A DNA stretch of 64,000 nucleotides from positions 602,001-666,000 of the forward strand of contig NZ_CP087598.1 of the NCBI RefSeq assembly GCF_020990385.1. Reading direction: 5' to 3'. Shown here piece by piece: positions 1 to 64,000 of this stretch (its first letter is position 1; each line of letters opens with the position of its first letter). The notes beneath the pieces are model-generated. The model ran no database searches. It saw only the letters and a program-made list of their open reading frames with translations, and had not been told where the DNA came from. A program made the translations under genes and the position numbers. The stretch is from Paracoccus sp. MA. Lineage in GTDB: Bacteria > Pseudomonadota > Alphaproteobacteria > Rhodobacterales > Rhodobacteraceae.

Positions 1-367
1 AGATCACCTCGCCATGGCGGGCGGGGATGGCGACGCGGCAGGGGCGGGGCAGGCCATGCGCGGCGGCCTCGGTCGCGCCGACGCCGACGGCGGGAATGCC
101 CAGCGACAGCGCCAGCCCCCGCGCCGCCGCGACTGAGATGCGGATGCCGGTGAAATTGCCCGGCCCGATGCCGCAGCCGATGACGGAAAGGTCGCGCCAG
201 CCCGCGCCCGCCTCGGCCAGCACTTCGCCAAGCAGCGGGAACAGCCGTTCGGCCTGGCCGCGGGCCATGTCCTCGTGGCGCTGGACCAGCACCCGGTCGC
301 CCTGCAGCAAAGCGGCCGCGCAATGCGCGGCCGATGTGTCGAAGCCCAGCGAAAGCGCCTCAGCCAA
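1..367 (-). CDS. tsaB: TsaB, tRNA threonylcarbamoyladenosine synthesis subunit (partial, 3' end outside window)
   Basis: This is the amino-terminal part (about 122 codons) of TsaB, the inactive kinase-like partner of TsaD in making t6A37 on ANN-decoding tRNAs in the cytoplasm. The translated frame has the family hallmark GIGPGNFTGIRIS followed by an alanine-rich helix. About 100 residues are missing because the gene runs off the left edge. The frame has no upstream ATG; the most likely start is the TTG at 367-365, which overlaps the stop of the upstream nfu gene, so the two are translationally coupled. The identity is firm, the start is a choice. Confidence 0.88.
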   Translation of the reverse strand, partial: MAEALSLGFDTSAAHCAAALLQGDRVLVQRHEDMARGQAERLFPLLGEVLAEAGAGWRDLSVIGCGIGPGNFTGIRISVAAARGLALSLGIPAVGVGATEAAAHGLPRPCRVAIPARHGEVI

Positions 368-914
368 CGGGCCGCACCTCGGTCACTTCGGGGATGTAAT
401 GGCGCAGCAGGTTCTCGATGCCCATCTTCAGCGTCAGCGTGGAGGAGGGGCAGCCGGCGCAGGCGCCCTGCATGTGCAGATAGACCACGCCGCGGTCGAA
501 GCCGTGGAAGGTGATGTCGCCGCCGTCCTGCGCCACGGCCGGGCGCACGCGGGTGTCCAGCAATTCCTTGATCTGGTTCACGATTTCCGCGTCTGGCCCG
601 TCCTGGTCGTTATGGCCGCTGGCGGCCGCGCCCTCGATCGCCGGGGCGCCGGACTGGTAATGTTCCATGATCGCGCCCAGGACCGAGGGCTTCAGATGGT
701 CCCAGACCGCCTCGTCGGCCTTGGTCACGGTCACGAAATCCGAACCGAGGAACACCCCGGTCACGCCCGGCACGGCAAAGATGCGTCGGGCCAGCGGGCT
801 GGTCGCGGCGGCCTCGGGCGCGGGGAAGTCGGCGGTGCCGCTGCCCAGCACGGTTTCGCCCGGCAGGAATTTCAGCGTCGCGGGGTTGGGAGTGGTCTCG
901 GTCTGGATGAACAT
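360..914 (-). CDS. Nfu-type Fe-S cluster carrier/scaffold
   Basis: This 184-residue protein has an N-terminal Nfu_N domain (residues 1-85, opening FIQTETTPNPATLKF) and a C-terminal NifU-like domain with the cluster-binding CAGC motif at Cys152 and Cys155. Such proteins accept Fe-S clusters from the assembly scaffold and hand them to target apoenzymes. I chose the ATG at 914 because it has AAAGGAG 9 nt upstream and begins exactly at the conserved domain; an ATG 48 nt earlier only adds unrelated residues. It lies directly upstream of tsaB and overlaps its start. Confidence 0.93.
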   Translation of the reverse strand: MFIQTETTPNPATLKFLPGETVLGSGTADFPAPEAAATSPLARRIFAVPGVTGVFLGSDFVTVTKADEAVWDHLKPSVLGAIMEHYQSGAPAIEGAAASGHNDQDGPDAEIVNQIKELLDTRVRPAVAQDGGDITFHGFDRGVVYLHMQGACAGCPSSTLTLKMGIENLLRHYIPEVTEVRPVG

Positions 915-968
915 GGCGGCGGGCTCCTTTGTCCCGGGATATGGGGATCGAAGGGCGGGCAAGTCAAG

Positions 969-1574
969 TCAGACCGGCACGCCGTTATCGGCGGCGATCC
1001 GGACGAAGACGAGGAAATTCGCCAGCACATGCGCCAGCGCCCCCGCCCCCGCCGTGCCCGAGGACAGCCGCGCCGCCATCATCAGGGGCGCGATCAGCGC
1101 CGCGCCGGCCAGGATTCCGCCCGCGCCGCCCGGCATGTCCAGCCCCGCCGCGCCGACCGCCGGCGCCAGGTGCCACAGCACGAACAGCGCCGCGGCAAGG
1201 GCTTGCGCGCCCGGTCCGGGACGGGGGATCAGCGCGCCGCGCCAGAACGCCTCCTCGAGCGTGCCGTTGATCAGCGCCGCCAGCGCCACGGCGGCGAGCA
1301 CCGGCCAGGACAGCCGGGCCGGCGCGGTTCCGGCCCAGAGCGCGCAGGCCAGCACCAGCGCGGCCAGCGCCAGCACCACCGCCGCCGAGGGCGGCCGCAG
1401 CCGCAGCGACCATCCGCCGCAGCGGGCCAGCGCCAGCGCCAGCAGCGTCCAGTAAAGCGCCAGCCCCGCCAGATGGCCGCTCAGCGGCCGCAGCGGGCTT
1501 GCCCGAAGCCCGTGGAACAGCGCCGCCAGGACCGGGATGGCCAGCAACGCGGCCAGCGCCAGCGGGCGGTGCAT
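969..1574 (-). CDS. CPBP family intramembrane metalloprotease
   Basis: This is a 201-residue, very hydrophobic membrane protein with several predicted helices. The three CPBP (Abi/CAAX-protease-like) motifs are visible: EEAFWRG with Glu107, Glu108 and Arg112, a FxxxH motif ending at His135, and HVLAN with His182 and Asn186. The family comprises glutamic-type intramembrane proteases; the bacterial substrates are mostly unknown, so no specific role is claimed. Its ATG overlaps the stop of the upstream universal stress gene (ATGA), so the two are probably co-transcribed and coupled. Confidence 0.85.
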   Translation of the reverse strand: MHRPLALAALLAIPVLAALFHGLRASPLRPLSGHLAGLALYWTLLALALARCGGWSLRLRPPSAAVVLALAALVLACALWAGTAPARLSWPVLAAVALAALINGTLEEAFWRGALIPRPGPGAQALAAALFVLWHLAPAVGAAGLDMPGGAGGILAGAALIAPLMMAARLSSGTAGAGALAHVLANFLVFVRIAADNGVPV

Positions 1575-2029
1575 CAGGTGATCTGCTCCAGCCGCTCGCG
1601 CGAGATGTCGCCGGGCACGATGGTGACCGGGCAGGGCAGGTTGGCCACTTCGCGCGTCAGCCGGGTGACCAGCGGTCCCGGCCCCGCGCTTTCGGTCGAG
1701 GCGGCCAGCACCACCACGCCGATCTCGGGGTCGTCATGGATCTGGGCCAGAAGCTCGGCGCCCGGCTCGCCCTCGCGCACCACCAGTTCCGGCTCGATGC
1801 CGGGGCGGTCGCGCATCCATTTGGCAAAGACCTCGTAATGCGCCTCGATCCGCTCATAGGCCTCGGCGCGCATGACGTCGGCGACGCCCATGCCGTGCTG
1901 GATGGCGGTGGCCGGAATCACCGCCAGCACCTGCACGCCGCCGCCGGTCTTGGCCGCGCGCAGGGCGGCGTAGCGGATGGCGTTCAGGCACTCGCGTGAA
2001 TCGTCCAGAACCACCAGAAATTTCCGCAT
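1574..2029 (-). CDS. Universal stress protein (UspA family)
   Basis: This 151-residue protein is a single Usp domain. It starts with the typical beta strand and aspartates (FLVVLDDS), has the central GEPGAELL segment and ends with the PCPVTIVP strand. The nucleotide-binding glycine loop (STESAGPGPLVTRL) is shorter than in ATP-binding Usp proteins, so nucleotide binding is uncertain. Usp proteins help survival under stress or growth arrest. It is the first gene of the minus-strand run usp - CPBP protease - nfu - tsaB, and faces a sugar transferase gene across a 156-bp gap. Confidence 0.88.
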   Translation of the reverse strand: MRKFLVVLDDSRECLNAIRYAALRAAKTGGGVQVLAVIPATAIQHGMGVADVMRAEAYERIEAHYEVFAKWMRDRPGIEPELVVREGEPGAELLAQIHDDPEIGVVVLAASTESAGPGPLVTRLTREVANLPCPVTIVPGDISRERLEQIT

Positions 2030-2185
2030 TTATCCCGCCCCGGTTGTCCCAGAATGAGCAAAGACTGGCCGAAAGGACACGCTTGCGCAAGTCTCGTGCA
2101 GTTTCCCTCTTGCGGTAGTTTTAAATTAAGAGGTGCTATGTTAGGCGGGAAAAGTTAGCCAAAGCGCCGAACGCAGGACGGAATT

Positions 2186-3016
2186 GTGACGATTCACCAC
2201 GATTGGGACAAAGCCGACTGCCGCAACCTGCATTCGCTGGGCAGCGTCGATCTGACCTGGATCGCGCGCGAGCAGGTGCAGGGCCGGATCGGCATGACGC
2301 CGGGCAAGCGGTGTTTCGACATCGTGCTGGCCCTGGTGCTGCTGATCCCGCTTTCCGTGGTCATGGCCGGGGTCGCGATGATCCTGCTGCTGACCCAGGG
2401 CCGGCCGCTGTTCTACGTCGCGCCGCGCATGCGCGCCCCGGGAGAGCCGTTCAACCTGCTCAAGTTCCGCACCATGCTGCTGGAAGACGGGGATTTCGGC
2501 GCCACCGGCGCGCACAAGCATTGGCGCATCACCCGTGTCGGCCGCATCCTGCGCCGCACCCGCATCGACGAATTGCCGCAACTGTTCAACATCCTGCGCG
2601 GCGACATGAGCTTCGTCGGCCCCCGCCCGCCGCTGCGCGAATATGTCGAGCGTTTCCCGGCGCTTTACGCCCAGGTGCTGAAGAACCCCCCCGGCGTCAC
2701 CGGGCTGGCCACGATGATCTATCACGCGCATGAGGACCGGATCATGGCGCGCTGCAAGACCGCCGCGGCGACCGAGGCCGCCTATTACCGCCGCTGCCTG
2801 CCGACCAAGCTGCGGCTGGACCTGATCTATCAGCGCCGGCGCAGCCTGCGGCTGGACCTGTGGATCATCTGGCATACGGTGATGACCGTGGTGATTCCGC
2901 ATTGGCAGGGCCGCCGCGCCCGCCGGGTGCCCAGCATGCCGCAGGCGGCTGCTCCGGTCAGGCCCCAGCCCGTGCTGCCGGCGGTGCACCCGCAGCCAAG
3001 CGTTCCCGCCGAGTAA
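2186..3016 (+). CDS. Bacterial sugar transferase (polyprenol-phosphate glycosyl-1-phosphate transferase)
   Basis: This 276-residue protein matches the WcaJ/ExoY/PssY transferases that start polysaccharide synthesis by moving a sugar phosphate from a nucleotide sugar to undecaprenyl phosphate at the inner membrane. Visible marks are the GKRCFDIVLALVLL membrane segment near residue 40, KFRTM, RRTRIDELPQLFNILRGDM, FVGPRPP and the PPGVTGL segment. The C-terminal 35 residues are a proline- and alanine-rich tail not typical of the family. The start is a GTG (AGGA 8 nt upstream); the next in-frame ATG is at residue 37, just before the domain. No other polysaccharide genes adjoin it. Confidence 0.88.
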   Translation: MTIHHDWDKADCRNLHSLGSVDLTWIAREQVQGRIGMTPGKRCFDIVLALVLLIPLSVVMAGVAMILLLTQGRPLFYVAPRMRAPGEPFNLLKFRTMLLEDGDFGATGAHKHWRITRVGRILRRTRIDELPQLFNILRGDMSFVGPRPPLREYVERFPALYAQVLKNPPGVTGLATMIYHAHEDRIMARCKTAAATEAAYYRRCLPTKLRLDLIYQRRRSLRLDLWIIWHTVMTVVIPHWQGRRARRVPSMPQAAAPVRPQPVLPAVHPQPSVPAE

Positions 3017-3245
3017 GCCGCCGGGAGTCGCCGCAGCCTGCCGGCGCCGCGTCCTGTGGTCTGCCAGCCTTGTCGTCGCTCTCCTCCTCCCGACATCTTC
3101 AAGCCCGCCGCTTCGGCGCGGGCCGGGCCGCGGGTGCAGCCTGTTGCCCGCGGGGTGCCGCCGGGTCCTTGCTGCCCACGCCTGCCCTGCCCATGGTTGC
3201 TGCCAAAGGGCGGGCCGCGTCCCGGCATGTGCCGGGGCCGCCGCG

Positions 3246-4034
3246 TCAGCGCGCGACAGGGGCAAAGGGGTCCTGCGGATAGCCCACCCCGGTCAGGTAA
3301 AGCCCCTGCGGCGGGCAGACCGGGCCGCAGGCGGCGCGGTCGCGGGCGGCGAGCGCCTCGGCCACGCGCCCCGGCGGCCAGGCCCCCGCGCCGACCCGCT
3401 CCAGCGTGCCGACGATCGAACGCACCTGGTTGTGCAGGAAGGACCGGGCGCGCAGGACAAAGCGGTATTCGCGGCCCTGCGGGACCTCGACCTCGTCGAT
3501 GCTCAGCTCGTCCAGCGTCTTTACCGGGCTGTTCGACTGGCACATGGTCGAGCGGAAGGTGGTGAAATCGTGCCGGCCCAGGAGATGCGCCGCGCCTGCG
3601 CGCATCGCGGCAAGGTCCAGCCGGTTCTGCACCTGCCAGGCCCGGCCGCGATCATGGGTCAGCGGGGCGCGGCGCGCGATCAGCCGGAACAGATAGCGCC
3701 GCTCATGCGCCGAAAACCGGGCGTGGAAGTCATCCGCCACCCGTGCGGCGGCCAGGACGGCCACCGGGGCGGGCTTCAGGTGCCAGTTCAGCGCCTCGGG
3801 CAGGCGAAACGGGTCCCAGTCGCGGTCCAGATCGGCATGGGCGACCTGCCCGGTGGCATGCACCCCGGCATCGGTGCGGCCCGCCGCGGCGATGCGCGCG
3901 CCGGCCGCGAAGCCGGGGTCGAGCCGGCCGAGCGCGGCCTCGATGGCGCCCTGCACGCTGGGCCGGTCAGCCTGGGCCTGCCAGCCCGCGAAGGGGCCGC
4001 CGTCATATTCGATCAGCAGGGCGAAACGCGGCAT
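3246..4034 (-). CDS. truA: tRNA pseudouridine(38-40) synthase TruA
   Basis: TruA isomerises uridines 38-40 in the anticodon stem-loop of many tRNAs. The 262-residue protein has the usual length and ends; the catalytic aspartate is Asp55 in [10 protein letters not shown], and the tRNA-binding segments RYLFRLI and [14 protein letters not shown] are present. Its ATG lies only 2 nt after the stop of the upstream XpaC-family gene, so the two form one transcript. The 229 bp between truA and the convergent sugar transferase show no gene. Confidence 0.95.
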
Positions 4035-4036
4035 GG

Positions 4037-5020
4037 CTAGCGGCGCGGCTTTTCGGAATCGCGCGGGATCAGCAGGTCGTCCAGCGTCATCGGCCGCGAC
4101 AGGTCCGCCGGCTCGTCCGGCTGGGCGGGGATGGCGGGGGGCCGCACCCCTTCGCGCGCCAGCCGGTCGCGCAGCACGCTGATCTCGATGTCCAGGTCGG
4201 CGCGGCCGCCTTCCAGCACCCGGGCGCTGCGGGCTGCGAATTCGGTTTCCAGATCGTTCAGGAGCGTCTCGTAATCCTGGCGCGCGCGGGGGTCGCGGGT
4301 CTGGGCGTAGAGGTCGGCGAATTTCACCGTCGCGTCCCGCGCGCCCTGCAGATAGACGCTGAGATAGCGGCGCAGGGCCGAGATCGTGTCGGGATTGTCC
4401 TCGACATGGCCGAAAAGCGTGCGCGCCGCGGCGGCGAACATGCCGACGCGGGCCTCCAGCCGGCGGTCGCCGGTGCGCAGGATGGCCTGCTGCATGGCCT
4501 GCAGATGCGCCTCGCCCTCGGCGACGATGCGCTGGGCGCGGTCCTGCCGGACGCCGTCGATGCCCTCCATGCCCTTGTCGCGCATCGGGTCGGTGCCGAA
4601 GGCCAGCCAGTGCAGCATGGCGCCGGCGATGCCGATCACCCCCGCACCGGCCTCGGCGCCCGGGACATACGAGCCGAGGGCGAGGCCGAGCCCGGTCAGG
4701 ATGCCGCCGAAGAGCTTGCGCGGAATCGCCGGCCGGCGCGCGACGCGGCGGGCGTCATAGGCAGCCTCGGCCTGCAGCCCCTCGCGCGTCATCCACATGC
4801 CCGAGGCCAGGCTGCCGAAGGCGATCAGATGCAGGGCAAGCCCGGCCGGGTCCTGCCAGAAGGCGCTGATCAGGAAGGGGACGGCCATGATCGTGACCCA
4901 GCGCGTGCGCGATTCCAGCGGATGCCGAACCTCGCCGGGCGCCGGGCGCGCGGGCGGGCGCGGATCGGTTCCGTCCAGCCGGGGCTGCGGCGAGAAGCGG
5001 CCGCCGAAACGCTTTGCCAT
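4037..5020 (-). CDS. XpaC-family (5-bromo-4-chloroindolyl phosphate hydrolysis) membrane protein
   Basis: This 327-residue protein resembles the XpaC/PF10112 family common in Rhodobacteraceae. It has a basic, proline-rich N-terminus, a membrane segment near residues 44-75, a second small-residue-rich hydrophobic stretch near 105-135 and a long helical cytoplasmic C-terminal half ([20 protein letters not shown] and onward). The family name comes from a hydrolysis phenotype; the biochemical function is unknown. XpaC genes often sit with a TelA-type toxic-anion gene, but none is seen here. It is followed after 2 nt by truA. Confidence 0.72.
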
Positions 5021-5031
5021 CGCCGCCTCCC

Positions 5032-5115
5032 TCAGCCCGCGCCCACGAAGGAGGCGTAGAGCGTCAGGCCCATCAGCAGGAAGAAGGACAGGCGCTGCAT
5101 GGCTTTCCGGGACAT
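5032..5115 (-). CDS. Putative 27-residue single-span membrane peptide
   Basis: This ORF encodes 27 residues: six mostly basic residues, then a single hydrophobic segment (LSFFLLMGLTLYASFVG). It has a strong ribosome site, AAAGGAA, 5 nt before the ATG at 5115, and ends 11 nt before the XpaC-family ATG, so it looks like the first gene of that operon. I do not recognise it. The ribosome site, spacing and hydrophobic composition argue for translation; no homology can be judged from sequence alone. Confidence 0.5.
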   Translation of the reverse strand: MSRKAMQRLSFFLLMGLTLYASFVGAG

Positions 5116-5225
5116 GGGCTTCCTTTCGGCGCGTCGGGCGAGTCGCCCGCGGGATGGTCGGGCGAGATGCCCGCGTCTTGCGGATTGCCCGCAGGATATA
5201 GGGCGCATCCGGCGGGAACGGAAGG

Positions 5226-5312
5226 GCTGGGGGCTCTGCCCCCCACGCCTCCCGCGCCCTGCGGGGCGCAGGAGGCGCTCCCCCCGGGATATTTGGGCAA
5301 GAAAGAAGCCGG
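5226..5312. repeat. Intergenic hairpin repeat, copy 1 (TATTTGGG family)
   Basis: On the minus strand this reads CTTCTTTCTTGC, CCAAATATCCC, a long GC-rich hairpin (CGCCTCC with GGAGGCG and GCGCC with GGCGC), then GGGGGGCAGAGCCCCC. The same order of blocks is found at 30177-30262. It lies downstream of tRNA-Gly and could serve as its terminator. Confidence 0.7.
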
Positions 5313-5345
5313 GTGCCGGGCGGGAGGGCGAGCGGAAGGGGAGAG

Positions 5346-5419
5346 TGGAGCGGGTGATGGGAATCGAACCCACGTATTCAGCTTGGAAGGCTGCTGCTCT
5401 ACCATTGAGCTACACCCGC
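5346..5419 (-). tRNA. tRNA-Gly (anticodon TCC)
   Basis: A full cloverleaf can be drawn on the minus strand: acceptor stem GCGGGTG/CACCCGC, D-stem GCTC/GAGC, anticodon loop CTTCCAA with TCC, T-loop TTCGATT and an encoded CCA end at 5348-5346. It reads GGA and GGG codons. The anticodon stem has one terminal G-A mismatch. No duplicate of its 3' end was noticed nearby, so I see no sign that an island has used it as an attachment site. Confidence 0.97.
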
Positions 5420-6106
5420 ATCGCCTTGGCTTGTATCCTGTCCCGAGATGCTTCGCAAGCCAACGGCGGGGGCTCTGGTCCTGATGGCTTCTCGTTGGTC
5501 GGCGGGGGGGGCCGGGCTTGTGGAGCTGCGGTCCGATCCGTTCGGCTGGGCCGTGATCTTGGGCCAGCGGGGCCCGCTTTCCGCGACCGGAGGGAGGCGA
5601 TGGGTAGCGGTAAAGGCAGCGTCCGCCCACGACCTTCGCGGTGGCGTGCCGGGGGCGATGGTATTGCGGCAAGCCTGTCCCGGGCGCGGCGGAGCGTTGC
5701 AGAGATGGATCGGCGCCGACCGCAGCTTGCCTGGCTGCGGATCGGCCCCGTGGCAGGTCGTCTGCAGGGATTCGCCCGGAAGCCCCGCGCCGCATCCGCT
5801 CCATTGCTTCGAATGATCGATCCCCGCGCTTCCGGCCTTCGGGGTGCGGTCGGTCGCAGCCTGTTGCGGGCGGATGGAGATCGGCGGGGCGAAGCGCCGC
5901 CACGTCCAACGGGGCGGGCGCCGTATCGATGCCCTTGACGCGATCACGCCCCGCCTGGGGAGCGTGCCGAGGGCGCATGATCCTGGCGGCAGCCAGCCGG
6001 GCATCGGGTCGCGAGGCCGTCCGGTCAGGGCGGCGTGGCGGTTGCGGCTGGCGGGCCGGCCGGCCATGGCTTAAGCGGGTTGCCGCCCTTGGAAACGGCC
6101 CGGGCC
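5420..6106. other. 687-bp interval without a recognisable gene
   Basis: The open frames here overlap the tRNA or have arginine/proline-rich, low-complexity translations typical of antisense or noncoding high-GC DNA. I see no ribosome site with a plausible protein, no repeat ends and no RNA fold that I recognise. It may be decayed coding sequence at the left edge of the catabolic block. Confidence 0.5.
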
Positions 6107-6787
6107 TCAGCTTGCGCCCTTGCTTGCCGGCAGGTGGTGCAGCAGGGACGAACAGGCGCCCATGATATGGGCATAGACCAGCGCGCCCGCCTTTTCCGCA
6201 TCGCCCGCCCGGCAGGCGGCGAGGATCTCGCGATGCTCGCGGTCGGCCGTGCCCTGGCCGTGCGACAGGGCCAGCTGGATGCGCAGGTAACGCTCCAGCC
6301 GGTCGTTCACCGAGCGGATGGTGCTGACCAGGAACGGCCGCTGCGCATCCAGATAGAGGCAGCTGTGGAACTGCCAGTTCAGCGCCGACCATTGCGCGAC
6401 ATCGGTTTCCCGCGCGAAGGCGTCGCAGAACGCCTCGGCATCGGTGAAGGTCTCCAGCGTCATATGCGGCACCGAAAGCTTGATGGCGGCCGATTCCAGG
6501 ATGGCGCGGGTCTCGAAGATCTGGGCGATCTCGGGCTCGGAAACCGCGGTGACGATGGCGCCCTTGTTGCGCTGGAACTCGACCAGACCCTCGGCCTCCA
6601 GCCGCTTCAGCGCCTCGCGGACCGGGATCTTGCTGACGTTGAACATCCTTGCGACATCGTCCTGGCGGATCGGCTCGCCCTCGTCCAGCGTGCCGTCGGC
6701 GATGGAATCGCGGATGAATTTCAGGATGATGTCCGAGGCGGTGGGGGCTTTCCCGAGATTGGGGACCTCTGCATCCTTGAATGGCAT
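6107..6787 (-). CDS. GntR-family transcriptional regulator, FadR/FCD subfamily
   Basis: This 226-residue regulator has a winged helix-turn-helix at residues 18-75 (IRQDDVARMFNVSKIPVREALKRLEAEGLV) and an all-helical FCD ligand domain with the usual metal-site pattern (Asp/His near residues 120-205, including the late EHREIL segment). I chose the ATG at 6787, which has GGGGGAAG upstream and fits the family N-terminus; the longer frame reads through the promoter region. It is divergent from the proline-racemase-family gene at 7006, and the likely operator lies between them. It probably represses that gene and the binding-protein gene at 20895 until a catabolite binds. Confidence 0.9.
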   Translation of the reverse strand: MPFKDAEVPNLGKAPTASDIILKFIRDSIADGTLDEGEPIRQDDVARMFNVSKIPVREALKRLEAEGLVEFQRNKGAIVTAVSEPEIAQIFETRAILESAAIKLSVPHMTLETFTDAEAFCDAFARETDVAQWSALNWQFHSCLYLDAQRPFLVSTIRSVNDRLERYLRIQLALSHGQGTADREHREILAACRAGDAEKAGALVYAHIMGACSSLLHHLPASKGAS

Positions 6788-6903
6788 TCTGCTTCCCCCA
6801 GCTGCGCGGCTGCACGGGCAGGAAGATATGGTAGCCGATATTCCCCCGCAAGAGGATGCCGCGCCCGGAGAAGGTGCGGGCTGTGACGACTCGGGAAGCG
6901 CGC

Positions 6904-6957
6904 TTGACGGGGCAGGGCGAAACCGGCAATGTAGTAAAGAGATATCGTATACGAAAT
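6904..6957 (+). promoter_or_regulatory. Promoter with probable GntR operator TCGTATACGA
   Basis: A TTGACG box (6904-6909) is followed about 40 bp later by the perfect palindrome TCGTATACGA (6945-6954) flanked by ATA and AAT. The half-site GT...AC with a central AT fits operators of FCD-type GntR proteins. The site would cover the transcription start. The same arrangement recurs at 20710-20766. Confidence 0.7.
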
Positions 6958-7005
6958 ACCAACATGTGGCCAGCCCTGCCTGTCCGCAATGATCGAGGAA
7001 AACCA

Positions 7006-8034
7006 ATGCGCACATCCAAGGTCGTGCATGTCGTGTCCTGCCATGCCGAAGGCGAGGTCGGCGATGTCATCGTCGGCGGTGTCGCCCCGCCGCCCGGCGA
7101 GACGGTCTGGGACCAATCGCGCTGGATCGCCGAGGACGAGACCCTGCGGAACTTCGTGCTCAACGAGCCGCGCGGCGGCGTGTTCCGCCATGTCAACCTG
7201 CTGGTGCCGCCCAAGGACCCGCGCGCCCAGATGGGCTGGATCATCATGGAGCCGGCCGACACGCCGCCCATGTCGGGCTCGAACTCGATGTGTGTGGCGA
7301 CGGTGCTGCTCGATACCGGGATCATTCCCATGCAGGAGCCGATCACCCGCATGGTGCTGGAACCGCCGGGAGGGCTGATCGAGATCGAGGCCGAGTGCCG
7401 CGACGGCAAGGCCGAGCGCATCCGGGTCCGCAACGTGCCCTCCTTTGCCGACAGGCTGGACGCGCGGATCGAGGTCGAGGGGCTGGGCACGATCACCGTG
7501 GACACCGCCTATGGCGGCGACAGCTTCGTGCTGGTCGATGCGGCTGCGCTGGGGCTGGAACTGCGTCCCGACCAGGCCCGCGACATCGCCCGGATGGGCG
7601 TGAAGGTAACCGAGGCCGCCAATGAACAGCTGGGCTTCAAGCATCCCGCCAATGATTGGGACCATATCTCGTTCTGCCAGATCACCGACCCTGTGCAGAT
7701 GAAGGACGGGGTGCTGTGGGGCAAGAATGCCGTGGCGATCCGTCCCGGCAAGCTGGACCGCTCGCCTTGCGGCACCGGCTGCTCGGCGCGGATGGCGGTC
7801 TTGCATGCCAAGGGCCGGATGAAGGCCGGAGACCGCTTCGTCGGCACCTCGCTTCTGGAGACCGAGTTTCATTGCCGGATCGACAGCGAGATCGACCTGA
7901 ACGGCAAGCCGGCGATCCGTCCGATCATCTCGGGCCGGGCCTGGATTATTGGGACGAAACAGTTGATGGTCGATCCGGCGGATCCGTTCCCGGGCGGCTA
8001 TCGCCTGTCGGATACCTGGCCGATGGATCGATAG
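7006..8034 (+). CDS. Proline racemase superfamily enzyme, Ser/Cys type (probable trans-3-hydroxy-L-proline dehydratase / 4-hydroxyproline epimerase)
   Basis: This 342-residue protein is a proline racemase superfamily member. The first catalytic position is Ser90 (in MSGSN) where racemases and 4-hydroxyproline epimerases carry Cys in MCGHG; the second is Cys255 in SPCGTG. From what I know of the superfamily, Ser/Cys members act on trans-3-hydroxyproline and sometimes epimerise 4-hydroxyproline, so a strict proline racemase is unlikely. The start at 7006 fits the family; the frame is open 150 nt further upstream through the promoter. The next gene encodes a likely pyrroline-2-carboxylate reductase, which supports the dehydratase reading. 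The upstream GntR operator suggests induction by the substrate. Confidence 0.85.
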
Positions 8035-8200
8035 GGGGCATCGCCATCCCGCTTGCCGGCGGGCTGGATGCGGGGGACGGGCATGGCCGGCCGGCAGGAA
8101 GCACCGGAGGCCCCGGCTCTTGCCAGGCTGGCTCGTCTCTGGCTCTGTAGCGGCATTTCCGGCGGGCGCCGACCCGTGCAAAAGAAGGAAACGCATTTCC

Positions 8201-9148
8201 ATGACAAGCAAAAACGCCCCGCAATTCCTGTCCTATGACGATGCGATCGGCCGGCTGAACTGGCCCGATGCCGTCGAGGCGTTGCGGCAGGGCCACGGGC
8301 TGCCCCCGGCCGAGATCAGGGACGTGTTCCTGGGTCCGCCCACCGGCACGATGATGAGCCGCTCGGCCTGGATCGAGGGGCTGGGCTACGGTGCCAAGAC
8401 CTTCACCGTCTTCGACGGCAATGCGGCGCGGGGGTTGCCCACGGTCCAGGGGGCGATGCTGGTCTTTGACGGCGAAACCGGCACGCTGCAGGCCATCGTG
8501 GACAGCCCGCTGGTCACCGAGATCAAGACCGCCGCCGATTCCGTTCTGGCTGCCAGCCTGCTGGCGCGCCCGGACAGCCGGCACCTGCTGATTGTCGGCG
8601 CCGGCACGGTCGCGACCAGTCTGGTCAAGGCCTATACCGCGGTGCTGCCGGGGATCGAGCGCGTCTCGGTCTGGTCGCGCCGCCCGGAACAGGCGCGGAA
8701 CCTCGTCGCCGGCCTGGACGGAATCGAGGCCGAACTGGTGGCGGTGCCCGACCTGCAAGACGCGGTCGGAGAGGCCGACATCGTCTCTTCGGCCACCATG
8801 GCGCGGCAGCCGGTCATCCTGGGCGATTGGGTCCGGGCCGGCACCCATGTCGACCTGATCGGCGCCTTCAAGGCCGACATGCGCGAGGCCGACGATGCGC
8901 TGATGGCCAAGGCGGCGCTGTTCGTGGACAGCCGCGCGACCACGCTGGGCCATATCGGCGAGCTGTTGCTGCCCATCGCCTCGGGCGCGATCACCGCCGA
9001 GAGCGTGCTGGGCGATCTCTATGACCTGGTGCGTCCCGGCGCCCGCCGGCGGCAATCGGAGGACGAGATCACCGTGTTCAAGAACGGCGGCGGCGCGCAT
9101 CTGGACCTGATGATCGCGTCCTGGATCGCGCGCGTGATGGCGGAGTGA
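8201..9148 (+). CDS. Ornithine cyclodeaminase/mu-crystallin family protein, probable delta1-pyrroline-2-carboxylate reductase
   Basis: This 315-residue protein has the OCD/mu-crystallin fold: an N-terminal dimer domain, a Rossmann motif (LLIVGAGTVATSLV) in the middle and the family C-terminus. Members without true cyclodeaminase activity reduce cyclic imines such as pyrroline-2-carboxylate to proline with NAD(P)H. Next to a hydroxyproline dehydratase-like gene this is the best reading: 3-hydroxyproline is dehydrated to pyrroline-2-carboxylate, then reduced to L-proline. The ATG at 8201 has AAGAAGGAA upstream. A 166-bp gap separates it from the preceding gene. Ornithine cyclodeaminase or alanine dehydrogenase activity cannot be excluded. 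Confidence 0.82.
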   Translation: MTSKNAPQFLSYDDAIGRLNWPDAVEALRQGHGLPPAEIRDVFLGPPTGTMMSRSAWIEGLGYGAKTFTVFDGNAARGLPTVQGAMLVFDGETGTLQAIVDSPLVTEIKTAADSVLAASLLARPDSRHLLIVGAGTVATSLVKAYTAVLPGIERVSVWSRRPEQARNLVAGLDGIEAELVAVPDLQDAVGEADIVSSATMARQPVILGDWVRAGTHVDLIGAFKADMREADDALMAKAALFVDSRATTLGHIGELLLPIASGAITAESVLGDLYDLVRPGARRRQSEDEITVFKNGGGAHLDLMIASWIARVMAE

Positions 9149-9477
9149 GCGATGGGCCGGGCGGACGTTCAGCCCGACCTCCGGCTTCAGGGAGATGTTG
9201 CGACCCCGCCGCGCGGGCTCGGCATCGCGATTCGCCTGTCCAGATCCGGGTAAGTTCTGAAAATGGCCTCGAATTTGTTCCATCTGGCTGGCTGATGGGC
9301 AATATTCAGGCGCACCGCCTGGCGATCCTCTGGTATCCCTCTCGCATCGAATGAGGAGATCGGCATGATGCGTATCTGCCCCACCGCCGCGGGGGCACCG
9401 CCGCGCTGCTGGCCGGCTGACATTCCGCAGGGGGCCGCGGCCCCCTGTTTTCCAGAAAGAGCCCGGAGGAGGGGTTC
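9149..9477 (+). other. 329-bp leader region before the glutamate dehydrogenase gene, with a 38-codon ORF
   Basis: The region holds no large gene. An ORF of 38 codons (9365-9481) starts ATGATG behind GAGGAG and its stop overlaps the ATG of the dehydrogenase gene (ATGA). A strong terminator hairpin (9428-9447) lies inside this ORF. This could be a leader peptide and attenuator, a decayed gene, or simply the end of the preceding transcript. A single frameshift would instead give a short alanine-rich peptide ending at 9420. Confidence 0.4.
9428..9451 (+). terminator. Intrinsic terminator or attenuator upstream of the glutamate dehydrogenase gene
   Basis: A perfect 20-bp palindrome, GGGGGCC and GGCCCCC at its core (9428-9447), is followed directly by TTTT. 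It sits only 30 bp before the dehydrogenase ATG and ahead of its GGAGGAGG ribosome site, so transcripts from upstream would meet it before the gene. Confidence 0.65.
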
Positions 9478-10887
9478 ATGAGCAATCAGTCATTCCTGGC
9501 CGATGTGAACGAGATGTTCGACGTCGCGGCCTCGCGCTGCGACTTGCCCGAGGGGCTGGCCGAGAAGATCAAGGTCTGCAACGCGACCTATGTGACCCGC
9601 TTCGGCGTGCGGCTGCGCGGGCGGATGCATACCTTCACCGGCTGGCGGGCTGTCCATTCGACGCATAGCCGCCCGGCCAAGGGCGGCATCCGCTTCGCCC
9701 CCAATGCCGACCAGGACGAGGTCGAGGCGCTGGCGGCGCTGATGACCTATAAATGCGCGCTGGTGCGGCTGCCCTTCGGCGGCTCCAAGGGGGCGCTGCG
9801 GATCGACCCCGCCGACTGGACCGAGACCGAGCTGGAAAAGATCACCCGCCGCTTCGCGCAGGAGCTGATGGCGCATGAATTCCTCAGCTCGGCCGCCAAT
9901 GTGCCGGCGCCGGACATGGGCACGGGCGAGCTGAACATGATGTGGATCGCCGACGAATACCGCCGCGCCCGGCCGCAGGACATCAACGCGCTGGGCTGCG
10001 TCACCGACAAGCCGGTCGGCGGCGGCGGCATCGAGGGCCGCACCGAGGCCACCGGCCGCGGCGTGCAATATGCGATCCGCGAATTCTTCCGCCATCCCGC
10101 CGACCGCGCCCGCGCCGGGTTCCTGTCCGAGAGCCTGACCGGCCTGGCCTGCGTGGTGCAGGGCCTTGGCAATGTGGGCTTCCACGCCGCCAAGTTCCTG
10201 TCGCAGGAGGATGGCGTGCGCATCGTCACGGTGATCGAACGCACGGGCGTGGTGCGCAATCCCCAAGGCATCGACATCGACGCGCTCAAGGCGCATCTGG
10301 TGCAGACCGGCTCGGTCGAGGGCTTTACCGGCGGCGCGGTGAGCCGGTCCGACATGGGCGCGCTGGCCGACGAATGCGACATCCTGATCCCCGCCGCCGC
10401 CGAGGGCGCGATCACCGCCGAAAATGCCGCCGCCATCAAGGCGGCGCTGATCGTCGAGGCCGCCAACGGCCCCACGACCAACGCGGCCGACGCCATCCTG
10501 CGCCAGGCCGGCAAGATCATCCTGCCCGACCTCTTTGCCAATGCCGGCGGCGTGGTGGTGTCCTATTTCGAATGGGTGAAGAACCTCAGCCACATCCCCT
10601 TCGGCCTGATGGAGCGGCGGCTGGAGGAGGACGAGCACCGGCTGCTGGCCCGCTCGCTGGAGCAGATGACCGGCCGGGACTTTCCCAGCGAACATGCCCG
10701 CTTTCTGGAGGCGCGCAGCGAGATCGCGCTGGTCCGCTCGGGCCTCGACGACATCATGCGCGCCGCCTATCGCCGGATGAGCGCGCTGTGGAACCGTCCC
10801 GACGGCAGCTATCCGGACCTGCGCACCGCCGCCTATGTGCTGGCCATCGACGAGGTGGCGCAGGCCTACAAGGCGATCGGGCTTTAG
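9478..10887 (+). CDS. Glu/Leu/Phe/Val dehydrogenase family, probable NAD-dependent glutamate dehydrogenase
   Basis: This 469-residue protein has the amino-acid dehydrogenase fold: the substrate domain with the glycine-rich LPFGGSKGAL loop carrying the catalytic lysine, KGGIRFAP, and the conserved VPAPDMGTG; then a Rossmann domain with VQGLGNVG near residue 230. The length and the GGI...GRTEATGRG segment fit glutamate dehydrogenases. It converts glutamate to 2-oxoglutarate and ammonium, the expected last step when proline-type compounds are used as carbon and nitrogen source. GGAGGAGG precedes the ATG. It may be read from its own promoter or through the hairpin just upstream. Confidence 0.92.
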   Translation: MSNQSFLADVNEMFDVAASRCDLPEGLAEKIKVCNATYVTRFGVRLRGRMHTFTGWRAVHSTHSRPAKGGIRFAPNADQDEVEALAALMTYKCALVRLPFGGSKGALRIDPADWTETELEKITRRFAQELMAHEFLSSAANVPAPDMGTGELNMMWIADEYRRARPQDINALGCVTDKPVGGGGIEGRTEATGRGVQYAIREFFRHPADRARAGFLSESLTGLACVVQGLGNVGFHAAKFLSQEDGVRIVTVIERTGVVRNPQGIDIDALKAHLVQTGSVEGFTGGAVSRSDMGALADECDILIPAAAEGAITAENAAAIKAALIVEAANGPTTNAADAILRQAGKIILPDLFANAGGVVVSYFEWVKNLSHIPFGLMERRLEEDEHRLLARSLEQMTGRDFPSEHARFLEARSEIALVRSGLDDIMRAAYRRMSALWNRPDGSYPDLRTAAYVLAIDEVAQAYKAIGL

Positions 10888-11035
10888 CCCTTCGGTCCGG
10901 CGGGTCCTGCCTCATCCCGCGTGGCGCGCGCCCTCCGGCTCGGATAAGCTTGCGACCCGCCCGGTGACGCCCGCCGGCCGGGTCGGATTGCCAAGGCCCG
11001 GCTGTTCGCGGATTGGCTGGTCTGGGGATAGATCC

Positions 11036-12514
11036 TTACAGCTGGCGATAGACCCGTGCGGTGTCGGCCTCGAAATGCCGCAGTTCGTCCTGTCGGCGCG
11101 CCTCGGACCAGCCGAGGCTGGCGGCGGCGATGCGCGACAGCGCCTCGGCCCGGCCCCGGCCCAGATCGGGCTCCAGCCCGTCCGGCAGGCGGCGGCGGAT
11201 GAGGTCCGAGAGCCGCACGACATGTTCGCGGGCCGCTATCTGGCCGATGCCGTCGTCATGGGTTTCGGGCGCCGGAATGGCGCCCGTGGGTTCCGGTCCC
11301 TGCCGTCCCAGACGGTTTTCGACCGCCCGCGCCACCTTCCGCGCCGCGTGGCGATGCAGCATGATGGTCGAGCCGGTGACGGCCAGCAGGCCGGGCATCG
11401 CGGGATCCTCGGCCACCTCGACCGGCAGGCTGGTGGTCCGGCCGTCGCGGGTCGAGGTCGGTCGCACGCCGCACCAGCAATGCAGCACATCCGCCCGCGT
11501 CAGGTGCAGGTCGGGGAACAGGTGGTTGGCCTCGGCGAGGATATAGTCGATCTCGGCGTCCTCGACGCGGATGTCGTCGGGATTGGCCGTGACTTCGGTT
11601 TCGGTCGGGCCGATGAAATGGAAATCGCGCCAGGGAAAGACGTAATAGGGCTCGCCCTTGCGGGAAAAGGCCTCCAGCCCCTGGCCGCGGAACGCCTCGG
11701 GCAGGCGCAGCATGACATTGACGCCCTTGATGCCGATCACCCGGCGCCGGCCCGCACCGCCGCCCGGCACGCGGTCGATCCAGGGGCCGGCGGCGTTCAC
11801 TACCATGCGGGCGCGGACCTGCGCCCGGCCCTGCATCTCGGGCGCGCGTTCGTCCAGCGTGACCAGCCAGCCCTTGCCCTCGCGCGCGATGGCCGTCACC
11901 TCGGCATAGGTGCGGAGGGTGGCGCCGCGCCGCTCGGCATCCAGCGCGGTATCGACGCAGATGCGCTCGGGCCAGGCATACATGTATTCCTCAAACACCC
12001 CCACGCCGCGCAGCGGCCCGCCCAGGGCCGCGGCCATGGCGCTTTCGCGCGCCGCCTGCGCGGGCGCAAGCCGGCGATAGGCCAGCGGCACCCGCCAGCC
12101 GTCCAGCGCCTCGACCAGGCGGAAGCCCAGATCGACCAGCCAGGGCGGATAGCGGTCGCCCTTGCGGAACGGATAGTGAAAGCGGTGTTTCGTCAGGTGG
12201 CCGGGCATGTCGCGGACCAGTTCGGCCCGGCAGCGCATGACGTCGCGGGTGTAGAGCAGGCGGCGCAGCATGTCGGCGGGCCGAAAGGGCATCTGCCACA
12301 GCGGATAGCGCGCGGCGAGATAGCCGAGACCGGAATAGAGCATGCGGCTGGAGCGCGACGAGGTGCCGGCGCCGATATCGCCACGGTCGACCAGCAGGGT
12401 GCGAAAGCCGCGCCCGGCCAGTTGCCGGGCGCTGGCGCAGCCGACCGCGCCAGCGCCGATGACGATGACGTCGTATTCCGTCCCGTCGAGGCTGGTAAGG
12501 GCAGGCCGCGTCAC
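11036..12514 (-). CDS. GlpD-like FAD-dependent oxidoreductase (DAO family)
   Basis: This 492-residue flavoprotein starts with an FAD-binding motif (VIVIGAGAVG, residues 16-25) followed by GAGTSSRSSRMLYSGLGYL, which closely resembles the glycerol-3-phosphate dehydrogenase signature. A second FAD segment (VVNAAGPWID) and the C-terminal GlpD-like region (TSTRDGR ... AVTGSTIMLHRHAARKVA) are present. It oxidises some small substrate and passes electrons to quinone or an electron carrier. It is the last gene of a five-gene operon with a betaine-type ABC transporter and a ProC-like gene (4-nt ATGA overlap), so the substrate may be a betaine or amino-acid derivative rather than glycerol-3-phosphate. 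Confidence 0.75.
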   Translation of the reverse strand: MTRPALTSLDGTEYDVIVIGAGAVGCASARQLAGRGFRTLLVDRGDIGAGTSSRSSRMLYSGLGYLAARYPLWQMPFRPADMLRRLLYTRDVMRCRAELVRDMPGHLTKHRFHYPFRKGDRYPPWLVDLGFRLVEALDGWRVPLAYRRLAPAQAARESAMAAALGGPLRGVGVFEEYMYAWPERICVDTALDAERRGATLRTYAEVTAIAREGKGWLVTLDERAPEMQGRAQVRARMVVNAAGPWIDRVPGGGAGRRRVIGIKGVNVMLRLPEAFRGQGLEAFSRKGEPYYVFPWRDFHFIGPTETEVTANPDDIRVEDAEIDYILAEANHLFPDLHLTRADVLHCWCGVRPTSTRDGRTTSLPVEVAEDPAMPGLLAVTGSTIMLHRHAARKVARAVENRLGRQGPEPTGAIPAPETHDDGIGQIAAREHVVRLSDLIRRRLPDGLEPDLGRGRAEALSRIAAASLGWSEARRQDELRHFEADTARVYRQL

Positions 12515-13299
12515 GCCGGACCCTTCGCCATGCGCCGCGCCTTGTCGGTCGCCGCCTCCAGCGCCGCCACGACGGCGCGGCTGAAACCTGCCGCCTCGGC
12601 GGCCTCGATGCCGGCGGCGGTGGTGCCGCGATAGTCGCGATAGGCGGCGAGCATGGCGGGCGCTTCGCTGATCCGGCCTTCCAGCAGCCGCGCGCCGCCG
12701 ATGACGGCGGCCTCGGCCGCGCGCCAGGCGATGGCCTCCGAGATGCCCTGCGCCCGCATGAACCCGGCCATCGCCACGGCCATCAGCGCCGGATAGGCGG
12801 CGCCCGAGCCGGGCAGGGCGGTCATCAGGTCGATCTCGGCCTCGCTTGCCAGTTCGTCGGTGGTGCCGATGGCGGAAAGCAGGCGCCGCACCGTGTCGCG
12901 GTCGGAATCCGTCACGCCCTCGGCGGCCCAGAAGGGCGAATAGGAGGCCCCGATCTCGGCCGCGGCATTCGGCATGACCCGCACGATCCGGCCGCCGCAG
13001 CGGGCCAGTTCGCGGGCATCCACCCCGGCCATGAAGGACAGGACCAGCCGCCCCTCGGCCCGCAGCGCCAGCCCCGGCCAGTCCTCGGGCCGCACCGAGA
13101 CCACGACCACGTCGCTTTGCGCCGTCAGATCGGCCACGTCCCGGGCCCAGACCACATCGGCATGGCCGTGATAATCGGGACGCGGCCCGCTGCGGTTCAA
13201 GAGCACCAGATCGCCCGGCTGGACGATGCCGCGCGACAAGAGCCCCGCGCCAAGCGCCGAGCCCAGCCAGCCGGTGGCGCCGATGATGCCGATCCTCAT
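12511..13299 (-). CDS. Pyrroline-5-carboxylate reductase (ProC)-like NAD(P)-binding protein
   Basis: This 262-residue protein has an N-terminal Rossmann fold with an unusual dinucleotide loop (GIIGATGWLG rather than the common GAGNM) and a C-terminal ProC dimerisation domain with LPGSGAAYPALM, matching the substrate-binding GSGPAY segment of ProC. It would reduce a cyclic imine such as pyrroline-5-carboxylate or a relative. Its position inside a betaine transporter operon, with ATGA overlaps on both sides, points to a catabolic rather than a biosynthetic role. The altered nucleotide loop leaves cofactor preference open. Confidence 0.78.
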   Translation of the reverse strand: MRIGIIGATGWLGSALGAGLLSRGIVQPGDLVLLNRSGPRPDYHGHADVVWARDVADLTAQSDVVVVSVRPEDWPGLALRAEGRLVLSFMAGVDARELARCGGRIVRVMPNAAAEIGASYSPFWAAEGVTDSDRDTVRRLLSAIGTTDELASEAEIDLMTALPGSGAAYPALMAVAMAGFMRAQGISEAIAWRAAEAAVIGGARLLEGRISEAPAMLAAYRDYRGTTAAGIEAAEAAGFSRAVVAALEAATDKARRMAKGPA

Positions 13300-14339
13300 G
13301 CGCTCGCCGCGACGTTGCCCGTATAGGCGTTGATGGCGTTCTGGAACGGGATGACGCCGAGGGTCTGGCCTTCCGGGTTCTTGACGCTCAGCGCCTGGAG
13401 GCGGTTTGCCGCCATGTGCTGGAGCGCCTCGGCGACCGTGGCCTCGGGGGCGATGGCGGCCTCGGGCAGGCTGTCGAAGCCGTGCTCGGCCACCATGACC
13501 GCGCCGACCTTGAGCACCCGGCCGCGGTCGACATGCTGCACGAAATTCGCCACGTAATCGTCGGCAGGACGCAGCACGATGTCCTGCGCCGTGCCCTGCT
13601 GGATGACGCAGCCGTCGCGCAAAAGCGCGATGCGGTCGCCGATGCGCAGCGCCTCGTCGAGGTCGTGGGTGATGAAGACGATGGTCTTGCGGACCTCCTG
13701 CTGCAGGTCCAGCAGGACCGTCTGCATGTCGTAGCGGATCAGCGGATCCAGCGCCGAATAGGCCTCGTCCATGAGCAGGATCGGCGCGTCGTTGACCAGG
13801 GCGCGCGCCAGGCCCACCCGCTGCTGCATGCCGCCCGAAAGCTGGCTGGGATAGCTCTTCTCGAAGCCGGAAAGCCCCACCCGCTCGATCCAGCGCATGG
13901 CGGTGCGGTAACGTTCGGCCTCGGGCACGCCCTGCACCTCCAGCCCGTAGGCGGCGTTGTCCAGCACGGTGCGATGCGGCAGCAGCGCGAATTTCTGGAA
14001 CACCATCGCGGTCTTGTGGCGGCGGAAGGCGCGCAGCGCCTCGGGCGGCATGGCGACGACGTTCTGCCCCTCGATGACGATCTCGCCCGCGGTGGGCTCG
14101 ATCAGCCGGTTGATGTGGCGGATCAGCGTCGACTTGCCGGAACCCGACAGGCCCATGATCACCTGGATGCTGCCCGGCGCGATGGAGATGTTGATGTCGC
14201 GCAGGCCCAGCACATGGCCGTGGCGGGCCTGCAGCTCGGCCTTGGTCATGCCGGCGCGCACCGCCTCGACATGCGCCTCGGGCGCGGGGCCGAAGATCTT
14301 GTAGAGATTGCGGATCTCGATGCCGATCGGATCAGCCAT
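13296..14339 (-). CDS. Glycine betaine/proline-type ABC transporter ATP-binding protein (ProV-like)
   Basis: This 347-residue ATPase has Walker [11 protein letters not shown]-loop FQKFALLPH, signature LSGGMQQR and Walker B ILLMDEA with the following H-loop THD. The insert before Walker A ([16 protein letters not shown]) is typical of ProV/OpuAA, and the C-terminal 60 residues form a CBS-like regulatory part. It energises uptake of quaternary amines such as glycine betaine, proline betaine or related solutes. The ATG at 14339 overlaps the upstream permease stop by 8 nt, and its own stop overlaps the ProC-like start. Confidence 0.93.
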
Positions 14340-15219
14340 GACCCACCTCGCGATGTTTCTGCAGCCGCTTGCCCCAGGCCTGGCTGATGCGGTCGAAGAG
14401 GATGGCGATGCCGACGATGGCGAAGCCGTTGAACAGGCCCAGGGTGAAATACTGGTTGTTGATGGCGCGCAGCACCGGCTGGCCCAGCCCCTGCACACCG
14501 ATCATCGAGGCGATCACCACCATGGCCAGCGCCATCATGATGGTCTGGTTGATGCCGGCCATGATGGTGGGCAGCGCCAGCGGCAGCTCGGCCTTGACCA
14601 GCTTCTGCCAGGCCGAGGAGCCGAAGGCGTCGGCCGCCTCCAGCACCTCGCGGTCGACCTGGCGGATGCCCAGGTTGGTCAGCCGGATCATCGGCGGCAG
14701 GGCATAGATCACCACGGCGATCAGCCCCGGCACCCGGCCGATGCCCAGAAGCATCACCACCGGGATCAGGTAGACGAAGCTCGGCATGGTCTGCATCACG
14801 TCCAGCACCGGGTTCAGCACCGCCTGCACCCGCTGCGAGCGCGACATCAGGATGCCCAGCGGCAGGCCGATGGCGATCGACAGCAGCGTCGCGGCGAAGA
14901 TCATCGACACGGTCTTCATCGTGTCGTCCCACATGCCGAACAGCCCGATCAGCACCAGGGTCAGCAGGCTGCCGATCACCACGCGCAGGCTGCGGCTGGC
15001 GCTCCAGGCCAGCGCCGCGACCACCAGCAGGACAAGCGGCCAGGGCGCGTTGGTCAGCAGCCGCTCGGACCAGATGAGGAAACTTTGCAGCGGGCTGAAA
15101 AAGCCCTCGATGCTGTCGCCGTAGTTGCGGGTGAACTGGCGGAAACCCTCGTCGATGACCCGCTTGAGGTCGCGAAGATAGCCGTCGTCTAGCTGGGGGA
15201 AGGAAGTTAACCATGCCAT
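14332..15219 (-). CDS. Glycine betaine/proline-type ABC transporter permease (ProW-like)
   Basis: This 295-residue inner-membrane permease has about six to seven hydrophobic segments and the cytoplasmic coupling loop EAADAFGSSAWQKLVKAELPLALPTIMAGI, a typical EAA motif. The N-terminal 45 residues are soluble and amphipathic as in ProW. It forms the channel of the importer with the ATPase at 13296-14339 and the binding protein at 15298-16299, in one operon on the minus strand. Confidence 0.92.
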   Translation of the reverse strand: MAWLTSFPQLDDGYLRDLKRVIDEGFRQFTRNYGDSIEGFFSPLQSFLIWSERLLTNAPWPLVLLVVAALAWSASRSLRVVIGSLLTLVLIGLFGMWDDTMKTVSMIFAATLLSIAIGLPLGILMSRSQRVQAVLNPVLDVMQTMPSFVYLIPVVMLLGIGRVPGLIAVVIYALPPMIRLTNLGIRQVDREVLEAADAFGSSAWQKLVKAELPLALPTIMAGINQTIMMALAMVVIASMIGVQGLGQPVLRAINNQYFTLGLFNGFAIVGIAILFDRISQAWGKRLQKHREVGHG

Positions 15220-15297
15220 GGTGATTTCGTCCGCGCTGGTTCGGAGGGGAAGGGAGAGAGGGCGGCGTCGCGCCGCCCCCCGCCGGACGGGCCGCGC

Positions 15298-16299
15298 CTA
15301 GAGCGCGGCCTTGATGCGTTCCGCCGCCTCGGGCGTCACCCATTGGGTCCAGAGCTCTTCGTTCTCGCGCAGGAATTCCCGCGCCCCGTCCTCGCCCGTG
15401 GCCTGGTTGTCGGTCATCCAGGCCATCAGCTTGTTGACGGTCTCGTTGCTCCAGCTGCGCTTCGACAGGTAGTCGACGACGCCGGGATCGGCCGCCTCGG
15501 CGAAGGATTTCGACACCAGGGTGAAGACATTGTCGATCGGGAAGGCGTTCGGCTTGGGATCGGGGCAATCCGCGACCGAGGTGCAGCGCCGCCATTCCTC
15601 GACATCGTGCTCCATGCCGAAATCGACCGCGACCATGTCGTATTTGCCCAGAAGCGAGGTCGGTTCCCAGTAGAAGCCCAGCCATGGCGCCTGCTGCTCG
15701 TAGGCGCGGGCGATCGAGCCGTCGAGCCCGGCGGCCGAGCCGGTATCGACCAGGGCGAAGCCCTTGCCCTCGATGTCGAAGGCCTTGGCGAGCTGCGTGG
15801 TGACCACGGTGCCGCCCCAGCCGGCCGGGCCATTGTAGACCGCGCCCTTCGAGACATCCTCGGGGGCCGGGAACAGTTCGGGATGGGCCAGGATCTCCTC
15901 GATCTTGTTCAGGTTCGGATGCTCGTCCAGCATGTAGCGCGGGATGAACCAGCCCTGCTTGCCGCCATCCGACAGCGAGCGGCTGAGCGAGACGATCTTT
16001 TCGTCCCGCAGCCCGGCCTCGACGATCTCGGGCATCAGGTCGACCCAGGCCTCGGGGACGATCTCGGGCTTGCCCTTTTCCACCAGCGAGGTGATCGAGG
16101 GCACGGTGTCGCCGGCGACGATCTCGGCGCTGCAGCCATAGCCTTCGTTCAGGATGAACTGGTCAAGGCTCGCCAGCACCTCGGCGCTTTGCCAGTTCAT
16201 GCTGGCGATGGTCAGGCTGCCGCAATCGGCCGAGGCGGTCCCGGCCAGCGCAGCGAACGGCAGGGCGAGGACGGTGCCAAAGAGATAGGATCGTTTCAT
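15298..16299 (-). CDS. Betaine/proline-type ABC transporter periplasmic binding protein (ProX/OpuAC-like)
   Basis: This 333-residue protein starts with a Sec signal peptide (MKRSYLFGTVLALPFAALAGTASA) and continues as an OpuAC-type ligand-binding domain; Trp residues in WVDLMPE, GWFIPRY, GWGG and FYWEP could form the aromatic cage that holds quaternary ammonium groups. Two cysteine pairs (near residues 26/55 and 238/245) may form disulfides. It is the first gene of the transporter operon and has a close paralogue at 20895-21896 that lacks its own permease and ATPase. The exact ligand cannot be told from sequence. Confidence 0.9.
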   Translation of the reverse strand: MKRSYLFGTVLALPFAALAGTASADCGSLTIASMNWQSAEVLASLDQFILNEGYGCSAEIVAGDTVPSITSLVEKGKPEIVPEAWVDLMPEIVEAGLRDEKIVSLSRSLSDGGKQGWFIPRYMLDEHPNLNKIEEILAHPELFPAPEDVSKGAVYNGPAGWGGTVVTTQLAKAFDIEGKGFALVDTGSAAGLDGSIARAYEQQAPWLGFYWEPTSLLGKYDMVAVDFGMEHDVEEWRRCTSVADCPDPKPNAFPIDNVFTLVSKSFAEAADPGVVDYLSKRSWSNETVNKLMAWMTDNQATGEDGAREFLRENEELWTQWVTPEAAERIKAAL

Positions 16300-16797
16300 G
16301 GTTTTCGCTTCCCTGTCGCGACATTGGTCATGCCTGCCCGGCCCGTCGCGGAAGGCCGGGGGCTGATTTGGGTCAGGATGGGGTTCCTGCCGGCTTGCGC
16401 CCCGGTCCGCGACGGTTCACCGCCGCCTCTGCCGGGGCAATTCGGATCGCGCCCGCCGGACCGGCCGGACCACCGGCGGCACCCTCTGCCGGGCCCCTGG
16501 CGGGGCTGGGCCCGGCCGCGTTCGGCAGGGCGCGGGCGCATCGGAGGCCGGTGGGAACGGTTTCGGGCAAGGGAATGCCTGTCATGAGGGGAACCAGCAG
16601 GCGGCCGGCGGCCGCCGATGCGGTATCTTCCCCGTCCGGCCGCGGCCCGGATGCAACAATAGCGGCATGTCGTGCGACGATATCGTCAGCATCGCCGGCC
16701 GGACCGGCCCCGCCGCGGCCCGGCACCGGACGCAGCCGGGAATCGGGCGGGGGGAAATCCGGCAGATTCCGGCCCGGGCTGTCGATGCGGCCGATCC
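16300..16797. other. 498-bp interval upstream of the ABC transporter operon
   Basis: The interval must hold the promoter of the minus-strand transporter operon (ribosome site GGGAAG before 16299) and the 3' end of the TetR gene. A minus-strand open frame of about 140 codons (roughly 16800-16373) exists, but its proline/arginine/glycine-rich translation matches nothing I know. No clear operator or terminator was found. Confidence 0.4.
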
Positions 16798-17448
16798 TCA
16801 TGGCGCGGAGCCGGGACGGGGCCCGGGCTGGGACATGAAACGCGCATTGAAGCGCGCCAGTTCGCGCGGCTCGGGGCGCTGGCCGGTATAGATCTCGACA
16901 TAGGTGGGAATGCGGGCCAGCCGCGTCTCCAGCTCCTCCCGGGCGCGCATCGAGATATAGCCGATCTGCGTCAGGTAGATGGTGCGGGCGCGGACATCGG
17001 CCTCCTGCTCTCCATGTCCCCAGCGCACCAGCATGTCGCGCAGCGCCCCCAGCCGCGTCTCGTCCGCCGCCTCGATTCGCGCCGCCACCTTGCCGTCCTG
17101 CAAGGCCCAGCTGCGCACCGCGAATTCCAGCCGCGCATCGAAGGCCCCGGACAGGAAACAGGCCAGCACGTTCAGCATCGCCTCGGCCTGGCTGTCGGCA
17201 TATTCCCGCGTCGCGGCGACGAAGGGCCGGGTGGTGCGCGCCTCCCAACCGTCGATCAGCGCGGTCAGCAATGCCTCGCGATCCTCGAAGAACCAATAGA
17301 AGCTGGTGCGCGACAGATTCAGCTGCCGGGCCAGCGGCAGGATCTTCACCGCGTCGATGCCGCTGTCGATCAGCGCCTGGTAGCCGGCTTCCAGCCAGCC
17401 CTCGCGCGACCCGCGCCAGCCGGTTTCGGGGGCAATATGGGTTTCCAT
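16798..17448 (-). CDS. TetR-family transcriptional regulator
   Basis: This 216-residue regulator has an N-terminal TetR helix-turn-helix (residues 12-60: GWLEAGYQALIDSGIDAVKILPLARQLNLSRTSFYWFFEDREALL) and a helical ligand domain. It is divergent from the demethylase gene at 17594 with an AT-rich 145-bp gap between them, so that gene is the likely target; the downstream-facing transporter operon is a second candidate. The ligand is unknown; a betaine or demethylation product is the natural guess from context. Confidence 0.88.
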   Translation of the reverse strand: METHIAPETGWRGSREGWLEAGYQALIDSGIDAVKILPLARQLNLSRTSFYWFFEDREALLTALIDGWEARTTRPFVAATREYADSQAEAMLNVLACFLSGAFDARLEFAVRSWALQDGKVAARIEAADETRLGALRDMLVRWGHGEQEADVRARTIYLTQIGYISMRAREELETRLARIPTYVEIYTGQRPEPRELARFNARFMSQPGPRPGSAP

Positions 17449-17593
17449 GCCCCTGCATAGCCCGCGCGCCGATTCGCCTCAAGCGAATTGTCCATAGATG
17501 CATACTAAAGGATCACATATGATTTTTATATTGACACATGTGAACATTTCTTGCCTTCTTGGGGCAACGACTCCCACCCGCACAGGCAGAGCC
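17449..17593 (+). promoter_or_regulatory. Divergent TetR/demethylase promoter region, unusually AT-rich
   Basis: The stretch 17500-17550 is far richer in A and T than the surroundings. It contains TTGACA at 17531-17536, the palindrome CACATGTG at 17535-17542 overlapping it, and an ATCACATATGAT stretch at about 17512-17523. These are plausible operator and -35 elements for the TetR regulator; the -10 element is not clear. Confidence 0.45.
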
Positions 17594-19630
17594 ATGTCGA
17601 ACGATCCCCTTCTGCAGCCCTATCAGCTGAAGCACCTGACGCTGCGCAACCGCATCATGATCACCAGCCACGAGCCGGCCTATCCCGAGGACGGCATGCC
17701 CAAGGATCGCTACCGCGCCTATCACGTCGAGCGGGCGAAGGCCGGGGTGGCGCTGACCATGACCGCCGGCTCGGCCTCGGTCTCGCGCGACAGTCCGCCG
17801 GTCTTCAACAACATCCTGGCCTGGAAGGACGAGGTGGTCGGCTGGATGAAGAAGCTGACCGACGAATGCCACGACCATGGCTGTGCGGTGATGATCCAGC
17901 TGACCCATCTGGGCCGGCGCACGCGCTGGGACAAGGCCGACTGGCTGCCCGTCGTCTCGCCCAGCCATGAGCGCGAGGCGGCGCATCGCTCGTTCCCGAA
18001 GAAGATGGAGGACTGGGACATCGACCGGATCATCGACGACTATGTCGATGCGGCCGAGCGGATGAAGGCGGCGGGGCTGGACGGGCTTGAGATCCAGGCC
18101 TACGGCCATCTGATGGACCAGTTCTGGTCGCCGCTGACCAATGACCTCGACGGCCCCTATGGCGGCAGCCTCGACAACCGGCTGCGCTTCACCTTCGACG
18201 TGCTGCGCGGCATCCGCGCACGCTGCGGCGAGGATTTCATCCTGGGCGTGCGCTATACCGGCGACGAGGACCTGCCGGGCGGGCTGACGGCCGAGGACGG
18301 GCTGGCGATTTCGCAAAAGCTCAAGGACAGCGGGCTGGTCGACTTCCTGAACGTGGTCAAGGGCCATATCGACACCGATGCCGGGCTGACCGACGTGATC
18401 CCGGTGCAGGGCATGCGCAACGCCCCGCATCTGGACTTCGCCGGGCAGATCAGGAAGGCCACGGGCTTCCCCACCTTCCACGCCGCCAAGATCCCGGACG
18501 TGCCGACCGCGCGCCATGCCATCGCCTCGGGGTTGCTGGACATGGTCGGCATGACGCGGGCGCATATGGCCGACCCGCATCTGGTCCGCAAGGTCGTCGA
18601 GGGGCGCGAGGAGGACATCCGCCCCTGCGTCGGCGCGAACTATTGCCTCGACCGCATCTACCAGGGCGGCATGGCCTTCTGCCTGCATAATGCCGCCACC
18701 GGGCGCGAGGAGACCATGCCGCACACGATCCCGCCCGCCCCGGCGAAGAAACGCATCACCATCGTCGGCGCCGGTCCGGCCGGCATGGAGGCCGCCCGCG
18801 TCGCCGCCGAGCGCGGCCATGACGTGACGGTCTTCGAGGCCGCCGACCAGCCCGGCGGCCAGATCCGCCTGACCGCGCTGGACGAGCGCCGCCGCGAGAT
18901 GACCTCGATCATCGCCTGGCGCATGGCGCAATGCGAGAAGCATGGCGTGAAGTTCAGCTTCAACACCTTCGCCGATGCGGCCGACGTGCTGGCCACCGAG
19001 CCCGACGAGGTGATCGTCGCCACCGGCGGGCTGCCGCATGTCGAGGTGCTGGAGGCGGGCAACGAGCTGGTCTCATCCGCCTGGGACATCCTGTCGGGCG
19101 ACGTGAAGCCGGGCCGCAACGTGCTGATCTTCGACGATGCGGGCGACCATGCGGCGCTGCAGGCCGCCGACCTGATCTCGGCCACCGGTGCGGCGGTCGA
19201 GATCGTGACGCCGGACCGCAGCTTCTCGCCCGAGGTGATGGCGATGAACCTGGTGCCCTACATGCGCAACCTGCAGAAGCGCGACACCACCTTCACCGTC
19301 ACCTGGCGCCTCCGCTCGGTGGCGCGCGAGGGCAACCAGCTGCGTGCGCGCCTCGGCAGCGATTACGGCGCCTTCGCCCGCGAGCGCATCGTCGACCAGG
19401 TGGTGGTCAACCACGGCACGCGGCCGCTGGACGAGCTCTATTTCGAGTTGAAGCCGCTCTCCTCGAACCTGGGCGAGGTCGATTACGAGGCCCTGACCAC
19501 CGGCGGGTTGCAGGAGGTCCGCAAGAACCCCGAGGGCCGCTTCCGCCTCTACCGCATCGGCGATGCCGTCGCCGCCCGCAACACCCATGCCGCGATCTAC
19601 GACGCGCTGCGGCTGGTCAAGGACTTGTAA
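17594..19630 (+). CDS. N-methylproline / dimethylglycine demethylase-like flavoenzyme (StcD/DgcA family)
   Basis: This 678-residue enzyme joins an old-yellow-enzyme TIM barrel with FMN (residues 1-370: LTLRNRIMITSHEP, GSASVSRDSPPVF, HLGRR, GAHM-type DLVGMTRAHMADP, then a Cys cluster near residue 347 of the CVGANYCLDR type for a 4Fe-4S) to an NAD(P)/FAD pyridine-nucleotide domain (ITIVGAGPAGMEAARVAAERG near residue 395). This is the layout of dimethylglycine demethylase DgcA and N-methylproline demethylase StcD. Context (proline-directed enzymes, betaine transporter, no sarcosine oxidase genes) favours N-methylproline. The ATG at 17594 fits the family start; upstream codons come from the promoter. 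Confidence 0.85.
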   Translation: MSNDPLLQPYQLKHLTLRNRIMITSHEPAYPEDGMPKDRYRAYHVERAKAGVALTMTAGSASVSRDSPPVFNNILAWKDEVVGWMKKLTDECHDHGCAVMIQLTHLGRRTRWDKADWLPVVSPSHEREAAHRSFPKKMEDWDIDRIIDDYVDAAERMKAAGLDGLEIQAYGHLMDQFWSPLTNDLDGPYGGSLDNRLRFTFDVLRGIRARCGEDFILGVRYTGDEDLPGGLTAEDGLAISQKLKDSGLVDFLNVVKGHIDTDAGLTDVIPVQGMRNAPHLDFAGQIRKATGFPTFHAAKIPDVPTARHAIASGLLDMVGMTRAHMADPHLVRKVVEGREEDIRPCVGANYCLDRIYQGGMAFCLHNAATGREETMPHTIPPAPAKKRITIVGAGPAGMEAARVAAERGHDVTVFEAADQPGGQIRLTALDERRREMTSIIAWRMAQCEKHGVKFSFNTFADAADVLATEPDEVIVATGGLPHVEVLEAGNELVSSAWDILSGDVKPGRNVLIFDDAGDHAALQAADLISATGAAVEIVTPDRSFSPEVMAMNLVPYMRNLQKRDTTFTVTWRLRSVAREGNQLRARLGSDYGAFARERIVDQVVVNHGTRPLDELYFELKPLSSNLGEVDYEALTTGGLQEVRKNPEGRFRLYRIGDAVAARNTHAAIYDALRLVKDL

Positions 19631-19689
19631 CGCACCCCGGCGCGCGGCGATGATCCGCGCGCCGGCCGGATCCCGGGAGGTAAACTGAA

Positions 19690-20274
19690 ATGCCGCGACT
19701 GCAACCCCTGCAGGATTTCCTTGATATCGCCTTGCCCGCCATGCGGGCGCGCGCCCATGACGGCAATTCGCCGGCCTCGCTTCAGGGCATTTCCGAGGCA
19801 ATCCTTTCGGTTGGGGACCAAGGGGCGGCACCGGCCCGCCTGCCCGTGGTCGAGGCTTGGCTCGACACGGCTCTGGCCCGTCCCATGGAATACCAGGATC
19901 TTTCCGATCTTTCGCAGGCGATACAGCGGCTGACGCCGCTGCTGTGCTGGCGCAGGCGGACCGGCGACGCGACCGCCAGCGCGAATTTCGGCGAAAGCCA
20001 TGCCAATGCCATGCTGCTGGGCCCGGGCGGGATGGAGGAGCGCCGCGACCTGTGGATCGGCTTCAGCCTGCTTGCGCCGCAGACGCGCTATCCCGACCAC
20101 CAGCACGCGCCCGAGGAAACCTATCTGGTCCTGTCGCCGGGCCAATTCCGCAAACCGGGGCGCGACTGGTTCGAGCCCGGCGTCGGCGGCAGCTTCTTCG
20201 TGCCGCCAAACGCGGTTCACGCCATGCGATCCGGCGATGAACCGCTGTTCGCCCTCTGGGCGCTCCGGGTCTGA
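19690..20274 (+). CDS. DddQ/DddL-like dimethylsulfoniopropionate (DMSP) lyase family cupin
   Basis: This 194-residue protein ends in a cupin with the segment YPDHQHAPEETYLVLS and a later VPPNAVHAM. The spacing His139-Glu143-Tyr145-His177 equals the metal-ligand spacing I recall for DddQ (His125, Glu129, Tyr131, His163), and the helical N-terminal half fits the same family. Such lyases split DMSP into dimethyl sulfide and acrylate. It follows the demethylase gene after 59 bp with GGGAGG before the ATG, in the same direction. Whether DMSP or another betaine is the substrate is open; several related cupins have no proven lyase activity. Confidence 0.75.
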   Translation: MPRLQPLQDFLDIALPAMRARAHDGNSPASLQGISEAILSVGDQGAAPARLPVVEAWLDTALARPMEYQDLSDLSQAIQRLTPLLCWRRRTGDATASANFGESHANAMLLGPGGMEERRDLWIGFSLLAPQTRYPDHQHAPEETYLVLSPGQFRKPGRDWFEPGVGGSFFVPPNAVHAMRSGDEPLFALWALRV

Positions 20275-20304
20275 TGGATCGACAACAGCAGGCAGGTCAA
20301 TCCC

Positions 20305-20563
20305 ATGAAGATCCTCGTCCTCGTGAAGCGCGTGATCGACTACAACGTGAAGATGTCGATGACCCGCTCGACCAGATCGCGGTGGAAGAGGCGATTCCCC
20401 TGAAGGAGGCGGGCAAGGCCGAGGAGGTCATCGCCATCAGCACCGGCATCTCCGGCGCCATCCAGCACCTTGCGGGGATGAAGGACAGCAATGTGATCGT
20501 CACCGATTACGGCTTCGTCGGGATCTGTTCTCCGTCGTCCCGGAACTGACCGGGAAGCTCTGA
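20305..20563 (+). pseudogene. Remnant of fused etfB and etfA (electron transfer flavoprotein) genes
   Basis: Reading in pieces, the DNA begins with an EtfB start (MKILVLVKRVIDYNVK), jumps past an expected ~17-residue segment to MSM, has a one-base deletion (AAC to AC in the expected MSMNP), then gives LDQIAVEEAIPLKEAGKAEE in another frame. It continues directly into the end of EtfA (GISGAIQHLAGMKDSNVIV, DYGFVG), with a missing internal segment and a further one-base deletion before the EtfA C-terminus (LFSVVPELTGKL). So etfB and etfA have been collapsed by deletions to about 260 bp. The intact pair would carry electrons from the adjacent demethylase. No functional product is expected. Confidence 0.85.
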
Positions 20564-20574
20564 AGGCTTTCACC

Positions 20575-20608
20575 GTTTCCCAAATACTCCGGGGGCAGAG
20601 CCCCCTGT
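20575..20608. repeat. Intergenic repeat, copy 2 (short form)
   Basis: GTTTCCCAAATACTCC (20575-20590) runs into the hairpin GGGGGC-AGA-GCCCCC. The first block is the reverse complement of the TATTTGGGAAAC core at 36931; the second is the same small hairpin that ends copies 1 and 3. It probably ends transcription after the etf remnant. Confidence 0.65.
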
Positions 20609-20709
20609 CGCGTCCCACCAAAGGACGCCCAAGGCGCGGGAGCCCAAAGCAGCCCGGTGCTTCATGCGCCACCATGGATGCACGCGGATTGCCGGAACCG
20701 AAGAACTTC

Positions 20710-20766
20710 TTGACAGAATCGCCCGAAGGCAAGAGATTTCGTAGAACAAATATCGTATACGAATAT
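20710..20766 (+). promoter_or_regulatory. Promoter with second GntR operator TCGTATACGA
   Basis: A consensus TTGACA (20710-20715) is followed 43 bp later (start to start) by TCGTATACGA at 20753-20762, within a longer ATATCGTATACGAATAT dyad. The 10-bp core, the flanking ATA and the distance from the -35 box match the site at 6945. It controls the binding-protein gene at 20895 and probably the racemase-family gene behind it. Confidence 0.72.
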
Positions 20767-20894
20767 GGCGATCAGAAGCGGGCGACGAGGATGAAGCGGC
20801 CAAAGGGCCCCCCGTAGCCAAGCCGTCCCGAGAACAGGGCAGGTAAAGACGCGGCGCGCCGCCCTGAAACAACGCCGCAGACAGGGAGATGGAA

Positions 20895-21896
20895 ATGCAA
20901 AGACTACTCGCTTCGACGGTCCTTGCCACTGGCCTTTCCGGCGGCGCATGGTCGGCTGCCGCGCAGGATTGCGGCAACGTGACCCTTGCACTGCATAACG
21001 TCCAGAGCGCCGAACTGCTGACCTATGTCGACAAGTTCATCCTCGAAAACGGTTACGGCTGCAGCGTCGAGACCATTCCGGGGGATACGGTTCCCTCGAC
21101 CACATCCATGATCGAGAAAGGCTCGCCCGACGTTTCCTCGGAAACCTGGGTGGACCTGCTGCCCGAGATCGTTCCGCAGGGGCTCGAGGACGGCAAGATC
21201 GTCTACGGCGCGCCGGCCCTGCCCGATGGCGGCATTCAGGGCTGGTGGATTCCGAAATACCTGGCCGATGCGCATCCCGAGATCAAGACGGTCGAGGATG
21301 CCCTGGCGCATCCCGAGCTTTTCCCGGACCCGGAAAACCCCAGCCGCGGCGTGATCTTCAACGGCGCCGAAGGCTGGGGGGCGACGGTTGTGACCGCGCA
21401 ATTGTTCAAGGCCTACGAGGCCGAGAAAAAGGGCTTCAACCTGATGCGGCCGGGCTCGGCCGCGGGCCTGGATGGCGCCATCGCCCGGGCCTATGAGCGT
21501 CAGGAAGGCTTCATCACCTATTACTGGGCGCCGACCGCGCTCTTGGGCAAATACCAGCTGGTGCAGCTGGAACCGAACGCCGAGCACGATCCGGTCGAAT
21601 GGAAACGCTGCATCACCAATCTCGATTGCGCCGACCCGAAGGTCACCGGCTGGCCCATCGACACGGTGATGACGGTGTTGACCAGGGATTTTGCCGACCG
21701 GACCAGCCCGGCGATCCTAGACTATTTCAACACCCGCGGCTGGAGCAACGACACCGTGGCCAAGCTGATGGCATGGCAGGGCGACAACCAGGCCATGGGC
21801 GAGGATGCGGCCGTGCATTTCCTGGAAGAGAACAGGGATATCTGGACGAGCTGGGTTCCTGCCGAGGTCGCGGAAAAGGTCGAAGCCGCTCTGTGA
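20895..21896 (+). CDS. Orphan betaine-type ABC transporter periplasmic binding protein (ProX/OpuAC-like)
   Basis: This ~333-residue protein has a signal peptide (MQRLLASTVLATGLSGGAWSAAAQ) and is a clear paralogue of the binding protein at 15298-16299: both share NVQSAE/NWQSAE, FILNEGYGCS/FILENGYGCS, WVDLLPEIV, TGSAAGLDG/PGSAAGLDG, DCPDPK/DCADPK and the same C-terminus. I prefer the ATG at 20895 to that at 20889, because the ribosome site AGGGAG abuts the earlier ATG. No permease or ATPase gene follows, so it most likely delivers a second ligand to the ProVW-like proteins of the neighbouring operon. It is the first gene behind the second GntR operator. Confidence 0.88.
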   Translation: MQRLLASTVLATGLSGGAWSAAAQDCGNVTLALHNVQSAELLTYVDKFILENGYGCSVETIPGDTVPSTTSMIEKGSPDVSSETWVDLLPEIVPQGLEDGKIVYGAPALPDGGIQGWWIPKYLADAHPEIKTVEDALAHPELFPDPENPSRGVIFNGAEGWGATVVTAQLFKAYEAEKKGFNLMRPGSAAGLDGAIARAYERQEGFITYYWAPTALLGKYQLVQLEPNAEHDPVEWKRCITNLDCADPKVTGWPIDTVMTVLTRDFADRTSPAILDYFNTRGWSNDTVAKLMAWQGDNQAMGEDAAVHFLEENRDIWTSWVPAEVAEKVEAAL

Positions 21897-22040
21897 CCAT
21901 GGCCGCTGCGTCATGGCGGATAAACCGGCCTTATGGTGCAGCGGTCCGTATTCCCTGATCCCTTTGGTTCGCCCGGCTGTCATCACCGGGCGCGCCTTTC
22001 CCATCCCGGCTTCAAGAACACCCCCTCAGGAGAAGCAAAC

Positions 22041-23093
22041 ATGGCGTTCAAGCGAATGATCCATGCCGTCGATACGCATGCCGGAACGCCGATGCGGGTG
22101 ATTACCGGCGGCGTTCCCCATATTCCCGGGCGCTCGTCCTACGAGAAGATGCAATGGCTGCAGGCCAATGACGACCAGCTGCGCAAGCTGATGCTGCGCG
22201 AGCCGCGCGGCTATGCGGCGCATTGCTGCAACATCATCGTGCCGCCCTCGCATCCCGATGCCGATGCCGGCTATATCATCATGGAGCAGATCGAATATCC
22301 GGTCATGTCCGGCGGCAATACCATCTCGGTCGTCACGGTGCTGCTGGAAATGGGCCTGCTGCCGATGAAGGAGCCCGTCACCGAGCTGGTGCTGGAGGCG
22401 CCGGCGGGGCTGATCCGGGTCCGCGCCGAATGCCGGGGCGGCAAGGTGACCAGCGTGACGTTCCGCAACGTGCCGGCCTTCGCCGCCCATCTGGATGCCG
22501 AGATCGAGGTGCCGCATCTGGGCAAGGTCCGGGTCGATGTCGGCTGGGGCGGCATGTTCTATGCCATCGCCGATGTCAGGCAGTTCCCCGGCTTGGAACT
22601 GATCCCCGAGCATGGCCGCGAAATCGCCCGCATCTCGGCGATGATCCGGCAGGCGGCGATCGAGCAGCTGCCGGTCGAGCATCCCGATTATCCGGGCGTG
22701 GGCATCACCATCTCGCAATTGTCCGGGCCGACGGACGATCCGAACGCGGATTGGAAGAACGCCGTAACCATGGCCTCGGGGGATTTCTCCTGGGACAATC
22801 CCGCGACCTGGACCGGCGCGCTGGATCGTTGCCCCTGCGGCACAGGCACCTGCGCCAAGATGGCGGTGCTGCATGCCAAGGGCGAATTGCCGCTGGACAA
22901 GAGCTTCCGGCACCAGGGCATTCTCGGCAACGTCTATACCGGGCGGCTGGTCGAGGAGACGGAGATCGCCGGCCGCCGCGCCGTGGTGCCGGAAATCTCG
23001 GGGGCCAGCTGGATCTGTGGGTTGAACACCCTGGTGCTGGACCATGACGATCCGTTTGCCGAAGGTTTCACGGTGGGGGATACCTGGGCGTAG
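22041..23093 (+). CDS. Second proline racemase superfamily enzyme, Ser/Cys type
   Basis: This 350-residue enzyme is related to the protein at 7006-8034. It carries Ser90 in MSGGN at the first catalytic position and Cys266 in CPCGTG at the second, so it too is of the Ser/Cys class, not a Cys/Cys racemase. It has an extra acidic/aromatic insert near residues 228-258 (SGPTDDP ... FSWDNPATWTG). AGGAGAAG precedes the ATG. It lies 144 bp behind the orphan binding protein, probably in the same GntR-controlled transcript. Likely activities are 3-hydroxyproline dehydration or 4-hydroxyproline epimerisation, perhaps on a different stereoisomer from the first enzyme. Confidence 0.83.
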   Translation: MAFKRMIHAVDTHAGTPMRVITGGVPHIPGRSSYEKMQWLQANDDQLRKLMLREPRGYAAHCCNIIVPPSHPDADAGYIIMEQIEYPVMSGGNTISVVTVLLEMGLLPMKEPVTELVLEAPAGLIRVRAECRGGKVTSVTFRNVPAFAAHLDAEIEVPHLGKVRVDVGWGGMFYAIADVRQFPGLELIPEHGREIARISAMIRQAAIEQLPVEHPDYPGVGITISQLSGPTDDPNADWKNAVTMASGDFSWDNPATWTGALDRCPCGTGTCAKMAVLHAKGELPLDKSFRHQGILGNVYTGRLVEETEIAGRRAVVPEISGASWICGLNTLVLDHDDPFAEGFTVGDTWA

Positions 23094-23134
23094 CGCGCGG
23101 TCCTGCGGGGCCGCGGCTGCCCGCTTTGCCGGCT

Positions 23135-23548
23135 CTATTCCGGCCCGTAGTCCTCGCCGAAGAACTGGCGCATGAAGGCGGGGCCGTCTGTGGTGACGAA
23201 GTCGCGCAACGAGCGCGCGGCCGGGCCCAGCGTCTTGCGGCGCGGATAGACCACGAACCAGTCGCGCAGCTGCGGCATGCCGTCGACGCTGAGGACGCTC
23301 AGCTTGCCCGCCTGCCGCTCCAGCGCGATGGTGTGGGCGGAGAGGAAGGCGAGCCCCATGTTCGCCATCAGCGCCTGCTTGATGTTGGCGTTGCTGTCCA
23401 TTTCCTGCGCCGGCGGCAGCGGCAGGCCGGCCTCGCGGAAGAAATGCTCGTGCACCATGCGGGTGCCCGAGCCGCTTTCGCGCACCAGGAAGCGGTGCAT
23501 GACCAGATCGGCGCGGCGGATGCGGCGAAAGCGGGTCAGCGGATGCGC
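23135..23548 (-). pseudogene. Truncated LysR-family regulator (CbbR-like effector domain only)
   Basis: Only the C-terminal half of a LysR regulator remains, from HPLTRFRRIRRADL to the end: FLVRESGSGTRM, MDSNANIKQALMANMGLAFLSAHTIALE and a closing RDFV...FFGEDYG segment, typical of CbbR-like effector domains. Upstream of about 23548 the frame no longer resembles LysR and there is no helix-turn-helix. The break lies 100 bp from the trkH start, so a deletion or rearrangement joined the two. It marks the right edge of the catabolic block. Confidence 0.8.
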
Positions 23549-23649
23549 CAGACCGCCTCCATGCCGAATTCGGCAAAGTCGAGCACTTGCGCCAGCCGTC
23601 CCGCGTCGCGCGCTTGACGGTCGCAAGGCGGCGGGGCAAGCAGGGCGGC

Positions 23650-25098
23650 ATGATCGATATCCGTCCCGTGGCCAATATCGTCGGCAAGGTCGTCGTCACG
23701 CTCGGGGCGGCGATGGCGCTGCCCATGCTGGTGGACTGGTGGCACGGCGACGCGCATTGGCTGATCTTTCTGGAATGCGGCATCCTGACCATGCTGGCCG
23801 GCGGGCTGGTGGCGCTGTCGACGCGGCAGAGGGACAGTTCCCTGACCATCCAGCAGGTCTTTCTGCTGACGGCGATGCTGTGGCTGGTGGTGCCGGTGGC
23901 CGGCGCGCTGCCCTTCATGCTGGGCGCGCCGCATGCTGGCTTCACCGATGCCTATTTCGAGGCCATGTCGGGCGTCACCACGACCGGGACCACGGCCTTT
24001 GCCGGGCTGGACGGCCTGCCCAAGGGCACGAACCTGTGGCGGGCCTTCCTGAACTGGTCCGGTGGCCTCGGGATCATCGTGGTCGCCATGATCTTCCTGC
24101 CGGTGATGAAGGTCGGCGGCATGCAGTTCTTTCGCTCGGAAGGGTTCGACACGCTGGGCAAGATCCTGCCCCGCGCCTTCGACATCGCGCGCGAGATGGC
24201 CGGGGTCTATTTCGCCATGACCGCCAGCTGCATGGTGGTCTATATCCTGCTGGGCATGAAGGGCTTTGACGCGCTGGTGCTGGCGCTGTCCACCTGCTCG
24301 ACCGGCGGGTTCTCCAATTACGACGCCAGCTTCGCGCCCTTCATCGGGCCGGCGGAATATGCGGCGGCCTTCTTCATGATCCTGGCCTCGATCCCCTTCA
24401 TCCGCATGGTGCAGCTGATCCGCGGCTCCGCCGAGCCGATCTGGCGCGACATCCAGGTGCGGGCCTATCTGCGCTGGACCTTCTATGCCATCGCCGTCGT
24501 GGTGCTTTACCGGCTGCTGTGGCTTGAGGCGAAGAATCCGCTCGCCGTGATCCGCGAGACCACGTTCAACGTGATCTCAACCTTCTCGGGCACCGGCTTC
24601 GCCTCGACCGACGTCACGCAATGGGGGCATTTCCCCTTCGTCATCCTGATCGTGGTCGGGCTGATCGGCGGCTGCACCGGTTCGACCTCGTGCTCGGTCA
24701 AGGTATTCCGCTATCTGGTGCTGCTCCAGGCGGTCAAGGCGCAGCTGCGGCGGATGCAGTCGCCGCATCGGGTGTTTCCGCTGCTTTACGGCGGCCGCCC
24801 GCTGGAGGAGGACGTGGTCGATTCGGTCATGGCCTTCTTCACCCTGTTCATCCTGACCTTCGGCCTGCTGATCGTCGGGCTGGCGTTGACCGGGCTGCAT
24901 CCGCGCACCGCGCTGACCGCGGCCTGGACCGCCATCGCCAATGTCGGCCTGGTCTGGGGCCCGGAACTGACCGAGAGCGGGGCGGTGACGGATTTCCCCA
25001 CCGCCTCGAAATGGCTGATGATCTGCGGCATGTATCTGGGCCGGCTCGAGCTGATCTCGGTGCTGGTGCTGTTCCTGCCGCGGTTCTGGCGCGCTTAG
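23650..25098 (+). CDS. trkH: TrkH-family potassium uptake protein
   Basis: This 482-residue inner-membrane protein has the four-repeat TrkH/KtrB fold; filter-like loops with conserved glycines can be seen at SGVTTTGTT, LSTCSTGGFS, ISTFSGTGFAS and TAIANVGLVWGP. It moves K+ inward together with the cytoplasmic NAD-binding regulator TrkA, which is not in the window. I use the ATG at 23650 because the frame upstream is basic and not membrane-like. Its TAG stop overlaps the stop of the convergent SPOR-type gene by 4 bp. Confidence 0.9.
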   Translation: MIDIRPVANIVGKVVVTLGAAMALPMLVDWWHGDAHWLIFLECGILTMLAGGLVALSTRQRDSSLTIQQVFLLTAMLWLVVPVAGALPFMLGAPHAGFTDAYFEAMSGVTTTGTTAFAGLDGLPKGTNLWRAFLNWSGGLGIIVVAMIFLPVMKVGGMQFFRSEGFDTLGKILPRAFDIAREMAGVYFAMTASCMVVYILLGMKGFDALVLALSTCSTGGFSNYDASFAPFIGPAEYAAAFFMILASIPFIRMVQLIRGSAEPIWRDIQVRAYLRWTFYAIAVVVLYRLLWLEAKNPLAVIRETTFNVISTFSGTGFASTDVTQWGHFPFVILIVVGLIGGCTGSTSCSVKVFRYLVLLQAVKAQLRRMQSPHRVFPLLYGGRPLEEDVVDSVMAFFTLFILTFGLLIVGLALTGLHPRTALTAAWTAIANVGLVWGPELTESGAVTDFPTASKWLMICGMYLGRLELISVLVLFLPRFWRA

Positions 25099-26606
25099 TT
25101 CTGCGCTGCCGCCGGGGCGATGGCGGGCGCCTCGGGCTGCGCCTCGCCCGCGCCGGGGGCGAAGCGGGTCAGGTTGTCCGAGATCTCGGCCGCCAGCCGG
25201 TGCTGGTCCTCGGGGTCCGAGATCGGCCAGATCAGCACGAAGCCCTGCACGCGCCCTTCCACGACCCGGGCCTCGGCATGGCCGATATGGGTCTGGTTGC
25301 TTCCGTCCAGCGTGACGCTGCCGCGTTCCACCTGGCGCTGGGGCGCCGGCACCCAGCCGAGCGCGGTGACGAGGCCGGCGAGGTCCAGCATCTCCTGCTG
25401 GCCGCCGGGCTGCGAGAACAGGATCAGCGCCGCGCCCGAGCCGTCCTTGGGCCCATAGATCGACAGCGCGCGCTCGGCGCGGTCGAATTGCAGCTTGTCC
25501 ATCGGCGCGGGCAGGGCAAGGCCGGTATGGCTGTCCCGAAGCTCGGTCAGGCCCATCTCGGCCCGCCAGGCCTCGCGCCGCCGGATCAGCTCGGCCATGG
25601 CGGTGGCGGTATCGGGCGAGGCGCGCAGGCGCACGATCTCTTCGGCGATGGCGGCGCGGGTCTTGGGGCCGTCCTTGCCGTCGATGCCGCCGTCGTAATG
25701 GCCGGCCCAACGCAGGGCGCGCTGGATGTCCTCCAGCGGCGGCATGGGCACCGGCGCGGCATCCGGGGCAGGGGGCGCGCCAAGCTCCGGCACCTTGCCG
25801 ATGATCGCGATCTCGCCCATCTCCTCGCCGGGCGACAGGAAGGCGTCCTTCGGCACCGCGCCGGCGGCCTTGAAGGCTTTCAGCCAGGCGGTGCCGGTCG
25901 CCTCGTCCATCGGGCCGAAGGCGATGGCCGACCGGCCGTTGGGCAGGGTCCAGAGCCCGGCCTCGGGCAGGGTTTCGCGCCATTTCGCCAGCAGTTCCTC
26001 GGCCCTGGCGCGGTCGGTGCTGGATTCAAGGCGCAGGAAGAATTGCGCCGGCGCGGGTTCGGGGGCGGGTTCCGGCGCGGCCGCGGTGGTGTTTTCGGTG
26101 GCGTTTTCGGGGGCGGTTTCGGCGGCGGCGCTTTCGGGCGTGGCGGCCGTGGCCGCATCCTCGCCCGCCAGATCGCCCACCGCAGGCTCGCCGTCCTCCT
26201 CTGCCGGCTGGCCCGCGCCCTGCCGGAAGGTCGAGGCATTGCCGGTCGAGCCATCGGGCGCCCCCGGCGCGGCGGGGGCCGCCCCGGCCACCGGGGTCAG
26301 GTCGCGGCCCTCGGCGGCGGAAAGGAAGCTGTCGCCCGGCACCTTGCGCTCCTGCTTCAGCTGCTCCAGCCGCGCCGCTGCCGCTTCGCGCGGCATCGGG
26401 CCAAGCGCGATGCCGATCCAGCCATCGGCCAGCGGGAAGGTCACGACATCGGGGAAGGCGGCGCCCCAGCCTTCGGCACTGGCGCGGGCGGCCTCGGCGC
26501 CGCGCTTGGCCTCGATGCGGATCACCACATCCTCGGCTTGCGCGGCCGCGCCGAATGCCAGCGGCAGAGCCGCACCGATGACGAATGCAAAGCGCCGCAT
26601 GGGCAT
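25095..26606 (-). CDS. Secreted SPOR/peptidoglycan-binding-like protein
   Basis: This 503-residue protein has a signal peptide (cleavage after AAAQA, residues 1-24), two SPOR-like repeats (about residues 28-85 and 185-245, each with ...GWIGIALGPM / GRSAIAFGPM), a low-complexity Ala/Pro/Glu linker (105-180), a peptidoglycan-binding-like helical segment (DIQRALRWAGHYDGGIDGKDGPKTRAAI, about 290-320) and a C-terminal domain of unknown function. It probably works in the periplasm at the cell wall. Homologues are common in Rhodobacteraceae. It meets trkH tail to tail with overlapping stop codons. Confidence 0.65.
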   Translation of the reverse strand: MPMRRFAFVIGAALPLAFGAAAQAEDVVIRIEAKRGAEAARASAEGWGAAFPDVVTFPLADGWIGIALGPMPREAAAARLEQLKQERKVPGDSFLSAAEGRDLTPVAGAAPAAPGAPDGSTGNASTFRQGAGQPAEEDGEPAVGDLAGEDAATAATPESAAAETAPENATENTTAAAPEPAPEPAPAQFFLRLESSTDRARAEELLAKWRETLPEAGLWTLPNGRSAIAFGPMDEATGTAWLKAFKAAGAVPKDAFLSPGEEMGEIAIIGKVPELGAPPAPDAAPVPMPPLEDIQRALRWAGHYDGGIDGKDGPKTRAAIAEEIVRLRASPDTATAMAELIRRREAWRAEMGLTELRDSHTGLALPAPMDKLQFDRAERALSIYGPKDGSGAALILFSQPGGQQEMLDLAGLVTALGWVPAPQRQVERGSVTLDGSNQTHIGHAEARVVEGRVQGFVLIWPISDPEDQHRLAAEISDNLTRFAPGAGEAQPEAPAIAPAAAQN

Positions 26607-26686
26607 GTCCCTCTCATTGACCCTGCGCCGCCCTCTGCCTAGAAGGCGGCAGACATTTCCTGCCAGTTATGCCGAAGGAAGCCCCG

Positions 26687-27637
26687 ATGACCAGCCCAAA
26701 GGACAATCAGACGGCGAAACCCGTCTGCTTTCAGGACGTGATCCTGCGCCTGCAATCCTATTGGGCCGGACAGGGCTGCGCGGTGCTGCAACCCTATGAC
26801 ATGGAGGTCGGCGCCGGCACCTTCCATCCGGCGACCACGCTGCGCAGCCTGGGCGCCCGGCCCTGGGCCGCGGCCTATGTCCAGCCCTCGCGCCGGCCGA
26901 CCGACGGCCGCTATGGCGAGAACCCGAACCGGCTGCAGCACTACTACCAGTATCAGGTCATCATCAAACCCTCCCCCGCCAACCTGCAGGACCTGTATCT
27001 GGGCAGCCTCAAGGCCATCGGCCTCGACCCGATGATCCACGACGTCCGCTTCGTCGAGGACGACTGGGAATCCCCGACGCTGGGCGCCTGGGGCCTGGGC
27101 TGGGAGGTCTGGTGCGACGGCATGGAGGTCAGCCAGTTCACCTATTTCCAGCAGGTGGGCGGCCATGACTGCAAGCCGGTCTCGGGCGAGCTGACCTACG
27201 GGCTGGAGCGGCTGGCCATGTATGTGCTGGGGGTCGAGCACGTGATGGACATGCCCTTCAACCCGCCCGGCAGCCCGATCCCGCTGAGCTATGGCGACGT
27301 CTTCCGCCAGGCCGAGCGCGAATATTCCCGCTGGAACTTCGAGCAGGCCGATACCGGCATGCTGTTCCAGCACTTCAAGGATGCCGAGGCGGAATGCGAC
27401 CGCATCCTGACCGCGGCCGAGACGGACGGCGCCGGGCGCCGCATCCCGATGGCGCATCCGGCCTATGACCAGGCGATCAAGGCCAGCCACCTGTTCAACC
27501 TGCTGGACGCGCGCGGCGTGATCTCGGTCACCGAGCGCCAGGCCTATATCGGCCGCGTCCGCGCGCTGGCGAAACGCTGCGCCGACCTGTTCGTGACCAC
27601 CGAGGCCGCGGGCGCGGCCGAGGGAGAGGCGGCATGA
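26687..27637 (+). CDS. glyQ: Glycine--tRNA ligase alpha subunit
   Basis: GlyQ is the catalytic subunit of the bacterial alpha2beta2 glycyl-tRNA synthetase. The 316-residue protein has all the expected segments: [35 protein letters not shown] is the N-terminal signature, followed by [26 protein letters not shown] and [15 protein letters not shown] chose the ATG at 26687 (GAAGGAAG 5 nt upstream) over the ATG 18 nt earlier. The stop overlaps the next start (ATGA), giving the operon glyQ - DUF6446 - glyS. Confidence 0.97.
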
Positions 27638-28116
27638 GCTCGGGCAAGATCGTCGCCTCGATGCTGGTGCTGGTGGCCGTCATGGCCGGCCTTGCCGTCT
27701 GGTATCTGCAGGTCTACGGCTTCTATGACGAGGTGGACGAGATCAGCGGCGCGCAAGAGATCGTCGTCACCGATGCGCAGGGCGCGACGCATCCGGTCGC
27801 GGTCGGCGATTTCAAGGCCATCGACGCGGCAAGCTCGCCGATCCGCTATCGCGCCTGCTTCACGCTGGACCCGGCCGGGCTGGCCGATGCCGCGCCCTAT
27901 CCCGCCGCGACGCCGCTGAACGGGCCGGGCTGGTTCAAGTGCTATTCCGCCCGGGCGCTGACCGCCGACCTGGAATCCGGCGCGGCGCGCGCCGTGCTGG
28001 GCCAGGCCGAGATCCGCCCCGACGTGGACCGGGTGATCGTCGTCTATCCCGACGGCCGCGCCTTTGCCTGGCACCAATTCAACGACAAGACCCCCGAACG
28101 CGGAGTGATGGACTGA
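27634..28116 (+). CDS. DUF6446 family membrane-anchored protein
   Basis: This 160-residue protein has one N-terminal membrane segment (residues 7-25, [19 protein letters not shown]) and a periplasmic domain with two cysteines (residues 75 and 103) that could pair. It matches the DUF6446 family found between glyQ and glyS in Rhodobacteraceae. The function is unknown. It overlaps glyQ (ATGA) and glyS (TGATG) so all three are translationally coupled, although nothing in it suggests a role in tRNA charging. Confidence 0.8.
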
Positions 28117-30173
28117 TGCCCGACCTGCTGATCGAGCTGCTCTCAGAGGAAATCCCGGCGCGCATGCAGGCCCGCGCCCGCGAGGACCTGAAGAAACTCG
28201 TCACCGACGGGCTGGTCGAGGCCGGCCTGACCTACCGCTCGGCCGGCGCCTTCTCGACCCCGCGCCGGCTGGCGCTGGCCGTCGAGGGGCTGACCGCGGA
28301 AAGCCCCACCACGCGCGAGGAGCGCAAGGGCCCCCGCACCGACGCCCCCGAGGCGGCGCTGGAGGGCTTCCTGCGCTCGACCGGCCTGACCCGCGACCAG
28401 CTGGAAGCGCGCGACGACAAGAAGGGCCAGGTCTGGTTCGCCACCATCGTGAAGCCGGGACGCCCCGCCGCCGGGATCGTCGCCGAGGTGCTGGAGGCGA
28501 CGATCCGCAACTTCCCCTGGCCCAAGTCGATGCGCTGGGGCTCGGGCAGCCTGCGCTGGGTGCGGCCGCTGCATTCCATCCTCTGCCTCCTCTCGGACGA
28601 ATCCGGCGCCGCGGTGGTGCCGCTGGAGATCGACGGCATCCGCGCCGGCAACACCACCCGCGGCCACCGCTTCATGGCCCCGGACGAGATCGCCGTCTCG
28701 GGCTTCGAGGATTACGCCGCCAGGCTGCGCCGCGCCCGCGTCATGCTGGATTCCGCCGAGCGCGAGGCCGCGATCCGGCAGGAGGCGGCGAACCTCGCCT
28801 TCGCCCGCGGCTGGGAGATCGTGCCGGACGAGGGCCTGCTGACCGAGGTCGCGGGCCTTGTCGAATGGCCGGTGCCGCTGATGGGCGCCATCGAGGACCG
28901 CTTCCTGACGCTGCCTCCCGAGGTGCTGCAGACCTCGATGAAGGAGCACCAGAAATTCTTCTCGGCCCGCAATCCCAGGACCGGCCGCATCGAGGGCTTC
29001 GTCACCGTGGCGAATATCGAGACCCCCGACCATGGCGAGACGATCCTGAAGGGCAACCAGCGCGTGCTGGCCGCCCGCCTCTCGGACGCGGCCTTCTTCT
29101 GGGACAACGACCTGCGCGAGGCGCGGGCGGGCATGGCCGACTGGGCCGAAGGGCTGAAATCGGTCACTTTCCAGAGCAAGCTGGGCTCGCAGGCGGATCG
29201 CATCGCCCGCATCGCGGCGCTGGCGCGCGAGATCGCGCCGCTGGTCGGCGCCGATGCCGATCAGGCGGAACAGGCGGCCAAGATCGCCAAGCTCGACCTG
29301 CGCTCGGCCATGGTCGGCGAGTTCCCGGAACTGCAAGGCATCATGGGCCGCTATTACGCGCTGGAGGCCGGCCTGCCCGAGCCGGTGGCCGATGCTGCCC
29401 GCGACCATTACTCGCCGCTCGGCCCCTCGGATGCGGTGCCCTCGGCGCCGGTGTCCGTGGCGGTGGCCTTGGCCGACAAGCTCGACACGCTGACCGGCTT
29501 CTGGGCCATCGACGAGAAGCCCACCGGCTCGAAAGACCCCTTCGCGCTGCGCCGCGCCGCGCTGGGGGTGATCCGGCTGGTGCTGGTGAACGGGGTGAGG
29601 GCCAATCTGGGCCGAACCTTCGCCAAAGCCAATCCGGATGCCGCGGCCGCCGACCTCATCGCCTTCTTCCACGACCGCCTCAAGGTCCACCTGCGCGACC
29701 AGGGCATCCGCCACGACATCATCGACGCGGTGCTGGCGATGCCTGGCAATGACGACCTGGTGCTGCTGGTCAACCGCGCCACCGCGCTCAACGACGTCTT
29801 GAAGACCGAGGACGGCACCAACCTGCTGCAAGGGCTGAAGCGCGCCGGCAATATCCTCGCCCAGGCCGAGGAGAAGGACGGCGTCGAATACAGTTTCGGC
29901 GCCGATCCGAAATTTTCCGAGACCGACGAGGAGCGCGCCCTTTTCGCCGCCCTCGACAAGGCCGAGCCGGCGATCCGCGAAGCCGTCCGGCTCGAGGATT
30001 TCCAGGCCGCGACCCAGGGCATCGCCAGCCTGCGCGCGCCCATCGACGCCTTCTTCGAGGCGGTGCAGATCAACACCGACAACCAGATCACCCGCCGCAA
30101 CCGGCTGAACCTGCTCTCGCGCATCCGCGAGGCCGGCCGGCTGATCGCGGATTTCGGCCGCATCGAGGGCTGA
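28116..30173 (+). CDS. glyS: Glycine--tRNA ligase beta subunit
   Basis: GlyS binds tRNA-Gly and provides the HD-like and anticodon domains of the tetrameric synthetase. The 685-residue protein has the N-terminal LLIELLSEEIPARM, the conserved FSTPRRLAL, PWPKSMRW, PPEVLQTSMKEHQKFF and VAVALADKLDTL segments and normal length. The ATG at 28116 overlaps the DUF6446 stop. A strong terminator follows at 30211. Confidence 0.97.
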   Translation: MPDLLIELLSEEIPARMQARAREDLKKLVTDGLVEAGLTYRSAGAFSTPRRLALAVEGLTAESPTTREERKGPRTDAPEAALEGFLRSTGLTRDQLEARDDKKGQVWFATIVKPGRPAAGIVAEVLEATIRNFPWPKSMRWGSGSLRWVRPLHSILCLLSDESGAAVVPLEIDGIRAGNTTRGHRFMAPDEIAVSGFEDYAARLRRARVMLDSAEREAAIRQEAANLAFARGWEIVPDEGLLTEVAGLVEWPVPLMGAIEDRFLTLPPEVLQTSMKEHQKFFSARNPRTGRIEGFVTVANIETPDHGETILKGNQRVLAARLSDAAFFWDNDLREARAGMADWAEGLKSVTFQSKLGSQADRIARIAALAREIAPLVGADADQAEQAAKIAKLDLRSAMVGEFPELQGIMGRYYALEAGLPEPVADAARDHYSPLGPSDAVPSAPVSVAVALADKLDTLTGFWAIDEKPTGSKDPFALRRAALGVIRLVLVNGVRANLGRTFAKANPDAAAADLIAFFHDRLKVHLRDQGIRHDIIDAVLAMPGNDDLVLLVNRATALNDVLKTEDGTNLLQGLKRAGNILAQAEEKDGVEYSFGADPKFSETDEERALFAALDKAEPAIREAVRLEDFQAATQGIASLRAPIDAFFEAVQINTDNQITRRNRLNLLSRIREAGRLIADFGRIEG

Positions 30174-30176
30174 CTC

Positions 30177-30262
30177 CCGGCTTCTTTCTTGCGCAAATAT
30201 CCCGGGGGAACGCCCCTGCGGCCCCGTCGGGGGGCCGCAGGGGCGTGGGGGCAGAGCCCCCG
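30177..30262. repeat. Intergenic hairpin repeat, copy 3
   Basis: The order is CGGCTTCTTTCTTGC, GCAAATATCCCGGGGG, a long hairpin, then GGGGGC-AGA-GCCCCC, the same as the minus strand of 5226-5312. It lies directly behind glyS. Confidence 0.75.
30211..30261 (+). terminator. Double hairpin behind glyS
   Basis: A 15-bp perfect stem (30211-30225 with 30231-30245, five-base loop) is followed by a 6-bp stem GGGGGC/GCCCCC (30247-30261). There is no long U tract, but the stem strength suggests it ends or protects the glyQS transcript. Confidence 0.6.
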
Positions 30263-30332
30263 CCTCCGGTTGCGCCTCCGGCTTTCTTCGCACTTGCAGC
30301 AATGCGCCGGCCATGCCTAATGTGACGGCATC

Positions 30333-32894
30333 ATGACCGCGCTGACAGATCCCGGAGCCATCGTCGAAATCACCCCCTCGGCGGGGATCCAGACCGCACG
30401 CCACGGCTGGCGCGCGAAATGCCTGCAGCGCCTGATCCGCATGGAGCTGCCGGTCCCGACCAGCTTCGCGCTGTCGGCCGAGGCGGTGCGCGCCATCGCC
30501 GCCGGCCAGATGCCCGACCGCGCCCGCCTCGCCGCCATCATCGAGCGCGCCGACGGGCTGGTCAGCGTGCGGCCCTCGGCGATGAATCCGGCCTGGGGCG
30601 GGCCGGGCACGGTGCTGAACGTCGGCATCAACCACGAATGCCACGCCCGGCTGGTCCAGACCCGCGGCAAGGCGGCGGCGGACGCGATCTATCTGGGCTT
30701 CGTGCAATCCTATGCCATCCATGTCGCCCGGCTCGATCCCGACATGTTCTCGGACAGCGAGGGCGGGCTCGACGCGGCGCTGCGCGCCTATGAGGACGAG
30801 ACGGACGAGGAATTCCCCCAGGACCCGACCCGGCAGCTGGCCGAGGTGCTGCGTAGCATGGCGCGGGCCTGGGACGGGCCGACCGCGCGGCTTCTGCGCC
30901 AGGCCAAGGGGGCGCCGGCCATCGCGCCGCTGGGGCTGGTGGTGCAGGACATGGCGCTGGCCATCGGGCCGGGCGTCACCGGCTCGGGCACCATCCAGTT
31001 CGTCGACAGCGTGACCGGCGCGCCGCGCATCACCGGCCGGTTCCGCGGCCAGACCCAGGGCCGCTCGAAGGCCGAGGGGGCCGAGACGCTCTACCTGACC
31101 CGCGACCCGCGCGGCCCCTCGCTGGAGGAGGCCGCGCCCGAGGTCTTTGCCGATCTGGTCCGGTTCGGGGTCGCCGCCCGCGAAAGGCTGCGCGAGGAGA
31201 TGCAGATCGAATTCGTCGTCTCGGACAGCCGGCTTTCGATCATCGACGCGGTGCGGGTCATCCGCAGCTCGCGCGCCAGCGTGCGCATCGCCGTGGCGCT
31301 GGCCCGCGACGGCATCATCCCGGCGGAAGAGGCGGTGATGCGGGTCGAGCCGCGGGCGCTTTCCGACCTGCTGCACCACCAGGTCGATCCGCGCGCGCCC
31401 CGCGACGTCATCGTCCGCGGCATCAATGCCAGCCCCGGCGCCGCCACCGGCCGCATCGTCTTTACCGCCGCCGCCGCCCAGGCCGCCGAGGCGCGGGGCG
31501 AGCGCTGCGTGCTGGTGCGTCGCGAGACGGTGCCCGAGGACATCCGCGGCATGCATGCCGCCGTCGCCGTGCTGACCGAGCGCGGCGGCATGACCAGCCA
31601 TGCCGCGGTGATCGCCCGCGGCATCGGCCTGCCCTGCATCGTCGGCGCCAGCGGCATCTCGATCGACTCGCGCGCCCGGACCATGCTGATCGGCGGGCGC
31701 ATCTTCCACGAGGGCGAGGAGATCACCATCGACGGCACCTCGGGCGAGGTGCTGGCCGGCGCCGCCGAGATGCTGGAGCCGGCGCTGGACGAAAGCTTCA
31801 CCCAGCTGCTGGAATGGGCCGACCAGCATTGCCGCATCCGCATCCGCGCCAATGCCGACACGCCCGAGGACGCCCGCACCGCCCGCATGTTCAACGCCCA
31901 GGGCATCGGGCTGTGCCGCACCGAGCACATGTTCTTCGACGACGAGCGCCTGCCCGCCATGCGCGAGATGATCTTCGCCGGCAAGCCCGAGGACCGCCGC
32001 CTGTCGCTGGAACGCCTGCTGCCGATGCAGCGCAGCGATTTCGCCAAGCTGTTCGAGATCATGGCCGGCCTGCCGGTCACCATCCGGCTCTTCGACCCGC
32101 CGCTGCACGAATTCCTGCCCCATGACCGCGAGGGGATGCGGGAACTGGCCGAATCGCTGGACCTGCCGCTGTCGGACGTCACCCGCCGGGTCGAGGCGCT
32201 GTCGGAATTCAACCCGATGCTGGGCATGCGCGGCGTGCGGCTGGGGATCACCGTGCCCGAGATCTATGACATGCAGGCCCGCGCCATCTTCGAGGCCACC
32301 ATCGAGGCCAGCCACAACGGCGCGCCGGTGGTGCCCGAGATCATGATCCCGCTGGTCAGCGCCCGGCGCGAGGTCGAGCTGGTCAAGACCCGCATCGACG
32401 CCGTGGCCGCCGCCGTCCGCAACGAGACGCGCAAGGATTTCACCTATCGGCTGGGCGTCATGGTGGAGACGCCGCGCGCCGCGCTGCGCGCCGGCGACAT
32501 CGCCGAGCATTCCGCTTTCCTGTCCTTCGGCACCAACGACCTGACGCAGATGACCTACGGCCTGTCGCGCGACGATGCCGGCCGCTTCATGGGCATCTAT
32601 GTCAACCAGGGCGTCTATTCCGAGGATCCGTTCCATATCCTCGACCGCGACGGGGTGGGCGAGCTGGTGGCCATCGGCGCCGAGCGCGCCCGCAGCCACA
32701 AACCCGACATCACCATTTCGGTCTGCGGCGAGCATGGCGGCAATCCGGAATCCATCGCCTTCTGCCTGCGGGCCGGGGTGAACTATGTCTCCTGCTCGCC
32801 CTTCCGGGTGCCGGTGGCGCGCCTTGCTGCAGCGCAGGAATCGATTCTCATGGCGCGGGAAGAGACGGAATCCCAGGCCTGGTTCGGGTCCTAG
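30333..32894 (+). CDS. Pyruvate phosphate dikinase-like PEP-utilising protein with degenerate ATP-binding domain
   Basis: This 853-residue protein aligns along its whole length with pyruvate phosphate dikinase. The phosphohistidine domain is intact (GGMTSHAAV, His423), as is the C-terminal PEP/pyruvate barrel (CGEHGGNP, Cys798; IRANADTPEDARTAR; CRTEHMFF). The N-terminal nucleotide-binding domain is altered: GGKGANL is replaced by RHGWRAKCL (near 23-31), the VRSGAR loop by VRPSAM (79-84), and the ATP ligands Gln and Arg of LQTR by IDAV (304-307); only the Glu of IEF (293) is kept. It may therefore use another phosphoryl donor or act as a regulator. It stands alone behind glyS. Confidence 0.85.
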   Translation: MTALTDPGAIVEITPSAGIQTARHGWRAKCLQRLIRMELPVPTSFALSAEAVRAIAAGQMPDRARLAAIIERADGLVSVRPSAMNPAWGGPGTVLNVGINHECHARLVQTRGKAAADAIYLGFVQSYAIHVARLDPDMFSDSEGGLDAALRAYEDETDEEFPQDPTRQLAEVLRSMARAWDGPTARLLRQAKGAPAIAPLGLVVQDMALAIGPGVTGSGTIQFVDSVTGAPRITGRFRGQTQGRSKAEGAETLYLTRDPRGPSLEEAAPEVFADLVRFGVAARERLREEMQIEFVVSDSRLSIIDAVRVIRSSRASVRIAVALARDGIIPAEEAVMRVEPRALSDLLHHQVDPRAPRDVIVRGINASPGAATGRIVFTAAAAQAAEARGERCVLVRRETVPEDIRGMHAAVAVLTERGGMTSHAAVIARGIGLPCIVGASGISIDSRARTMLIGGRIFHEGEEITIDGTSGEVLAGAAEMLEPALDESFTQLLEWADQHCRIRIRANADTPEDARTARMFNAQGIGLCRTEHMFFDDERLPAMREMIFAGKPEDRRLSLERLLPMQRSDFAKLFEIMAGLPVTIRLFDPPLHEFLPHDREGMRELAESLDLPLSDVTRRVEALSEFNPMLGMRGVRLGITVPEIYDMQARAIFEATIEASHNGAPVVPEIMIPLVSARREVELVKTRIDAVAAAVRNETRKDFTYRLGVMVETPRAALRAGDIAEHSAFLSFGTNDLTQMTYGLSRDDAGRFMGIYVNQGVYSEDPFHILDRDGVGELVAIGAERARSHKPDITISVCGEHGGNPESIAFCLRAGVNYVSCSPFRVPVARLAAAQESILMAREETESQAWFGS

Positions 32895-33121
32895 GCCCGG
32901 CCGGTTTTGGCCGGAATCTGCCCGTTAACCTTTTTGTCGTCGGCGGGTTTCCGCCAAAATCATTTAAAATCAAGCGAATCGCGCCGCTCACGCCCATGTG
33001 GGCTGGATAGGGGCGTCCTGTTTCGGGCCTTTAACGCCAGACCGCCGCCCGCGAGGGAACCTCGGGGCGGCCCTTCCGACGAAACAGACCGGGCCGGACC
33101 CGGACCGAAAACAGGACCAAC

Positions 33122-33658
33122 ATGTCGATTAGCAAGTCATGGCTGGCGCGCGTTTCCGTGTGTGTGGCTGTCGCCTTTTCCCCTGTCGCAACCGTTCCGG
33201 CCCTTGCCGATGGGCAGCACCAGGTCGCCTATGAAACCAAGACCGGCCGCGCCCGTCAGGCCGCCGTGCAGATCAACCCCACCGACCTGCAATGCCTGGC
33301 CGAGGCGCTGTATTTCGAGGCGCGCGGCGAAGGCGTCCAAGGCCAGAAGGCCGTGGCCGAGGTGATCCTGAACCGCGTCGATCACCCGCGTTTCCCCAAG
33401 ACCGTCTGCGGCGTGGTGAACCAGCGCGGCCAGTTCACCTATAACAAGAACGCCCGCATCCGCGAAAAGGGCACCTATGCCCGGGTGCAGAAGGTCGCCA
33501 TGGCGGCGCTGGCCGGTGCGCCGCGCACGCTGACCAACGGCGCGACCTATTTCCATGCCCGGGGCGTCAGCCCCTCCTGGGCCAAGCGTTTCGAACGCAC
33601 GACCCGCATCGGCAGCCATACCTTCTATCGCTCGGATCGCCGGCTGGCCGCGAACTGA
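33122..33658 (+). CDS. SleB-family cell wall hydrolase
   Basis: This 178-residue exported protein has a signal peptide (to about residue 29, VPALA) and a SleB/CwlJ hydrolase domain: CLAEALYFEARGEGVQGQKAVAEVILNRV holds the catalytic glutamate, followed by TVCGVVNQRGQFTY and a C-terminal GATYFHARGVSPSW. It is a probable lytic transglycosylase or amidase acting on peptidoglycan; bacteria without spores use such proteins in wall remodelling. A 227-bp gap separates it from the upstream gene and holds an AT-rich stretch (32955-32980) that could be its promoter. Confidence 0.9.
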   Translation: MSISKSWLARVSVCVAVAFSPVATVPALADGQHQVAYETKTGRARQAAVQINPTDLQCLAEALYFEARGEGVQGQKAVAEVILNRVDHPRFPKTVCGVVNQRGQFTYNKNARIREKGTYARVQKVAMAALAGAPRTLTNGATYFHARGVSPSWAKRFERTTRIGSHTFYRSDRRLAAN

Positions 33659-33741
33659 GCCCGCGGGCTGACGCATTCCTTCTGTGGATTCCGCGGTCCC
33701 GTCTCTTGCGGCGGGGCCGTTTTCCTGAAAACACGGGCGGT

Positions 33742-34524
33742 ATGGACCAGCCTGACCGTATCCACCTGCGCGATTACATCCTTTCGGCCGAGATCGGCGC
33801 GTTCCAGACCGAGCGCGGGCATCCGCAGCGGCTGCGCTTCAACATCGATGTCGAGCTGGCGACCCATGTCGTCGGCGTGAACGACGAGGTGGACCGAATC
33901 CTCAGCTATGACATCCTGACCGGCGCCGTGGCGGCCGGGCTGGCGGATCGCCGCTACGACCTGCTGGAAACGCTGGCCGAGAAAATCGCCGCGCAGATCC
34001 TCGCCCATCCGCGCGCCGCACAGGTCTCGGTCACGGTCGAGAAGCTGGACCGCATCCCTGGCGCCCTGGGCGTGACGCTGGTGCGCCGCCAGGCGCGGGT
34101 CGAGGCCGACGACGTCGCCGCGCCGATCCGGGTGGTCTTTCACGGCCGCGACATGGCGCTGCCCGAAGGCGCGGTGGCGCTGGTCCCGGACGCCCCGCGC
34201 CTGCCCCTGCCGCAGGGCGGCAATTCGCGCGAGATCGAGCTGCTGGCGCTGGACCAGGCCGCCTGGGCCCTGGCCGGCCACCTGGGCCTGACCGTCGCCG
34301 ACAGCCGCACCGAGCTGGACTGGGCGGCGAGCGAGGGCCGTGCCGTGGTCTGGGCCCCGGCCCGCATGGTGCGCGACGTGGCCGGGCTGGCACCCGAACC
34401 GCAGGCGCTGGCGCTGTGGCTGGCCGAGCGGCTGGGGGCGAGCCGGCTGGACTGGGCTCTACCCCAGGATGCGGCGGAGCCGGCCGTGCCGGCGGGTTTT
34501 CGCATTCCGACCGGGCGCATCTGA
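33742..34524 (+). CDS. folB: Dihydroneopterin aldolase with a C-terminal extra domain
   Basis: Residues 1-118 are a FolB domain (DRIHLRDYILSAEIGAFQTERGHPQRLRFNIDVEL, SYDILTGAV, DLLETLAEKIAAQIL, VTVEKLDRIPGALGVTL), which cleaves dihydroneopterin to 6-hydroxymethyl-dihydropterin for folate. The usual family length is about 120 residues; here a second ~140-residue part follows with no motif I recognise. Homologues of this long form occur in Rhodobacteraceae. It is the first gene of folB - folP - glmM. The ATG at 33742 matches the family start. Confidence 0.9.
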   Translation: MDQPDRIHLRDYILSAEIGAFQTERGHPQRLRFNIDVELATHVVGVNDEVDRILSYDILTGAVAAGLADRRYDLLETLAEKIAAQILAHPRAAQVSVTVEKLDRIPGALGVTLVRRQARVEADDVAAPIRVVFHGRDMALPEGAVALVPDAPRLPLPQGGNSREIELLALDQAAWALAGHLGLTVADSRTELDWAASEGRAVVWAPARMVRDVAGLAPEPQALALWLAERLGASRLDWALPQDAAEPAVPAGFRIPTGRI

Positions 34525-34568
34525 TCTTCGCGCTTGAATCGGCAGCCGGCCGGCGTAGAGACCGGAGC

Positions 34569-35540
34569 ATGACCGATTATTTCCGCCCCATCCCTTGCGA
34601 GACGGGCCGCTGGCGACTGGCCGGCGGCTGGCTGCGCTTCTCGCAATTCGAGCTTCTGCGGCGCGGCGAGCCGCCGCGCGTGGTGGACGCCGCCCCCGAG
34701 GCGGTGCTGGCGGCGCTGACCGCGCCGCGCGCGCCGCTGCTGGGCCTGACCATGGATCGCCCGCGCATCATGGGCATCGTCAACGCCACGCCCGACAGCT
34801 TCTCGGATGGCGGGGCCTATGACGGGGCGGCGCAGGCGCGGCTGCTGGCCGGGCAGGGGGCCGAGATCCTCGATATCGGCGGCGAATCGACCCGGCCGGG
34901 CGCCCGCGAGGTGCCGGTGGCCGAAGAGATCGCCCGCGTTACCCCCGCCATCGCCGCGGGCCGCGCACTGGCGGCGGTGTCGATCGACACCCGCAAGGCC
35001 GAGGTGGCGCGGGCCGCCATCGCGGCAGGCGCGGGGCTGGTCAACGACGTTTCGGGCTTCGATTTCGATCCGGCCATGGCGGCGACGGTCGCGGCGGCGG
35101 GCGTGCCGGTCTGCCTGATGCATGCCCAAGGCATCCCCGAGACGATGCAGGACAATCCGACCTATGGCGACGTGCTGCTGGACGTCTATGACGCCCTGGC
35201 CGAGCGCATCGCCCGGGCCGAGGCGGCGGGCATTCCCCGCGACAGGATCGTGATCGATCCGGGCATTGGTTTCGGCAAGACGCAGGCGCATAATCTGGCG
35301 ATCCTGCGGCGGATCTCGGTCTATCACGGGCTGGGCTGCGCCGTGCTGCTGGGGGTTTCGCGCAAGCGGTTCATCGGCAGCCTCGGCGGGGCCGAGCATC
35401 CGGCGGACCGGGTGGCGGGCACGCTGGCGGTGACGCTGGCGGGGATCGCGCAGGGCATACAGATCCACCGCGTCCATGACGTGGCGGAAACACGGCAGGG
35501 CCTCGCCCTCTGGCGGGCCGTGACCACAGAAACGAGTTGA
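34569..35540 (+). CDS. folP: Dihydropteroate synthase
   Basis: FolP joins hydroxymethyl-dihydropterin diphosphate with p-aminobenzoate; it is the sulfonamide target. The TIM barrel is complete: [44 protein letters not shown]-type [18 protein letters not shown] and [10 protein letters not shown] 60-residue N-terminal extension ([17 protein letters not shown]...) precedes the barrel, which makes it longer (323 residues) than the common 280. It lies 44 bp behind folB and 10 bp before glmM. Confidence 0.96.
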
Positions 35541-35550
35541 GCGGGGCAAG

Positions 35551-36894
35551 ATGAGCAGGAAACTTTTCGGCACCGACGGCGTCCGGGGCCGCGCCAATAC
35601 CCATCCGATGACGGCCGAGATGGCGCTGCGCCTGGGCGCCGCCGCCGGCCGCTATTTCCGCCGCAACGGCGAGGATCACCACCGCGTCGTCATCGGCAAG
35701 GACACCCGCCTGTCCGGCTATATGCTGGAGAACGCGCTGACCGCCGGGCTGACCTCGACAGGCATGAACGTGCTGCTGCTGGGTCCGGTGCCGACGCCGG
35801 CGGTGGGCTATCTCACCCGCTCGATGCGGGCGGATGTGGGCATCATGATCTCGGCCAGCCACAACCCGGCGCAGGACAACGGCATCAAGTTCTTCGGTCC
35901 CGACGGCTTCAAGCTTTCGGACGAGGCCGAGGCCGAGATCGAGAGCATCGTGGCGGGCGAGATCATTCCGGCCCAGCCGCAGAATATCGGCCGCGCCAAG
36001 CGCATCGACGACGGGCGCGGCCGCTATGTCGAATATGCCAAGACCACCTTTCCGGCCGGGCACCGGCTGGACGGGCTGAAGGTGGTGGTGGACTGCGCCA
36101 ACGGCGCCGCCTATCGCGCCGCGCCGGACGTGCTGTGGGAACTGGGCGCCGAGGTGATCCCGCTGGGGGTTTCCCCGAACGGCCACAACATCAATGACGG
36201 CCTCGGCTCGACCCATCCCGAAGCCTGCGCCCGCGCGGTGCTGGAGCACGGCGCCGACATGGGCATCAGCCTGGACGGCGATGCCGACCGGGTGATGATC
36301 GTCGACGAAAAGGGCCAGGTGGCGGATGGCGACCAGATCATGGCGCTGCTGGCCGACCGCTGGGCGGCGCAGGGCCGGCTGCGCGGCGGGGCGCTGGTGG
36401 CGACGGTGATGTCGAACCTGGGGCTCGAACGGTTCTTGCAAGGCCGCGGGCTGCGGCTGGAGCGCACTGCCGTCGGCGACCGCTACGTGGTCGAGCGGAT
36501 GCGCGGCGCGGGCTTCAACCTGGGGGGCGAGCAGTCGGGCCATATCGTGATGACCGATTACGCCACTACCGGCGACGGGCTGATCGCCAGCCTGCAATTC
36601 CTGGCGGCGCTGTCGGATAGCGACCGGCCGGCCTCGGAGCTGGTGGCGCAGTTCGAGCCGGTGCCGCAGCTGCTGAAGAACGTGCGCTATGCCGCCGGCG
36701 CCGATCCGCTGTCGGTCGAGGCGGTCAAGGCCGAGATCGCCCGCGCCGAGGCGCGGCTGGACGGCTGCGGCCGGGTGCTGATCCGCAAGTCCGGCACCGA
36801 GCCCCTGATCCGGGTCATGGCCGAGGCCGAGGACGAGACCGTGCTGCGCGAGGTCGTGGAGGGTATCGTCGCGGCGGTGGAGCGGGCGGCCTGA
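35551..36894 (+). CDS. glmM: Phosphoglucosamine mutase
   Basis: GlmM turns glucosamine-6-phosphate into glucosamine-1-phosphate for peptidoglycan and lipopolysaccharide. The 447-residue protein has the N-terminal [11 protein letters not shown], the phosphoserine loop [17 protein letters not shown], the metal loop LDGDADRV and the C-terminal phosphate loop [13 protein letters not shown]. The folP-glmM order is common in proteobacteria. Confidence 0.97.
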
Positions 36895-36930
36895 TCGTCT
36901 GCGCGGGCCGTGCCGGTGGCGGCCTTGGCA

Positions 36931-36953
36931 TGGGTATTTGGGAAACAGAGAAG
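36931..36953. repeat. Intergenic repeat, copy 4 (solitary half)
   Basis: A single 23-bp block beginning TGGGTATTTGGGAAACAG and ending AGAAG lies between the convergent glmM and monooxygenase genes. It matches either arm of the perfect inverted repeat at 62261-62324 with one mismatch. Confidence 0.75.
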
Positions 36954-36966
36954 TGCAGGCGCGGTG

Positions 36967-38079
36967 TCAGACCGCCGTCGGGTCGTAATCGTAGAGCCAG
37001 GCGAAACGCTCGATCAGCCGGGCCGGGGCGAGGCGCGAGACGGCGCGCAGCCCGGCATGGGCGACGGCGCGGGTCGGGCCGCGCAGGTGGTAGTTGCGGG
37101 CATTGGCATTCGCCGCCTCGACGATGCGCTGGCAGCGCGGCTGGCGCAGGGACTGGAAGCGCGCCAGTGCGGTTTCCTGATCCGGGCCGGCATCGAGGCA
37201 GGCGGCCAGCACCCAGGCATCCTCGATCGCCATGACCGCGCCCTGGGCCATGAAGGGCAGGGTCGGATGCGCGGCATCGCCGATCAGCGCCCGCTTGCCG
37301 TCCTGCCAATGCGCGGCGACCGGGTGGCGGAAGAGGCCCCAGATGCCGACCCGCTCGACCCGTTCCAGCCAGCCGGGCACCGGGCCGCCGAAGCGGGCGA
37401 AGGCGGCGCGCAGCTCGGCCGGATCGCCGGGGATCGACCAGCCTTCCTCGTGCCAGTCGGGACGTTCGACCACGGCGACGATATTGCGCTGGCCCTGGCC
37501 CAGCGGATAGCTGACCAGATGCCGGCCCGGCCCCATGAAGACCTGCGCCGCCGCCGCGGCATCGGCCTCGGCCGGGATCAGCGCCCGCCAGGCGGTCTGG
37601 CCGGTGAAGAAGGGGGCCTCGGCGCCGTTCAACGCCGGGCGCAGGCGGCTTTTCACCCCGTCGGCGCCGATCAGCAGCGGCATGTCGGGCAGGTCGGTCA
37701 CGTCATGGCCCAGCTCGATCCGGGCGCCGGCCTCGCGTGCCGCCTGTTCCAGCAGCGCGACCAGCCGGGCGCGGTGGACAAGGCGGAAACGGTCCTGCGG
37801 GCGGTATCGGGCCAGATCCAGCACCGCGACCGGCCGGCCGGCGGAATCGCGCAGCTCGACCCGTTGCGAGGGCACCGAGATCGCCCGGAAGCGCGGCCAC
37901 AGCCCCAGCGCCTCGATCACCCGCACCGCGTTGGGCGAGATCTGCAGGCCCGCGCCGACCTCGCGCAGCGCGCCGGCGCGTTCCAGCACCGTCACGGCAA
38001 AGCCGCGCTGCGCCAGCGCGCAGGCCGCGGTCAGGCCGGCGATGCCGGCGCCGATGATGGTGACGGGGGGCCGGGTCAG
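36967..38079 (-). CDS. FAD-dependent monooxygenase (salicylate/3-hydroxybenzoate hydroxylase-like), probable CTG start
   Basis: This flavoprotein hydroxylase has the NAD(P)H/FAD motif DG (GADGVKSRLR) and the ribose-binding GDAAHPTLPFMAQGAVMAIEDAW. The N-terminal FAD Rossmann motif (VTIIGAGIAGLTAACALA) lies upstream of the first ATG or GTG in the frame. Reading back, the only reasonable start is CTG at 38079-38077, which overlaps the TGA of the upstream DJ-1 gene (CTGA), giving 370 residues. A GTG start at 37995 would remove the FAD motif. The substrate is unknown; an aromatic acid is likely from the family. Confidence 0.82.
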   Translation of the reverse strand: MTRPPVTIIGAGIAGLTAACALAQRGFAVTVLERAGALREVGAGLQISPNAVRVIEALGLWPRFRAISVPSQRVELRDSAGRPVAVLDLARYRPQDRFRLVHRARLVALLEQAAREAGARIELGHDVTDLPDMPLLIGADGVKSRLRPALNGAEAPFFTGQTAWRALIPAEADAAAAAQVFMGPGRHLVSYPLGQGQRNIVAVVERPDWHEEGWSIPGDPAELRAAFARFGGPVPGWLERVERVGIWGLFRHPVAAHWQDGKRALIGDAAHPTLPFMAQGAVMAIEDAWVLAACLDAGPDQETALARFQSLRQPRCQRIVEAANANARNYHLRGPTRAVAHAGLRAVSRLAPARLIERFAWLYDYDPTAV

Positions 38080-38654
38080 CGGCGCACCTCGGCGCTGGCG
38101 ATGGCAAGGAATTCGTCCAGCCTGTCCTGCGGCAGGCCGGCGGCGCGCAGCACCTCGGCGGCGAAGGTCACGGGCGCGGTGCCGGGCGCGGTGATGATGC
38201 CGCCATCGGCCACGGCATGCGGCAGGTCGCGGTAATGGTCGGCCGCGTCATAGCCGGGCAGCCAGTGGCGCAGGAAATCGAGCCCGTTCGAGGTGTGGTC
38301 GCGCCCGTCCAGAAGCCCGGCGCGGCCGAGCGCCAGGGTGCCGGCGCAGATCCCGGCGACAGTCTGGCCGCGGCCATGTGCCGCGCGCAGCATCTCGGCC
38401 AGGTCGGGGGGCGCTTCGCCCGTCCAGCTTTCGCCGCCGCAAAGCACGATCACCTCGTCCTCGCGCGGCACCGCATCCTCGAGCCCGGTCACCGTCAGCC
38501 CGCCCATCGAGCGGACCGTGCCGCCGCCCGGCGTGACGTGGCGGACCCTCAGACCGTAGAAATCCCCGCCGATACCGGAGATCAGCGGGGTTTCCCAATC
38601 CGCGAACCTGTCCAGGAACAGGATCATCACGGGTTTCAGGCTTGTCTCCGGCAT
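38076..38654 (-). CDS. DJ-1/PfpI family protein
   Basis: This 192-residue protein has the class I glutamine-amidotransferase-like fold with the nucleophile elbow GICAGTLALG (Cys near residue 103) and a preceding acidic residue in VLCGGESWTGE. The family includes glyoxalases, chaperone-like deglycases and isonitrile hydratases; the sequence does not decide between them. It is followed with overlap by the FAD monooxygenase, so both may act in one process. Confidence 0.85.
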   Translation of the reverse strand: MPETSLKPVMILFLDRFADWETPLISGIGGDFYGLRVRHVTPGGGTVRSMGGLTVTGLEDAVPREDEVIVLCGGESWTGEAPPDLAEMLRAAHGRGQTVAGICAGTLALGRAGLLDGRDHTSNGLDFLRHWLPGYDAADHYRDLPHAVADGGIITAPGTAPVTFAAEVLRAAGLPQDRLDEFLAIASAEVRR

Positions 38655-38694
38655 GCTTGCTCCCTCGGGTTGCGAGGCCGGGGCGGCTGCGGGC

Positions 38695-39117
38695 TCAGTC
38701 GTCGCGATGCACGCGCTCGCGCCGCTCGTGGCGCTCCTGCGCCTCCAGCGTCATGGTGGCGATGGGCCGCGCGTCCAGCCGCTTGAGGCTGATCGGCTCT
38801 CCGGTCATTTCGCAATAGCCGTATTCGCCGGTCTCGATGCGGCGCAGGGCCGCGTCGATCTTGGCGACCAGCTTGCGCTGGCGGTCGCGGGTGCGCAGCT
38901 CCAGCGAGCGGTCGGTTTCCTCGGAGGCGCGGTCGGCCAGGTCGGGCACGTTGCGGGCGCTGTCCTGCAGACCTTCCAATGTCTCGGCGGACTGGTCGAG
39001 CAGCTCCTGCTTCCATGCGATCAGCTTGCGGCGGAAATATTCGAGTTGCCGCTCGTTCATGAAAGGTTCGTCTTCGGCGGGGCGATAATCTTCGGGCAGA
39101 AAGGTCTGGGCTTTCAT
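38695..39117 (-). CDS. dksA: RNA polymerase-binding protein DksA, without the zinc-finger cysteines
   Basis: DksA binds in the secondary channel of RNA polymerase and, with ppGpp, adjusts rRNA and amino-acid promoters. The 140-residue protein has the coiled-coil tip DxxDxA (Asp59, Asp62, Ala64) and the globular end. Of the four zinc cysteines of the E. coli protein only Cys102 remains; the others are Thr105, Thr122 or nearby Thr, and Ala. Such one-cysteine DksA proteins are known in Rhodobacter. It is transcribed alone, divergent from moxR. Confidence 0.92.
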   Translation of the reverse strand: MKAQTFLPEDYRPAEDEPFMNERQLEYFRRKLIAWKQELLDQSAETLEGLQDSARNVPDLADRASEETDRSLELRTRDRQRKLVAKIDAALRRIETGEYGYCEMTGEPISLKRLDARPIATMTLEAQERHERRERVHRDD

Positions 39118-39277
39118 CGTTCCTCCGGGAGCCGGGCGACTGGATGCCCGATCCTTGCGGCCCCCTTAAAGTATGGCAGACCAATTGTCACTAGGCCATT
39201 CCGACAGGTTTCGCCCGCGGCTTGCGAAGCCGGCGGCTGCTGGCTAGGGTCGCGCAGATTGCGCAAAGGACAGGCGG

Positions 39278-40117
39278 ATGCAGTTTTCCTCGACCGAAAC
39301 CTATGTGGCGCCCGCGGATCTGGCGATGGCCGTGAACGCGGCGATCACGCTGGAACGCCCCCTGCTGGTCAAGGGCGAGCCGGGCACCGGCAAGACCGAG
39401 CTGGCGCGGCAGGTTGCCGCAAGCCTGGACCTGCCCATCGTCGAATGGAACGTGAAATCGACCACCCGCGCGCAGCAGGGGCTTTACGAATACGATGCCG
39501 TGTCGCGGCTGCGCGACAGCCAGCTGGGCGAGGCGCGGGTTCACGATATCGCGAACTATATCCGCAAGGGCAAGCTGTGGCAGGCTTTCGAGGCGCCGGG
39601 CAAGGTCGTGCTGCTGATCGACGAGATCGACAAGGCTGACATCGAGTTCCCGAACGACCTGCTGCAGGAGCTCGACCGCATGGAGTTCCATGTCTACGAG
39701 ACCGGCGAGACGGTGGTGGCCCGGCACCGGCCGGTGGTCATCATCACCTCGAACAACGAGAAGGAACTGCCGGACGCCTTCCTGCGCCGCTGCTTCTTCC
39801 ACTATATCCGCTTTCCCGACGCCGAAACGCTGAAGCGCATCGTCGAGGTGCATTATCCCGGCCTCAAGCGCCGCATCCTGGACGAGGCGCTGAGCCAGTT
39901 CCTGGAACTGCGCGAGGTGCAGGGGCTGAAGAAGAAGCCCTCGACCAGCGAGCTTCTGGACTGGCTCAAGCTGATCCTGGCCGAGGACCTGTCGCCCGAG
40001 GACCTGAAGCGCCCGGCCGGCGAGATGTTGCCCCGGCTGCACGGCGCGCTTTTGAAGAACGAACAGGACGTGGCGCTGTTCGAGCGGCTGGCCTTCATGG
40101 CCCGCCGTCAACGCTGA
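39278..40117 (+). CDS. MoxR-family AAA+ ATPase
   Basis: This 279-residue ATPase has Walker A GEPGTGKTEL (near residue 34), Walker B VVLLIDEIDKAD, sensor 1 ITSNNEKELPDAFLRRC and a C-terminal helical lid. MoxR proteins act as chaperones for maturing enzymes, usually with a von Willebrand A-domain partner encoded next door. Here the next gene is a GNAT acetyltransferase and no VWA gene is in view, so the partner must lie elsewhere. Client unknown. Confidence 0.92.
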   Translation: MQFSSTETYVAPADLAMAVNAAITLERPLLVKGEPGTGKTELARQVAASLDLPIVEWNVKSTTRAQQGLYEYDAVSRLRDSQLGEARVHDIANYIRKGKLWQAFEAPGKVVLLIDEIDKADIEFPNDLLQELDRMEFHVYETGETVVARHRPVVIITSNNEKELPDAFLRRCFFHYIRFPDAETLKRIVEVHYPGLKRRILDEALSQFLELREVQGLKKKPSTSELLDWLKLILAEDLSPEDLKRPAGEMLPRLHGALLKNEQDVALFERLAFMARRQR

Positions 40118-40128
40118 GGGCGGCAGCG

Positions 40129-40569
40129 ATGATCCGCGCGCTTCGCCCCGAGGATCGCAAGGGCTGGCAGCGGCTCTACGAGGGGTATCAGGCCTTTTAC
40201 GGCTTCGACGACCGGCCGCCGTCCTTTTACGACCGCGCCTTTGCCCGGCTGATGGCGCGCGATCCGCGCGACTTCCACGGGCTGGTGGCCGAGTCGGACG
40301 GGCGGCTGCTGGGGCTGACGCATTACGTCTTTCACCCGAACCTGTGGCGCGACGAAGGGGTCTGCTATCTGCAGGACCTGTTCACCGCACCCGAGGCGCG
40401 CGGCCGCGGCATCGCCCGCGCCCTGATCGAGGCCGTCTATGCCGAGGCCGACCGGGCCGGCGTCCCCGCCGTCTATTGGCTGACGGCCGAGGACAACTAT
40501 CCCGGCCGCATGCTCTACGACCGGGTTGGCCAGAAGTCGCCCTTCATCCGCTACAACCGCAAGCTGTAA
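40129..40569 (+). CDS. GNAT family N-acetyltransferase
   Basis: This 146-residue protein is a single GNAT domain with the acetyl-CoA loop LFTAPEARGRGIARALIEAVYAEA and a closing YWLTAEDNYPGRMLYDRVG. It resembles the small-molecule acetyltransferases with a YQAFYG N-terminal helix. It starts 11 bp behind moxR and shares its transcript. The acceptor is unknown. Confidence 0.88.
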   Translation: MIRALRPEDRKGWQRLYEGYQAFYGFDDRPPSFYDRAFARLMARDPRDFHGLVAESDGRLLGLTHYVFHPNLWRDEGVCYLQDLFTAPEARGRGIARALIEAVYAEADRAGVPAVYWLTAEDNYPGRMLYDRVGQKSPFIRYNRKL

Positions 40570-40575
40570 TGCAAA

Positions 40576-40595
40576 GGGCGGCCCGAAGGCCGCCC
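40576..40595. terminator. Bidirectional terminator between the GNAT and lytic transglycosylase genes
   Basis: GGGCGGCC, a four-base loop and GGCCGCCC form a perfect stem between two convergent genes. On the minus strand the loop is TTCG and TTTGC follows, so it fits best as the terminator of the transglycosylase gene. Confidence 0.75.
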
Positions 40596-40617
40596 CCGCG
40601 ATCCGCTGTCCCTCGCC

Positions 40618-41112
40618 TTAGCGCAGGCCGGTGGCTTCCAGCAGGCCCTTGCGCTTGGCCTCGTAGTAATAGCCGCGGGCATACCATTTCACCGCGGCAT
40701 CCTTGTTGCCGTCGGCGACCATATAGGCGCCGCGCAGGTATTTGACGCCGTATTTCAGGTTCGTCTCGGCATCCAGCAGCCCGGCGGGCGAGCCGCGATA
40801 GCCCATGCCCCGCGCGGTGGCGGGCAGGATCTGCATCAGCCCGTAATAGGGGCCGTTGCGGGCGCCGGGGCGATGGGTCGATTCGCGGATGATGACGCGC
40901 TGCACCAGATCGACGGGCACATCGTATTCCGCGGCATATTTGTGGATGAGCCGGCGCAGCTCCGGTGTCTCGTTCGGGTGCAGCGCAGCGACCTGGGCCG
41001 CCGAGGCGCGGGGTTCGACCAGATAGCGGCGGTCGGGATCGACCCGATTGTCGCCGCAGGCGCTGACAGCCAGAACGCCGCTCAGCGCCAACAGTGCGAT
41101 AATGGATTTCAT
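40618..41112 (-). CDS. Lytic transglycosylase-domain lipoprotein
   Basis: This 164-residue protein has a lipoprotein signal (lipobox AVSAC, Cys19) and an Slt domain: the catalytic glutamate is in RVIIRESTHRPGA, followed by GLMQILPATARGMG and the AETNLKYGVKYL motif. It cleaves peptidoglycan strands with anhydro-sugar formation, anchored to the outer or inner membrane. AAGGGG precedes the ATG at 41112, which matches the start of the lipoprotein signal; the frame upstream is not signal-like. Confidence 0.92.
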   Translation of the reverse strand: MKSIIALLALSGVLAVSACGDNRVDPDRRYLVEPRASAAQVAALHPNETPELRRLIHKYAAEYDVPVDLVQRVIIRESTHRPGARNGPYYGLMQILPATARGMGYRGSPAGLLDAETNLKYGVKYLRGAYMVADGNKDAAVKWYARGYYYEAKRKGLLEATGLR

Positions 41113-41172
41113 GACTGCCCCTTGGCTTTTCATTGCCCGAAGGATTAGCCACAGCCGCCGGAGTCGGGGAAT

Positions 41173-41206
41173 GCAAAAGAAAGGGCCGCCCGGTTCGGGG
41201 CGGCCC
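41173..41206 (-). terminator. Intrinsic terminator of lpd
   Basis: On the minus strand, GGGCCGCCC and GGGCGGCCC (arms 41206-41198 and 41191-41183) pair over a six-base loop and are followed by TTTCTTTTGC. It stands 50 bp behind lpd. Confidence 0.85.
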
Positions 41207-41258
41207 ATCGGCGGATTATTGCCGCAGCGCGGCGGCGGTTTCGGTGAAGTTCCGCCGA

Positions 41259-42653
41259 TCAGGCGTGAATTGCGCCGTCGCCGCAGGCCAGCGCCGCCTC
41301 GCGCACCGCTTCCGAACAGGTCGGATGCGCGTGGCAGGTCAGGGCGATGTCCTGGGCCGCAGCGCCGAATTCCATCGCCACGCAGATCTCGTGGATCATC
41401 TCGCCGGCATTCGGGCCGATGATGTGGCAGCCCAGGACCCGGTCGGTTTCCGCATCGGCGATCAGCTTGACGAAGCCCTCGGCCTGGAACAGGGCCTTGG
41501 CGCGGGCATTGCCCATGAAGGGGAACTTGCCGACCTTGACCTTGCGGCCGCTTTCCTTCGCGGCCTCTTCGGTCAGGCCGACCGAGGCGACCTCCGGCGT
41601 GGTATAGATCACGCCGGGGATGACGTCATAGTTCACATGGCCATGCTTGCCGGCGATGACTTCGGCCACCGCCATGCCCTCGTCCTCGGCCTTGTGGGCC
41701 AGCATCGGGCCGGGCACCGCGTCGCCGATGGCGTAGATGCCCTTGACGCTGGTCTGCCAATGCTGGTCGATCTGGACGAAGCCGCGATCGGTCAGCGCGA
41801 CGCCGAGCTTGTCGAGGCCCAGCCCGGCGAGATAGGGGCGGCGGCCGGTGGCGACCAGCACGCATTCGGCCTTGATCTCATGCTCGCTGTCGTCCTTGCG
41901 CAGCTTGTATTTGACCTCGGCCTTGCCCTTCTCGACCTCGACCTCGGACACGGCGGCGCCCAGGACGAATTTCAGCCCCTGTTTCGCCAGGATGCGCTGG
42001 AACTGCTTTTGCACCTCGCCGTCCATGCCGGGGGTGATGGCGTCCAGGAACTCGACCACCGTCACCTCGGCGCCCAGCCGGGCATAGACCGAGCCCAGCT
42101 CCAGCCCGATCACCCCGGCGCCGATCACCACCATCGACTTGGGGATCTTCGGCAGCGACAGGGCGCCGGTGGAATCGACGACGATGCCGGCCGCGTTGTC
42201 GACCTCGACCCCCTTCAGGCTGGCCGGTTCCGAGCCGGTGGCGATGACGATGTTCTTCGTCTCGTGGACGGTGTCGCCGACCTTGACCTTGCCGGGCGCC
42301 TCGATGCTTGCCCAGCCCTTCAGCCAGTCGATCTTGTTCTTCTTGAACAGGAACTCGATGCCCTTGGTGTTGCCGCCGACCGTCTCGGCCTTGTAGCCCT
42401 GCATCTTCTGCCAGTCGACCTTCGGCGCGGCGCCGACCAGGCCCATCTTCTCGAAATTCTCATGCGTCTCGTGCAGCATGTGGCTGGCATGCAAAAGCGC
42501 CTTCGAGGGGATGCAGCCGACGTTCAGGCAGGTGCCGCCCAGGGTCTCGCGCCCCTCGACGCAGGCGACCTTCAGCCCCAGCTGGGCGGCGCGGATCGCG
42601 CAGACATAGCCGCCGGGTCCGGCGCCGATCACGATCAGGTCATAGGTGGACAT
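41259..42653 (-). CDS. lpd: Dihydrolipoyl dehydrogenase (2-oxoglutarate dehydrogenase E3)
   Basis: This 464-residue flavoprotein reoxidises the lipoyl groups of SucB with NAD+. It has the FAD motif [11 protein letters not shown], the redox disulfide in [13 protein letters not shown], the NAD motif [21 protein letters not shown] and the C-terminal active-site [10 protein letters not shown]. It lies downstream of the suc genes on the same strand, separated by the MAPEG and small genes, as in related bacteria, so it most likely serves 2-oxoglutarate dehydrogenase. It could also serve other oxo-acid complexes. Confidence 0.96.
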
Positions 42654-42701
42654 TCGGGTCTCCTTGCAGTTCGCGGCGCGCCTTCGGCGCCGCCATTCGA
42701 G

Positions 42702-43094
42702 TCAGGTGAACAAAGCGGTCAGGATCATCGCCAGCGTGGCGACGAACCCCGCCGCCCAGATGACCGAGCGCCAGGGCGACCAGCCAAAGGCATAGGCGGG
42801 GATGTAGAGCAGCCGGGCCAGCAGATAGGTCCAGGCGCAAAGCACGGTCAGGGGCGAGCCGGCATCGCCCAGCACCACCAGAAGCACGGCGATGGTGAAC
42901 AGGATCAGCCCCTCGAAATGGTTGTCCACCGCGCGGCGCAGCCGCCCGGTCAGGGCCGAGAATTCCGGCTGCCGGTCGCGCGGGCTGGCGTTCCATTTCG
43001 CGCCGACGTCGCGGTTCATCGAGGCGGCGGCCAGGCCGATCTGCACGGCCTGCAGCAAGGCGGCCAGCGCCAGCGCGGTGGTCTCGGCCGCCAT
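42702..43094 (-). CDS. MAPEG family membrane protein
   Basis: This 130-residue protein has four hydrophobic segments and the MAPEG marks NREP-like RQPEFSALTGRLRRAVDNHFEGLILFTIAV and the ARLLYIPAYAFG segment. The family covers glutathione S-transferases and eicosanoid enzymes; bacterial roles are poorly known. Its ATG overlaps the stop of the small upstream gene, and lpd follows after 48 bp. Confidence 0.87.
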   Translation of the reverse strand: MAAETTALALAALLQAVQIGLAAASMNRDVGAKWNASPRDRQPEFSALTGRLRRAVDNHFEGLILFTIAVLLVVLGDAGSPLTVLCAWTYLLARLLYIPAYAFGWSPWRSVIWAAGFVATLAMILTALFT

Positions 43095-43348
43095 CAGGCG
43101 GTCTCGACGAAATGGAACGCGGTGGCCGAGACGCCGGCCTGGCTGTTGAAGACCCCCGCCGCGCCCTCCAGATAGGCCTTGGCGGCCGCGGCGTCCTGCA
43201 CCTGGAACAGCGCCCAGGCGCTCTGGTCGCTTTCGCGCCAGAGCTGCAGCAGCGACAGGCCGTTATTGCCGCGATCCTCGGCATCGGCGTCGAAAGCGGT
43301 CTTGAAGGCGGCGTAACCCGCGACGGTGTAATGCGCGATCATCTGCAT
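43094..43348 (-). CDS. Small hypothetical protein (probable dimeric alpha/beta-barrel)
   Basis: This 84-residue protein (MQMIAHYTVAGYAAFKTAFDA...) has alternating strand and amphipathic helix patterns like the ferredoxin-like dimeric barrel families (monooxygenase-like, EthD-like). I cannot name a family. The start at 43348 was preferred to an ATG 42 nt upstream because the added residues are charged and unlike the core. It is coupled to the MAPEG gene by an ATGA overlap. Confidence 0.7.
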   Translation of the reverse strand: MQMIAHYTVAGYAAFKTAFDADAEDRGNNGLSLLQLWRESDQSAWALFQVQDAAAAKAYLEGAAGVFNSQAGVSATAFHFVETA

Positions 43349-43474
43349 GGCTTCAGTCCTTTCAGCTTTTTGCTGCCCTGCCGGGGGCAAGTTTCGACCT
43401 GCCGTTCAACGGAACGGCCGCTGCCTGGGTTGCCTTGAGCCGCGCCGCGCCGGCCGGGAAGGGGGAAAGACGCA

Positions 43475-44356
43475 TCAGCGATCCCCCGGATCATAGCCCA
43501 GCCAATCGAAATCGGCGGCATAGAGCGCCCGGATGGCTGCCCGGTTCCCGGCGCTCAGCAGGGCGGCGCGGTCGCTGCGATGATGCTGCCGGTTCGAGGC
43601 GGTGCCGGCGGCATCCCCCGGCAGCGGGCGATCCAGCCGCGCGGCTAGCGCGGCGAAAAAGCCCGGCATGTCCTCGACCCGCCCGACCAGGTCGGGGCGG
43701 AACAGCGCGGGCCGGACGTTCTCGATCTGCGGGCGCCAATGCGGGTCGATTGCGGCGGCGCCGGCCTGGGCGCGGATGCATGCCACATAGTCCAGAAACC
43801 GCGCGAAGCCCTGTTCCGTGCGCGGATGCCGGGACCAGTCGAAGCCGACCAGGGCGTTCATGCGCAGCCGGTCCGCCGCGAACCAGCCATGGCGCAGCTC
43901 ATGCGAGCGGCAGAGATAGTCGAAGGCCGAAAGCGCGCGGTCCAGCGGATGGCGGACCGTGGTGATCCGCAGCGCCGCCGCCAGCCGCGCGGCGGCTTCG
44001 GGAATGGCGAGGGCCGGGCGCAGGATGCCGGCCGGCCCCTGCAGGTAATGCACGACCGCGTCGGAATTGATGTCGCCGGGCACGTCCCATTCCGCGGTCA
44101 GGGGAACCCCGAATTCCAGCCGGAACAACAGCCTCCGGGCCGAGCTGGTGCCGGATTTGCCGTTGTTCAGGAAGGCCCAGCGCAGGCTGGCGGGCATGTG
44201 GATGCTGCGCAGGAACTGCGCCGCCGCATCGGCGGTGGGAAAGTCCTGCGGATGGGCACGCCGCATGGCCTCGGCCTGCGCGGTGGCGGGACCGGGGGGC
44301 AGCGCCGGGCCAAGGAAGACCGATCCGGCCGGGAGGGTCGCCGCGTCCTCAGCCAT
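43475..44356 (-). CDS. Sulfotransferase family protein
   Basis: This 293-residue protein has the PAPS-binding marks of sulfotransferases: a 5'-phosphosulfate loop NNGKSGTSSARRLLFRLEF (near residue 65-85) and the 3'-phosphate segment ITTVRHPLDRALSAFDYLCR (near 130). The C-terminal half resembles bacterial carbohydrate sulfotransferases. It lies directly behind sucB, separated by a terminator-like hairpin, in a run of metabolic genes with which it has no obvious link. The acceptor is unknown; a surface polysaccharide is possible because a glycosyltransferase gene sits 5 kb away in the same cluster. Confidence 0.82.
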   Translation of the reverse strand: MAEDAATLPAGSVFLGPALPPGPATAQAEAMRRAHPQDFPTADAAAQFLRSIHMPASLRWAFLNNGKSGTSSARRLLFRLEFGVPLTAEWDVPGDINSDAVVHYLQGPAGILRPALAIPEAAARLAAALRITTVRHPLDRALSAFDYLCRSHELRHGWFAADRLRMNALVGFDWSRHPRTEQGFARFLDYVACIRAQAGAAAIDPHWRPQIENVRPALFRPDLVGRVEDMPGFFAALAARLDRPLPGDAAGTASNRQHHRSDRAALLSAGNRAAIRALYAADFDWLGYDPGDR

Positions 44357-44451
44357 GCGCCGCACTCCGCGCGGGAGGCGGGACCGGCAAGACGCGGCGG
44401 ATCGGGGTGACGATGGCAGGGGACGGCGACATGGAACCCGGCAATGAGGAA

Positions 44452-44474
44452 GGGGGCGGCCGAAGCCGCGCCCC
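44452..44474 (-). terminator. Hairpin behind sucB
   Basis: On the minus strand GGGGCGCGGC, loop TTCG and GCCGCCCCC pair with one mismatch and are followed by TTCCTC. It lies 8 bp after the sucB stop and probably ends the suc transcript in part. Confidence 0.6.
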
Positions 44475-44481
44475 AAAGCGA

Positions 44482-46035
44482 TCACAGATCCATCAGCAGG
44501 CGGCGCGGATCCTCCAGCGCCTCCTTGACGCGCACGAGGAAGGTCACGGCGCCCTTGCCGTCCACGATGCGGTGGTCGTAGCTCAGCGCCAGATACATCA
44601 TCGGGCGGATGGTGATCTGGCCATCGACGACGACCGGCCGCTCCTGGATCTTGTGCATGCCCAGGATGCCCGATTGCGGCGGGTTCAGGATCGGCGAGGA
44701 CATCAGCGAGCCGTAGACGCCGCCGTTCGAGATGGTGAAGGTGCCGCCCTGCATCTCGGCCATGGTCAGCTTGCCGTCGCGGGCGCGCAGCCCCAGCTCG
44801 GCGATCTCCTTCTCGATCTGGGCGAAGCTCTTCTGGTCGGCGTCGCGCACCACCGGGACCACCAGGCCGGTCGGGGTGCCGACCGCCACGCCCATGTGGA
44901 CGAAGTTCTTGTAGACGATGTCGCCGCCGTCGATCTCGGCATTGACCTCGGGCACCTCCTTCAGCGCGTGGCAGCAGGCCTTCACGAAGAAGGACATGAA
45001 GCCCAGCTTGACCTTGTGCTTCTTCTCGAACTGGTCCTTGTAGGTGTTGCGCAGGTCCATGATGCCCTTCATGTCCACCTCGTTATAGGTGGTCAGCATC
45101 GCGGCGGTGTTCTGCGCATCCTTCAGGCGGCGGGCGATGGTGGCGCGCAGGCGGGTCATCTTGACCCGCTCCTCGCGCGCCGCGTCGTCGGCCGAGCTGG
45201 GCGCGCGCGGGGCCTGGGCCGGGGCAGGGGCGGGCGAGGCGGCAGGCGCCGGGGCCGCGGCGGCGCGGGCCACGTCCTCTTTCATCACCCTTCCGTCGCG
45301 GCCGGTGCCGGTCACGGCGTCGCGGCTGACGCCGGCCTCGGCCATGGCCTTCTTGGCCGAGGGCGCGTCCTCGACATCCTTGCGGGCGGCGGGCGTTTCC
45401 GGACCGGCGCCCGGCGACTGCACGGCGGCCGCGGCCGCGGCAGGCGCTTCGGCCTTGGGCGCCGATGCGGCGCCGGCCGCGCCCTCGGTGATGATCGCCA
45501 GCCGGGCGCTGGCCTCGACCGTCGCGCCCTCGGGGGCCAGGATCTCGGCCAGGACGCCCGCCGCCGGGGCGGGAACCTCGACCGAGACCTTGTCGGTCTC
45601 GAGCTCGCACAGCATCTCGTCCTGCGCGACGCTGTCGCCGACCTTCTTGAACCAGGTCGCCACCGTGGCTTCGGTCACGCTTTCGCCCAGGGTGGGCACC
45701 ATCACATCGACGGATTTTCCGCTCATCTTCGTCTGTCCTTCCTGAGCCTTCGTGCCCGCATCAGCCTTGGGCAACATTTCTTCCGGGCCGGCATCGCCCT
45801 GTTCCATGATCTGCGCGAGCAGCGCATTGGGCGCGACCACCGTGCCCTCGGGGGCGACGATCTCGGCCAGTTTTCCGGCAACGGGCGAGGGCACCTCGAC
45901 CGTCACCTTGTCGGTTTCCAGCTCGCACAGCATTTCATCCACGGCGACGCGGTCGCCCGGTTTCTTGAACCAGGTGGCCACCGTCGCCTCGGATACCGAT
46001 TCCCCAAGCGTGGGGACGCGCAGTTCCACTGCCAT
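44482..46035 (-). CDS. sucB: 2-oxoglutarate dehydrogenase E2, dihydrolipoyl succinyltransferase (two lipoyl domains)
   Basis: This 517-residue E2 transfers succinyl groups from the SucA product to CoA. It has two lipoyl domains (residues 1-78 and 107-185), each with the lipoylated lysine in ELETDKV, where most SucB proteins have one. Ala/Pro-rich linkers, an E1/E3-binding segment ([27 protein letters not shown]) and the catalytic domain with [13 protein letters not shown] follow. The first domain duplicates almost all of the second. It starts 1 nt after the sucA stop. Confidence 0.96.
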
Positions 46036-46036
46036 G

Positions 46037-49003
46037 TCAGGACCCGATGGTGATGGCTTCGTGGACTAGGGCCTCCTGCTCGGCCTTGTGGCGCGAGGCA
46101 AGCCCGGTGGCCGGCGAGGCCGCGGCATGGCGGCCGACATAGCGCGGACGGCCATGCTTGGCGCCGATGCGCGACAGCACCCATTCGATATTGGGCTCGA
46201 CGAAGGTCCAGCCGCCCTGGTTCTTGGGTTCCTCCTGGCACCAGACGATCTCGGCGTCCTTGAAGCGTTCCAGCTCCTTGGACATGGTCTGGGCCGGGAA
46301 GGGATAGAACTGCTCCAGCCGCAGGATATAGACATCCTCGGCGCCGGCCGCGTCGCGGGCCTGCGCGAGGTCGTAATAGACCTTGCCCGAGCAGATCACC
46401 ACGCGGCGGATCTTGTCGTCCGGCACCAGCCTGAACTCGGACTTGCCGCGGTCGGCATCGTCCGCCAGCACCCGGTTGAAGGTCGAGCCGGTCTGGAACT
46501 CGTCCGCCGTCGAGACCGCCAGCGGGTGGCGCAGCAGCGATTTCGGCGTCATCAGCACCAGCGGCTTGCGGAAGGGGCGCTTCAGCTGCCGGCGCAGGAT
46601 GTGGAAATAGTTCGCCGGAGTCGTGCAGTTGGCCACGATCCAGTTGTCCTCGGCGCACATCTGCAGCCAGCGTTCCAGCCGCGCCGAGCTGTGCTCGGGG
46701 CCCTGGCCCTCATAGCCGTGCGGCATCAGCATCACCAGGCCGGACATGCGCAGCCATTTCTTCTCGCCCGAGGTGATGAACTGGTCGAACATGATCTGGG
46801 CGCCGTTGGCGAAATCGCCGAACTGGGCCTCCCACATGACCAGGCTGTTCGGCTCGGCCAGCGAATAGCCGTATTCGAAGCCCAGCACCGCATATTCCGA
46901 CAGCATCGAATCGATGACCTCGTAGCGCGCCTGCCCGCCGCGGATATGGTTCAGCGGGTAGTGGCGCTCTTCGGTGGCCTGATCCACGAAGGCGGAATGG
47001 CGCTGCGAGAAGGTGCCGCGGGTCGAGTCCTGGCCGGCCAGGCGCACCGGATGCCCCTCCACCAGCAGCGAGCCGAAGGCCAGCGCCTCGCCCGTGGCCC
47101 AGTCGAAGCCCTTCCCGGTCTCGAACATCTGCTTCTTGGATTCCAGCAGCCGGCCCACGGTCTTGTGCAGGTCGAAGCCCTCGGGCACCCGGGTCAGCGC
47201 GCCGCCGATCTCGGCCATGGTCTCGGCCGAAATGCCGGTCTGGCCCAGATTTTCCTCGGCATGTTCGGCCTCGATGCCCGACCATTTGCCGTCCAGCCAG
47301 TCCGCCTTGTTCGGCTTGAAGTTCTTGCCGATCTCGAACTCCTCGTTCAGATGCGACTGGAAGGCGGCCTTCATCTCCTCGATCTCGCCCTCGGGCACCA
47401 GGCCGTCGGCGACCAGGCGGTCGGTATAGAGCTGCAGCGTGGTCTTGTGGCCCTTGATCGCCTTGTACATCGCCGGGTTGGTGAACATGGGCTCGTCGCC
47501 CTCGTTATGGCCGAAGCGGCGATAGCAGAAGATGTCGATGACCACGTCCTTGTGGAACTTCTGCCGGAACTCGGTCGCCACGCGGGCGGCATGCACCACC
47601 GCCTCGGGGTCGTCGCCGTTGACGTGGAAGATCGGCGCCTCGACCATCAGCGCGATGTCGGTCGGATAGGGCGAGGTGCGGCTGAAATGCGGCGCCGTGG
47701 TGAAGCCGATCTGGTTGTTCACCACGATATGGATGGTGCCGCCGGTGCGGTGGCCGCGAATGCCGGACAGCTGGAAGCATTCCGCCACGATGCCCTGGCC
47801 GGCGAAGGCCGCGTCGCCATGCAGCAGGATCGGCAGCACCGCCGTGCGGTGAGTCTGGTCGGAAAGCTGGTCCTGCTTGGCGCGGACCTTGCCCAGCACC
47901 ACCGGGTTCACGGCTTCCAGGTGCGAGGGGTTCGCGGTCAGCGACAGGTGCACGGTATTGTCGTCGAAGGTGCGGTCCGAAGAGGCGCCGAGGTGATATT
48001 TCACGTCGCCCGAGCCGTCCACGTCGTCGGGCTTGTAGCTGCCGCCCTGGAATTCGTGGAAGATGGCGCGGTAGGGCTTGCCCATGACATTGGCCAGCAC
48101 CGACAGGCGGCCGCGATGCGGCATGCCGATCACCACGTCCTTGACCCCAAGCGCGCCGCCGCGCTTGATGATCTGCTCCATGGCCGGGATCAGCGCCTCG
48201 CCGCCGTCAAGGCCAAAGCGCTTGGTGCCCATGTATTTGACATGCAGGAACTTTTCGAAGCCTTCGGCCTCGACAAGCTTGTTGAGGATGGCGCGGCGGC
48301 CTTCGCGGGTGAAGGCGATCTCCTTGCCGTAGCCCTCGATGCGCTCCTTCAGCCAGGCGGCTTCCTCGGGGTTCGAGATATGCATGAACTGCAGCGCGAA
48401 GGTGCCGCAATAGGTGCGCTTCATCAGATCCACGATCTGGCGGATCGTGGCGATCTGCAGGCCGAGCACGTTGTCGATGAAGATCGGCCGGTCCAGGTCG
48501 GCCTCGGTGAAGCCGTAGGTTTCGGGCTTCAGTTCGCCATGTTCGGGGATGTCGCGCATCCCCAGCGGGTCCAGATCGGCATAGAGATGGCCGCGGATGC
48601 GGAAGGCGCGGATCAGCATGATGGCGCGGACGCTGTCCAGCACCGCGCGCTTCAGCTGGTCGTCCGACAAGCTGACGCCCTTTTCGCCGGCCTTGGCGGC
48701 GATCTTGTCCAGCGCCGCCTTGGCCTCGGCCTTGGGCAGCATCGGCCATTCGCCGGTCAGCGCCGCGGTGGTGTCGTCCGAGGGCACCGGCGGCCAGTCG
48801 GCGCGGCGCCAGCTGGCGCCCTTGGCCTCGCGGGTGACCACGGCCTCTTCGTCGCCCAGGCTGCGGAAGAAGGCGTCCCAGGCCTGATCGACCGCCGCCG
48901 GGTCCTGGGCCCACTGGCCGTAAAGTTGCTCTACATAGGCCGCGTTATGGCCCTGCAGGAAGCTTGAATCGTGGAAGGCCGAATTGGGGGATTGATCGTT
49001 CAT
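46037..49003 (-). CDS. sucA: 2-oxoglutarate dehydrogenase E1 component
   Basis: SucA decarboxylates 2-oxoglutarate with thiamine diphosphate in the TCA cycle. The 988-residue protein has the N-terminal [17 protein letters not shown] segment that binds E2, [20 protein letters not shown] (thiamine site) and NNQIGFTT, and the C-terminal transketolase-like part. GGAGG precedes the ATG at 49003. A family 2 glycosyltransferase gene, not sucD, lies immediately upstream (20 bp). Confidence 0.97.
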
Positions 49004-49023
49004 TGGCTTGCCTCCGGGAAATC

Positions 49024-50202
49024 CTATCCGTTCGCGCCCGGGTCGGGGGCGGTCGCTTTGTTCTGGCCAGGACCGGGCGAAGCCCCGGTCATCAGCCGTG
49101 TCTGAAGGGTCTGATACCATGCCGGCAGCCCGGCGCGCGGCTGGCGCAGCAGCGCGGGCAGGTGGCGCCCGGCCAGCAGGGCGCCGCGCAGCTGCGGCAG
49201 GTCCCAGCGGCCCCCGGCGATGTCCTTGGGCAGTTCGGCCAGCACCATGCGCAGATACCACAGCGCGTAGCGGGCCAGGTCGCGGCCCTGCCGCTCGGAA
49301 TTGCGGCGGACGAAATAGGCGATGTTCAGCACCGCCAGGGCGCTGTTGATCCGCCGCCGGTCGCGGCCGGCCGCCGCTTCGAGATGGTGGATCAGCGCCT
49401 CGGGCGCGATGGCCAGGATGCCGTGCCGGCCAAAGCGGTAGCTGGCGTCCAGATCCTCGGCGATCGAGCTGCCGACCAGCCCCTCGTCGAATGGCTCGCG
49501 CAGCGCCAGGTGGCGGCGCAGGGTCAGCGCGAAGCCGACGATGAAATCGACGCGCAGCAGCCCCTCGGGCAGGGTGGCATCGCCCTGCCAGCGCCGTTCG
49601 GGGCGGTCATAGGCCAGGAAACGCTGCTCGGCGGGGATCATCAGCAGATGCCGCAGGACGAAGTCGATGCCGCGCCGCGCCGGTCCCCCCCGGTCCGCGA
49701 GCAGCCCGCCGGCGGGGTTGGTCCGCTTCAGCTCGGCCGCGCCGGCCGCGTCGCGGGTCCGGGGCGCGTTGCGGGCCGAGATGGCGACGATCCGGCCGCG
49801 GCTGTCGGCGCGGTAATGCGCCATGATCCGCCCGGCGCAGTCGGGATGCAGCAGCGCGTCGTCGTCGATCATGAACAGGATGTCGGCCCGGGCCAACGCG
49901 ACGGCCTGGTTGCGCTGCACCGTCAGCGACTTGCGCAGGGCGGGCACATAGGTCAGGGGACAGCCGCCGGCCTCGGCGACCACCGCCTCGACGCTCTGGC
50001 GGTTCAGCGGCCAGTCGGCGCTGGCATCGACGATGACGATTTCCGCCGGCCGCTCGTCCGAGGCCAGCGCGGCGCGAACGCAGTCGCAGAGCATCCGCCG
50101 GCGATTGTAGGTCGAGACGCAGAGCGCCCAGTTCCGCGCCGCGACCGGCGAAGGATCGGGCGAGGGGGCGGGCTTGCCGGCCGGAGGGGGCTGCGTGGTC
50201 AT
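49024..50202 (-). CDS. Family 2 glycosyltransferase
   Basis: This 392-residue protein has a GT-A fold: ALCVSTYNRRRML, IVIVDAS, RNQAVALARADILFMIDDDALLHPD with the DDD metal motif, and a later ED (SIAEDLDASYRFGR) as likely catalytic acid. The frame is open for another 49 codons upstream but these look noncoding; the ATG at 50202 begins a proline-rich leader of 20 residues. It sits between sucD and sucA, all on one strand, which is unusual for a polysaccharide gene. The acceptor and donor are unknown. Confidence 0.83.
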   Translation of the reverse strand: MTTQPPPAGKPAPSPDPSPVAARNWALCVSTYNRRRMLCDCVRAALASDERPAEIVIVDASADWPLNRQSVEAVVAEAGGCPLTYVPALRKSLTVQRNQAVALARADILFMIDDDALLHPDCAGRIMAHYRADSRGRIVAISARNAPRTRDAAGAAELKRTNPAGGLLADRGGPARRGIDFVLRHLLMIPAEQRFLAYDRPERRWQGDATLPEGLLRVDFIVGFALTLRRHLALREPFDEGLVGSSIAEDLDASYRFGRHGILAIAPEALIHHLEAAAGRDRRRINSALAVLNIAYFVRRNSERQGRDLARYALWYLRMVLAELPKDIAGGRWDLPQLRGALLAGRHLPALLRQPRAGLPAWYQTLQTRLMTGASPGPGQNKATAPDPGANG

Positions 50203-50376
50203 GCCGCGCCCCGCACGGTCAGGGCAGGGCCGTCGGCCGGGCAGGGCACTGCCCCGGCGGTTCTGGCGACGATCTGGCGACGGCGGACGTCCAATCTGGC
50301 ACCTGCTGGTAAAGTCTGGCGCGGCCCCCTGAAGGTAGGCAGGGGCCACGCCTAAGTCAAAAAGCTTGCAAAGACG

Positions 50377-51261
50377 TTACCGGCCGAGAGCCTTCAGCAC
50401 CGCCTCGCCCAGGCCCGCCGGGCTGTCGGCAACGACGATCCCGGCCGATTTCATGGCCTCGATCTTCGATTCCGCGTCGCCCTTGCCGCCCGAGACGATG
50501 GCGCCGGCATGGCCCATGCGGCGGCCCTTCGGCGCGGTGCGCCCGGCGATGAAGCCGGCGGTCGGCTTCCACTTGCCCTTGCGCTTCTGCTCGGCCAGGA
50601 ATTCGGCCGCCTCTTCCTCGGCGGAACCGCCGATCTCGCCGATCATGATGATCGACTCGGTCTCGGGGTCGTCCAGGAACATGCGCAGCACGTCGATATG
50701 CTCCATGCCCTTGATCGGGTCGCCGCCGATGCCGACGGCCGAGGACTGGCCGAGGCCGACGTCCGAGGTCTGTTTCACCGCCTCATAGGTCAGCGTGCCG
50801 GAACGCGACACGACGCCGACCGAGCCGCGCTTGAAGATGCTGCCGGGCATGATGCCGATCTTGCATTCGTCGGGCGTCATGATGCCGGGGCAGTTCGGCC
50901 CGATCAGCAGCGATTTCGAGCCCTGCAGCGCGCGCTTGACCTTCATCATGTCGAGGACCGGGATGCCCTCGGTGATGGCGACGATCAGCGGGATCTCGGC
51001 GTCGATGGCTTCCAGGATCGAGTCGGCCGCGAAGGGCGGCGGCACATAGATCGCGGTCGCATTGGCGCCGGTTTTCGCCACGGCCTCGTGGACGCTGTTG
51101 AACACGGGCAGGCCCAGGTGTTCGCTGCCGCCCTTGCCGGGCGTCACGCCGCCGACCATCTGCGTGCCGTAGGCGATCGCCTGTTCGGTGTGGAAGGTGC
51201 CTTGAGAGCCGGTGATGCCCTGGCAGATGACTTTGGTGTCTTTGTTGACGAGAACGGCCAT
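50377..51261 (-). CDS. sucD: Succinate--CoA ligase alpha subunit
   Basis: SucD carries the CoA site and the phosphohistidine of succinyl-CoA synthetase. The 294-residue protein has the N-terminal CoA loop [38 protein letters not shown] and the active His in [16 protein letters not shown]. It begins 4 nt behind the sucC stop. Confidence 0.98.
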
Positions 51262-51265
51262 CTTC

Positions 51266-52459
51266 TTATCCTTTCACCGCTTTCACGATCTTCTGCGCCG
51301 CATCCGACAGGTCGTCGGCCGGGATCACGTTCAGGCCCGAGTCGCGGACGATCTGCTTGCCCAGCTCGACATTGGTGCCTTCCAGACGCACGACCAGCGG
51401 AACCTGCAGCCCGACTTCCTTCACCGCGGCGATGATGCCCTCGGCGATGATGTCGCAGCGCATGATGCCGCCGAAGATGTTGACCAGGATGCCTTTGACG
51501 TTCGGGTCCGAGGTGATGATCTTGAACGCCTCGGTGACCTTTTCCTTGGAGGCGCCGCCGCCCACGTCAAGGAAGTTCGCCGGCTCGGCACCGTAGAGCT
51601 TGATGATGTCCATGGTGGCCATGGCCAGGCCGGCGCCGTTCACCATGCAGCCGATCTCGCCGTCCAGCGCGATGTAGTTCAGGTCGAACTTCGAGGCCGC
51701 CAGTTCCTTCGGGTCCTCCTCGGTCTCGTCGCGCAGCGCCAGCACGTCGGGCTGGCGATAGAGGGCGTTGTTGTCGAAGCCCATCTTCGCATCGAGGCAT
51801 TTGAGGTTGCCGTCCTTCATCACGATCAGCGGGTTGATCTCCAGCATCTCCATGTCCTTCTCGATGAACATGCGATACAGGTTCTTGACCAGCTGGACGC
51901 ATTGCTTGACCTGCGGGCCCGAGAGGCCCAGGGCGAAGGCCACGCGGCGGCCGTGGAAATCCGAAAGCCCCGAGGCCGGATCGACGCTGAAGCTGACGAT
52001 CTTCTCCGGGGTCGAGGCCGCGACTTCCTCGATGTCCATGCCGCCCTCGGTCGAGGCGACGAAGCTGACGCGCGAGGTGCCGCGATCGACCAGCAGCGCC
52101 AGATACAGCTCGCGCTCGATATCCGAGCCGTCCTCGATATAGATGCGGTTGACCTGCTTGCCGATCTCGCCCGTCTGGTGGGTGACCAGCGTGCGGCCCA
52201 GCATCTGGCGGGTCAGTTCCTCGGCCTCCTCGACCGATTTCGCCAGCCGGACGCCGCCCTTCTCGCCGGCTTCCTTCTCCTTGAAATGACCCTTGCCACG
52301 GCCGCCGGCATGGATCTGGGCCTTGACGACCCAGAGCGGACCGTCGAGTTCCCCCGCCGCCGCCTTGGCCTCGTCGGCCTTCATCACCACCCGCCCGTCG
52401 GAGACCGGCGCGCCGTATTGGCGCAGCAACGCCTTGGCCTGGTATTCATGGATATTCAT
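51266..52459 (-). CDS. sucC: Succinate--CoA ligase beta subunit
   Basis: SucC holds the ATP-grasp domain of succinyl-CoA synthetase. The 397-residue protein has the typical [16 protein letters not shown] start, [21 protein letters not shown] and [23 protein letters not shown] precedes the ATG. It is the first gene of the suc run; its upstream region carries the paired palindromes described at 52566-52596. Confidence 0.98.
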
Positions 52460-52786
52460 GGTGCTTCCCCGCAGTTGTCGGTTGGCCGGGCTTGTGGCAC
52501 ATTCCGCGCACGCCCCAAAGCACTATGATCGGCGAAATCCGTAAAACAGGCGGGAATTCGCGTTTTGCGATCACAGTTTTCAAGGCTGTGATCACAAATG
52601 CCGCCTTGCCGCGCAAGCATCCCGGGAATCCGCCGCCTGCAAGGGGATGCGGGCAGCCGCTGCCTTGGGGCCTGACAGATCCCAAGGTCCCAGGTTGCGG
52701 GGAGGCTCGCGGGGCGCGCGAGCCGCTGCAAGCCCGGTCGCTGGCACCTTTTCCCCTCGCGCCCCGGCCGTGGAAAGACGGCCATG
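52460..52786. other. Intergenic region between mdh and sucC with the suc promoter
   Basis: No gene is seen in this 327-bp stretch. Its left part holds the paired palindromes that probably regulate sucC; the right part (52600-52780) is GC-rich with no clear signal. The mdh terminator follows at 52787, so sucC has its own promoter here. Confidence 0.6.
52566..52596 (-). promoter_or_regulatory. Paired TGTGATCACA-type operators upstream of sucC
   Basis: The perfect palindrome TGTGATCACA (52587-52596) and the near-perfect TGCGATCACA (52566-52575) have centres 21 bp apart, about two helical turns. The nearer site ends 107 bp before the sucC ATG. On the sucC strand, GCC follows the first site and CAAAA follows the second; both features recur upstream of sdhC. 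Confidence 0.75.
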
Positions 52787-52812
52787 AAAAAACCCCGCCG
52801 TCGCCGGCGGGG
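52787..52812 (-). terminator. Intrinsic terminator of mdh
   Basis: On the minus strand CCCCGCCG and CGGCGGGG pair over a GCGA loop and are followed by six T residues. It lies 24 bp behind the mdh stop. Confidence 0.9.
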
Positions 52813-52836
52813 TCGTTCACGGCGCGGATGCGGCGA

Positions 52837-54724
<1,888 letters not shown>

Positions 54725-54804
54725 CGCCGCAGTGCGGCAAATCGGTGCTTGCGATTCGCTTCCTTTCCGGGCAGGTTCGCGCAAGATTATTACGCGAGGC
54801 CCCG

Positions 54805-55644
54805 ATGACCCGTCCCTATCGTTCTGTTCTCTACATTCCGGCCGCCAATCAGCGGGCCATGGAAAAGGCCCGGACGCTGGCTGCCGACGCGATCATCTTC
54901 GACCTTGAGGACGCGGTGGCGCCGTCCGAGAAGGCCGCCGCGCGCGAGCTTCTGGCCAAGGCGCTGCTGGCCGATTATGCCGGCCGGGCACGGATCGTGC
55001 GCATCAACGGGCTGGACACCGAATGGGGCGAGGGCGATGCCCGCGCCTTTGCCACCGGCGCCGATGCGGTGCTGGTGCCCAAGGTCAGCCGCGGTGCCGA
55101 TCTGGACCGCGTGGCGGCGCTGGTGCCCGACACGCCGCTCTGGGCGATGATGGAGACGGCGGAGGGCATGCTGAACGCCGCCGAGATCGCCGCGCATCCG
55201 CGCCTGCAGGGCATGGTCATGGGCACCAACGACCTGGCCAAGGAGCTGAACAGCCGCTTTCGCGCCGACCGGCTGCCGATGATGCCGGGGCTGGGCCTGT
55301 GCCTGCTGGCGGCGCGGGCGCATGGCCGGGTGATCGTCGACGGCGTCTTCAACGCCTTCAAGGACGACGAGGGCCTGCGCGCCGAATGCGAGCAGGGCCG
55401 CGACATGGGCTTCGACGGCAAGACCCTGATCCACCCGGCGCAGCTGGCCATCGCCAACGAGGTTTTCGCGCCCTCGGCCTCGGAGGTCGAGCTGGCCCGC
55501 CGCCAGATCGAAGCTTTCGATGAGGCCAATGCGCAGGGCAGGGGCGTCGCGGTCGTGGATGGCCGGATCGTCGAGAACCTGCATGTCGAGACCGCGCGGG
55601 CCACGCTGGCCAAGGCAGCGGCGATTGCCGAACTGGCGGGGTGA
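54805..55644 (+). CDS. mcl2: HpcH/HpaI-CitE family CoA lyase, probable (3S)-malyl-CoA thioesterase Mcl2
   Basis: This 279-residue protein of the malyl-CoA lyase/CitE family has RSVLYIPAANQRAMEKA, IIFDLEDAVAPSEKAAAR, WAMMETAEGMLNA (substrate/metal glutamate) and GFDGKTLIHPAQ. In Rhodobacter sphaeroides a gene of this type between mdh and mch is Mcl2, which hydrolyses (3S)-malyl-CoA to malate and CoA at the end of the ethylmalonyl-CoA pathway; the short length and the same neighbours support this over Mcl1. Lyase activity is not excluded. Confidence 0.82.
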   Translation: MTRPYRSVLYIPAANQRAMEKARTLAADAIIFDLEDAVAPSEKAAARELLAKALLADYAGRARIVRINGLDTEWGEGDARAFATGADAVLVPKVSRGADLDRVAALVPDTPLWAMMETAEGMLNAAEIAAHPRLQGMVMGTNDLAKELNSRFRADRLPMMPGLGLCLLAARAHGRVIVDGVFNAFKDDEGLRAECEQGRDMGFDGKTLIHPAQLAIANEVFAPSASEVELARRQIEAFDEANAQGRGVAVVDGRIVENLHVETARATLAKAAAIAELAG

Positions 55645-55689
55645 TGGCAAAGTAAGGGCCATTAACATCCAGCGGAAAGGAATAGCCAG

Positions 55690-56232
55690 ATGTTGATCCT
55701 GATCCTTGGCCTCGCCCTGTGGTGGGGCGCGCATCTGCTCAAGCGCCTTGCGCCGCAATCCCGCGCCCGGCTGGGCCGTGGCGGCGTCGCGGGACTGCTG
55801 CTTCTGTCGGTGGTGCTGATGGTGGTCGGCTATCGCATGGCCGACGGGCCCTATTGGTGGGGCGCCTCGGCGCCGCTGAAGGGCATCAACAACCTGCTGG
55901 TGCTGCTGGCCTTCTATCTCTTCGCCGCCGCCGGGATGAAGACCCGCGTCACCCGGCACATGCGCCACCCGCAGCTGACCGGCTTCGCGCTCTGGGCCTT
56001 TGCGCATCTGCTGCCGAACGGCGATCTGCCCAGCTTCGTGCTGTTCGGCGGGCTGCTGGTCTGGGCGCTGGTCGAGATGGCGGTCATCAACCGCGCCGAG
56101 CCGCGCTGGACCCCGCCCGCCGGCCCGTTCCCGGCCCGCAAGGAGGCGATGGCGGCGGTCGGCGCCATCGTCGTCATGCTGGTCGTGGGGCTGATCCACG
56201 CCTGGCTGGGCTATAACCCGTTTGGAGGCTGA
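55690..56232 (+). CDS. NnrU family membrane protein
   Basis: This 180-residue membrane protein has about five hydrophobic segments and the NnrU marks HLLKRLAPQSR, MRHPQLTGFALWAFAHLLPNGDL and SFVLFGGLLVWAL. The family was named from nitric oxide metabolism but many members occur without denitrification genes, as here. It is related to isoprenylcysteine-methyltransferase-like folds. The stop lies 1 nt before the next ATG. Confidence 0.87.
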   Translation: MLILILGLALWWGAHLLKRLAPQSRARLGRGGVAGLLLLSVVLMVVGYRMADGPYWWGASAPLKGINNLLVLLAFYLFAAAGMKTRVTRHMRHPQLTGFALWAFAHLLPNGDLPSFVLFGGLLVWALVEMAVINRAEPRWTPPAGPFPARKEAMAAVGAIVVMLVVGLIHAWLGYNPFGG

Positions 56233-56233
56233 C

Positions 56234-56440
56234 ATGCCGAAGATCTATCGCCTGCTGACCGAGGACGACACCTCGGCCTTCTGCCACAAGGTCAGCGAGG
56301 CGCTGTCGAAAGGCTGGGAGCTGCATGGCGCCCCGGCCTATGCCTTCGACGCGGCGCGCGGCGTAATGCGCTGCGCCCAGGCCGTCACCAAGGAGATCGA
56401 GGCCGATTACCACCCCGAGATGAAACTGGGCCAACAGTAA
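56234..56440 (+). CDS. DUF1737 family small protein
   Basis: This 68-residue protein (MPKIYRLLTEDDTSAFCHKVSEALSKGWELHGAPAY...) matches DUF1737, whose members have the form of a short alpha/beta domain with a conserved L.KGW.LHG segment. The function is unknown. It is tightly packed between nnrU and mch, so the three are co-transcribed. Confidence 0.82.
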   Translation: MPKIYRLLTEDDTSAFCHKVSEALSKGWELHGAPAYAFDAARGVMRCAQAVTKEIEADYHPEMKLGQQ

Positions 56441-56446
56441 GGGACC

Positions 56447-57484
56447 ATGATGAGCAAGACCAATCCGGGCCGCTTCTTCGAGGATTACCGCGTCGGCCAG
56501 GTGATCCGCCACGCCGTCCCCCGCACCGTGGCCGAGGGCGAGCGCGCGCTTTACCACGCGCTTTATCCGGCGCGGCATGCGCTTTATTCCTCGGACGAAT
56601 TCGCGGCGGCCTCGGGGCTGGAAGGCAGCCCGATGGACGACCTGATCGCCTTCCATATCGTCTTCGGCAAGACGGTTCCGGATATCAGCCTGAACGCCAT
56701 CGCCAACCTGGGCTATGCCGAGGGGCGCTGGCTGAAACCGGTCTGGCCCGGCGACACGCTGCGCTCGGAATCCGAGGTGATCGGGCTGCGCGAGAACTCC
56801 AACGGCAAGTCTGGCGTGGTCTGGGTGCGCACGCGCGGGCTGAACCAGCTGGACGAGGCGGTGCTGGAATATGTGCGCTGGGTCATGGTGCGCAAGCGCG
56901 ACGCCTCGGCCCTGGCGCCCGAGCCGGTGGTGCCGGAGCTGGCGAAGGCGGTGGCGCCCGGCGATCTGGTGGTGCCCGAGGGGATGGATTTCGCCCAATA
57001 CGATTTCGACCTGGCCGGCGAACCGCATCGCTGGGGTGACTACCAGATCGGCGAGGTGATCGACCATGTCGACGGCGTCACCGTCGAGGAGGCCGAGCAC
57101 ATGCTGGCCACCCGGCTGTGGCAGAACACCGCCAAGGTGCATTTCGACGTAACGGCGCGCGAGGACGGCAGGCGGCTGATCTATGGCGGCCATGTCATCA
57201 GCATGGCCCGCGCGCTCAGCTTCAACGGGCTGGCCAATGCGCAGATGATCGTGGCGCTGAACGGCGGCGCGCATGCCAATCCCTGCTTTTCCGGCGACAC
57301 CATCCGCGCCTGGTCCGAGGTGCTGGACAAGGCCGACACCCATGCGCCGGGCATCGGCGCGATCCGGCTGCGGCTGGTCGCCCACAAGGGCGCCGCCGGT
57401 GATCACGCCCTGAAGACCGGCGAGGGCAAATACGCCCCGCAGGTGCTGCTGGACCTGGATTACTGGGCGCTGATGCCGAAATGA
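56447..57484 (+). CDS. mch: Mesaconyl-CoA hydratase (beta-methylmalyl-CoA dehydratase)
   Basis: This 345-residue protein has two MaoC-like hot-dog halves (GRFFEDYRVGQVIRHAV ... and RWGDYQIGEVIDHVDGVTVEEAEHMLATRLWQNTAKVHFD). Length and sequence fit Mch, which hydrates mesaconyl-CoA to beta-methylmalyl-CoA in the ethylmalonyl-CoA pathway for acetate assimilation. The gene starts ATGATG; with AAGGGA just upstream the second ATG (56450) may be used. Its position next to mcl2 and sdh is the same as in Rhodobacter. Confidence 0.92.
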   Translation: MMSKTNPGRFFEDYRVGQVIRHAVPRTVAEGERALYHALYPARHALYSSDEFAAASGLEGSPMDDLIAFHIVFGKTVPDISLNAIANLGYAEGRWLKPVWPGDTLRSESEVIGLRENSNGKSGVVWVRTRGLNQLDEAVLEYVRWVMVRKRDASALAPEPVVPELAKAVAPGDLVVPEGMDFAQYDFDLAGEPHRWGDYQIGEVIDHVDGVTVEEAEHMLATRLWQNTAKVHFDVTAREDGRRLIYGGHVISMARALSFNGLANAQMIVALNGGAHANPCFSGDTIRAWSEVLDKADTHAPGIGAIRLRLVAHKGAAGDHALKTGEGKYAPQVLLDLDYWALMPK

Positions 57485-57785
57485 CGGCTGGCAAGGAGGA
57501 GCGGCGAATCGGAGCGACGCCCCGGCCAACATGACGGAAATCCTCGGCTATTCGGGCGAATGGGCCGAGTCCGGCATGATACCGCAATCATCTCGCGCTT
57601 GATGGGGCGCCTGTGATCACAGCCGGCATTTGCGTGATCACAAAAACGGAAAATCTGCCCTTATCCGCCTTACGTCTGGCATCCGCCCGTGACAGATGCG
57701 ACAAGACGGCTAAAAGCAAACCCAATTTCGGCCAGCCCTCGCCGCCAGCCGTAGCGTGCGGGGCCTGAACGCAGGAGAGCGCATC
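57485..57785 (+). other. Intergenic region before sdhC (301 bp)
   Basis: No gene is seen. The region carries the paired palindromes at 57612-57642 and a 140-bp leader to sdhC with GGAGAG as ribosome site. Confidence 0.6.
57612..57642 (+). promoter_or_regulatory. Paired TGTGATCACA-type operators upstream of sdhC
   Basis: The perfect palindrome TGTGATCACA (57612-57621) is followed by CGTGATCACA (57633-57642), centres 21 bp apart. GCC follows the first and CAAAA the second, exactly as on the sucC strand at 52596-52566. The second site ends 143 bp before the sdhC ATG. Confidence 0.77.
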
Positions 57786-58178
57786 ATGGCTGACGTCAAC
57801 CGGGGCAACCGGCCACTGTCACCGCATCTGCAGGTCTATCGCCTGCCACTTGCCGCAATCACTTCGATCATGACCCGCATCACCGGCCACGCCCTGGTCG
57901 CCGGGATCGTGCTGATCGCCTGGTGGCTGGTCGCCGCCGTGACCTCGCCCGGCGCCTTCGCCTGCGCCGACTGGGTGGTGCGGTCCTGGCTGGGCTTCAT
58001 CATCCTGACCGGCTCGATGTGGGCGCTGTGGTATCACCTGCTCGCCGGGCTGCGCCATCTGGCCTACGACGCCGGCTACGGGCTCGAGATCCGGCAGGCC
58101 GAGAAATCCAGCCAGGCGCTGATCGCCGGTTCGGTCGTCTTGGCCGTGCTGACGCTGATCGTGTTCTTCGCGTTCTGA
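57786..58178 (+). CDS. sdhC: Succinate dehydrogenase cytochrome b556 subunit
   Basis: This 130-residue membrane anchor has three hydrophobic helices, NRPLSPHLQVYRLPLAAITSIMTRITGHAL at the quinone end and WYHLLAGLRHLAYD with the haem-binding histidine. The ATG at 57786 matches the family start. It is the first gene of sdhC-D-A-lipoproteins-B. Confidence 0.95.
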   Translation: MADVNRGNRPLSPHLQVYRLPLAAITSIMTRITGHALVAGIVLIAWWLVAAVTSPGAFACADWVVRSWLGFIILTGSMWALWYHLLAGLRHLAYDAGYGLEIRQAEKSSQALIAGSVVLAVLTLIVFFAF

Positions 58179-58194
58179 GAAAAGGGCAGGGATC

Positions 58195-58584
58195 ATGCGT
58201 TACATCACCCCCCGCAAAGCCGCCGAAGGCCTGGGCTCGGCCCATGAAGGCACCCAGCACCATTGGGCCATGACCGTCAGCGCCGTGGCGCTGACCGTGC
58301 TGACGCCGCTGTTCATGATCGTGATCGCCCGCGCCATCGGCCTGCCGCACGAGCAGTTCCTGGCCTATTTCGGCCGGCCCTTCCCGGCGCTCATCACCGC
58401 GCTGTTCGTGATCGTGGGCATGGTCCACTTCATCAAGGGCACGCGGATCATGATCGACGACTATTTCCAGGGTGGCACGCGCAAGGCGGCCATCATCTTT
58501 TCCGTCATCTTCGGCTGGGCGGTGATCGCCGCCGCCGTTTATGCCCTGGCCCGGATGGGTCTGGGCGCGATCGTCGTCGTCTGA
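58195..58584 (+). CDS. sdhD: Succinate dehydrogenase membrane anchor subunit
   Basis: This 129-residue protein has three membrane helices. The motif HHWAMTVSAVALTVLTPLF and the H..KGTRIMIDDYF segment with the second haem/quinone region (VHFIKGTRIMIDDYFQ) fit SdhD of alphaproteobacteria. It starts 16 bp behind sdhC. Confidence 0.93.
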   Translation: MRYITPRKAAEGLGSAHEGTQHHWAMTVSAVALTVLTPLFMIVIARAIGLPHEQFLAYFGRPFPALITALFVIVGMVHFIKGTRIMIDDYFQGGTRKAAIIFSVIFGWAVIAAAVYALARMGLGAIVVV

Positions 58585-58593
58585 GGTTCCGCC

Positions 58594-60396
58594 ATGGCTG
58601 CTTACAAATACGAAACGCACGAATATGATGTCGTGGTCGTCGGTGCCGGTGGCGCGGGCCTGCGCGCGACGCTGGGCATGGCCGAACAGGGGCTGCGCAC
58701 CGCCTGCGTGACCAAGGTCTTTCCGACCCGCTCGCACACGGTCGCGGCGCAGGGCGGCATCGCCGCCAGCCTGTCGAACATGGGCCCCGACAACTGGCAG
58801 TGGCACATGTATGACACCGTCAAGGGCTCGGACTGGCTGGGCGATACCGACGCCATGGAATACCTGGCGCGCGAGGCCCCGAAGGCGGTCTACGAGCTGG
58901 AGCATTACGGCGTGCCCTTCTCGCGCACCGAGGAAGGCAAGATCTACCAGCGCCCCTTCGGCGGCCACACGACCGAGTTCGGCGAGGGCCCGCCGGTGCA
59001 GCGCACCTGCGCCGCCGCCGACCGCACCGGCCACGCCATCCTGCACACGCTCTATGGCCAGTCGCTGAAGGAAAAGGCCGAGTTCTTCATCGAATATTTC
59101 GCGCTGGACCTGATCATCACCGACGGCGCCTGCACCGGCGTGGTGTGCTGGAAGCTGGACGACGGCACCATCCATGTCTTCAACGCCAAGATGGTGGTGC
59201 TGGCGACCGGCGGCTATGGCCGCGCCTATTTCAGCGCCACCTCGGCCCATACCTGCACCGGTGACGGCGGCGGCATGGTGGCCCGCGCCGGCCTGCCCTT
59301 GCAGGACATGGAATTCGTGCAGTTCCACCCGACCGGCATCTACGGCTCGGGCTGCCTGATCACCGAGGGCGCGCGCGGCGAGGGCGGCTACCTGACCAAC
59401 TCGGAAGGCGAGCGGTTCATGGAACGCTATGCCCCGACCTACAAGGACCTGGCGTCCCGCGACGTGGTCAGCCGCTGCATCACCATCGAGATCCGCGAGG
59501 GCCGCGGCGTCGGCCCGCAAAAGGATCACATGTATCTGAACCTGATGCACCTGCCGCCGGAAAGCCTGGCCGAGCGGCTGCCGGGCATCTCGGAATCGGC
59601 GAAGATCTTCGCCGGCGTCGATGTCACGCGCGAGCCGATCCCGATCCTGCCGACCGTGCATTACAATATGGGCGGCATCCCCACCAACTATTGGGGCGAG
59701 GTGCTGAACCCGACCGAGGACAGCCCCGACGCGGTCTTCCCCGGCCTGATGGCGGTGGGCGAGGCCGGCTGCGCCTCGGTCCATGGCGCGAACCGGCTGG
59801 GCTCGAACTCGCTGATCGACCTGGTGGTCTTCGGCCGCGCCGCGGCGATCCGCGCCGGGCAGGTGATCGATCGCAAGGCGGCGATCCCCAGCACCAACAA
59901 GGAACAGGTGGACAAGGCGCTGGACCGCTTCGACCGCATCCGCAACGCCAACGGCTCGGTGCCGACGGCCGAGCTGCGGCTTGAGATGCAGCGCACCATG
60001 CAGGCCGATGCCGCGGTGTTCCGCACCGACAAGACCCTGGCCGAGGGCGTCGAGAAGATGAAGGTGATCGCGGCCAAGATGGACGACCTGAAGGTCACCG
60101 ACCGCAGCCTGATCTGGAACAGCGACCTGATGGAGACGCTGGAGCTGACCAACCTGATGCCCAATGCGCTGGCCACCATCGTCGGCGCCGAGGCGCGCAA
60201 GGAAAGCCGCGGCGCCCATGCCCATGAAGACTACCCCGAGCGGGATGATGCCAACTGGCGCAAGCACTCGCTTGCGTGGATCGAAGGCAACGATGTTAAA
60301 CTGGCCTATCGGCCCGTGCACCTCGAGCCTCTGACCACGCAAGAGGAAGGCGGGATCGACCTGAAAAAGATCGCACCCAAAGCGAGGGTTTACTGA
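58594..60396 (+). CDS. sdhA: Succinate dehydrogenase flavoprotein subunit
   Basis: This 600-residue subunit binds FAD covalently and oxidises succinate to fumarate. It has [19 protein letters not shown], the flavinylated His in [22 protein letters not shown] and the catalytic Arg/His segments of the GVDVTREPI and NYMGG-type [11 protein letters not shown] regions. Its TGA overlaps the start of the lipoprotein gene that follows (TGATG). Confidence 0.98.
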
Positions 60397-60755
60397 TGCG
60401 TCTTCCCCTGATCCTGACCGCCGCTGCGCTGGCCCTTTCGGGCTGCGTGGTACAGAACCCCGGCATGGCGCCGGCCCCCGGCCCGTTGCCGCCGGTCGCG
60501 GCGCCCGCGCCGGATGCGGCGATCCGCTCCTCGGCGCGCGTGATCGTGAACCGCGAGATGGCGCGGCGCCTGCCGGGCGCCAATGTCGCGCCCTATACGG
60601 ATTGCGTGATGCAGAACGCCACCACTGCGGAACTGGCCAGCATCGCTGATGCCGGCGCGGCGGGGGCCGGGGATGCGGTGGCCGCCATCGTCGGCCGTCC
60701 GGCGACCACGCAATGCATCGCCGGGGCCGCTGCCGCGGCCAAGCGGGCGGCCTGA
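60396..60755 (+). CDS. Putative lipoprotein between sdhA and sdhB
   Basis: This 119-residue protein has a lipoprotein signal (lipobox ALSGC, Cys17), then a proline/alanine-rich stretch (residues 22-45) and a small domain with two cysteines (YTDCVMQNA and TTQCIAG). It overlaps sdhA and the next lipoprotein gene, so it is translated from the sdh transcript. The function is unknown; related genes occur at this place in Rhodobacter. Confidence 0.78.
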   Translation: MRLPLILTAAALALSGCVVQNPGMAPAPGPLPPVAAPAPDAAIRSSARVIVNREMARRLPGANVAPYTDCVMQNATTAELASIADAGAAGAGDAVAAIVGRPATTQCIAGAAAAAKRAA

Positions 60756-61072
60756 TGGCCGCGCGCCGCGCGGCTTTCCTGCTTGCCCCGGCCTTGCTGG
60801 GGCTGGCGGCCTGCGCGCCGGCGCAGATTCCGGTCGAACAGGCCGAGCGCGTCTGCATGGTGAAGGCGCTGGACGCCCGCGGGCCGCGCACCGAGGTCGG
60901 CTTCGGGGTCGGCTCGCACGGCTATCGCGGCGGCTTTGTCAGCGTGGACCTGTCCTCGGACTATATCATGGGCCGCGACCCGGCCGAGATCTTCAACCAA
61001 TGCGTCCTGCGCCGCTCGGGGCAGATGCCCGTGCGGCCGCTTTACGAACAACCGGGCTGGAGGGCGAGTTGA
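60755..61072 (+). CDS. Second putative lipoprotein between sdhA and sdhB
   Basis: This 105-residue protein has an Arg-rich start and a lipobox (GLAAC near residue 20), followed by a domain with ERVCMVKALDARGPRTEVGFGVGSHGYRGGF and a second cysteine (IFNQCVLRRSG). I do not recognise a family. The ATG at 60755 overlaps the TGA of the gene before. sdhB follows after 54 bp. Like its neighbour it would be exported and lipid-anchored. Confidence 0.75.
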   Translation: MAARRAAFLLAPALLGLAACAPAQIPVEQAERVCMVKALDARGPRTEVGFGVGSHGYRGGFVSVDLSSDYIMGRDPAEIFNQCVLRRSGQMPVRPLYEQPGWRAS

Positions 61073-61126
61073 CGCCTTTCGCCCAAGCCACCGCATGACG
61101 GCGGTCTGACCACCAGGAGTTACCCA

Positions 61127-61906
61127 ATGGTCCAACTTACCCTTCCCAAGAACAGCCGCATGCGGGTCGGCAAGACCTGGCCGAAACCCGAGGGCGCCAC
61201 CAACATCCGCCGCTTCAACATCTACCGCTGGGATCCCGATACCGGGGAAAACCCGCGCATCGACAGCTATTTCCTGGACATGGACAAATGCGGTCCGATG
61301 GTCCTCGACGCGCTGATCAAGATCAAGAACGAGATCGACCCGACCCTGACCTTCCGCCGTTCCTGCCGCGAGGGGATCTGCGGCTCCTGCGCGATGAACA
61401 TCGACGGCGGCAACCATCTGGCCTGCATCTTCGGCATGGACGAGGTCAAGGGGGACGTGAACATCTATCCGCTGCCGCATATGCCTGTGGTCAAGGACCT
61501 GGTGCCGGACCTGACGCATTTCTACGCCCAGCACGCCTCGGTCCAGCCCTACCTGATCACCGAGACGCCGACCCCCGACAAGGAATGGCGCCAGTCGATC
61601 GAGGACCGCAAGAAGCTGGACGGCCTCTATGAATGCGTGATGTGCGCCAGCTGCTCGACCGCCTGCCCGAGCTATTGGTGGAACGGCGACCGCTACCTGG
61701 GCCCGGCAGCCCTGCTGCATGCCTATCGCTGGATCATCGACTCGCGCGACGAGGCCACGGGCGAGCGTCTGGACGCGCTTGAGGATCCGTTCAAGCTGTA
61801 TCGCTGCCACACGATCATGAACTGCACCAACACCTGCCCCAAGGGGTTGAACCCGGCCCGGGCGATCGCCTCGATCAAGCACATGATGGTGGACCGGATC
61901 GTCTGA
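61127..61906 (+). CDS. sdhB: Succinate dehydrogenase iron-sulfur subunit
   Basis: This 259-residue subunit carries electrons from SdhA to the quinone. The [2Fe-2S] site is in [16 protein letters not shown] with the later ACIF cysteine, the [4Fe-4S] motif [12 protein letters not shown], and the [3Fe-4S] segment [15 protein letters not shown]. Length and ends are normal. Confidence 0.98.
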
Positions 61907-62035
61907 TCTGCATGGGGGGCATGGCCGGTATGCCGTGCCATACCGTTTGACGCCGCGTCGCAGAGCTGGATTTTTCTGCGGTGCGGCGTTATCTTTTTCG
62001 ACGGGGAGAGCACCATTCGACCCGGAGATTCCAAG

Positions 62036-62197
62036 ATGAAATCCCAAGCCGAAACCCGGAAACCGACCGCCAACCTGTCCGTGCTGAAACCGGCCAAGGC
62101 CGAGAACCGCGCCGCCCTGGCGGTGCTGGAACAGATGTACGGCTATTTCAGCTTCGATCCGATGCCGCTCGAAGCCGATATGCGCCGCGCCGCCTGA
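62036..62197 (+). CDS. Small hypothetical protein of 53 residues
   Basis: This ORF has CGGAG 8 nt before its ATG, a sensible composition (MKSQAETRKPTANLSVLKPA... then AALAVLEQMYGYFSFDP) and a strong terminator 34 bp behind its stop. It looks like a real single gene with a charged N-terminal third and a helical middle. No family is recognised. It is below usual annotation length cut-offs. Confidence 0.62.
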   Translation: MKSQAETRKPTANLSVLKPAKAENRAALAVLEQMYGYFSFDPMPLEADMRRAA

Positions 62198-62230
62198 GGC
62201 GTGCCGCTCGCCCGTTCTTGCGGGCCTTCC

Positions 62231-62261
62231 AGCGCGGCCGACCGGCCGCGCTCTTGTTTTT
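62231..62261 (+). terminator. Intrinsic terminator behind the 53-residue gene
   Basis: AGCGCGGCC and GGCCGCGCT pair over a GACC loop (62231-62252) and are followed by CTTGTTTTT. Confidence 0.9.
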
Positions 62262-62324
62262 GGGTATTTGGAAAACAGAGAAGCCGTCGGGGCGGTGTAT
62301 GCTTCTCTGTTTTCCAAATACCCA
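62261..62324. repeat. Perfect 24-bp inverted repeat (copy 5 of the TATTTGGG family)
   Basis: Arms at 62261-62284 and 62301-62324 are exact reverse complements, separated by 16 bp. Each arm contains TATTTGGAAAACAGAGAAGC. One arm alone occurs at 36931-36953. The transcript would fold into a long hairpin from either strand. Confidence 0.9.
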
Positions 62325-62375
62325 TGGGGCAGCACGCGCTTGCGATATCGCGGACGCCCGCATAGCATCGCCTGC

Positions 62376-63209
62376 ATGATCCGCACCATTCCGCAAGACG
62401 CCGCCGAGCGCCGGGCCATCCCCCCGGTCATCTGCTATCCGAACCACACGCTTCCCGATCCGGACCTGCCCGGTTTGCAGGAGATCCGCCTGACGGCGCG
62501 CAAATCCGGCGAATGCCTGGTCCCGCCGCGCGAGGCGCGCTGCTTTCACGTCCCGGCCGGGCATTTCTTCCGCATCACCAGTATCGAGGGACCGCAGGTC
62601 GGCGATCTGAACCTGTGGTCCGCCGCCGATCCGCATGAGCGGTTCTATTCCGGCAAAACCCGGGCCCTGCACGGCACGCATCTGACGCGCGGCGACCGGA
62701 TGTGGTCGAATTTTCCCAACCTGCGCCCGATGGCCACGGTGACCGAGGACACGCTGGAATGGTATGGCATCGACGAATATGGCGGCTCGGTCCATGACGT
62801 GATCGGCACGCGTTGCGATCCCTATACCCATCGCCTGCTGAACGGGCAGGACTATCATCATTGCTGCCACTCCAACCTCGTCAACGCCCTGATGGCCGAG
62901 CTGGGCCTTGCGCGCGAGGAGGCCGAGCCGCTGGTGCATGACGTGCTGAACGTCTTCATGTGCACCGGCTTCACCCGCGACACCGGGCAGTATTTCATGA
63001 AGGCAAGCCCCGTGCGCCCCGGCGACCACATCGAGTTCTTCGCCGAGATCGACCTGATCGGCGGCCTGTCCGCCTGTCCGGGCGGCGATTGCGGCAGCGA
63101 GCATTCCAGCGACGCCGCCGCCTGCCATCCGCTGCTGGTCGAGATCTTCGCGCCGGCCCGGCCCGCGGCGCGCGCACAGCCCGGGCCCAGCGCCTATCGC
63201 TGGCCCTGA
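62376..63209 (+). CDS. Urea carboxylase-associated (DUF1989) family protein
   Basis: This 277-residue protein matches DUF1989: VPPREARCFHVPAGHFFRI, GDLNLWSAADPHERF, HLTRGDRMWSNFPNLRPM and the Cys-rich DYHHCCHSNL segment near residue 165, followed by NVFMCTGF. Members accompany urea amidolyase or act in methylamine and glycine metabolism; biochemical roles are not settled. The ATG at 62376 fits the family start. It stands alone here, without urea carboxylase genes in view. Confidence 0.87.
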   Translation: MIRTIPQDAAERRAIPPVICYPNHTLPDPDLPGLQEIRLTARKSGECLVPPREARCFHVPAGHFFRITSIEGPQVGDLNLWSAADPHERFYSGKTRALHGTHLTRGDRMWSNFPNLRPMATVTEDTLEWYGIDEYGGSVHDVIGTRCDPYTHRLLNGQDYHHCCHSNLVNALMAELGLAREEAEPLVHDVLNVFMCTGFTRDTGQYFMKASPVRPGDHIEFFAEIDLIGGLSACPGGDCGSEHSSDAAACHPLLVEIFAPARPAARAQPGPSAYRWP

Positions 63210-63239
63210 ACCATTCCGCCGCCAGTCCGCCGGTCTGCC

Positions 63240-63274
63240 GGAAATGCGCCAGGGCCTTGTCCTTGCGCATTTCC
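63240..63274. repeat. 10-bp inverted repeat between convergent genes
   Basis: GGAAATGCGC (63240-63249) and GCGCATTTCC (63265-63274) can pair over a 15-base loop. TGCCGGAAATGC recurs at about 63301-63312. It may be a weak bidirectional terminator. Confidence 0.45.
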
Positions 63275-63313
63275 GCGCGCGCAAAGCCGGCGCCCGCTTT
63301 TGCCGGAAATGCC

Positions 63314-64000
63314 TCAGAGCGCGATCGGCTGCATCACCTCGGGCTCGATCACCTGCACGCCGGGCAGCCCGGCCTTCAGCGCCTCGGCATCCTGCGCCAG
63401 CAGCGGGAAGGTCCTGTAATGGCAGGGGATCACGGTCCTGAAGTCGAAATATTTCCGCGCCGCCCAGGCCGCGCGTTCCATGTCCATGGTGAAATGCCCG
63501 CCGGCGCAGAGGATGCCGATGTCGGGCCGGTGATATTCGCCCATCCAGGCCATGTCGGCCATGATGTCGGTGTCGCCCGAGACATAGATCACATGGCCTT
63601 CGCCGGCGATCATGTAGCCGGATTCGTGGCCGGCATAGACCGGCCCCTCGTTGCCGTCGAAGGACGAGGAATGGCTGGCATTGACCATCGTCACCTTGGC
63701 GCCGCCCAGATCGACGGTGCCGCCTTTGTTGAAGCCCAGCCCCTCGATGTCCTGATGCGTCTGCCAGGTGTTGATCAGGTCGTAGATGCCGACCACCGGG
63801 ATCTTCAGCTCGCGGGCGATCGACAGCGCGTCGCCGGTATGGTCGCCATGGCCATGGGTCAGCAGGACATGGGTGGCGTCCCGGATCGCCTCGTCGCGGC
63901 TGTCCTCGGGGAACATCGGATTGCCGGACAGCCAGGGGTCGATCAGGATCACCGCCTGTTCGATCTCCAGCCGGAAGCCGGAATGGCCAAGCCAGGTCAG
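63314..64000 (-). CDS. UPF0173 metal-dependent hydrolase (partial, 5' end outside window)
   Basis: This is a metallo-beta-lactamase fold protein of the UPF0173/UlaG-like family: LTWLGHSGFRLEI at the visible edge, LLTHGHGDHTGD as metal motif, VYAGHESGYMI, YVSGDTDIMADM and a late CHYRTFPLL. The start codon and the first one to three residues lie beyond the right edge; a GTG in frame at 63952 is internal to the domain. Natural substrate unknown; the family hydrolyses phosphoester or lactone bonds. Confidence 0.9.
   Translation of the reverse strand: MTWLGHSGFRLEIEQAVILIDPWLSGNPMFPEDSRDEAIRDATHVLLTHGHGDHTGDALSIARELKIPVVGIYDLINTWQTHQDIEGLGFNKGGTVDLGGAKVTMVNASHSSSFDGNEGPVYAGHESGYMIAGEGHVIYVSGDTDIMADMAWMGEYHRPDIGILCAGGHFTMDMERAAWAARKYFDFRTVIPCHYRTFPLLAQDAEALKAGLPGVQVIEPEVMQPIAL

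Follow-up and report, generated by a model that had tools for sequence, protein, structure and literature searches.

Gene content of the cluster

What does a gene cluster break down that places a betaine-type ABC importer and an N-methylproline demethylase beside putative 3-hydroxyproline enzymes and a cupin of the dimethylsulfoniopropionate (DMSP) lyase family? In Paracoccus sp. MA such a cluster lies within a 64,000-nucleotide stretch of contig NZ_CP087598.1 (positions 602,001 to 666,000, hereafter the window), and it is probably best explained as an eroded hpb-type Paracoccus cluster for proline-betaine import, demethylation and hydroxyproline work-up. Features are given with their positions in the window.

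6107..6787, minus strand: GntR/FCD regulator, divergent from PRS1; 94% identity in P. pantotrophus
7006..8034, plus strand: PRS1, proline-racemase superfamily, Ser/Cys; 638 bits to the trans-3-hydroxyproline dehydratase model NF047722, above its cut-off of 550
8201..9148, plus strand: ornithine-cyclodeaminase (OCD)-type imine reductase; PF02423; NF004793 282 bits, cut-off 322
9478..10887, plus strand: glutamate dehydrogenase (GDH); ELFV_dehydrog
11036..12514, minus strand: GlpD-like FAD-dependent oxidoreductase; PF01266 DAO; scores under the threshold for all NCBIfam models listed
12511..13299, minus strand: ProC-like reductase; PF14748; TIGR00112 145 bits, cut-off 197
13296..14339, minus strand: ProV ATPase; TIGR01186 345 bits, cut-off 327
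14332..15219, minus strand: ProW permease, from family scans
15298..16299, minus strand: BP1, binding protein of the OpuAC type; closest to RnDmpX (7yle) among solved structures
16798..17448, minus strand: TetR regulator, divergent from HpbA
17531..17549, plus strand: TTGACA box with overlapping palindrome of the ATGTGAACAT type, a putative operator for TetR in front of hpbA, from an upstream alignment of 22 loci
17594..19630, plus strand: HpbA/StcD-type FMN/4Fe-4S/FAD N-methylproline demethylase, OYE-type, from its domains and its identity to a PGAP-named HpbA
19690..20274, plus strand: DddQ-type cupin, labelled dimethylsulfoniopropionate lyase elsewhere; DMSP_lyase family PF16867, 165 bits
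20305..20563, plus strand: decayed etfB/etfA remnant inside a 614-bp gap (20275-20888)
20889..21896, plus strand: BP2, orphan binding protein of the OpuAC type; Trp35 of the cage replaced by Val, Tyr200 retained
22041..23093, plus strand: PRS2, Ser/Cys; 327 bits, failing the same cut-off of 550
23135..23626, minus strand: LysR gene, C-terminal half only; homology to the longer MKU1 copy ends near 23546

All fourteen cluster genes are open and intact with codon use of the coding type, the cupin gene scoring lowest of the fourteen (22), and for several the likely start lies inside the listed open reading frame. In orthologous comparisons dN/dS was 0.09-0.40 for 13 of the 14 genes, gdh having no partner there. 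Open reading frames, codon use and family scans bear out every part named in a previous sequence-only reading, in the families that it had given. The 4Fe-4S motif of HpbA was read by eye. A genomic island at the tRNA-Gly gene (5346-5419) was rejected, none of that gene's parts of at least 13 bases being repeated elsewhere in the window.

Relationship to the hpb and stc systems

The window demethylase is 96.8% identical over its full length to a protein on plasmid pPAN2 of Paracoccus pantotrophus DSM 2944 that NCBI (PGAP) annotation names HpbA, an N-methylproline demethylase, which upholds the idea of a catabolic route for N-methylated and hydroxylated prolines. Both clusters hold, in the same order, HpbA, the ABC importer, the ProC-like and GlpD-like enzymes, the TetR and GntR regulators, PRS1, the OCD enzyme, the cupin and BP2. 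The pPAN2 cluster is fuller and also carries HpbD (4-hydroxyproline betaine 2-epimerase, 806 bits against PDB 4e8g/4izg/4j1o), a Rieske oxygenase and its reductase, formaldehyde dehydrogenase (fdhA), an electron transfer flavoprotein (ETF; etfBA) and a second enolase-type enzyme nearest to cis-3-hydroxyproline dehydratase; all of these, together with two LysR genes and an MDR gene, are missing from the window, which in turn has GDH and PRS2 in addition. GDH occupies the slot of fdhA-hpbD-Rieske reductase-Rieske-LysR in P. pantotrophus, and the scar at 20305-20563 marks the position of the etfBA-LysR-MDR-enolase-type genes in relatives. Given the demethylase at about 97% identity and the same genes in the fuller pPAN2 cluster, the window holds a variant of the published hpb/stc system for proline and hydroxyproline betaines, and the combination is less novel than the sequence-only reading supposed. 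Zhao (2013) and Kumar (2014) reportedly described the hpb cluster, with proline betaine and 4-hydroxyproline betaine as its substrates; both studies are cited in PMC4113996 and PMC5144071, and passages of PMC11337228 also bear on them. A passage of PMC12239276 places stcD on pSymB.

The putative stachydrine region of S. meliloti pSymB shares TetR, the HpbA-type demethylase (candidate stcD), the cupin and a binding protein with the window; R. johnstonii, Shinella and Agrobacterium additionally share ProW, ProV and the ProC-like gene, and they keep ETF and glutathione-dependent formaldehyde genes, whereas the window does not. Further along R. johnstonii pRL12 lie hydroxyproline genes, a 4-hydroxyproline epimerase, Rieske genes and putA. 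Neighbourhood comparison, as had been proposed, shows that relatives of the cluster have HpbD, a Rieske oxygenase, ETF and genes for formaldehyde oxidation and for hydroxyproline, which also supports catabolism of N-methylated and hydroxylated prolines. Counts of HpbA loci refer to the 30 best-scoring loci per search, several of which end at contig ends (e.g. L169); in 7 of the 29 other Rhodobacteraceae loci a Rieske oxygenase or reductase lies no more than 1.5 kb from HpbA, and in Paracoccus SMMA_5_TC the order PRS-OCD-ProC-HpbA is contiguous.

Erosion of the cluster and putative regulation of hpbA

Family scans found no Rieske betaine demethylase or reductase in the window cluster, as first read, and HpbD is absent from it as well. 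A Rieske oxygenase copy at 96% is present on replicon C3 of the same genome, with no reductase gene beside it within the 20 kb examined; C3 also carries an HpbD homologue (67%) adjoining a Rieske pair (62%), and two etfB copies at 88% lie outside the cluster, whose own ETF is a remnant only. Because of the etfB/etfA scar and the Rieske gene on another replicon, the cluster is partly eroded, and loss or transfer is the likely cause of the missing Rieske gene. The cluster itself has neither a Rieske enzyme nor HpbD, an intact ETF or a formaldehyde dehydrogenase, so that it may have ceased to function as a single unit; this counts against the explanation given above. For the first methyl group the pathway would rely on a Rieske oxygenase whose gene lies at another place in the genome; HpbA would release the second as formaldehyde and pass the electrons to an ETF likewise encoded outside the cluster.

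The TTGACA box and palindrome upstream of hpbA are conserved in the alignment of 22 loci. The window holds one exact copy, before hpbA, and four other matches with 2-3 mismatches, which is chance level. The site is a putative operator through which TetR would control hpbA.

Putative hydroxyproline enzymes and the substrate

PRS1 and PRS2 are, as had been noticed, two Ser/Cys enzymes of the proline-racemase superfamily, with Ser in the first catalytic motif (MSGSN/MSGGN) and Cys in the second (PCGTG). PRS1 has an orthologue at 89% in P. pantotrophus. Its gene neighbours the OCD reductase gene, which suggests a module for trans-3-hydroxyproline to proline attached to the betaine cluster: 3-hydroxyproline would be dehydrated by PRS1 and reduced by the OCD enzyme to L-proline. 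The assignment is weakened by the passages available from eLife 2014 (PMC4113996), in which the trans-3-hydroxyproline dehydratases have Cys/Thr or Ser/Thr pairs, unlike the Ser/Cys pair of the window enzymes, and one characterised Ser/Cys group consists of 4-hydroxyproline epimerases; the curated dehydratase model may cover dehydratases of other types. PRS2 would lie in function between 4-hydroxyproline epimerase and 3-hydroxyproline dehydratase; its orthologue in Marinobacterium ramblicola (83%) adjoins OCD, DHDPS, ALDH and DAO genes. The GlpD-like FAD enzyme would be a (hydroxy)proline-type amino acid dehydrogenase, handling D-forms together with the ProC-like or OCD reductase, and GDH would convert proline-derived glutamate to 2-oxoglutarate.

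That the dedicated substrate is a 3-hydroxyproline betaine is rather unlikely. The dehydratase score of PRS1 speaks for it, as do the joining of PRS1-OCD to HpbA in P. pantotrophus, and likewise of PRS-OCD in SMMA_5_TC, and the presence of a putative 3-hydroxyproline dehydratase, of PRS type here and, in relatives, an enzyme nearest to the enolase type. However, free 3-hydroxyproline would suffice to explain PRS1-OCD, none of the literature on hydroxystachydrine or betonicine among the matches listed concerned such a pathway, and HpbD, which the fuller clusters carry, takes its name from 4-hydroxyproline betaine, so that 4-hydroxyproline betaine and proline betaine fit equally well.

Binding proteins and the question of DMSP

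The two binding proteins match the DMSP-binding protein DmpX (7yle) over nearly their whole length, with scores of 222 and 248 bits, and that the nearest solved relative of both is a DMSP binder speaks against a betaine cluster. However, neither fully matches the DmpX pocket W35 T64 W84 E113 W152 A153 Y200 W202, the corresponding residues being W T W Q W G F W in BP1 and V T W Q W G Y W in BP2. Thus BP1 keeps the Trp cage and is changed at 113, 153 and 200, with Phe at the DMSP-critical Tyr200, and BP2 is changed at 35, 113 and 153. In the part of PMC10030565 available, the Y200F exchange abolished DMSP binding by DmpX. We infer that both proteins bind such small quaternary prolines as proline betaine and the hydroxyproline betaines, and deliver them to ProWV.

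The alternative of a true DMSP lyase in a cluster that also imports DMSP is improbable. The cupin shares its fold and six active-site residues with the DddQ-type lyases, but its identity to DddQ is only 22-24% and its genomic company is different; family scans of the cluster found no gene for acrylate use or DMSP demethylation, TetR scored 21 bits against AcuR (cut-off 247), the BP1 Phe is the residue that abolished binding in DmpX and BP2 is without Trp35. Moreover, 213 of the 248 plasmid records matching the cupin come from Rhizobium or Sinorhizobium. DMSP catabolism was therefore set aside as the main reading on account of the lacking companion genes and the changed pockets. The DMSP-lyase-like cupin of the sequence-only reading stands as to fold and active site; DMSP as its substrate finds little support in the context.

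The cupin and its possible reactions

The cupin, with a helical N-terminal part, matches the DddQ fold over its full length, and DddQ Tyr120, His123, His125, Glu129, Tyr131 and His163 correspond to its residues 134, 137, 139, 143, 145 and 177. It lies directly 3' of HpbA in Paracoccus and on rhizobial plasmids, where it is annotated as DMSP lyase. Among 295 Rhodobacteraceae genomes, 11 have the cupin at E<=1e-15 and 151 have HpbA at the different limit of E<=1e-250. Most genomes with HpbA are thus without the cupin, which is not needed for demethylation as such, and a universal tie to HpbA is rejected. Among the best-scoring loci it lies within 1.5 kb of HpbA at none of the 29 family loci besides its own and at 2 of the 30 class loci (its own and L121). 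Outside Paracoccus, proline, HpbA or creatininase genes adjoin the cupin at 6 (L021, L025, L026, L027, L087, L088) of 17 loci (L021, L024-L033, L087-L092), and the other 11 have no recognised neighbour of these kinds. On a tree of 47 rows, from which the fragment G314 was left out and in which L082 and L085 are seemingly broken and form long branches, the HpbA label requires 10 changes, at least 5 of them forced by well-supported branches.

We tentatively take the cupin to act on (hydroxy)proline betaine or N-methylproline, either as an epimerase or racemase at C-alpha or as a 3-hydroxy dehydratase; with the same reserve, it may be a third fold for such a step, in addition to those of HpbD (enolase type) and of the PRS enzymes. 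The six DddQ residues are present in 44 of the 47 rows, the window cupin among them. For DddK it is proposed that the metal binds the carboxylate of the substrate and that a tyrosinate acts as the base taking the alpha-proton (PMC12582016), and Tyr131 is proposed to start catalysis in DddQ (PMC4437653). A PRS gene fills the cupin slot directly behind HpbA in 3 of the best 30 class loci, the order cupin-PRS-ProC occurs in one genome (L025), the cupin adjoins PRS2-OCD in Marinobacterium, and four rhizobial stretches have no annotated enolase-type HpbD. Against this, P. pantotrophus holds HpbD, the second enolase-type enzyme, PRS1 and the cupin together, and R. johnstonii pRL12 has cupins plus a 4-hydroxyproline epimerase further along, so that the idea of the cupin replacing HpbD in clusters without it is weakened. 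Creatininase, carnitine and sarcosine oxidase contexts require no such step, and the occurrence of the cupin beside creatininase genes and in unrelated surroundings also counts against the cluster explanation as a whole.

Another possibility, which we hold to be unlikely, is that the cupin acts once the amine has been oxidised and hydrolyses the iminium or a hydroxymethyl adduct with release of formaldehyde, much as RidA acts on imines. Recurrent neighbours are genes for amine oxidation or N-methyl amino acids: besides HpbA, DAO-type FAD enzymes (L080, L081, L195), creatininase with a creatinase/prolidase-family gene (L026, L027), and, in P. aminophilus, sarcosine oxidase, folD and purU. The cupin also sits between hpbA and etfB, with the rhizobial formaldehyde-oxidation genes coming next. 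However, a metal-tyrosinate site for alpha-proton removal is not obviously required for such hydrolysis, and many HpbA loci have no cupin.

To return to proton abstraction, the cupin, keeping the DddQ metal site and tyrosine base, would most likely bind a (hydroxy)proline betaine or N-methylproline at the metal and take its alpha-proton, with epimerisation or elimination of water as the outcome. A literature search found no paper joining DMSP lyase, cupin and hydroxyproline, and none of the matches listed had stachydrine together with a cupin; the link may be in print elsewhere.

Implications

Among the osmolytes of plants and algae are proline betaine and its hydroxylated derivatives, which are usable by rhizobia and Paracoccus, and the cluster illustrates both the joining of a known betaine pathway to 3-hydroxyproline breakdown and its erosion. 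A wider claim would be that the "DMSP lyase" family behind hpbA/stcD in Paracoccus and rhizobia consists of metal-tyrosinate cupins with a new activity, either C2 epimerisation or 3-hydroxy dehydration, towards (hydroxy)prolines that are quaternary or N-methylated, and thus represents a third unrelated fold for this kind of step after the enolase and proline-racemase types. The claim has perhaps one chance in three; were it true, many "DMSP lyase" annotations of soil bacteria would be wrong. As one small protein, the cupin offers a directly testable reaction, and an assay is needed before soil and nodule bacteria with genes annotated as DMSP lyase are counted among the producers of DMS.

Relation to the hpb system of P. 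pantotrophus

The sequence-only reading had taken the genes at 6107-23093 for a putative catabolic system for N-methylated and hydroxylated prolines that includes a DMSP-lyase-like cupin. Its gene list was borne out, with 14 intact genes of the named families in this span, and its interpretation was right in part, but the core proved to be an already known system: the OYE/FAD protein shares 96.8% identity, across its entire sequence, with a Paracoccus pantotrophus protein that is encoded on plasmid pPAN2 and annotated by NCBI as HpbA (N-methyl-L-proline N-demethylase). The plasmid carries the order gntR-prs1-ocd-(fdhA-hpbD-Rieske reductase-Rieske-lysR)-FAD enzyme-proC-proV-proW-bp1-tetR/hpbA-cupin-(etfB-etfA-lysR-MDR-enolase-type)-bp2, where prs denotes the proline-racemase-superfamily, ocd the ornithine-cyclodeaminase-type and bp the OpuAC binding protein genes. 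The genes common to pPAN2 and the window lie in the same order, the two blocks in brackets are without counterpart in the window cluster, and gdh and prs2 are present in the window only. Against PDB 4e8g, 4izg and 4j1o the pPAN2 HpbD scored 806 bits; for 2pmq and 4h2h the score was 526 bits. We take these to be the structures of the hpb papers.

The cluster is located on the 2.39 Mb contig C2, adjoined by a tRNA-Gly and flanked by a truA-like gene on one side and a trkH-like gene on the other (ORFs read by eye). The 14-gene span is followed by one truncated gene:

23135-23626, truncated LysR gene, CbbR-like, C-terminal half

A longer copy of this gene (258 aa) is found at a contig end in Paracoccus sp. 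MKU1. Upstream of hpbA, a TTGACA that overlaps a TG.ACA.T palindrome is conserved (columns with at least 85% agreement) across 22 aligned loci, which come from Paracoccus, other Paracoccaceae and rhizobia.

Predicted hydroxyproline enzymes

PRS1 scored above the trans-3-hydroxyproline dehydratase cut-off and its gene is adjoined by that of the OCD-type reductase, a neighbour that passages of PMC4113996 take as a mark of the t3Hyp route. The PRS1 assignment calls for caution, since the same passages of PMC4113996 place Ser/Cys pairs, as in PRS1 and PRS2, in a 4-hydroxyproline epimerase group. PRS2 scored under the dehydratase cut-off, and its orthologue in Marinobacterium ramblicola (83%) lies amid genes of both routes. 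The extra enolase-type enzyme of relatives comes closest to the model for cis-3-hydroxyproline dehydratase, scoring under the model's cut-off, and 2ps2 is its top-scoring solved structure. These findings lend some weight, short of proof, to the earlier suggestion of a 3-hydroxyproline betaine as substrate.

The source genome also carries a separate 4-hydroxyproline-type region (L095, C2:935000-954900) with two PRS genes and DHDPS-like and ALDH-like genes, and a proline-racemase-family fragment at G000:C3:189278 that covers the first 53 model positions only.

Binding proteins and the cupin

For both binding proteins the nearest solved structure is DmpX, the DMSP-binding protein, whose numbering is used here. 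BP1 retains all four cage tryptophans and has Gln113, Gly153 and Phe200, while BP2 has Val35, Gln113 and Gly153 and retains Tyr200. According to passages of PMC10030565, the Y200F exchange in DmpX abolished DMSP binding. Among 14 other aligned BP1 rows, position 200 is Phe in 11 and Tyr in three; P. pantotrophus has Tyr.

The closest named relatives of the cupin are from Paracoccus, which places the source genome in this genus. Chemistry at the alpha-proton of a proline-type betaine is the best, though unproven, reading of its role. At three loci (L125, L126 and L127) the slot directly 3' of HpbA, which holds the cupin in Paracoccus and rhizobia, is taken by a proline-racemase-family gene (65% to PRS1). 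Cupin relatives (47-50%) occur in two genera close to a creatininase and a creatinase/prolidase-family gene (L026, L027), and in R. johnstonii pRL12 (L192) a second DMSP_lyase-family cupin gene, RL_RS35515, lies behind etfA in the same cluster. HpbA copies at L085 (G352:C4) and L082 are accompanied by cupin remnants that lack some catalytic residues and are probably broken.

Erosion and retention of the cluster

By tblastn, the 614-bp gap behind the cupin holds the first etfB codons joined to the terminal portion of etfA, and this remnant is also shortened internally. P. siganidrum and P. pantotrophus have intact etfBA here, together with genes for LysR, MDR and an enolase-type enzyme; Paracoccus sp. 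MKU1 lacks etfBA at this place and has the other three. Contig C3 of the source genome encodes a Rieske oxygenase (96% identical) adjoined by a LysR gene 83% like that of the cluster; no Rieske reductase gene was found beside it in the 20 kb inspected. The genome has two etfB copies (at 88%) and a second betaine-type locus (L106, C3:38000-57900), where an HpbD homologue (67%) accompanies a Rieske oxygenase and reductase (62%). The etfB copies and the HpbD homologue beside this other Rieske pair could make up for what the cluster lacks. With four paralogous rows set aside and gdh finding no partner, dN/dS ranged from 0.09 to 0.40 in orthologous pairs for 13 of the 14 genes; thus the remaining genes of the cluster are under purifying selection.
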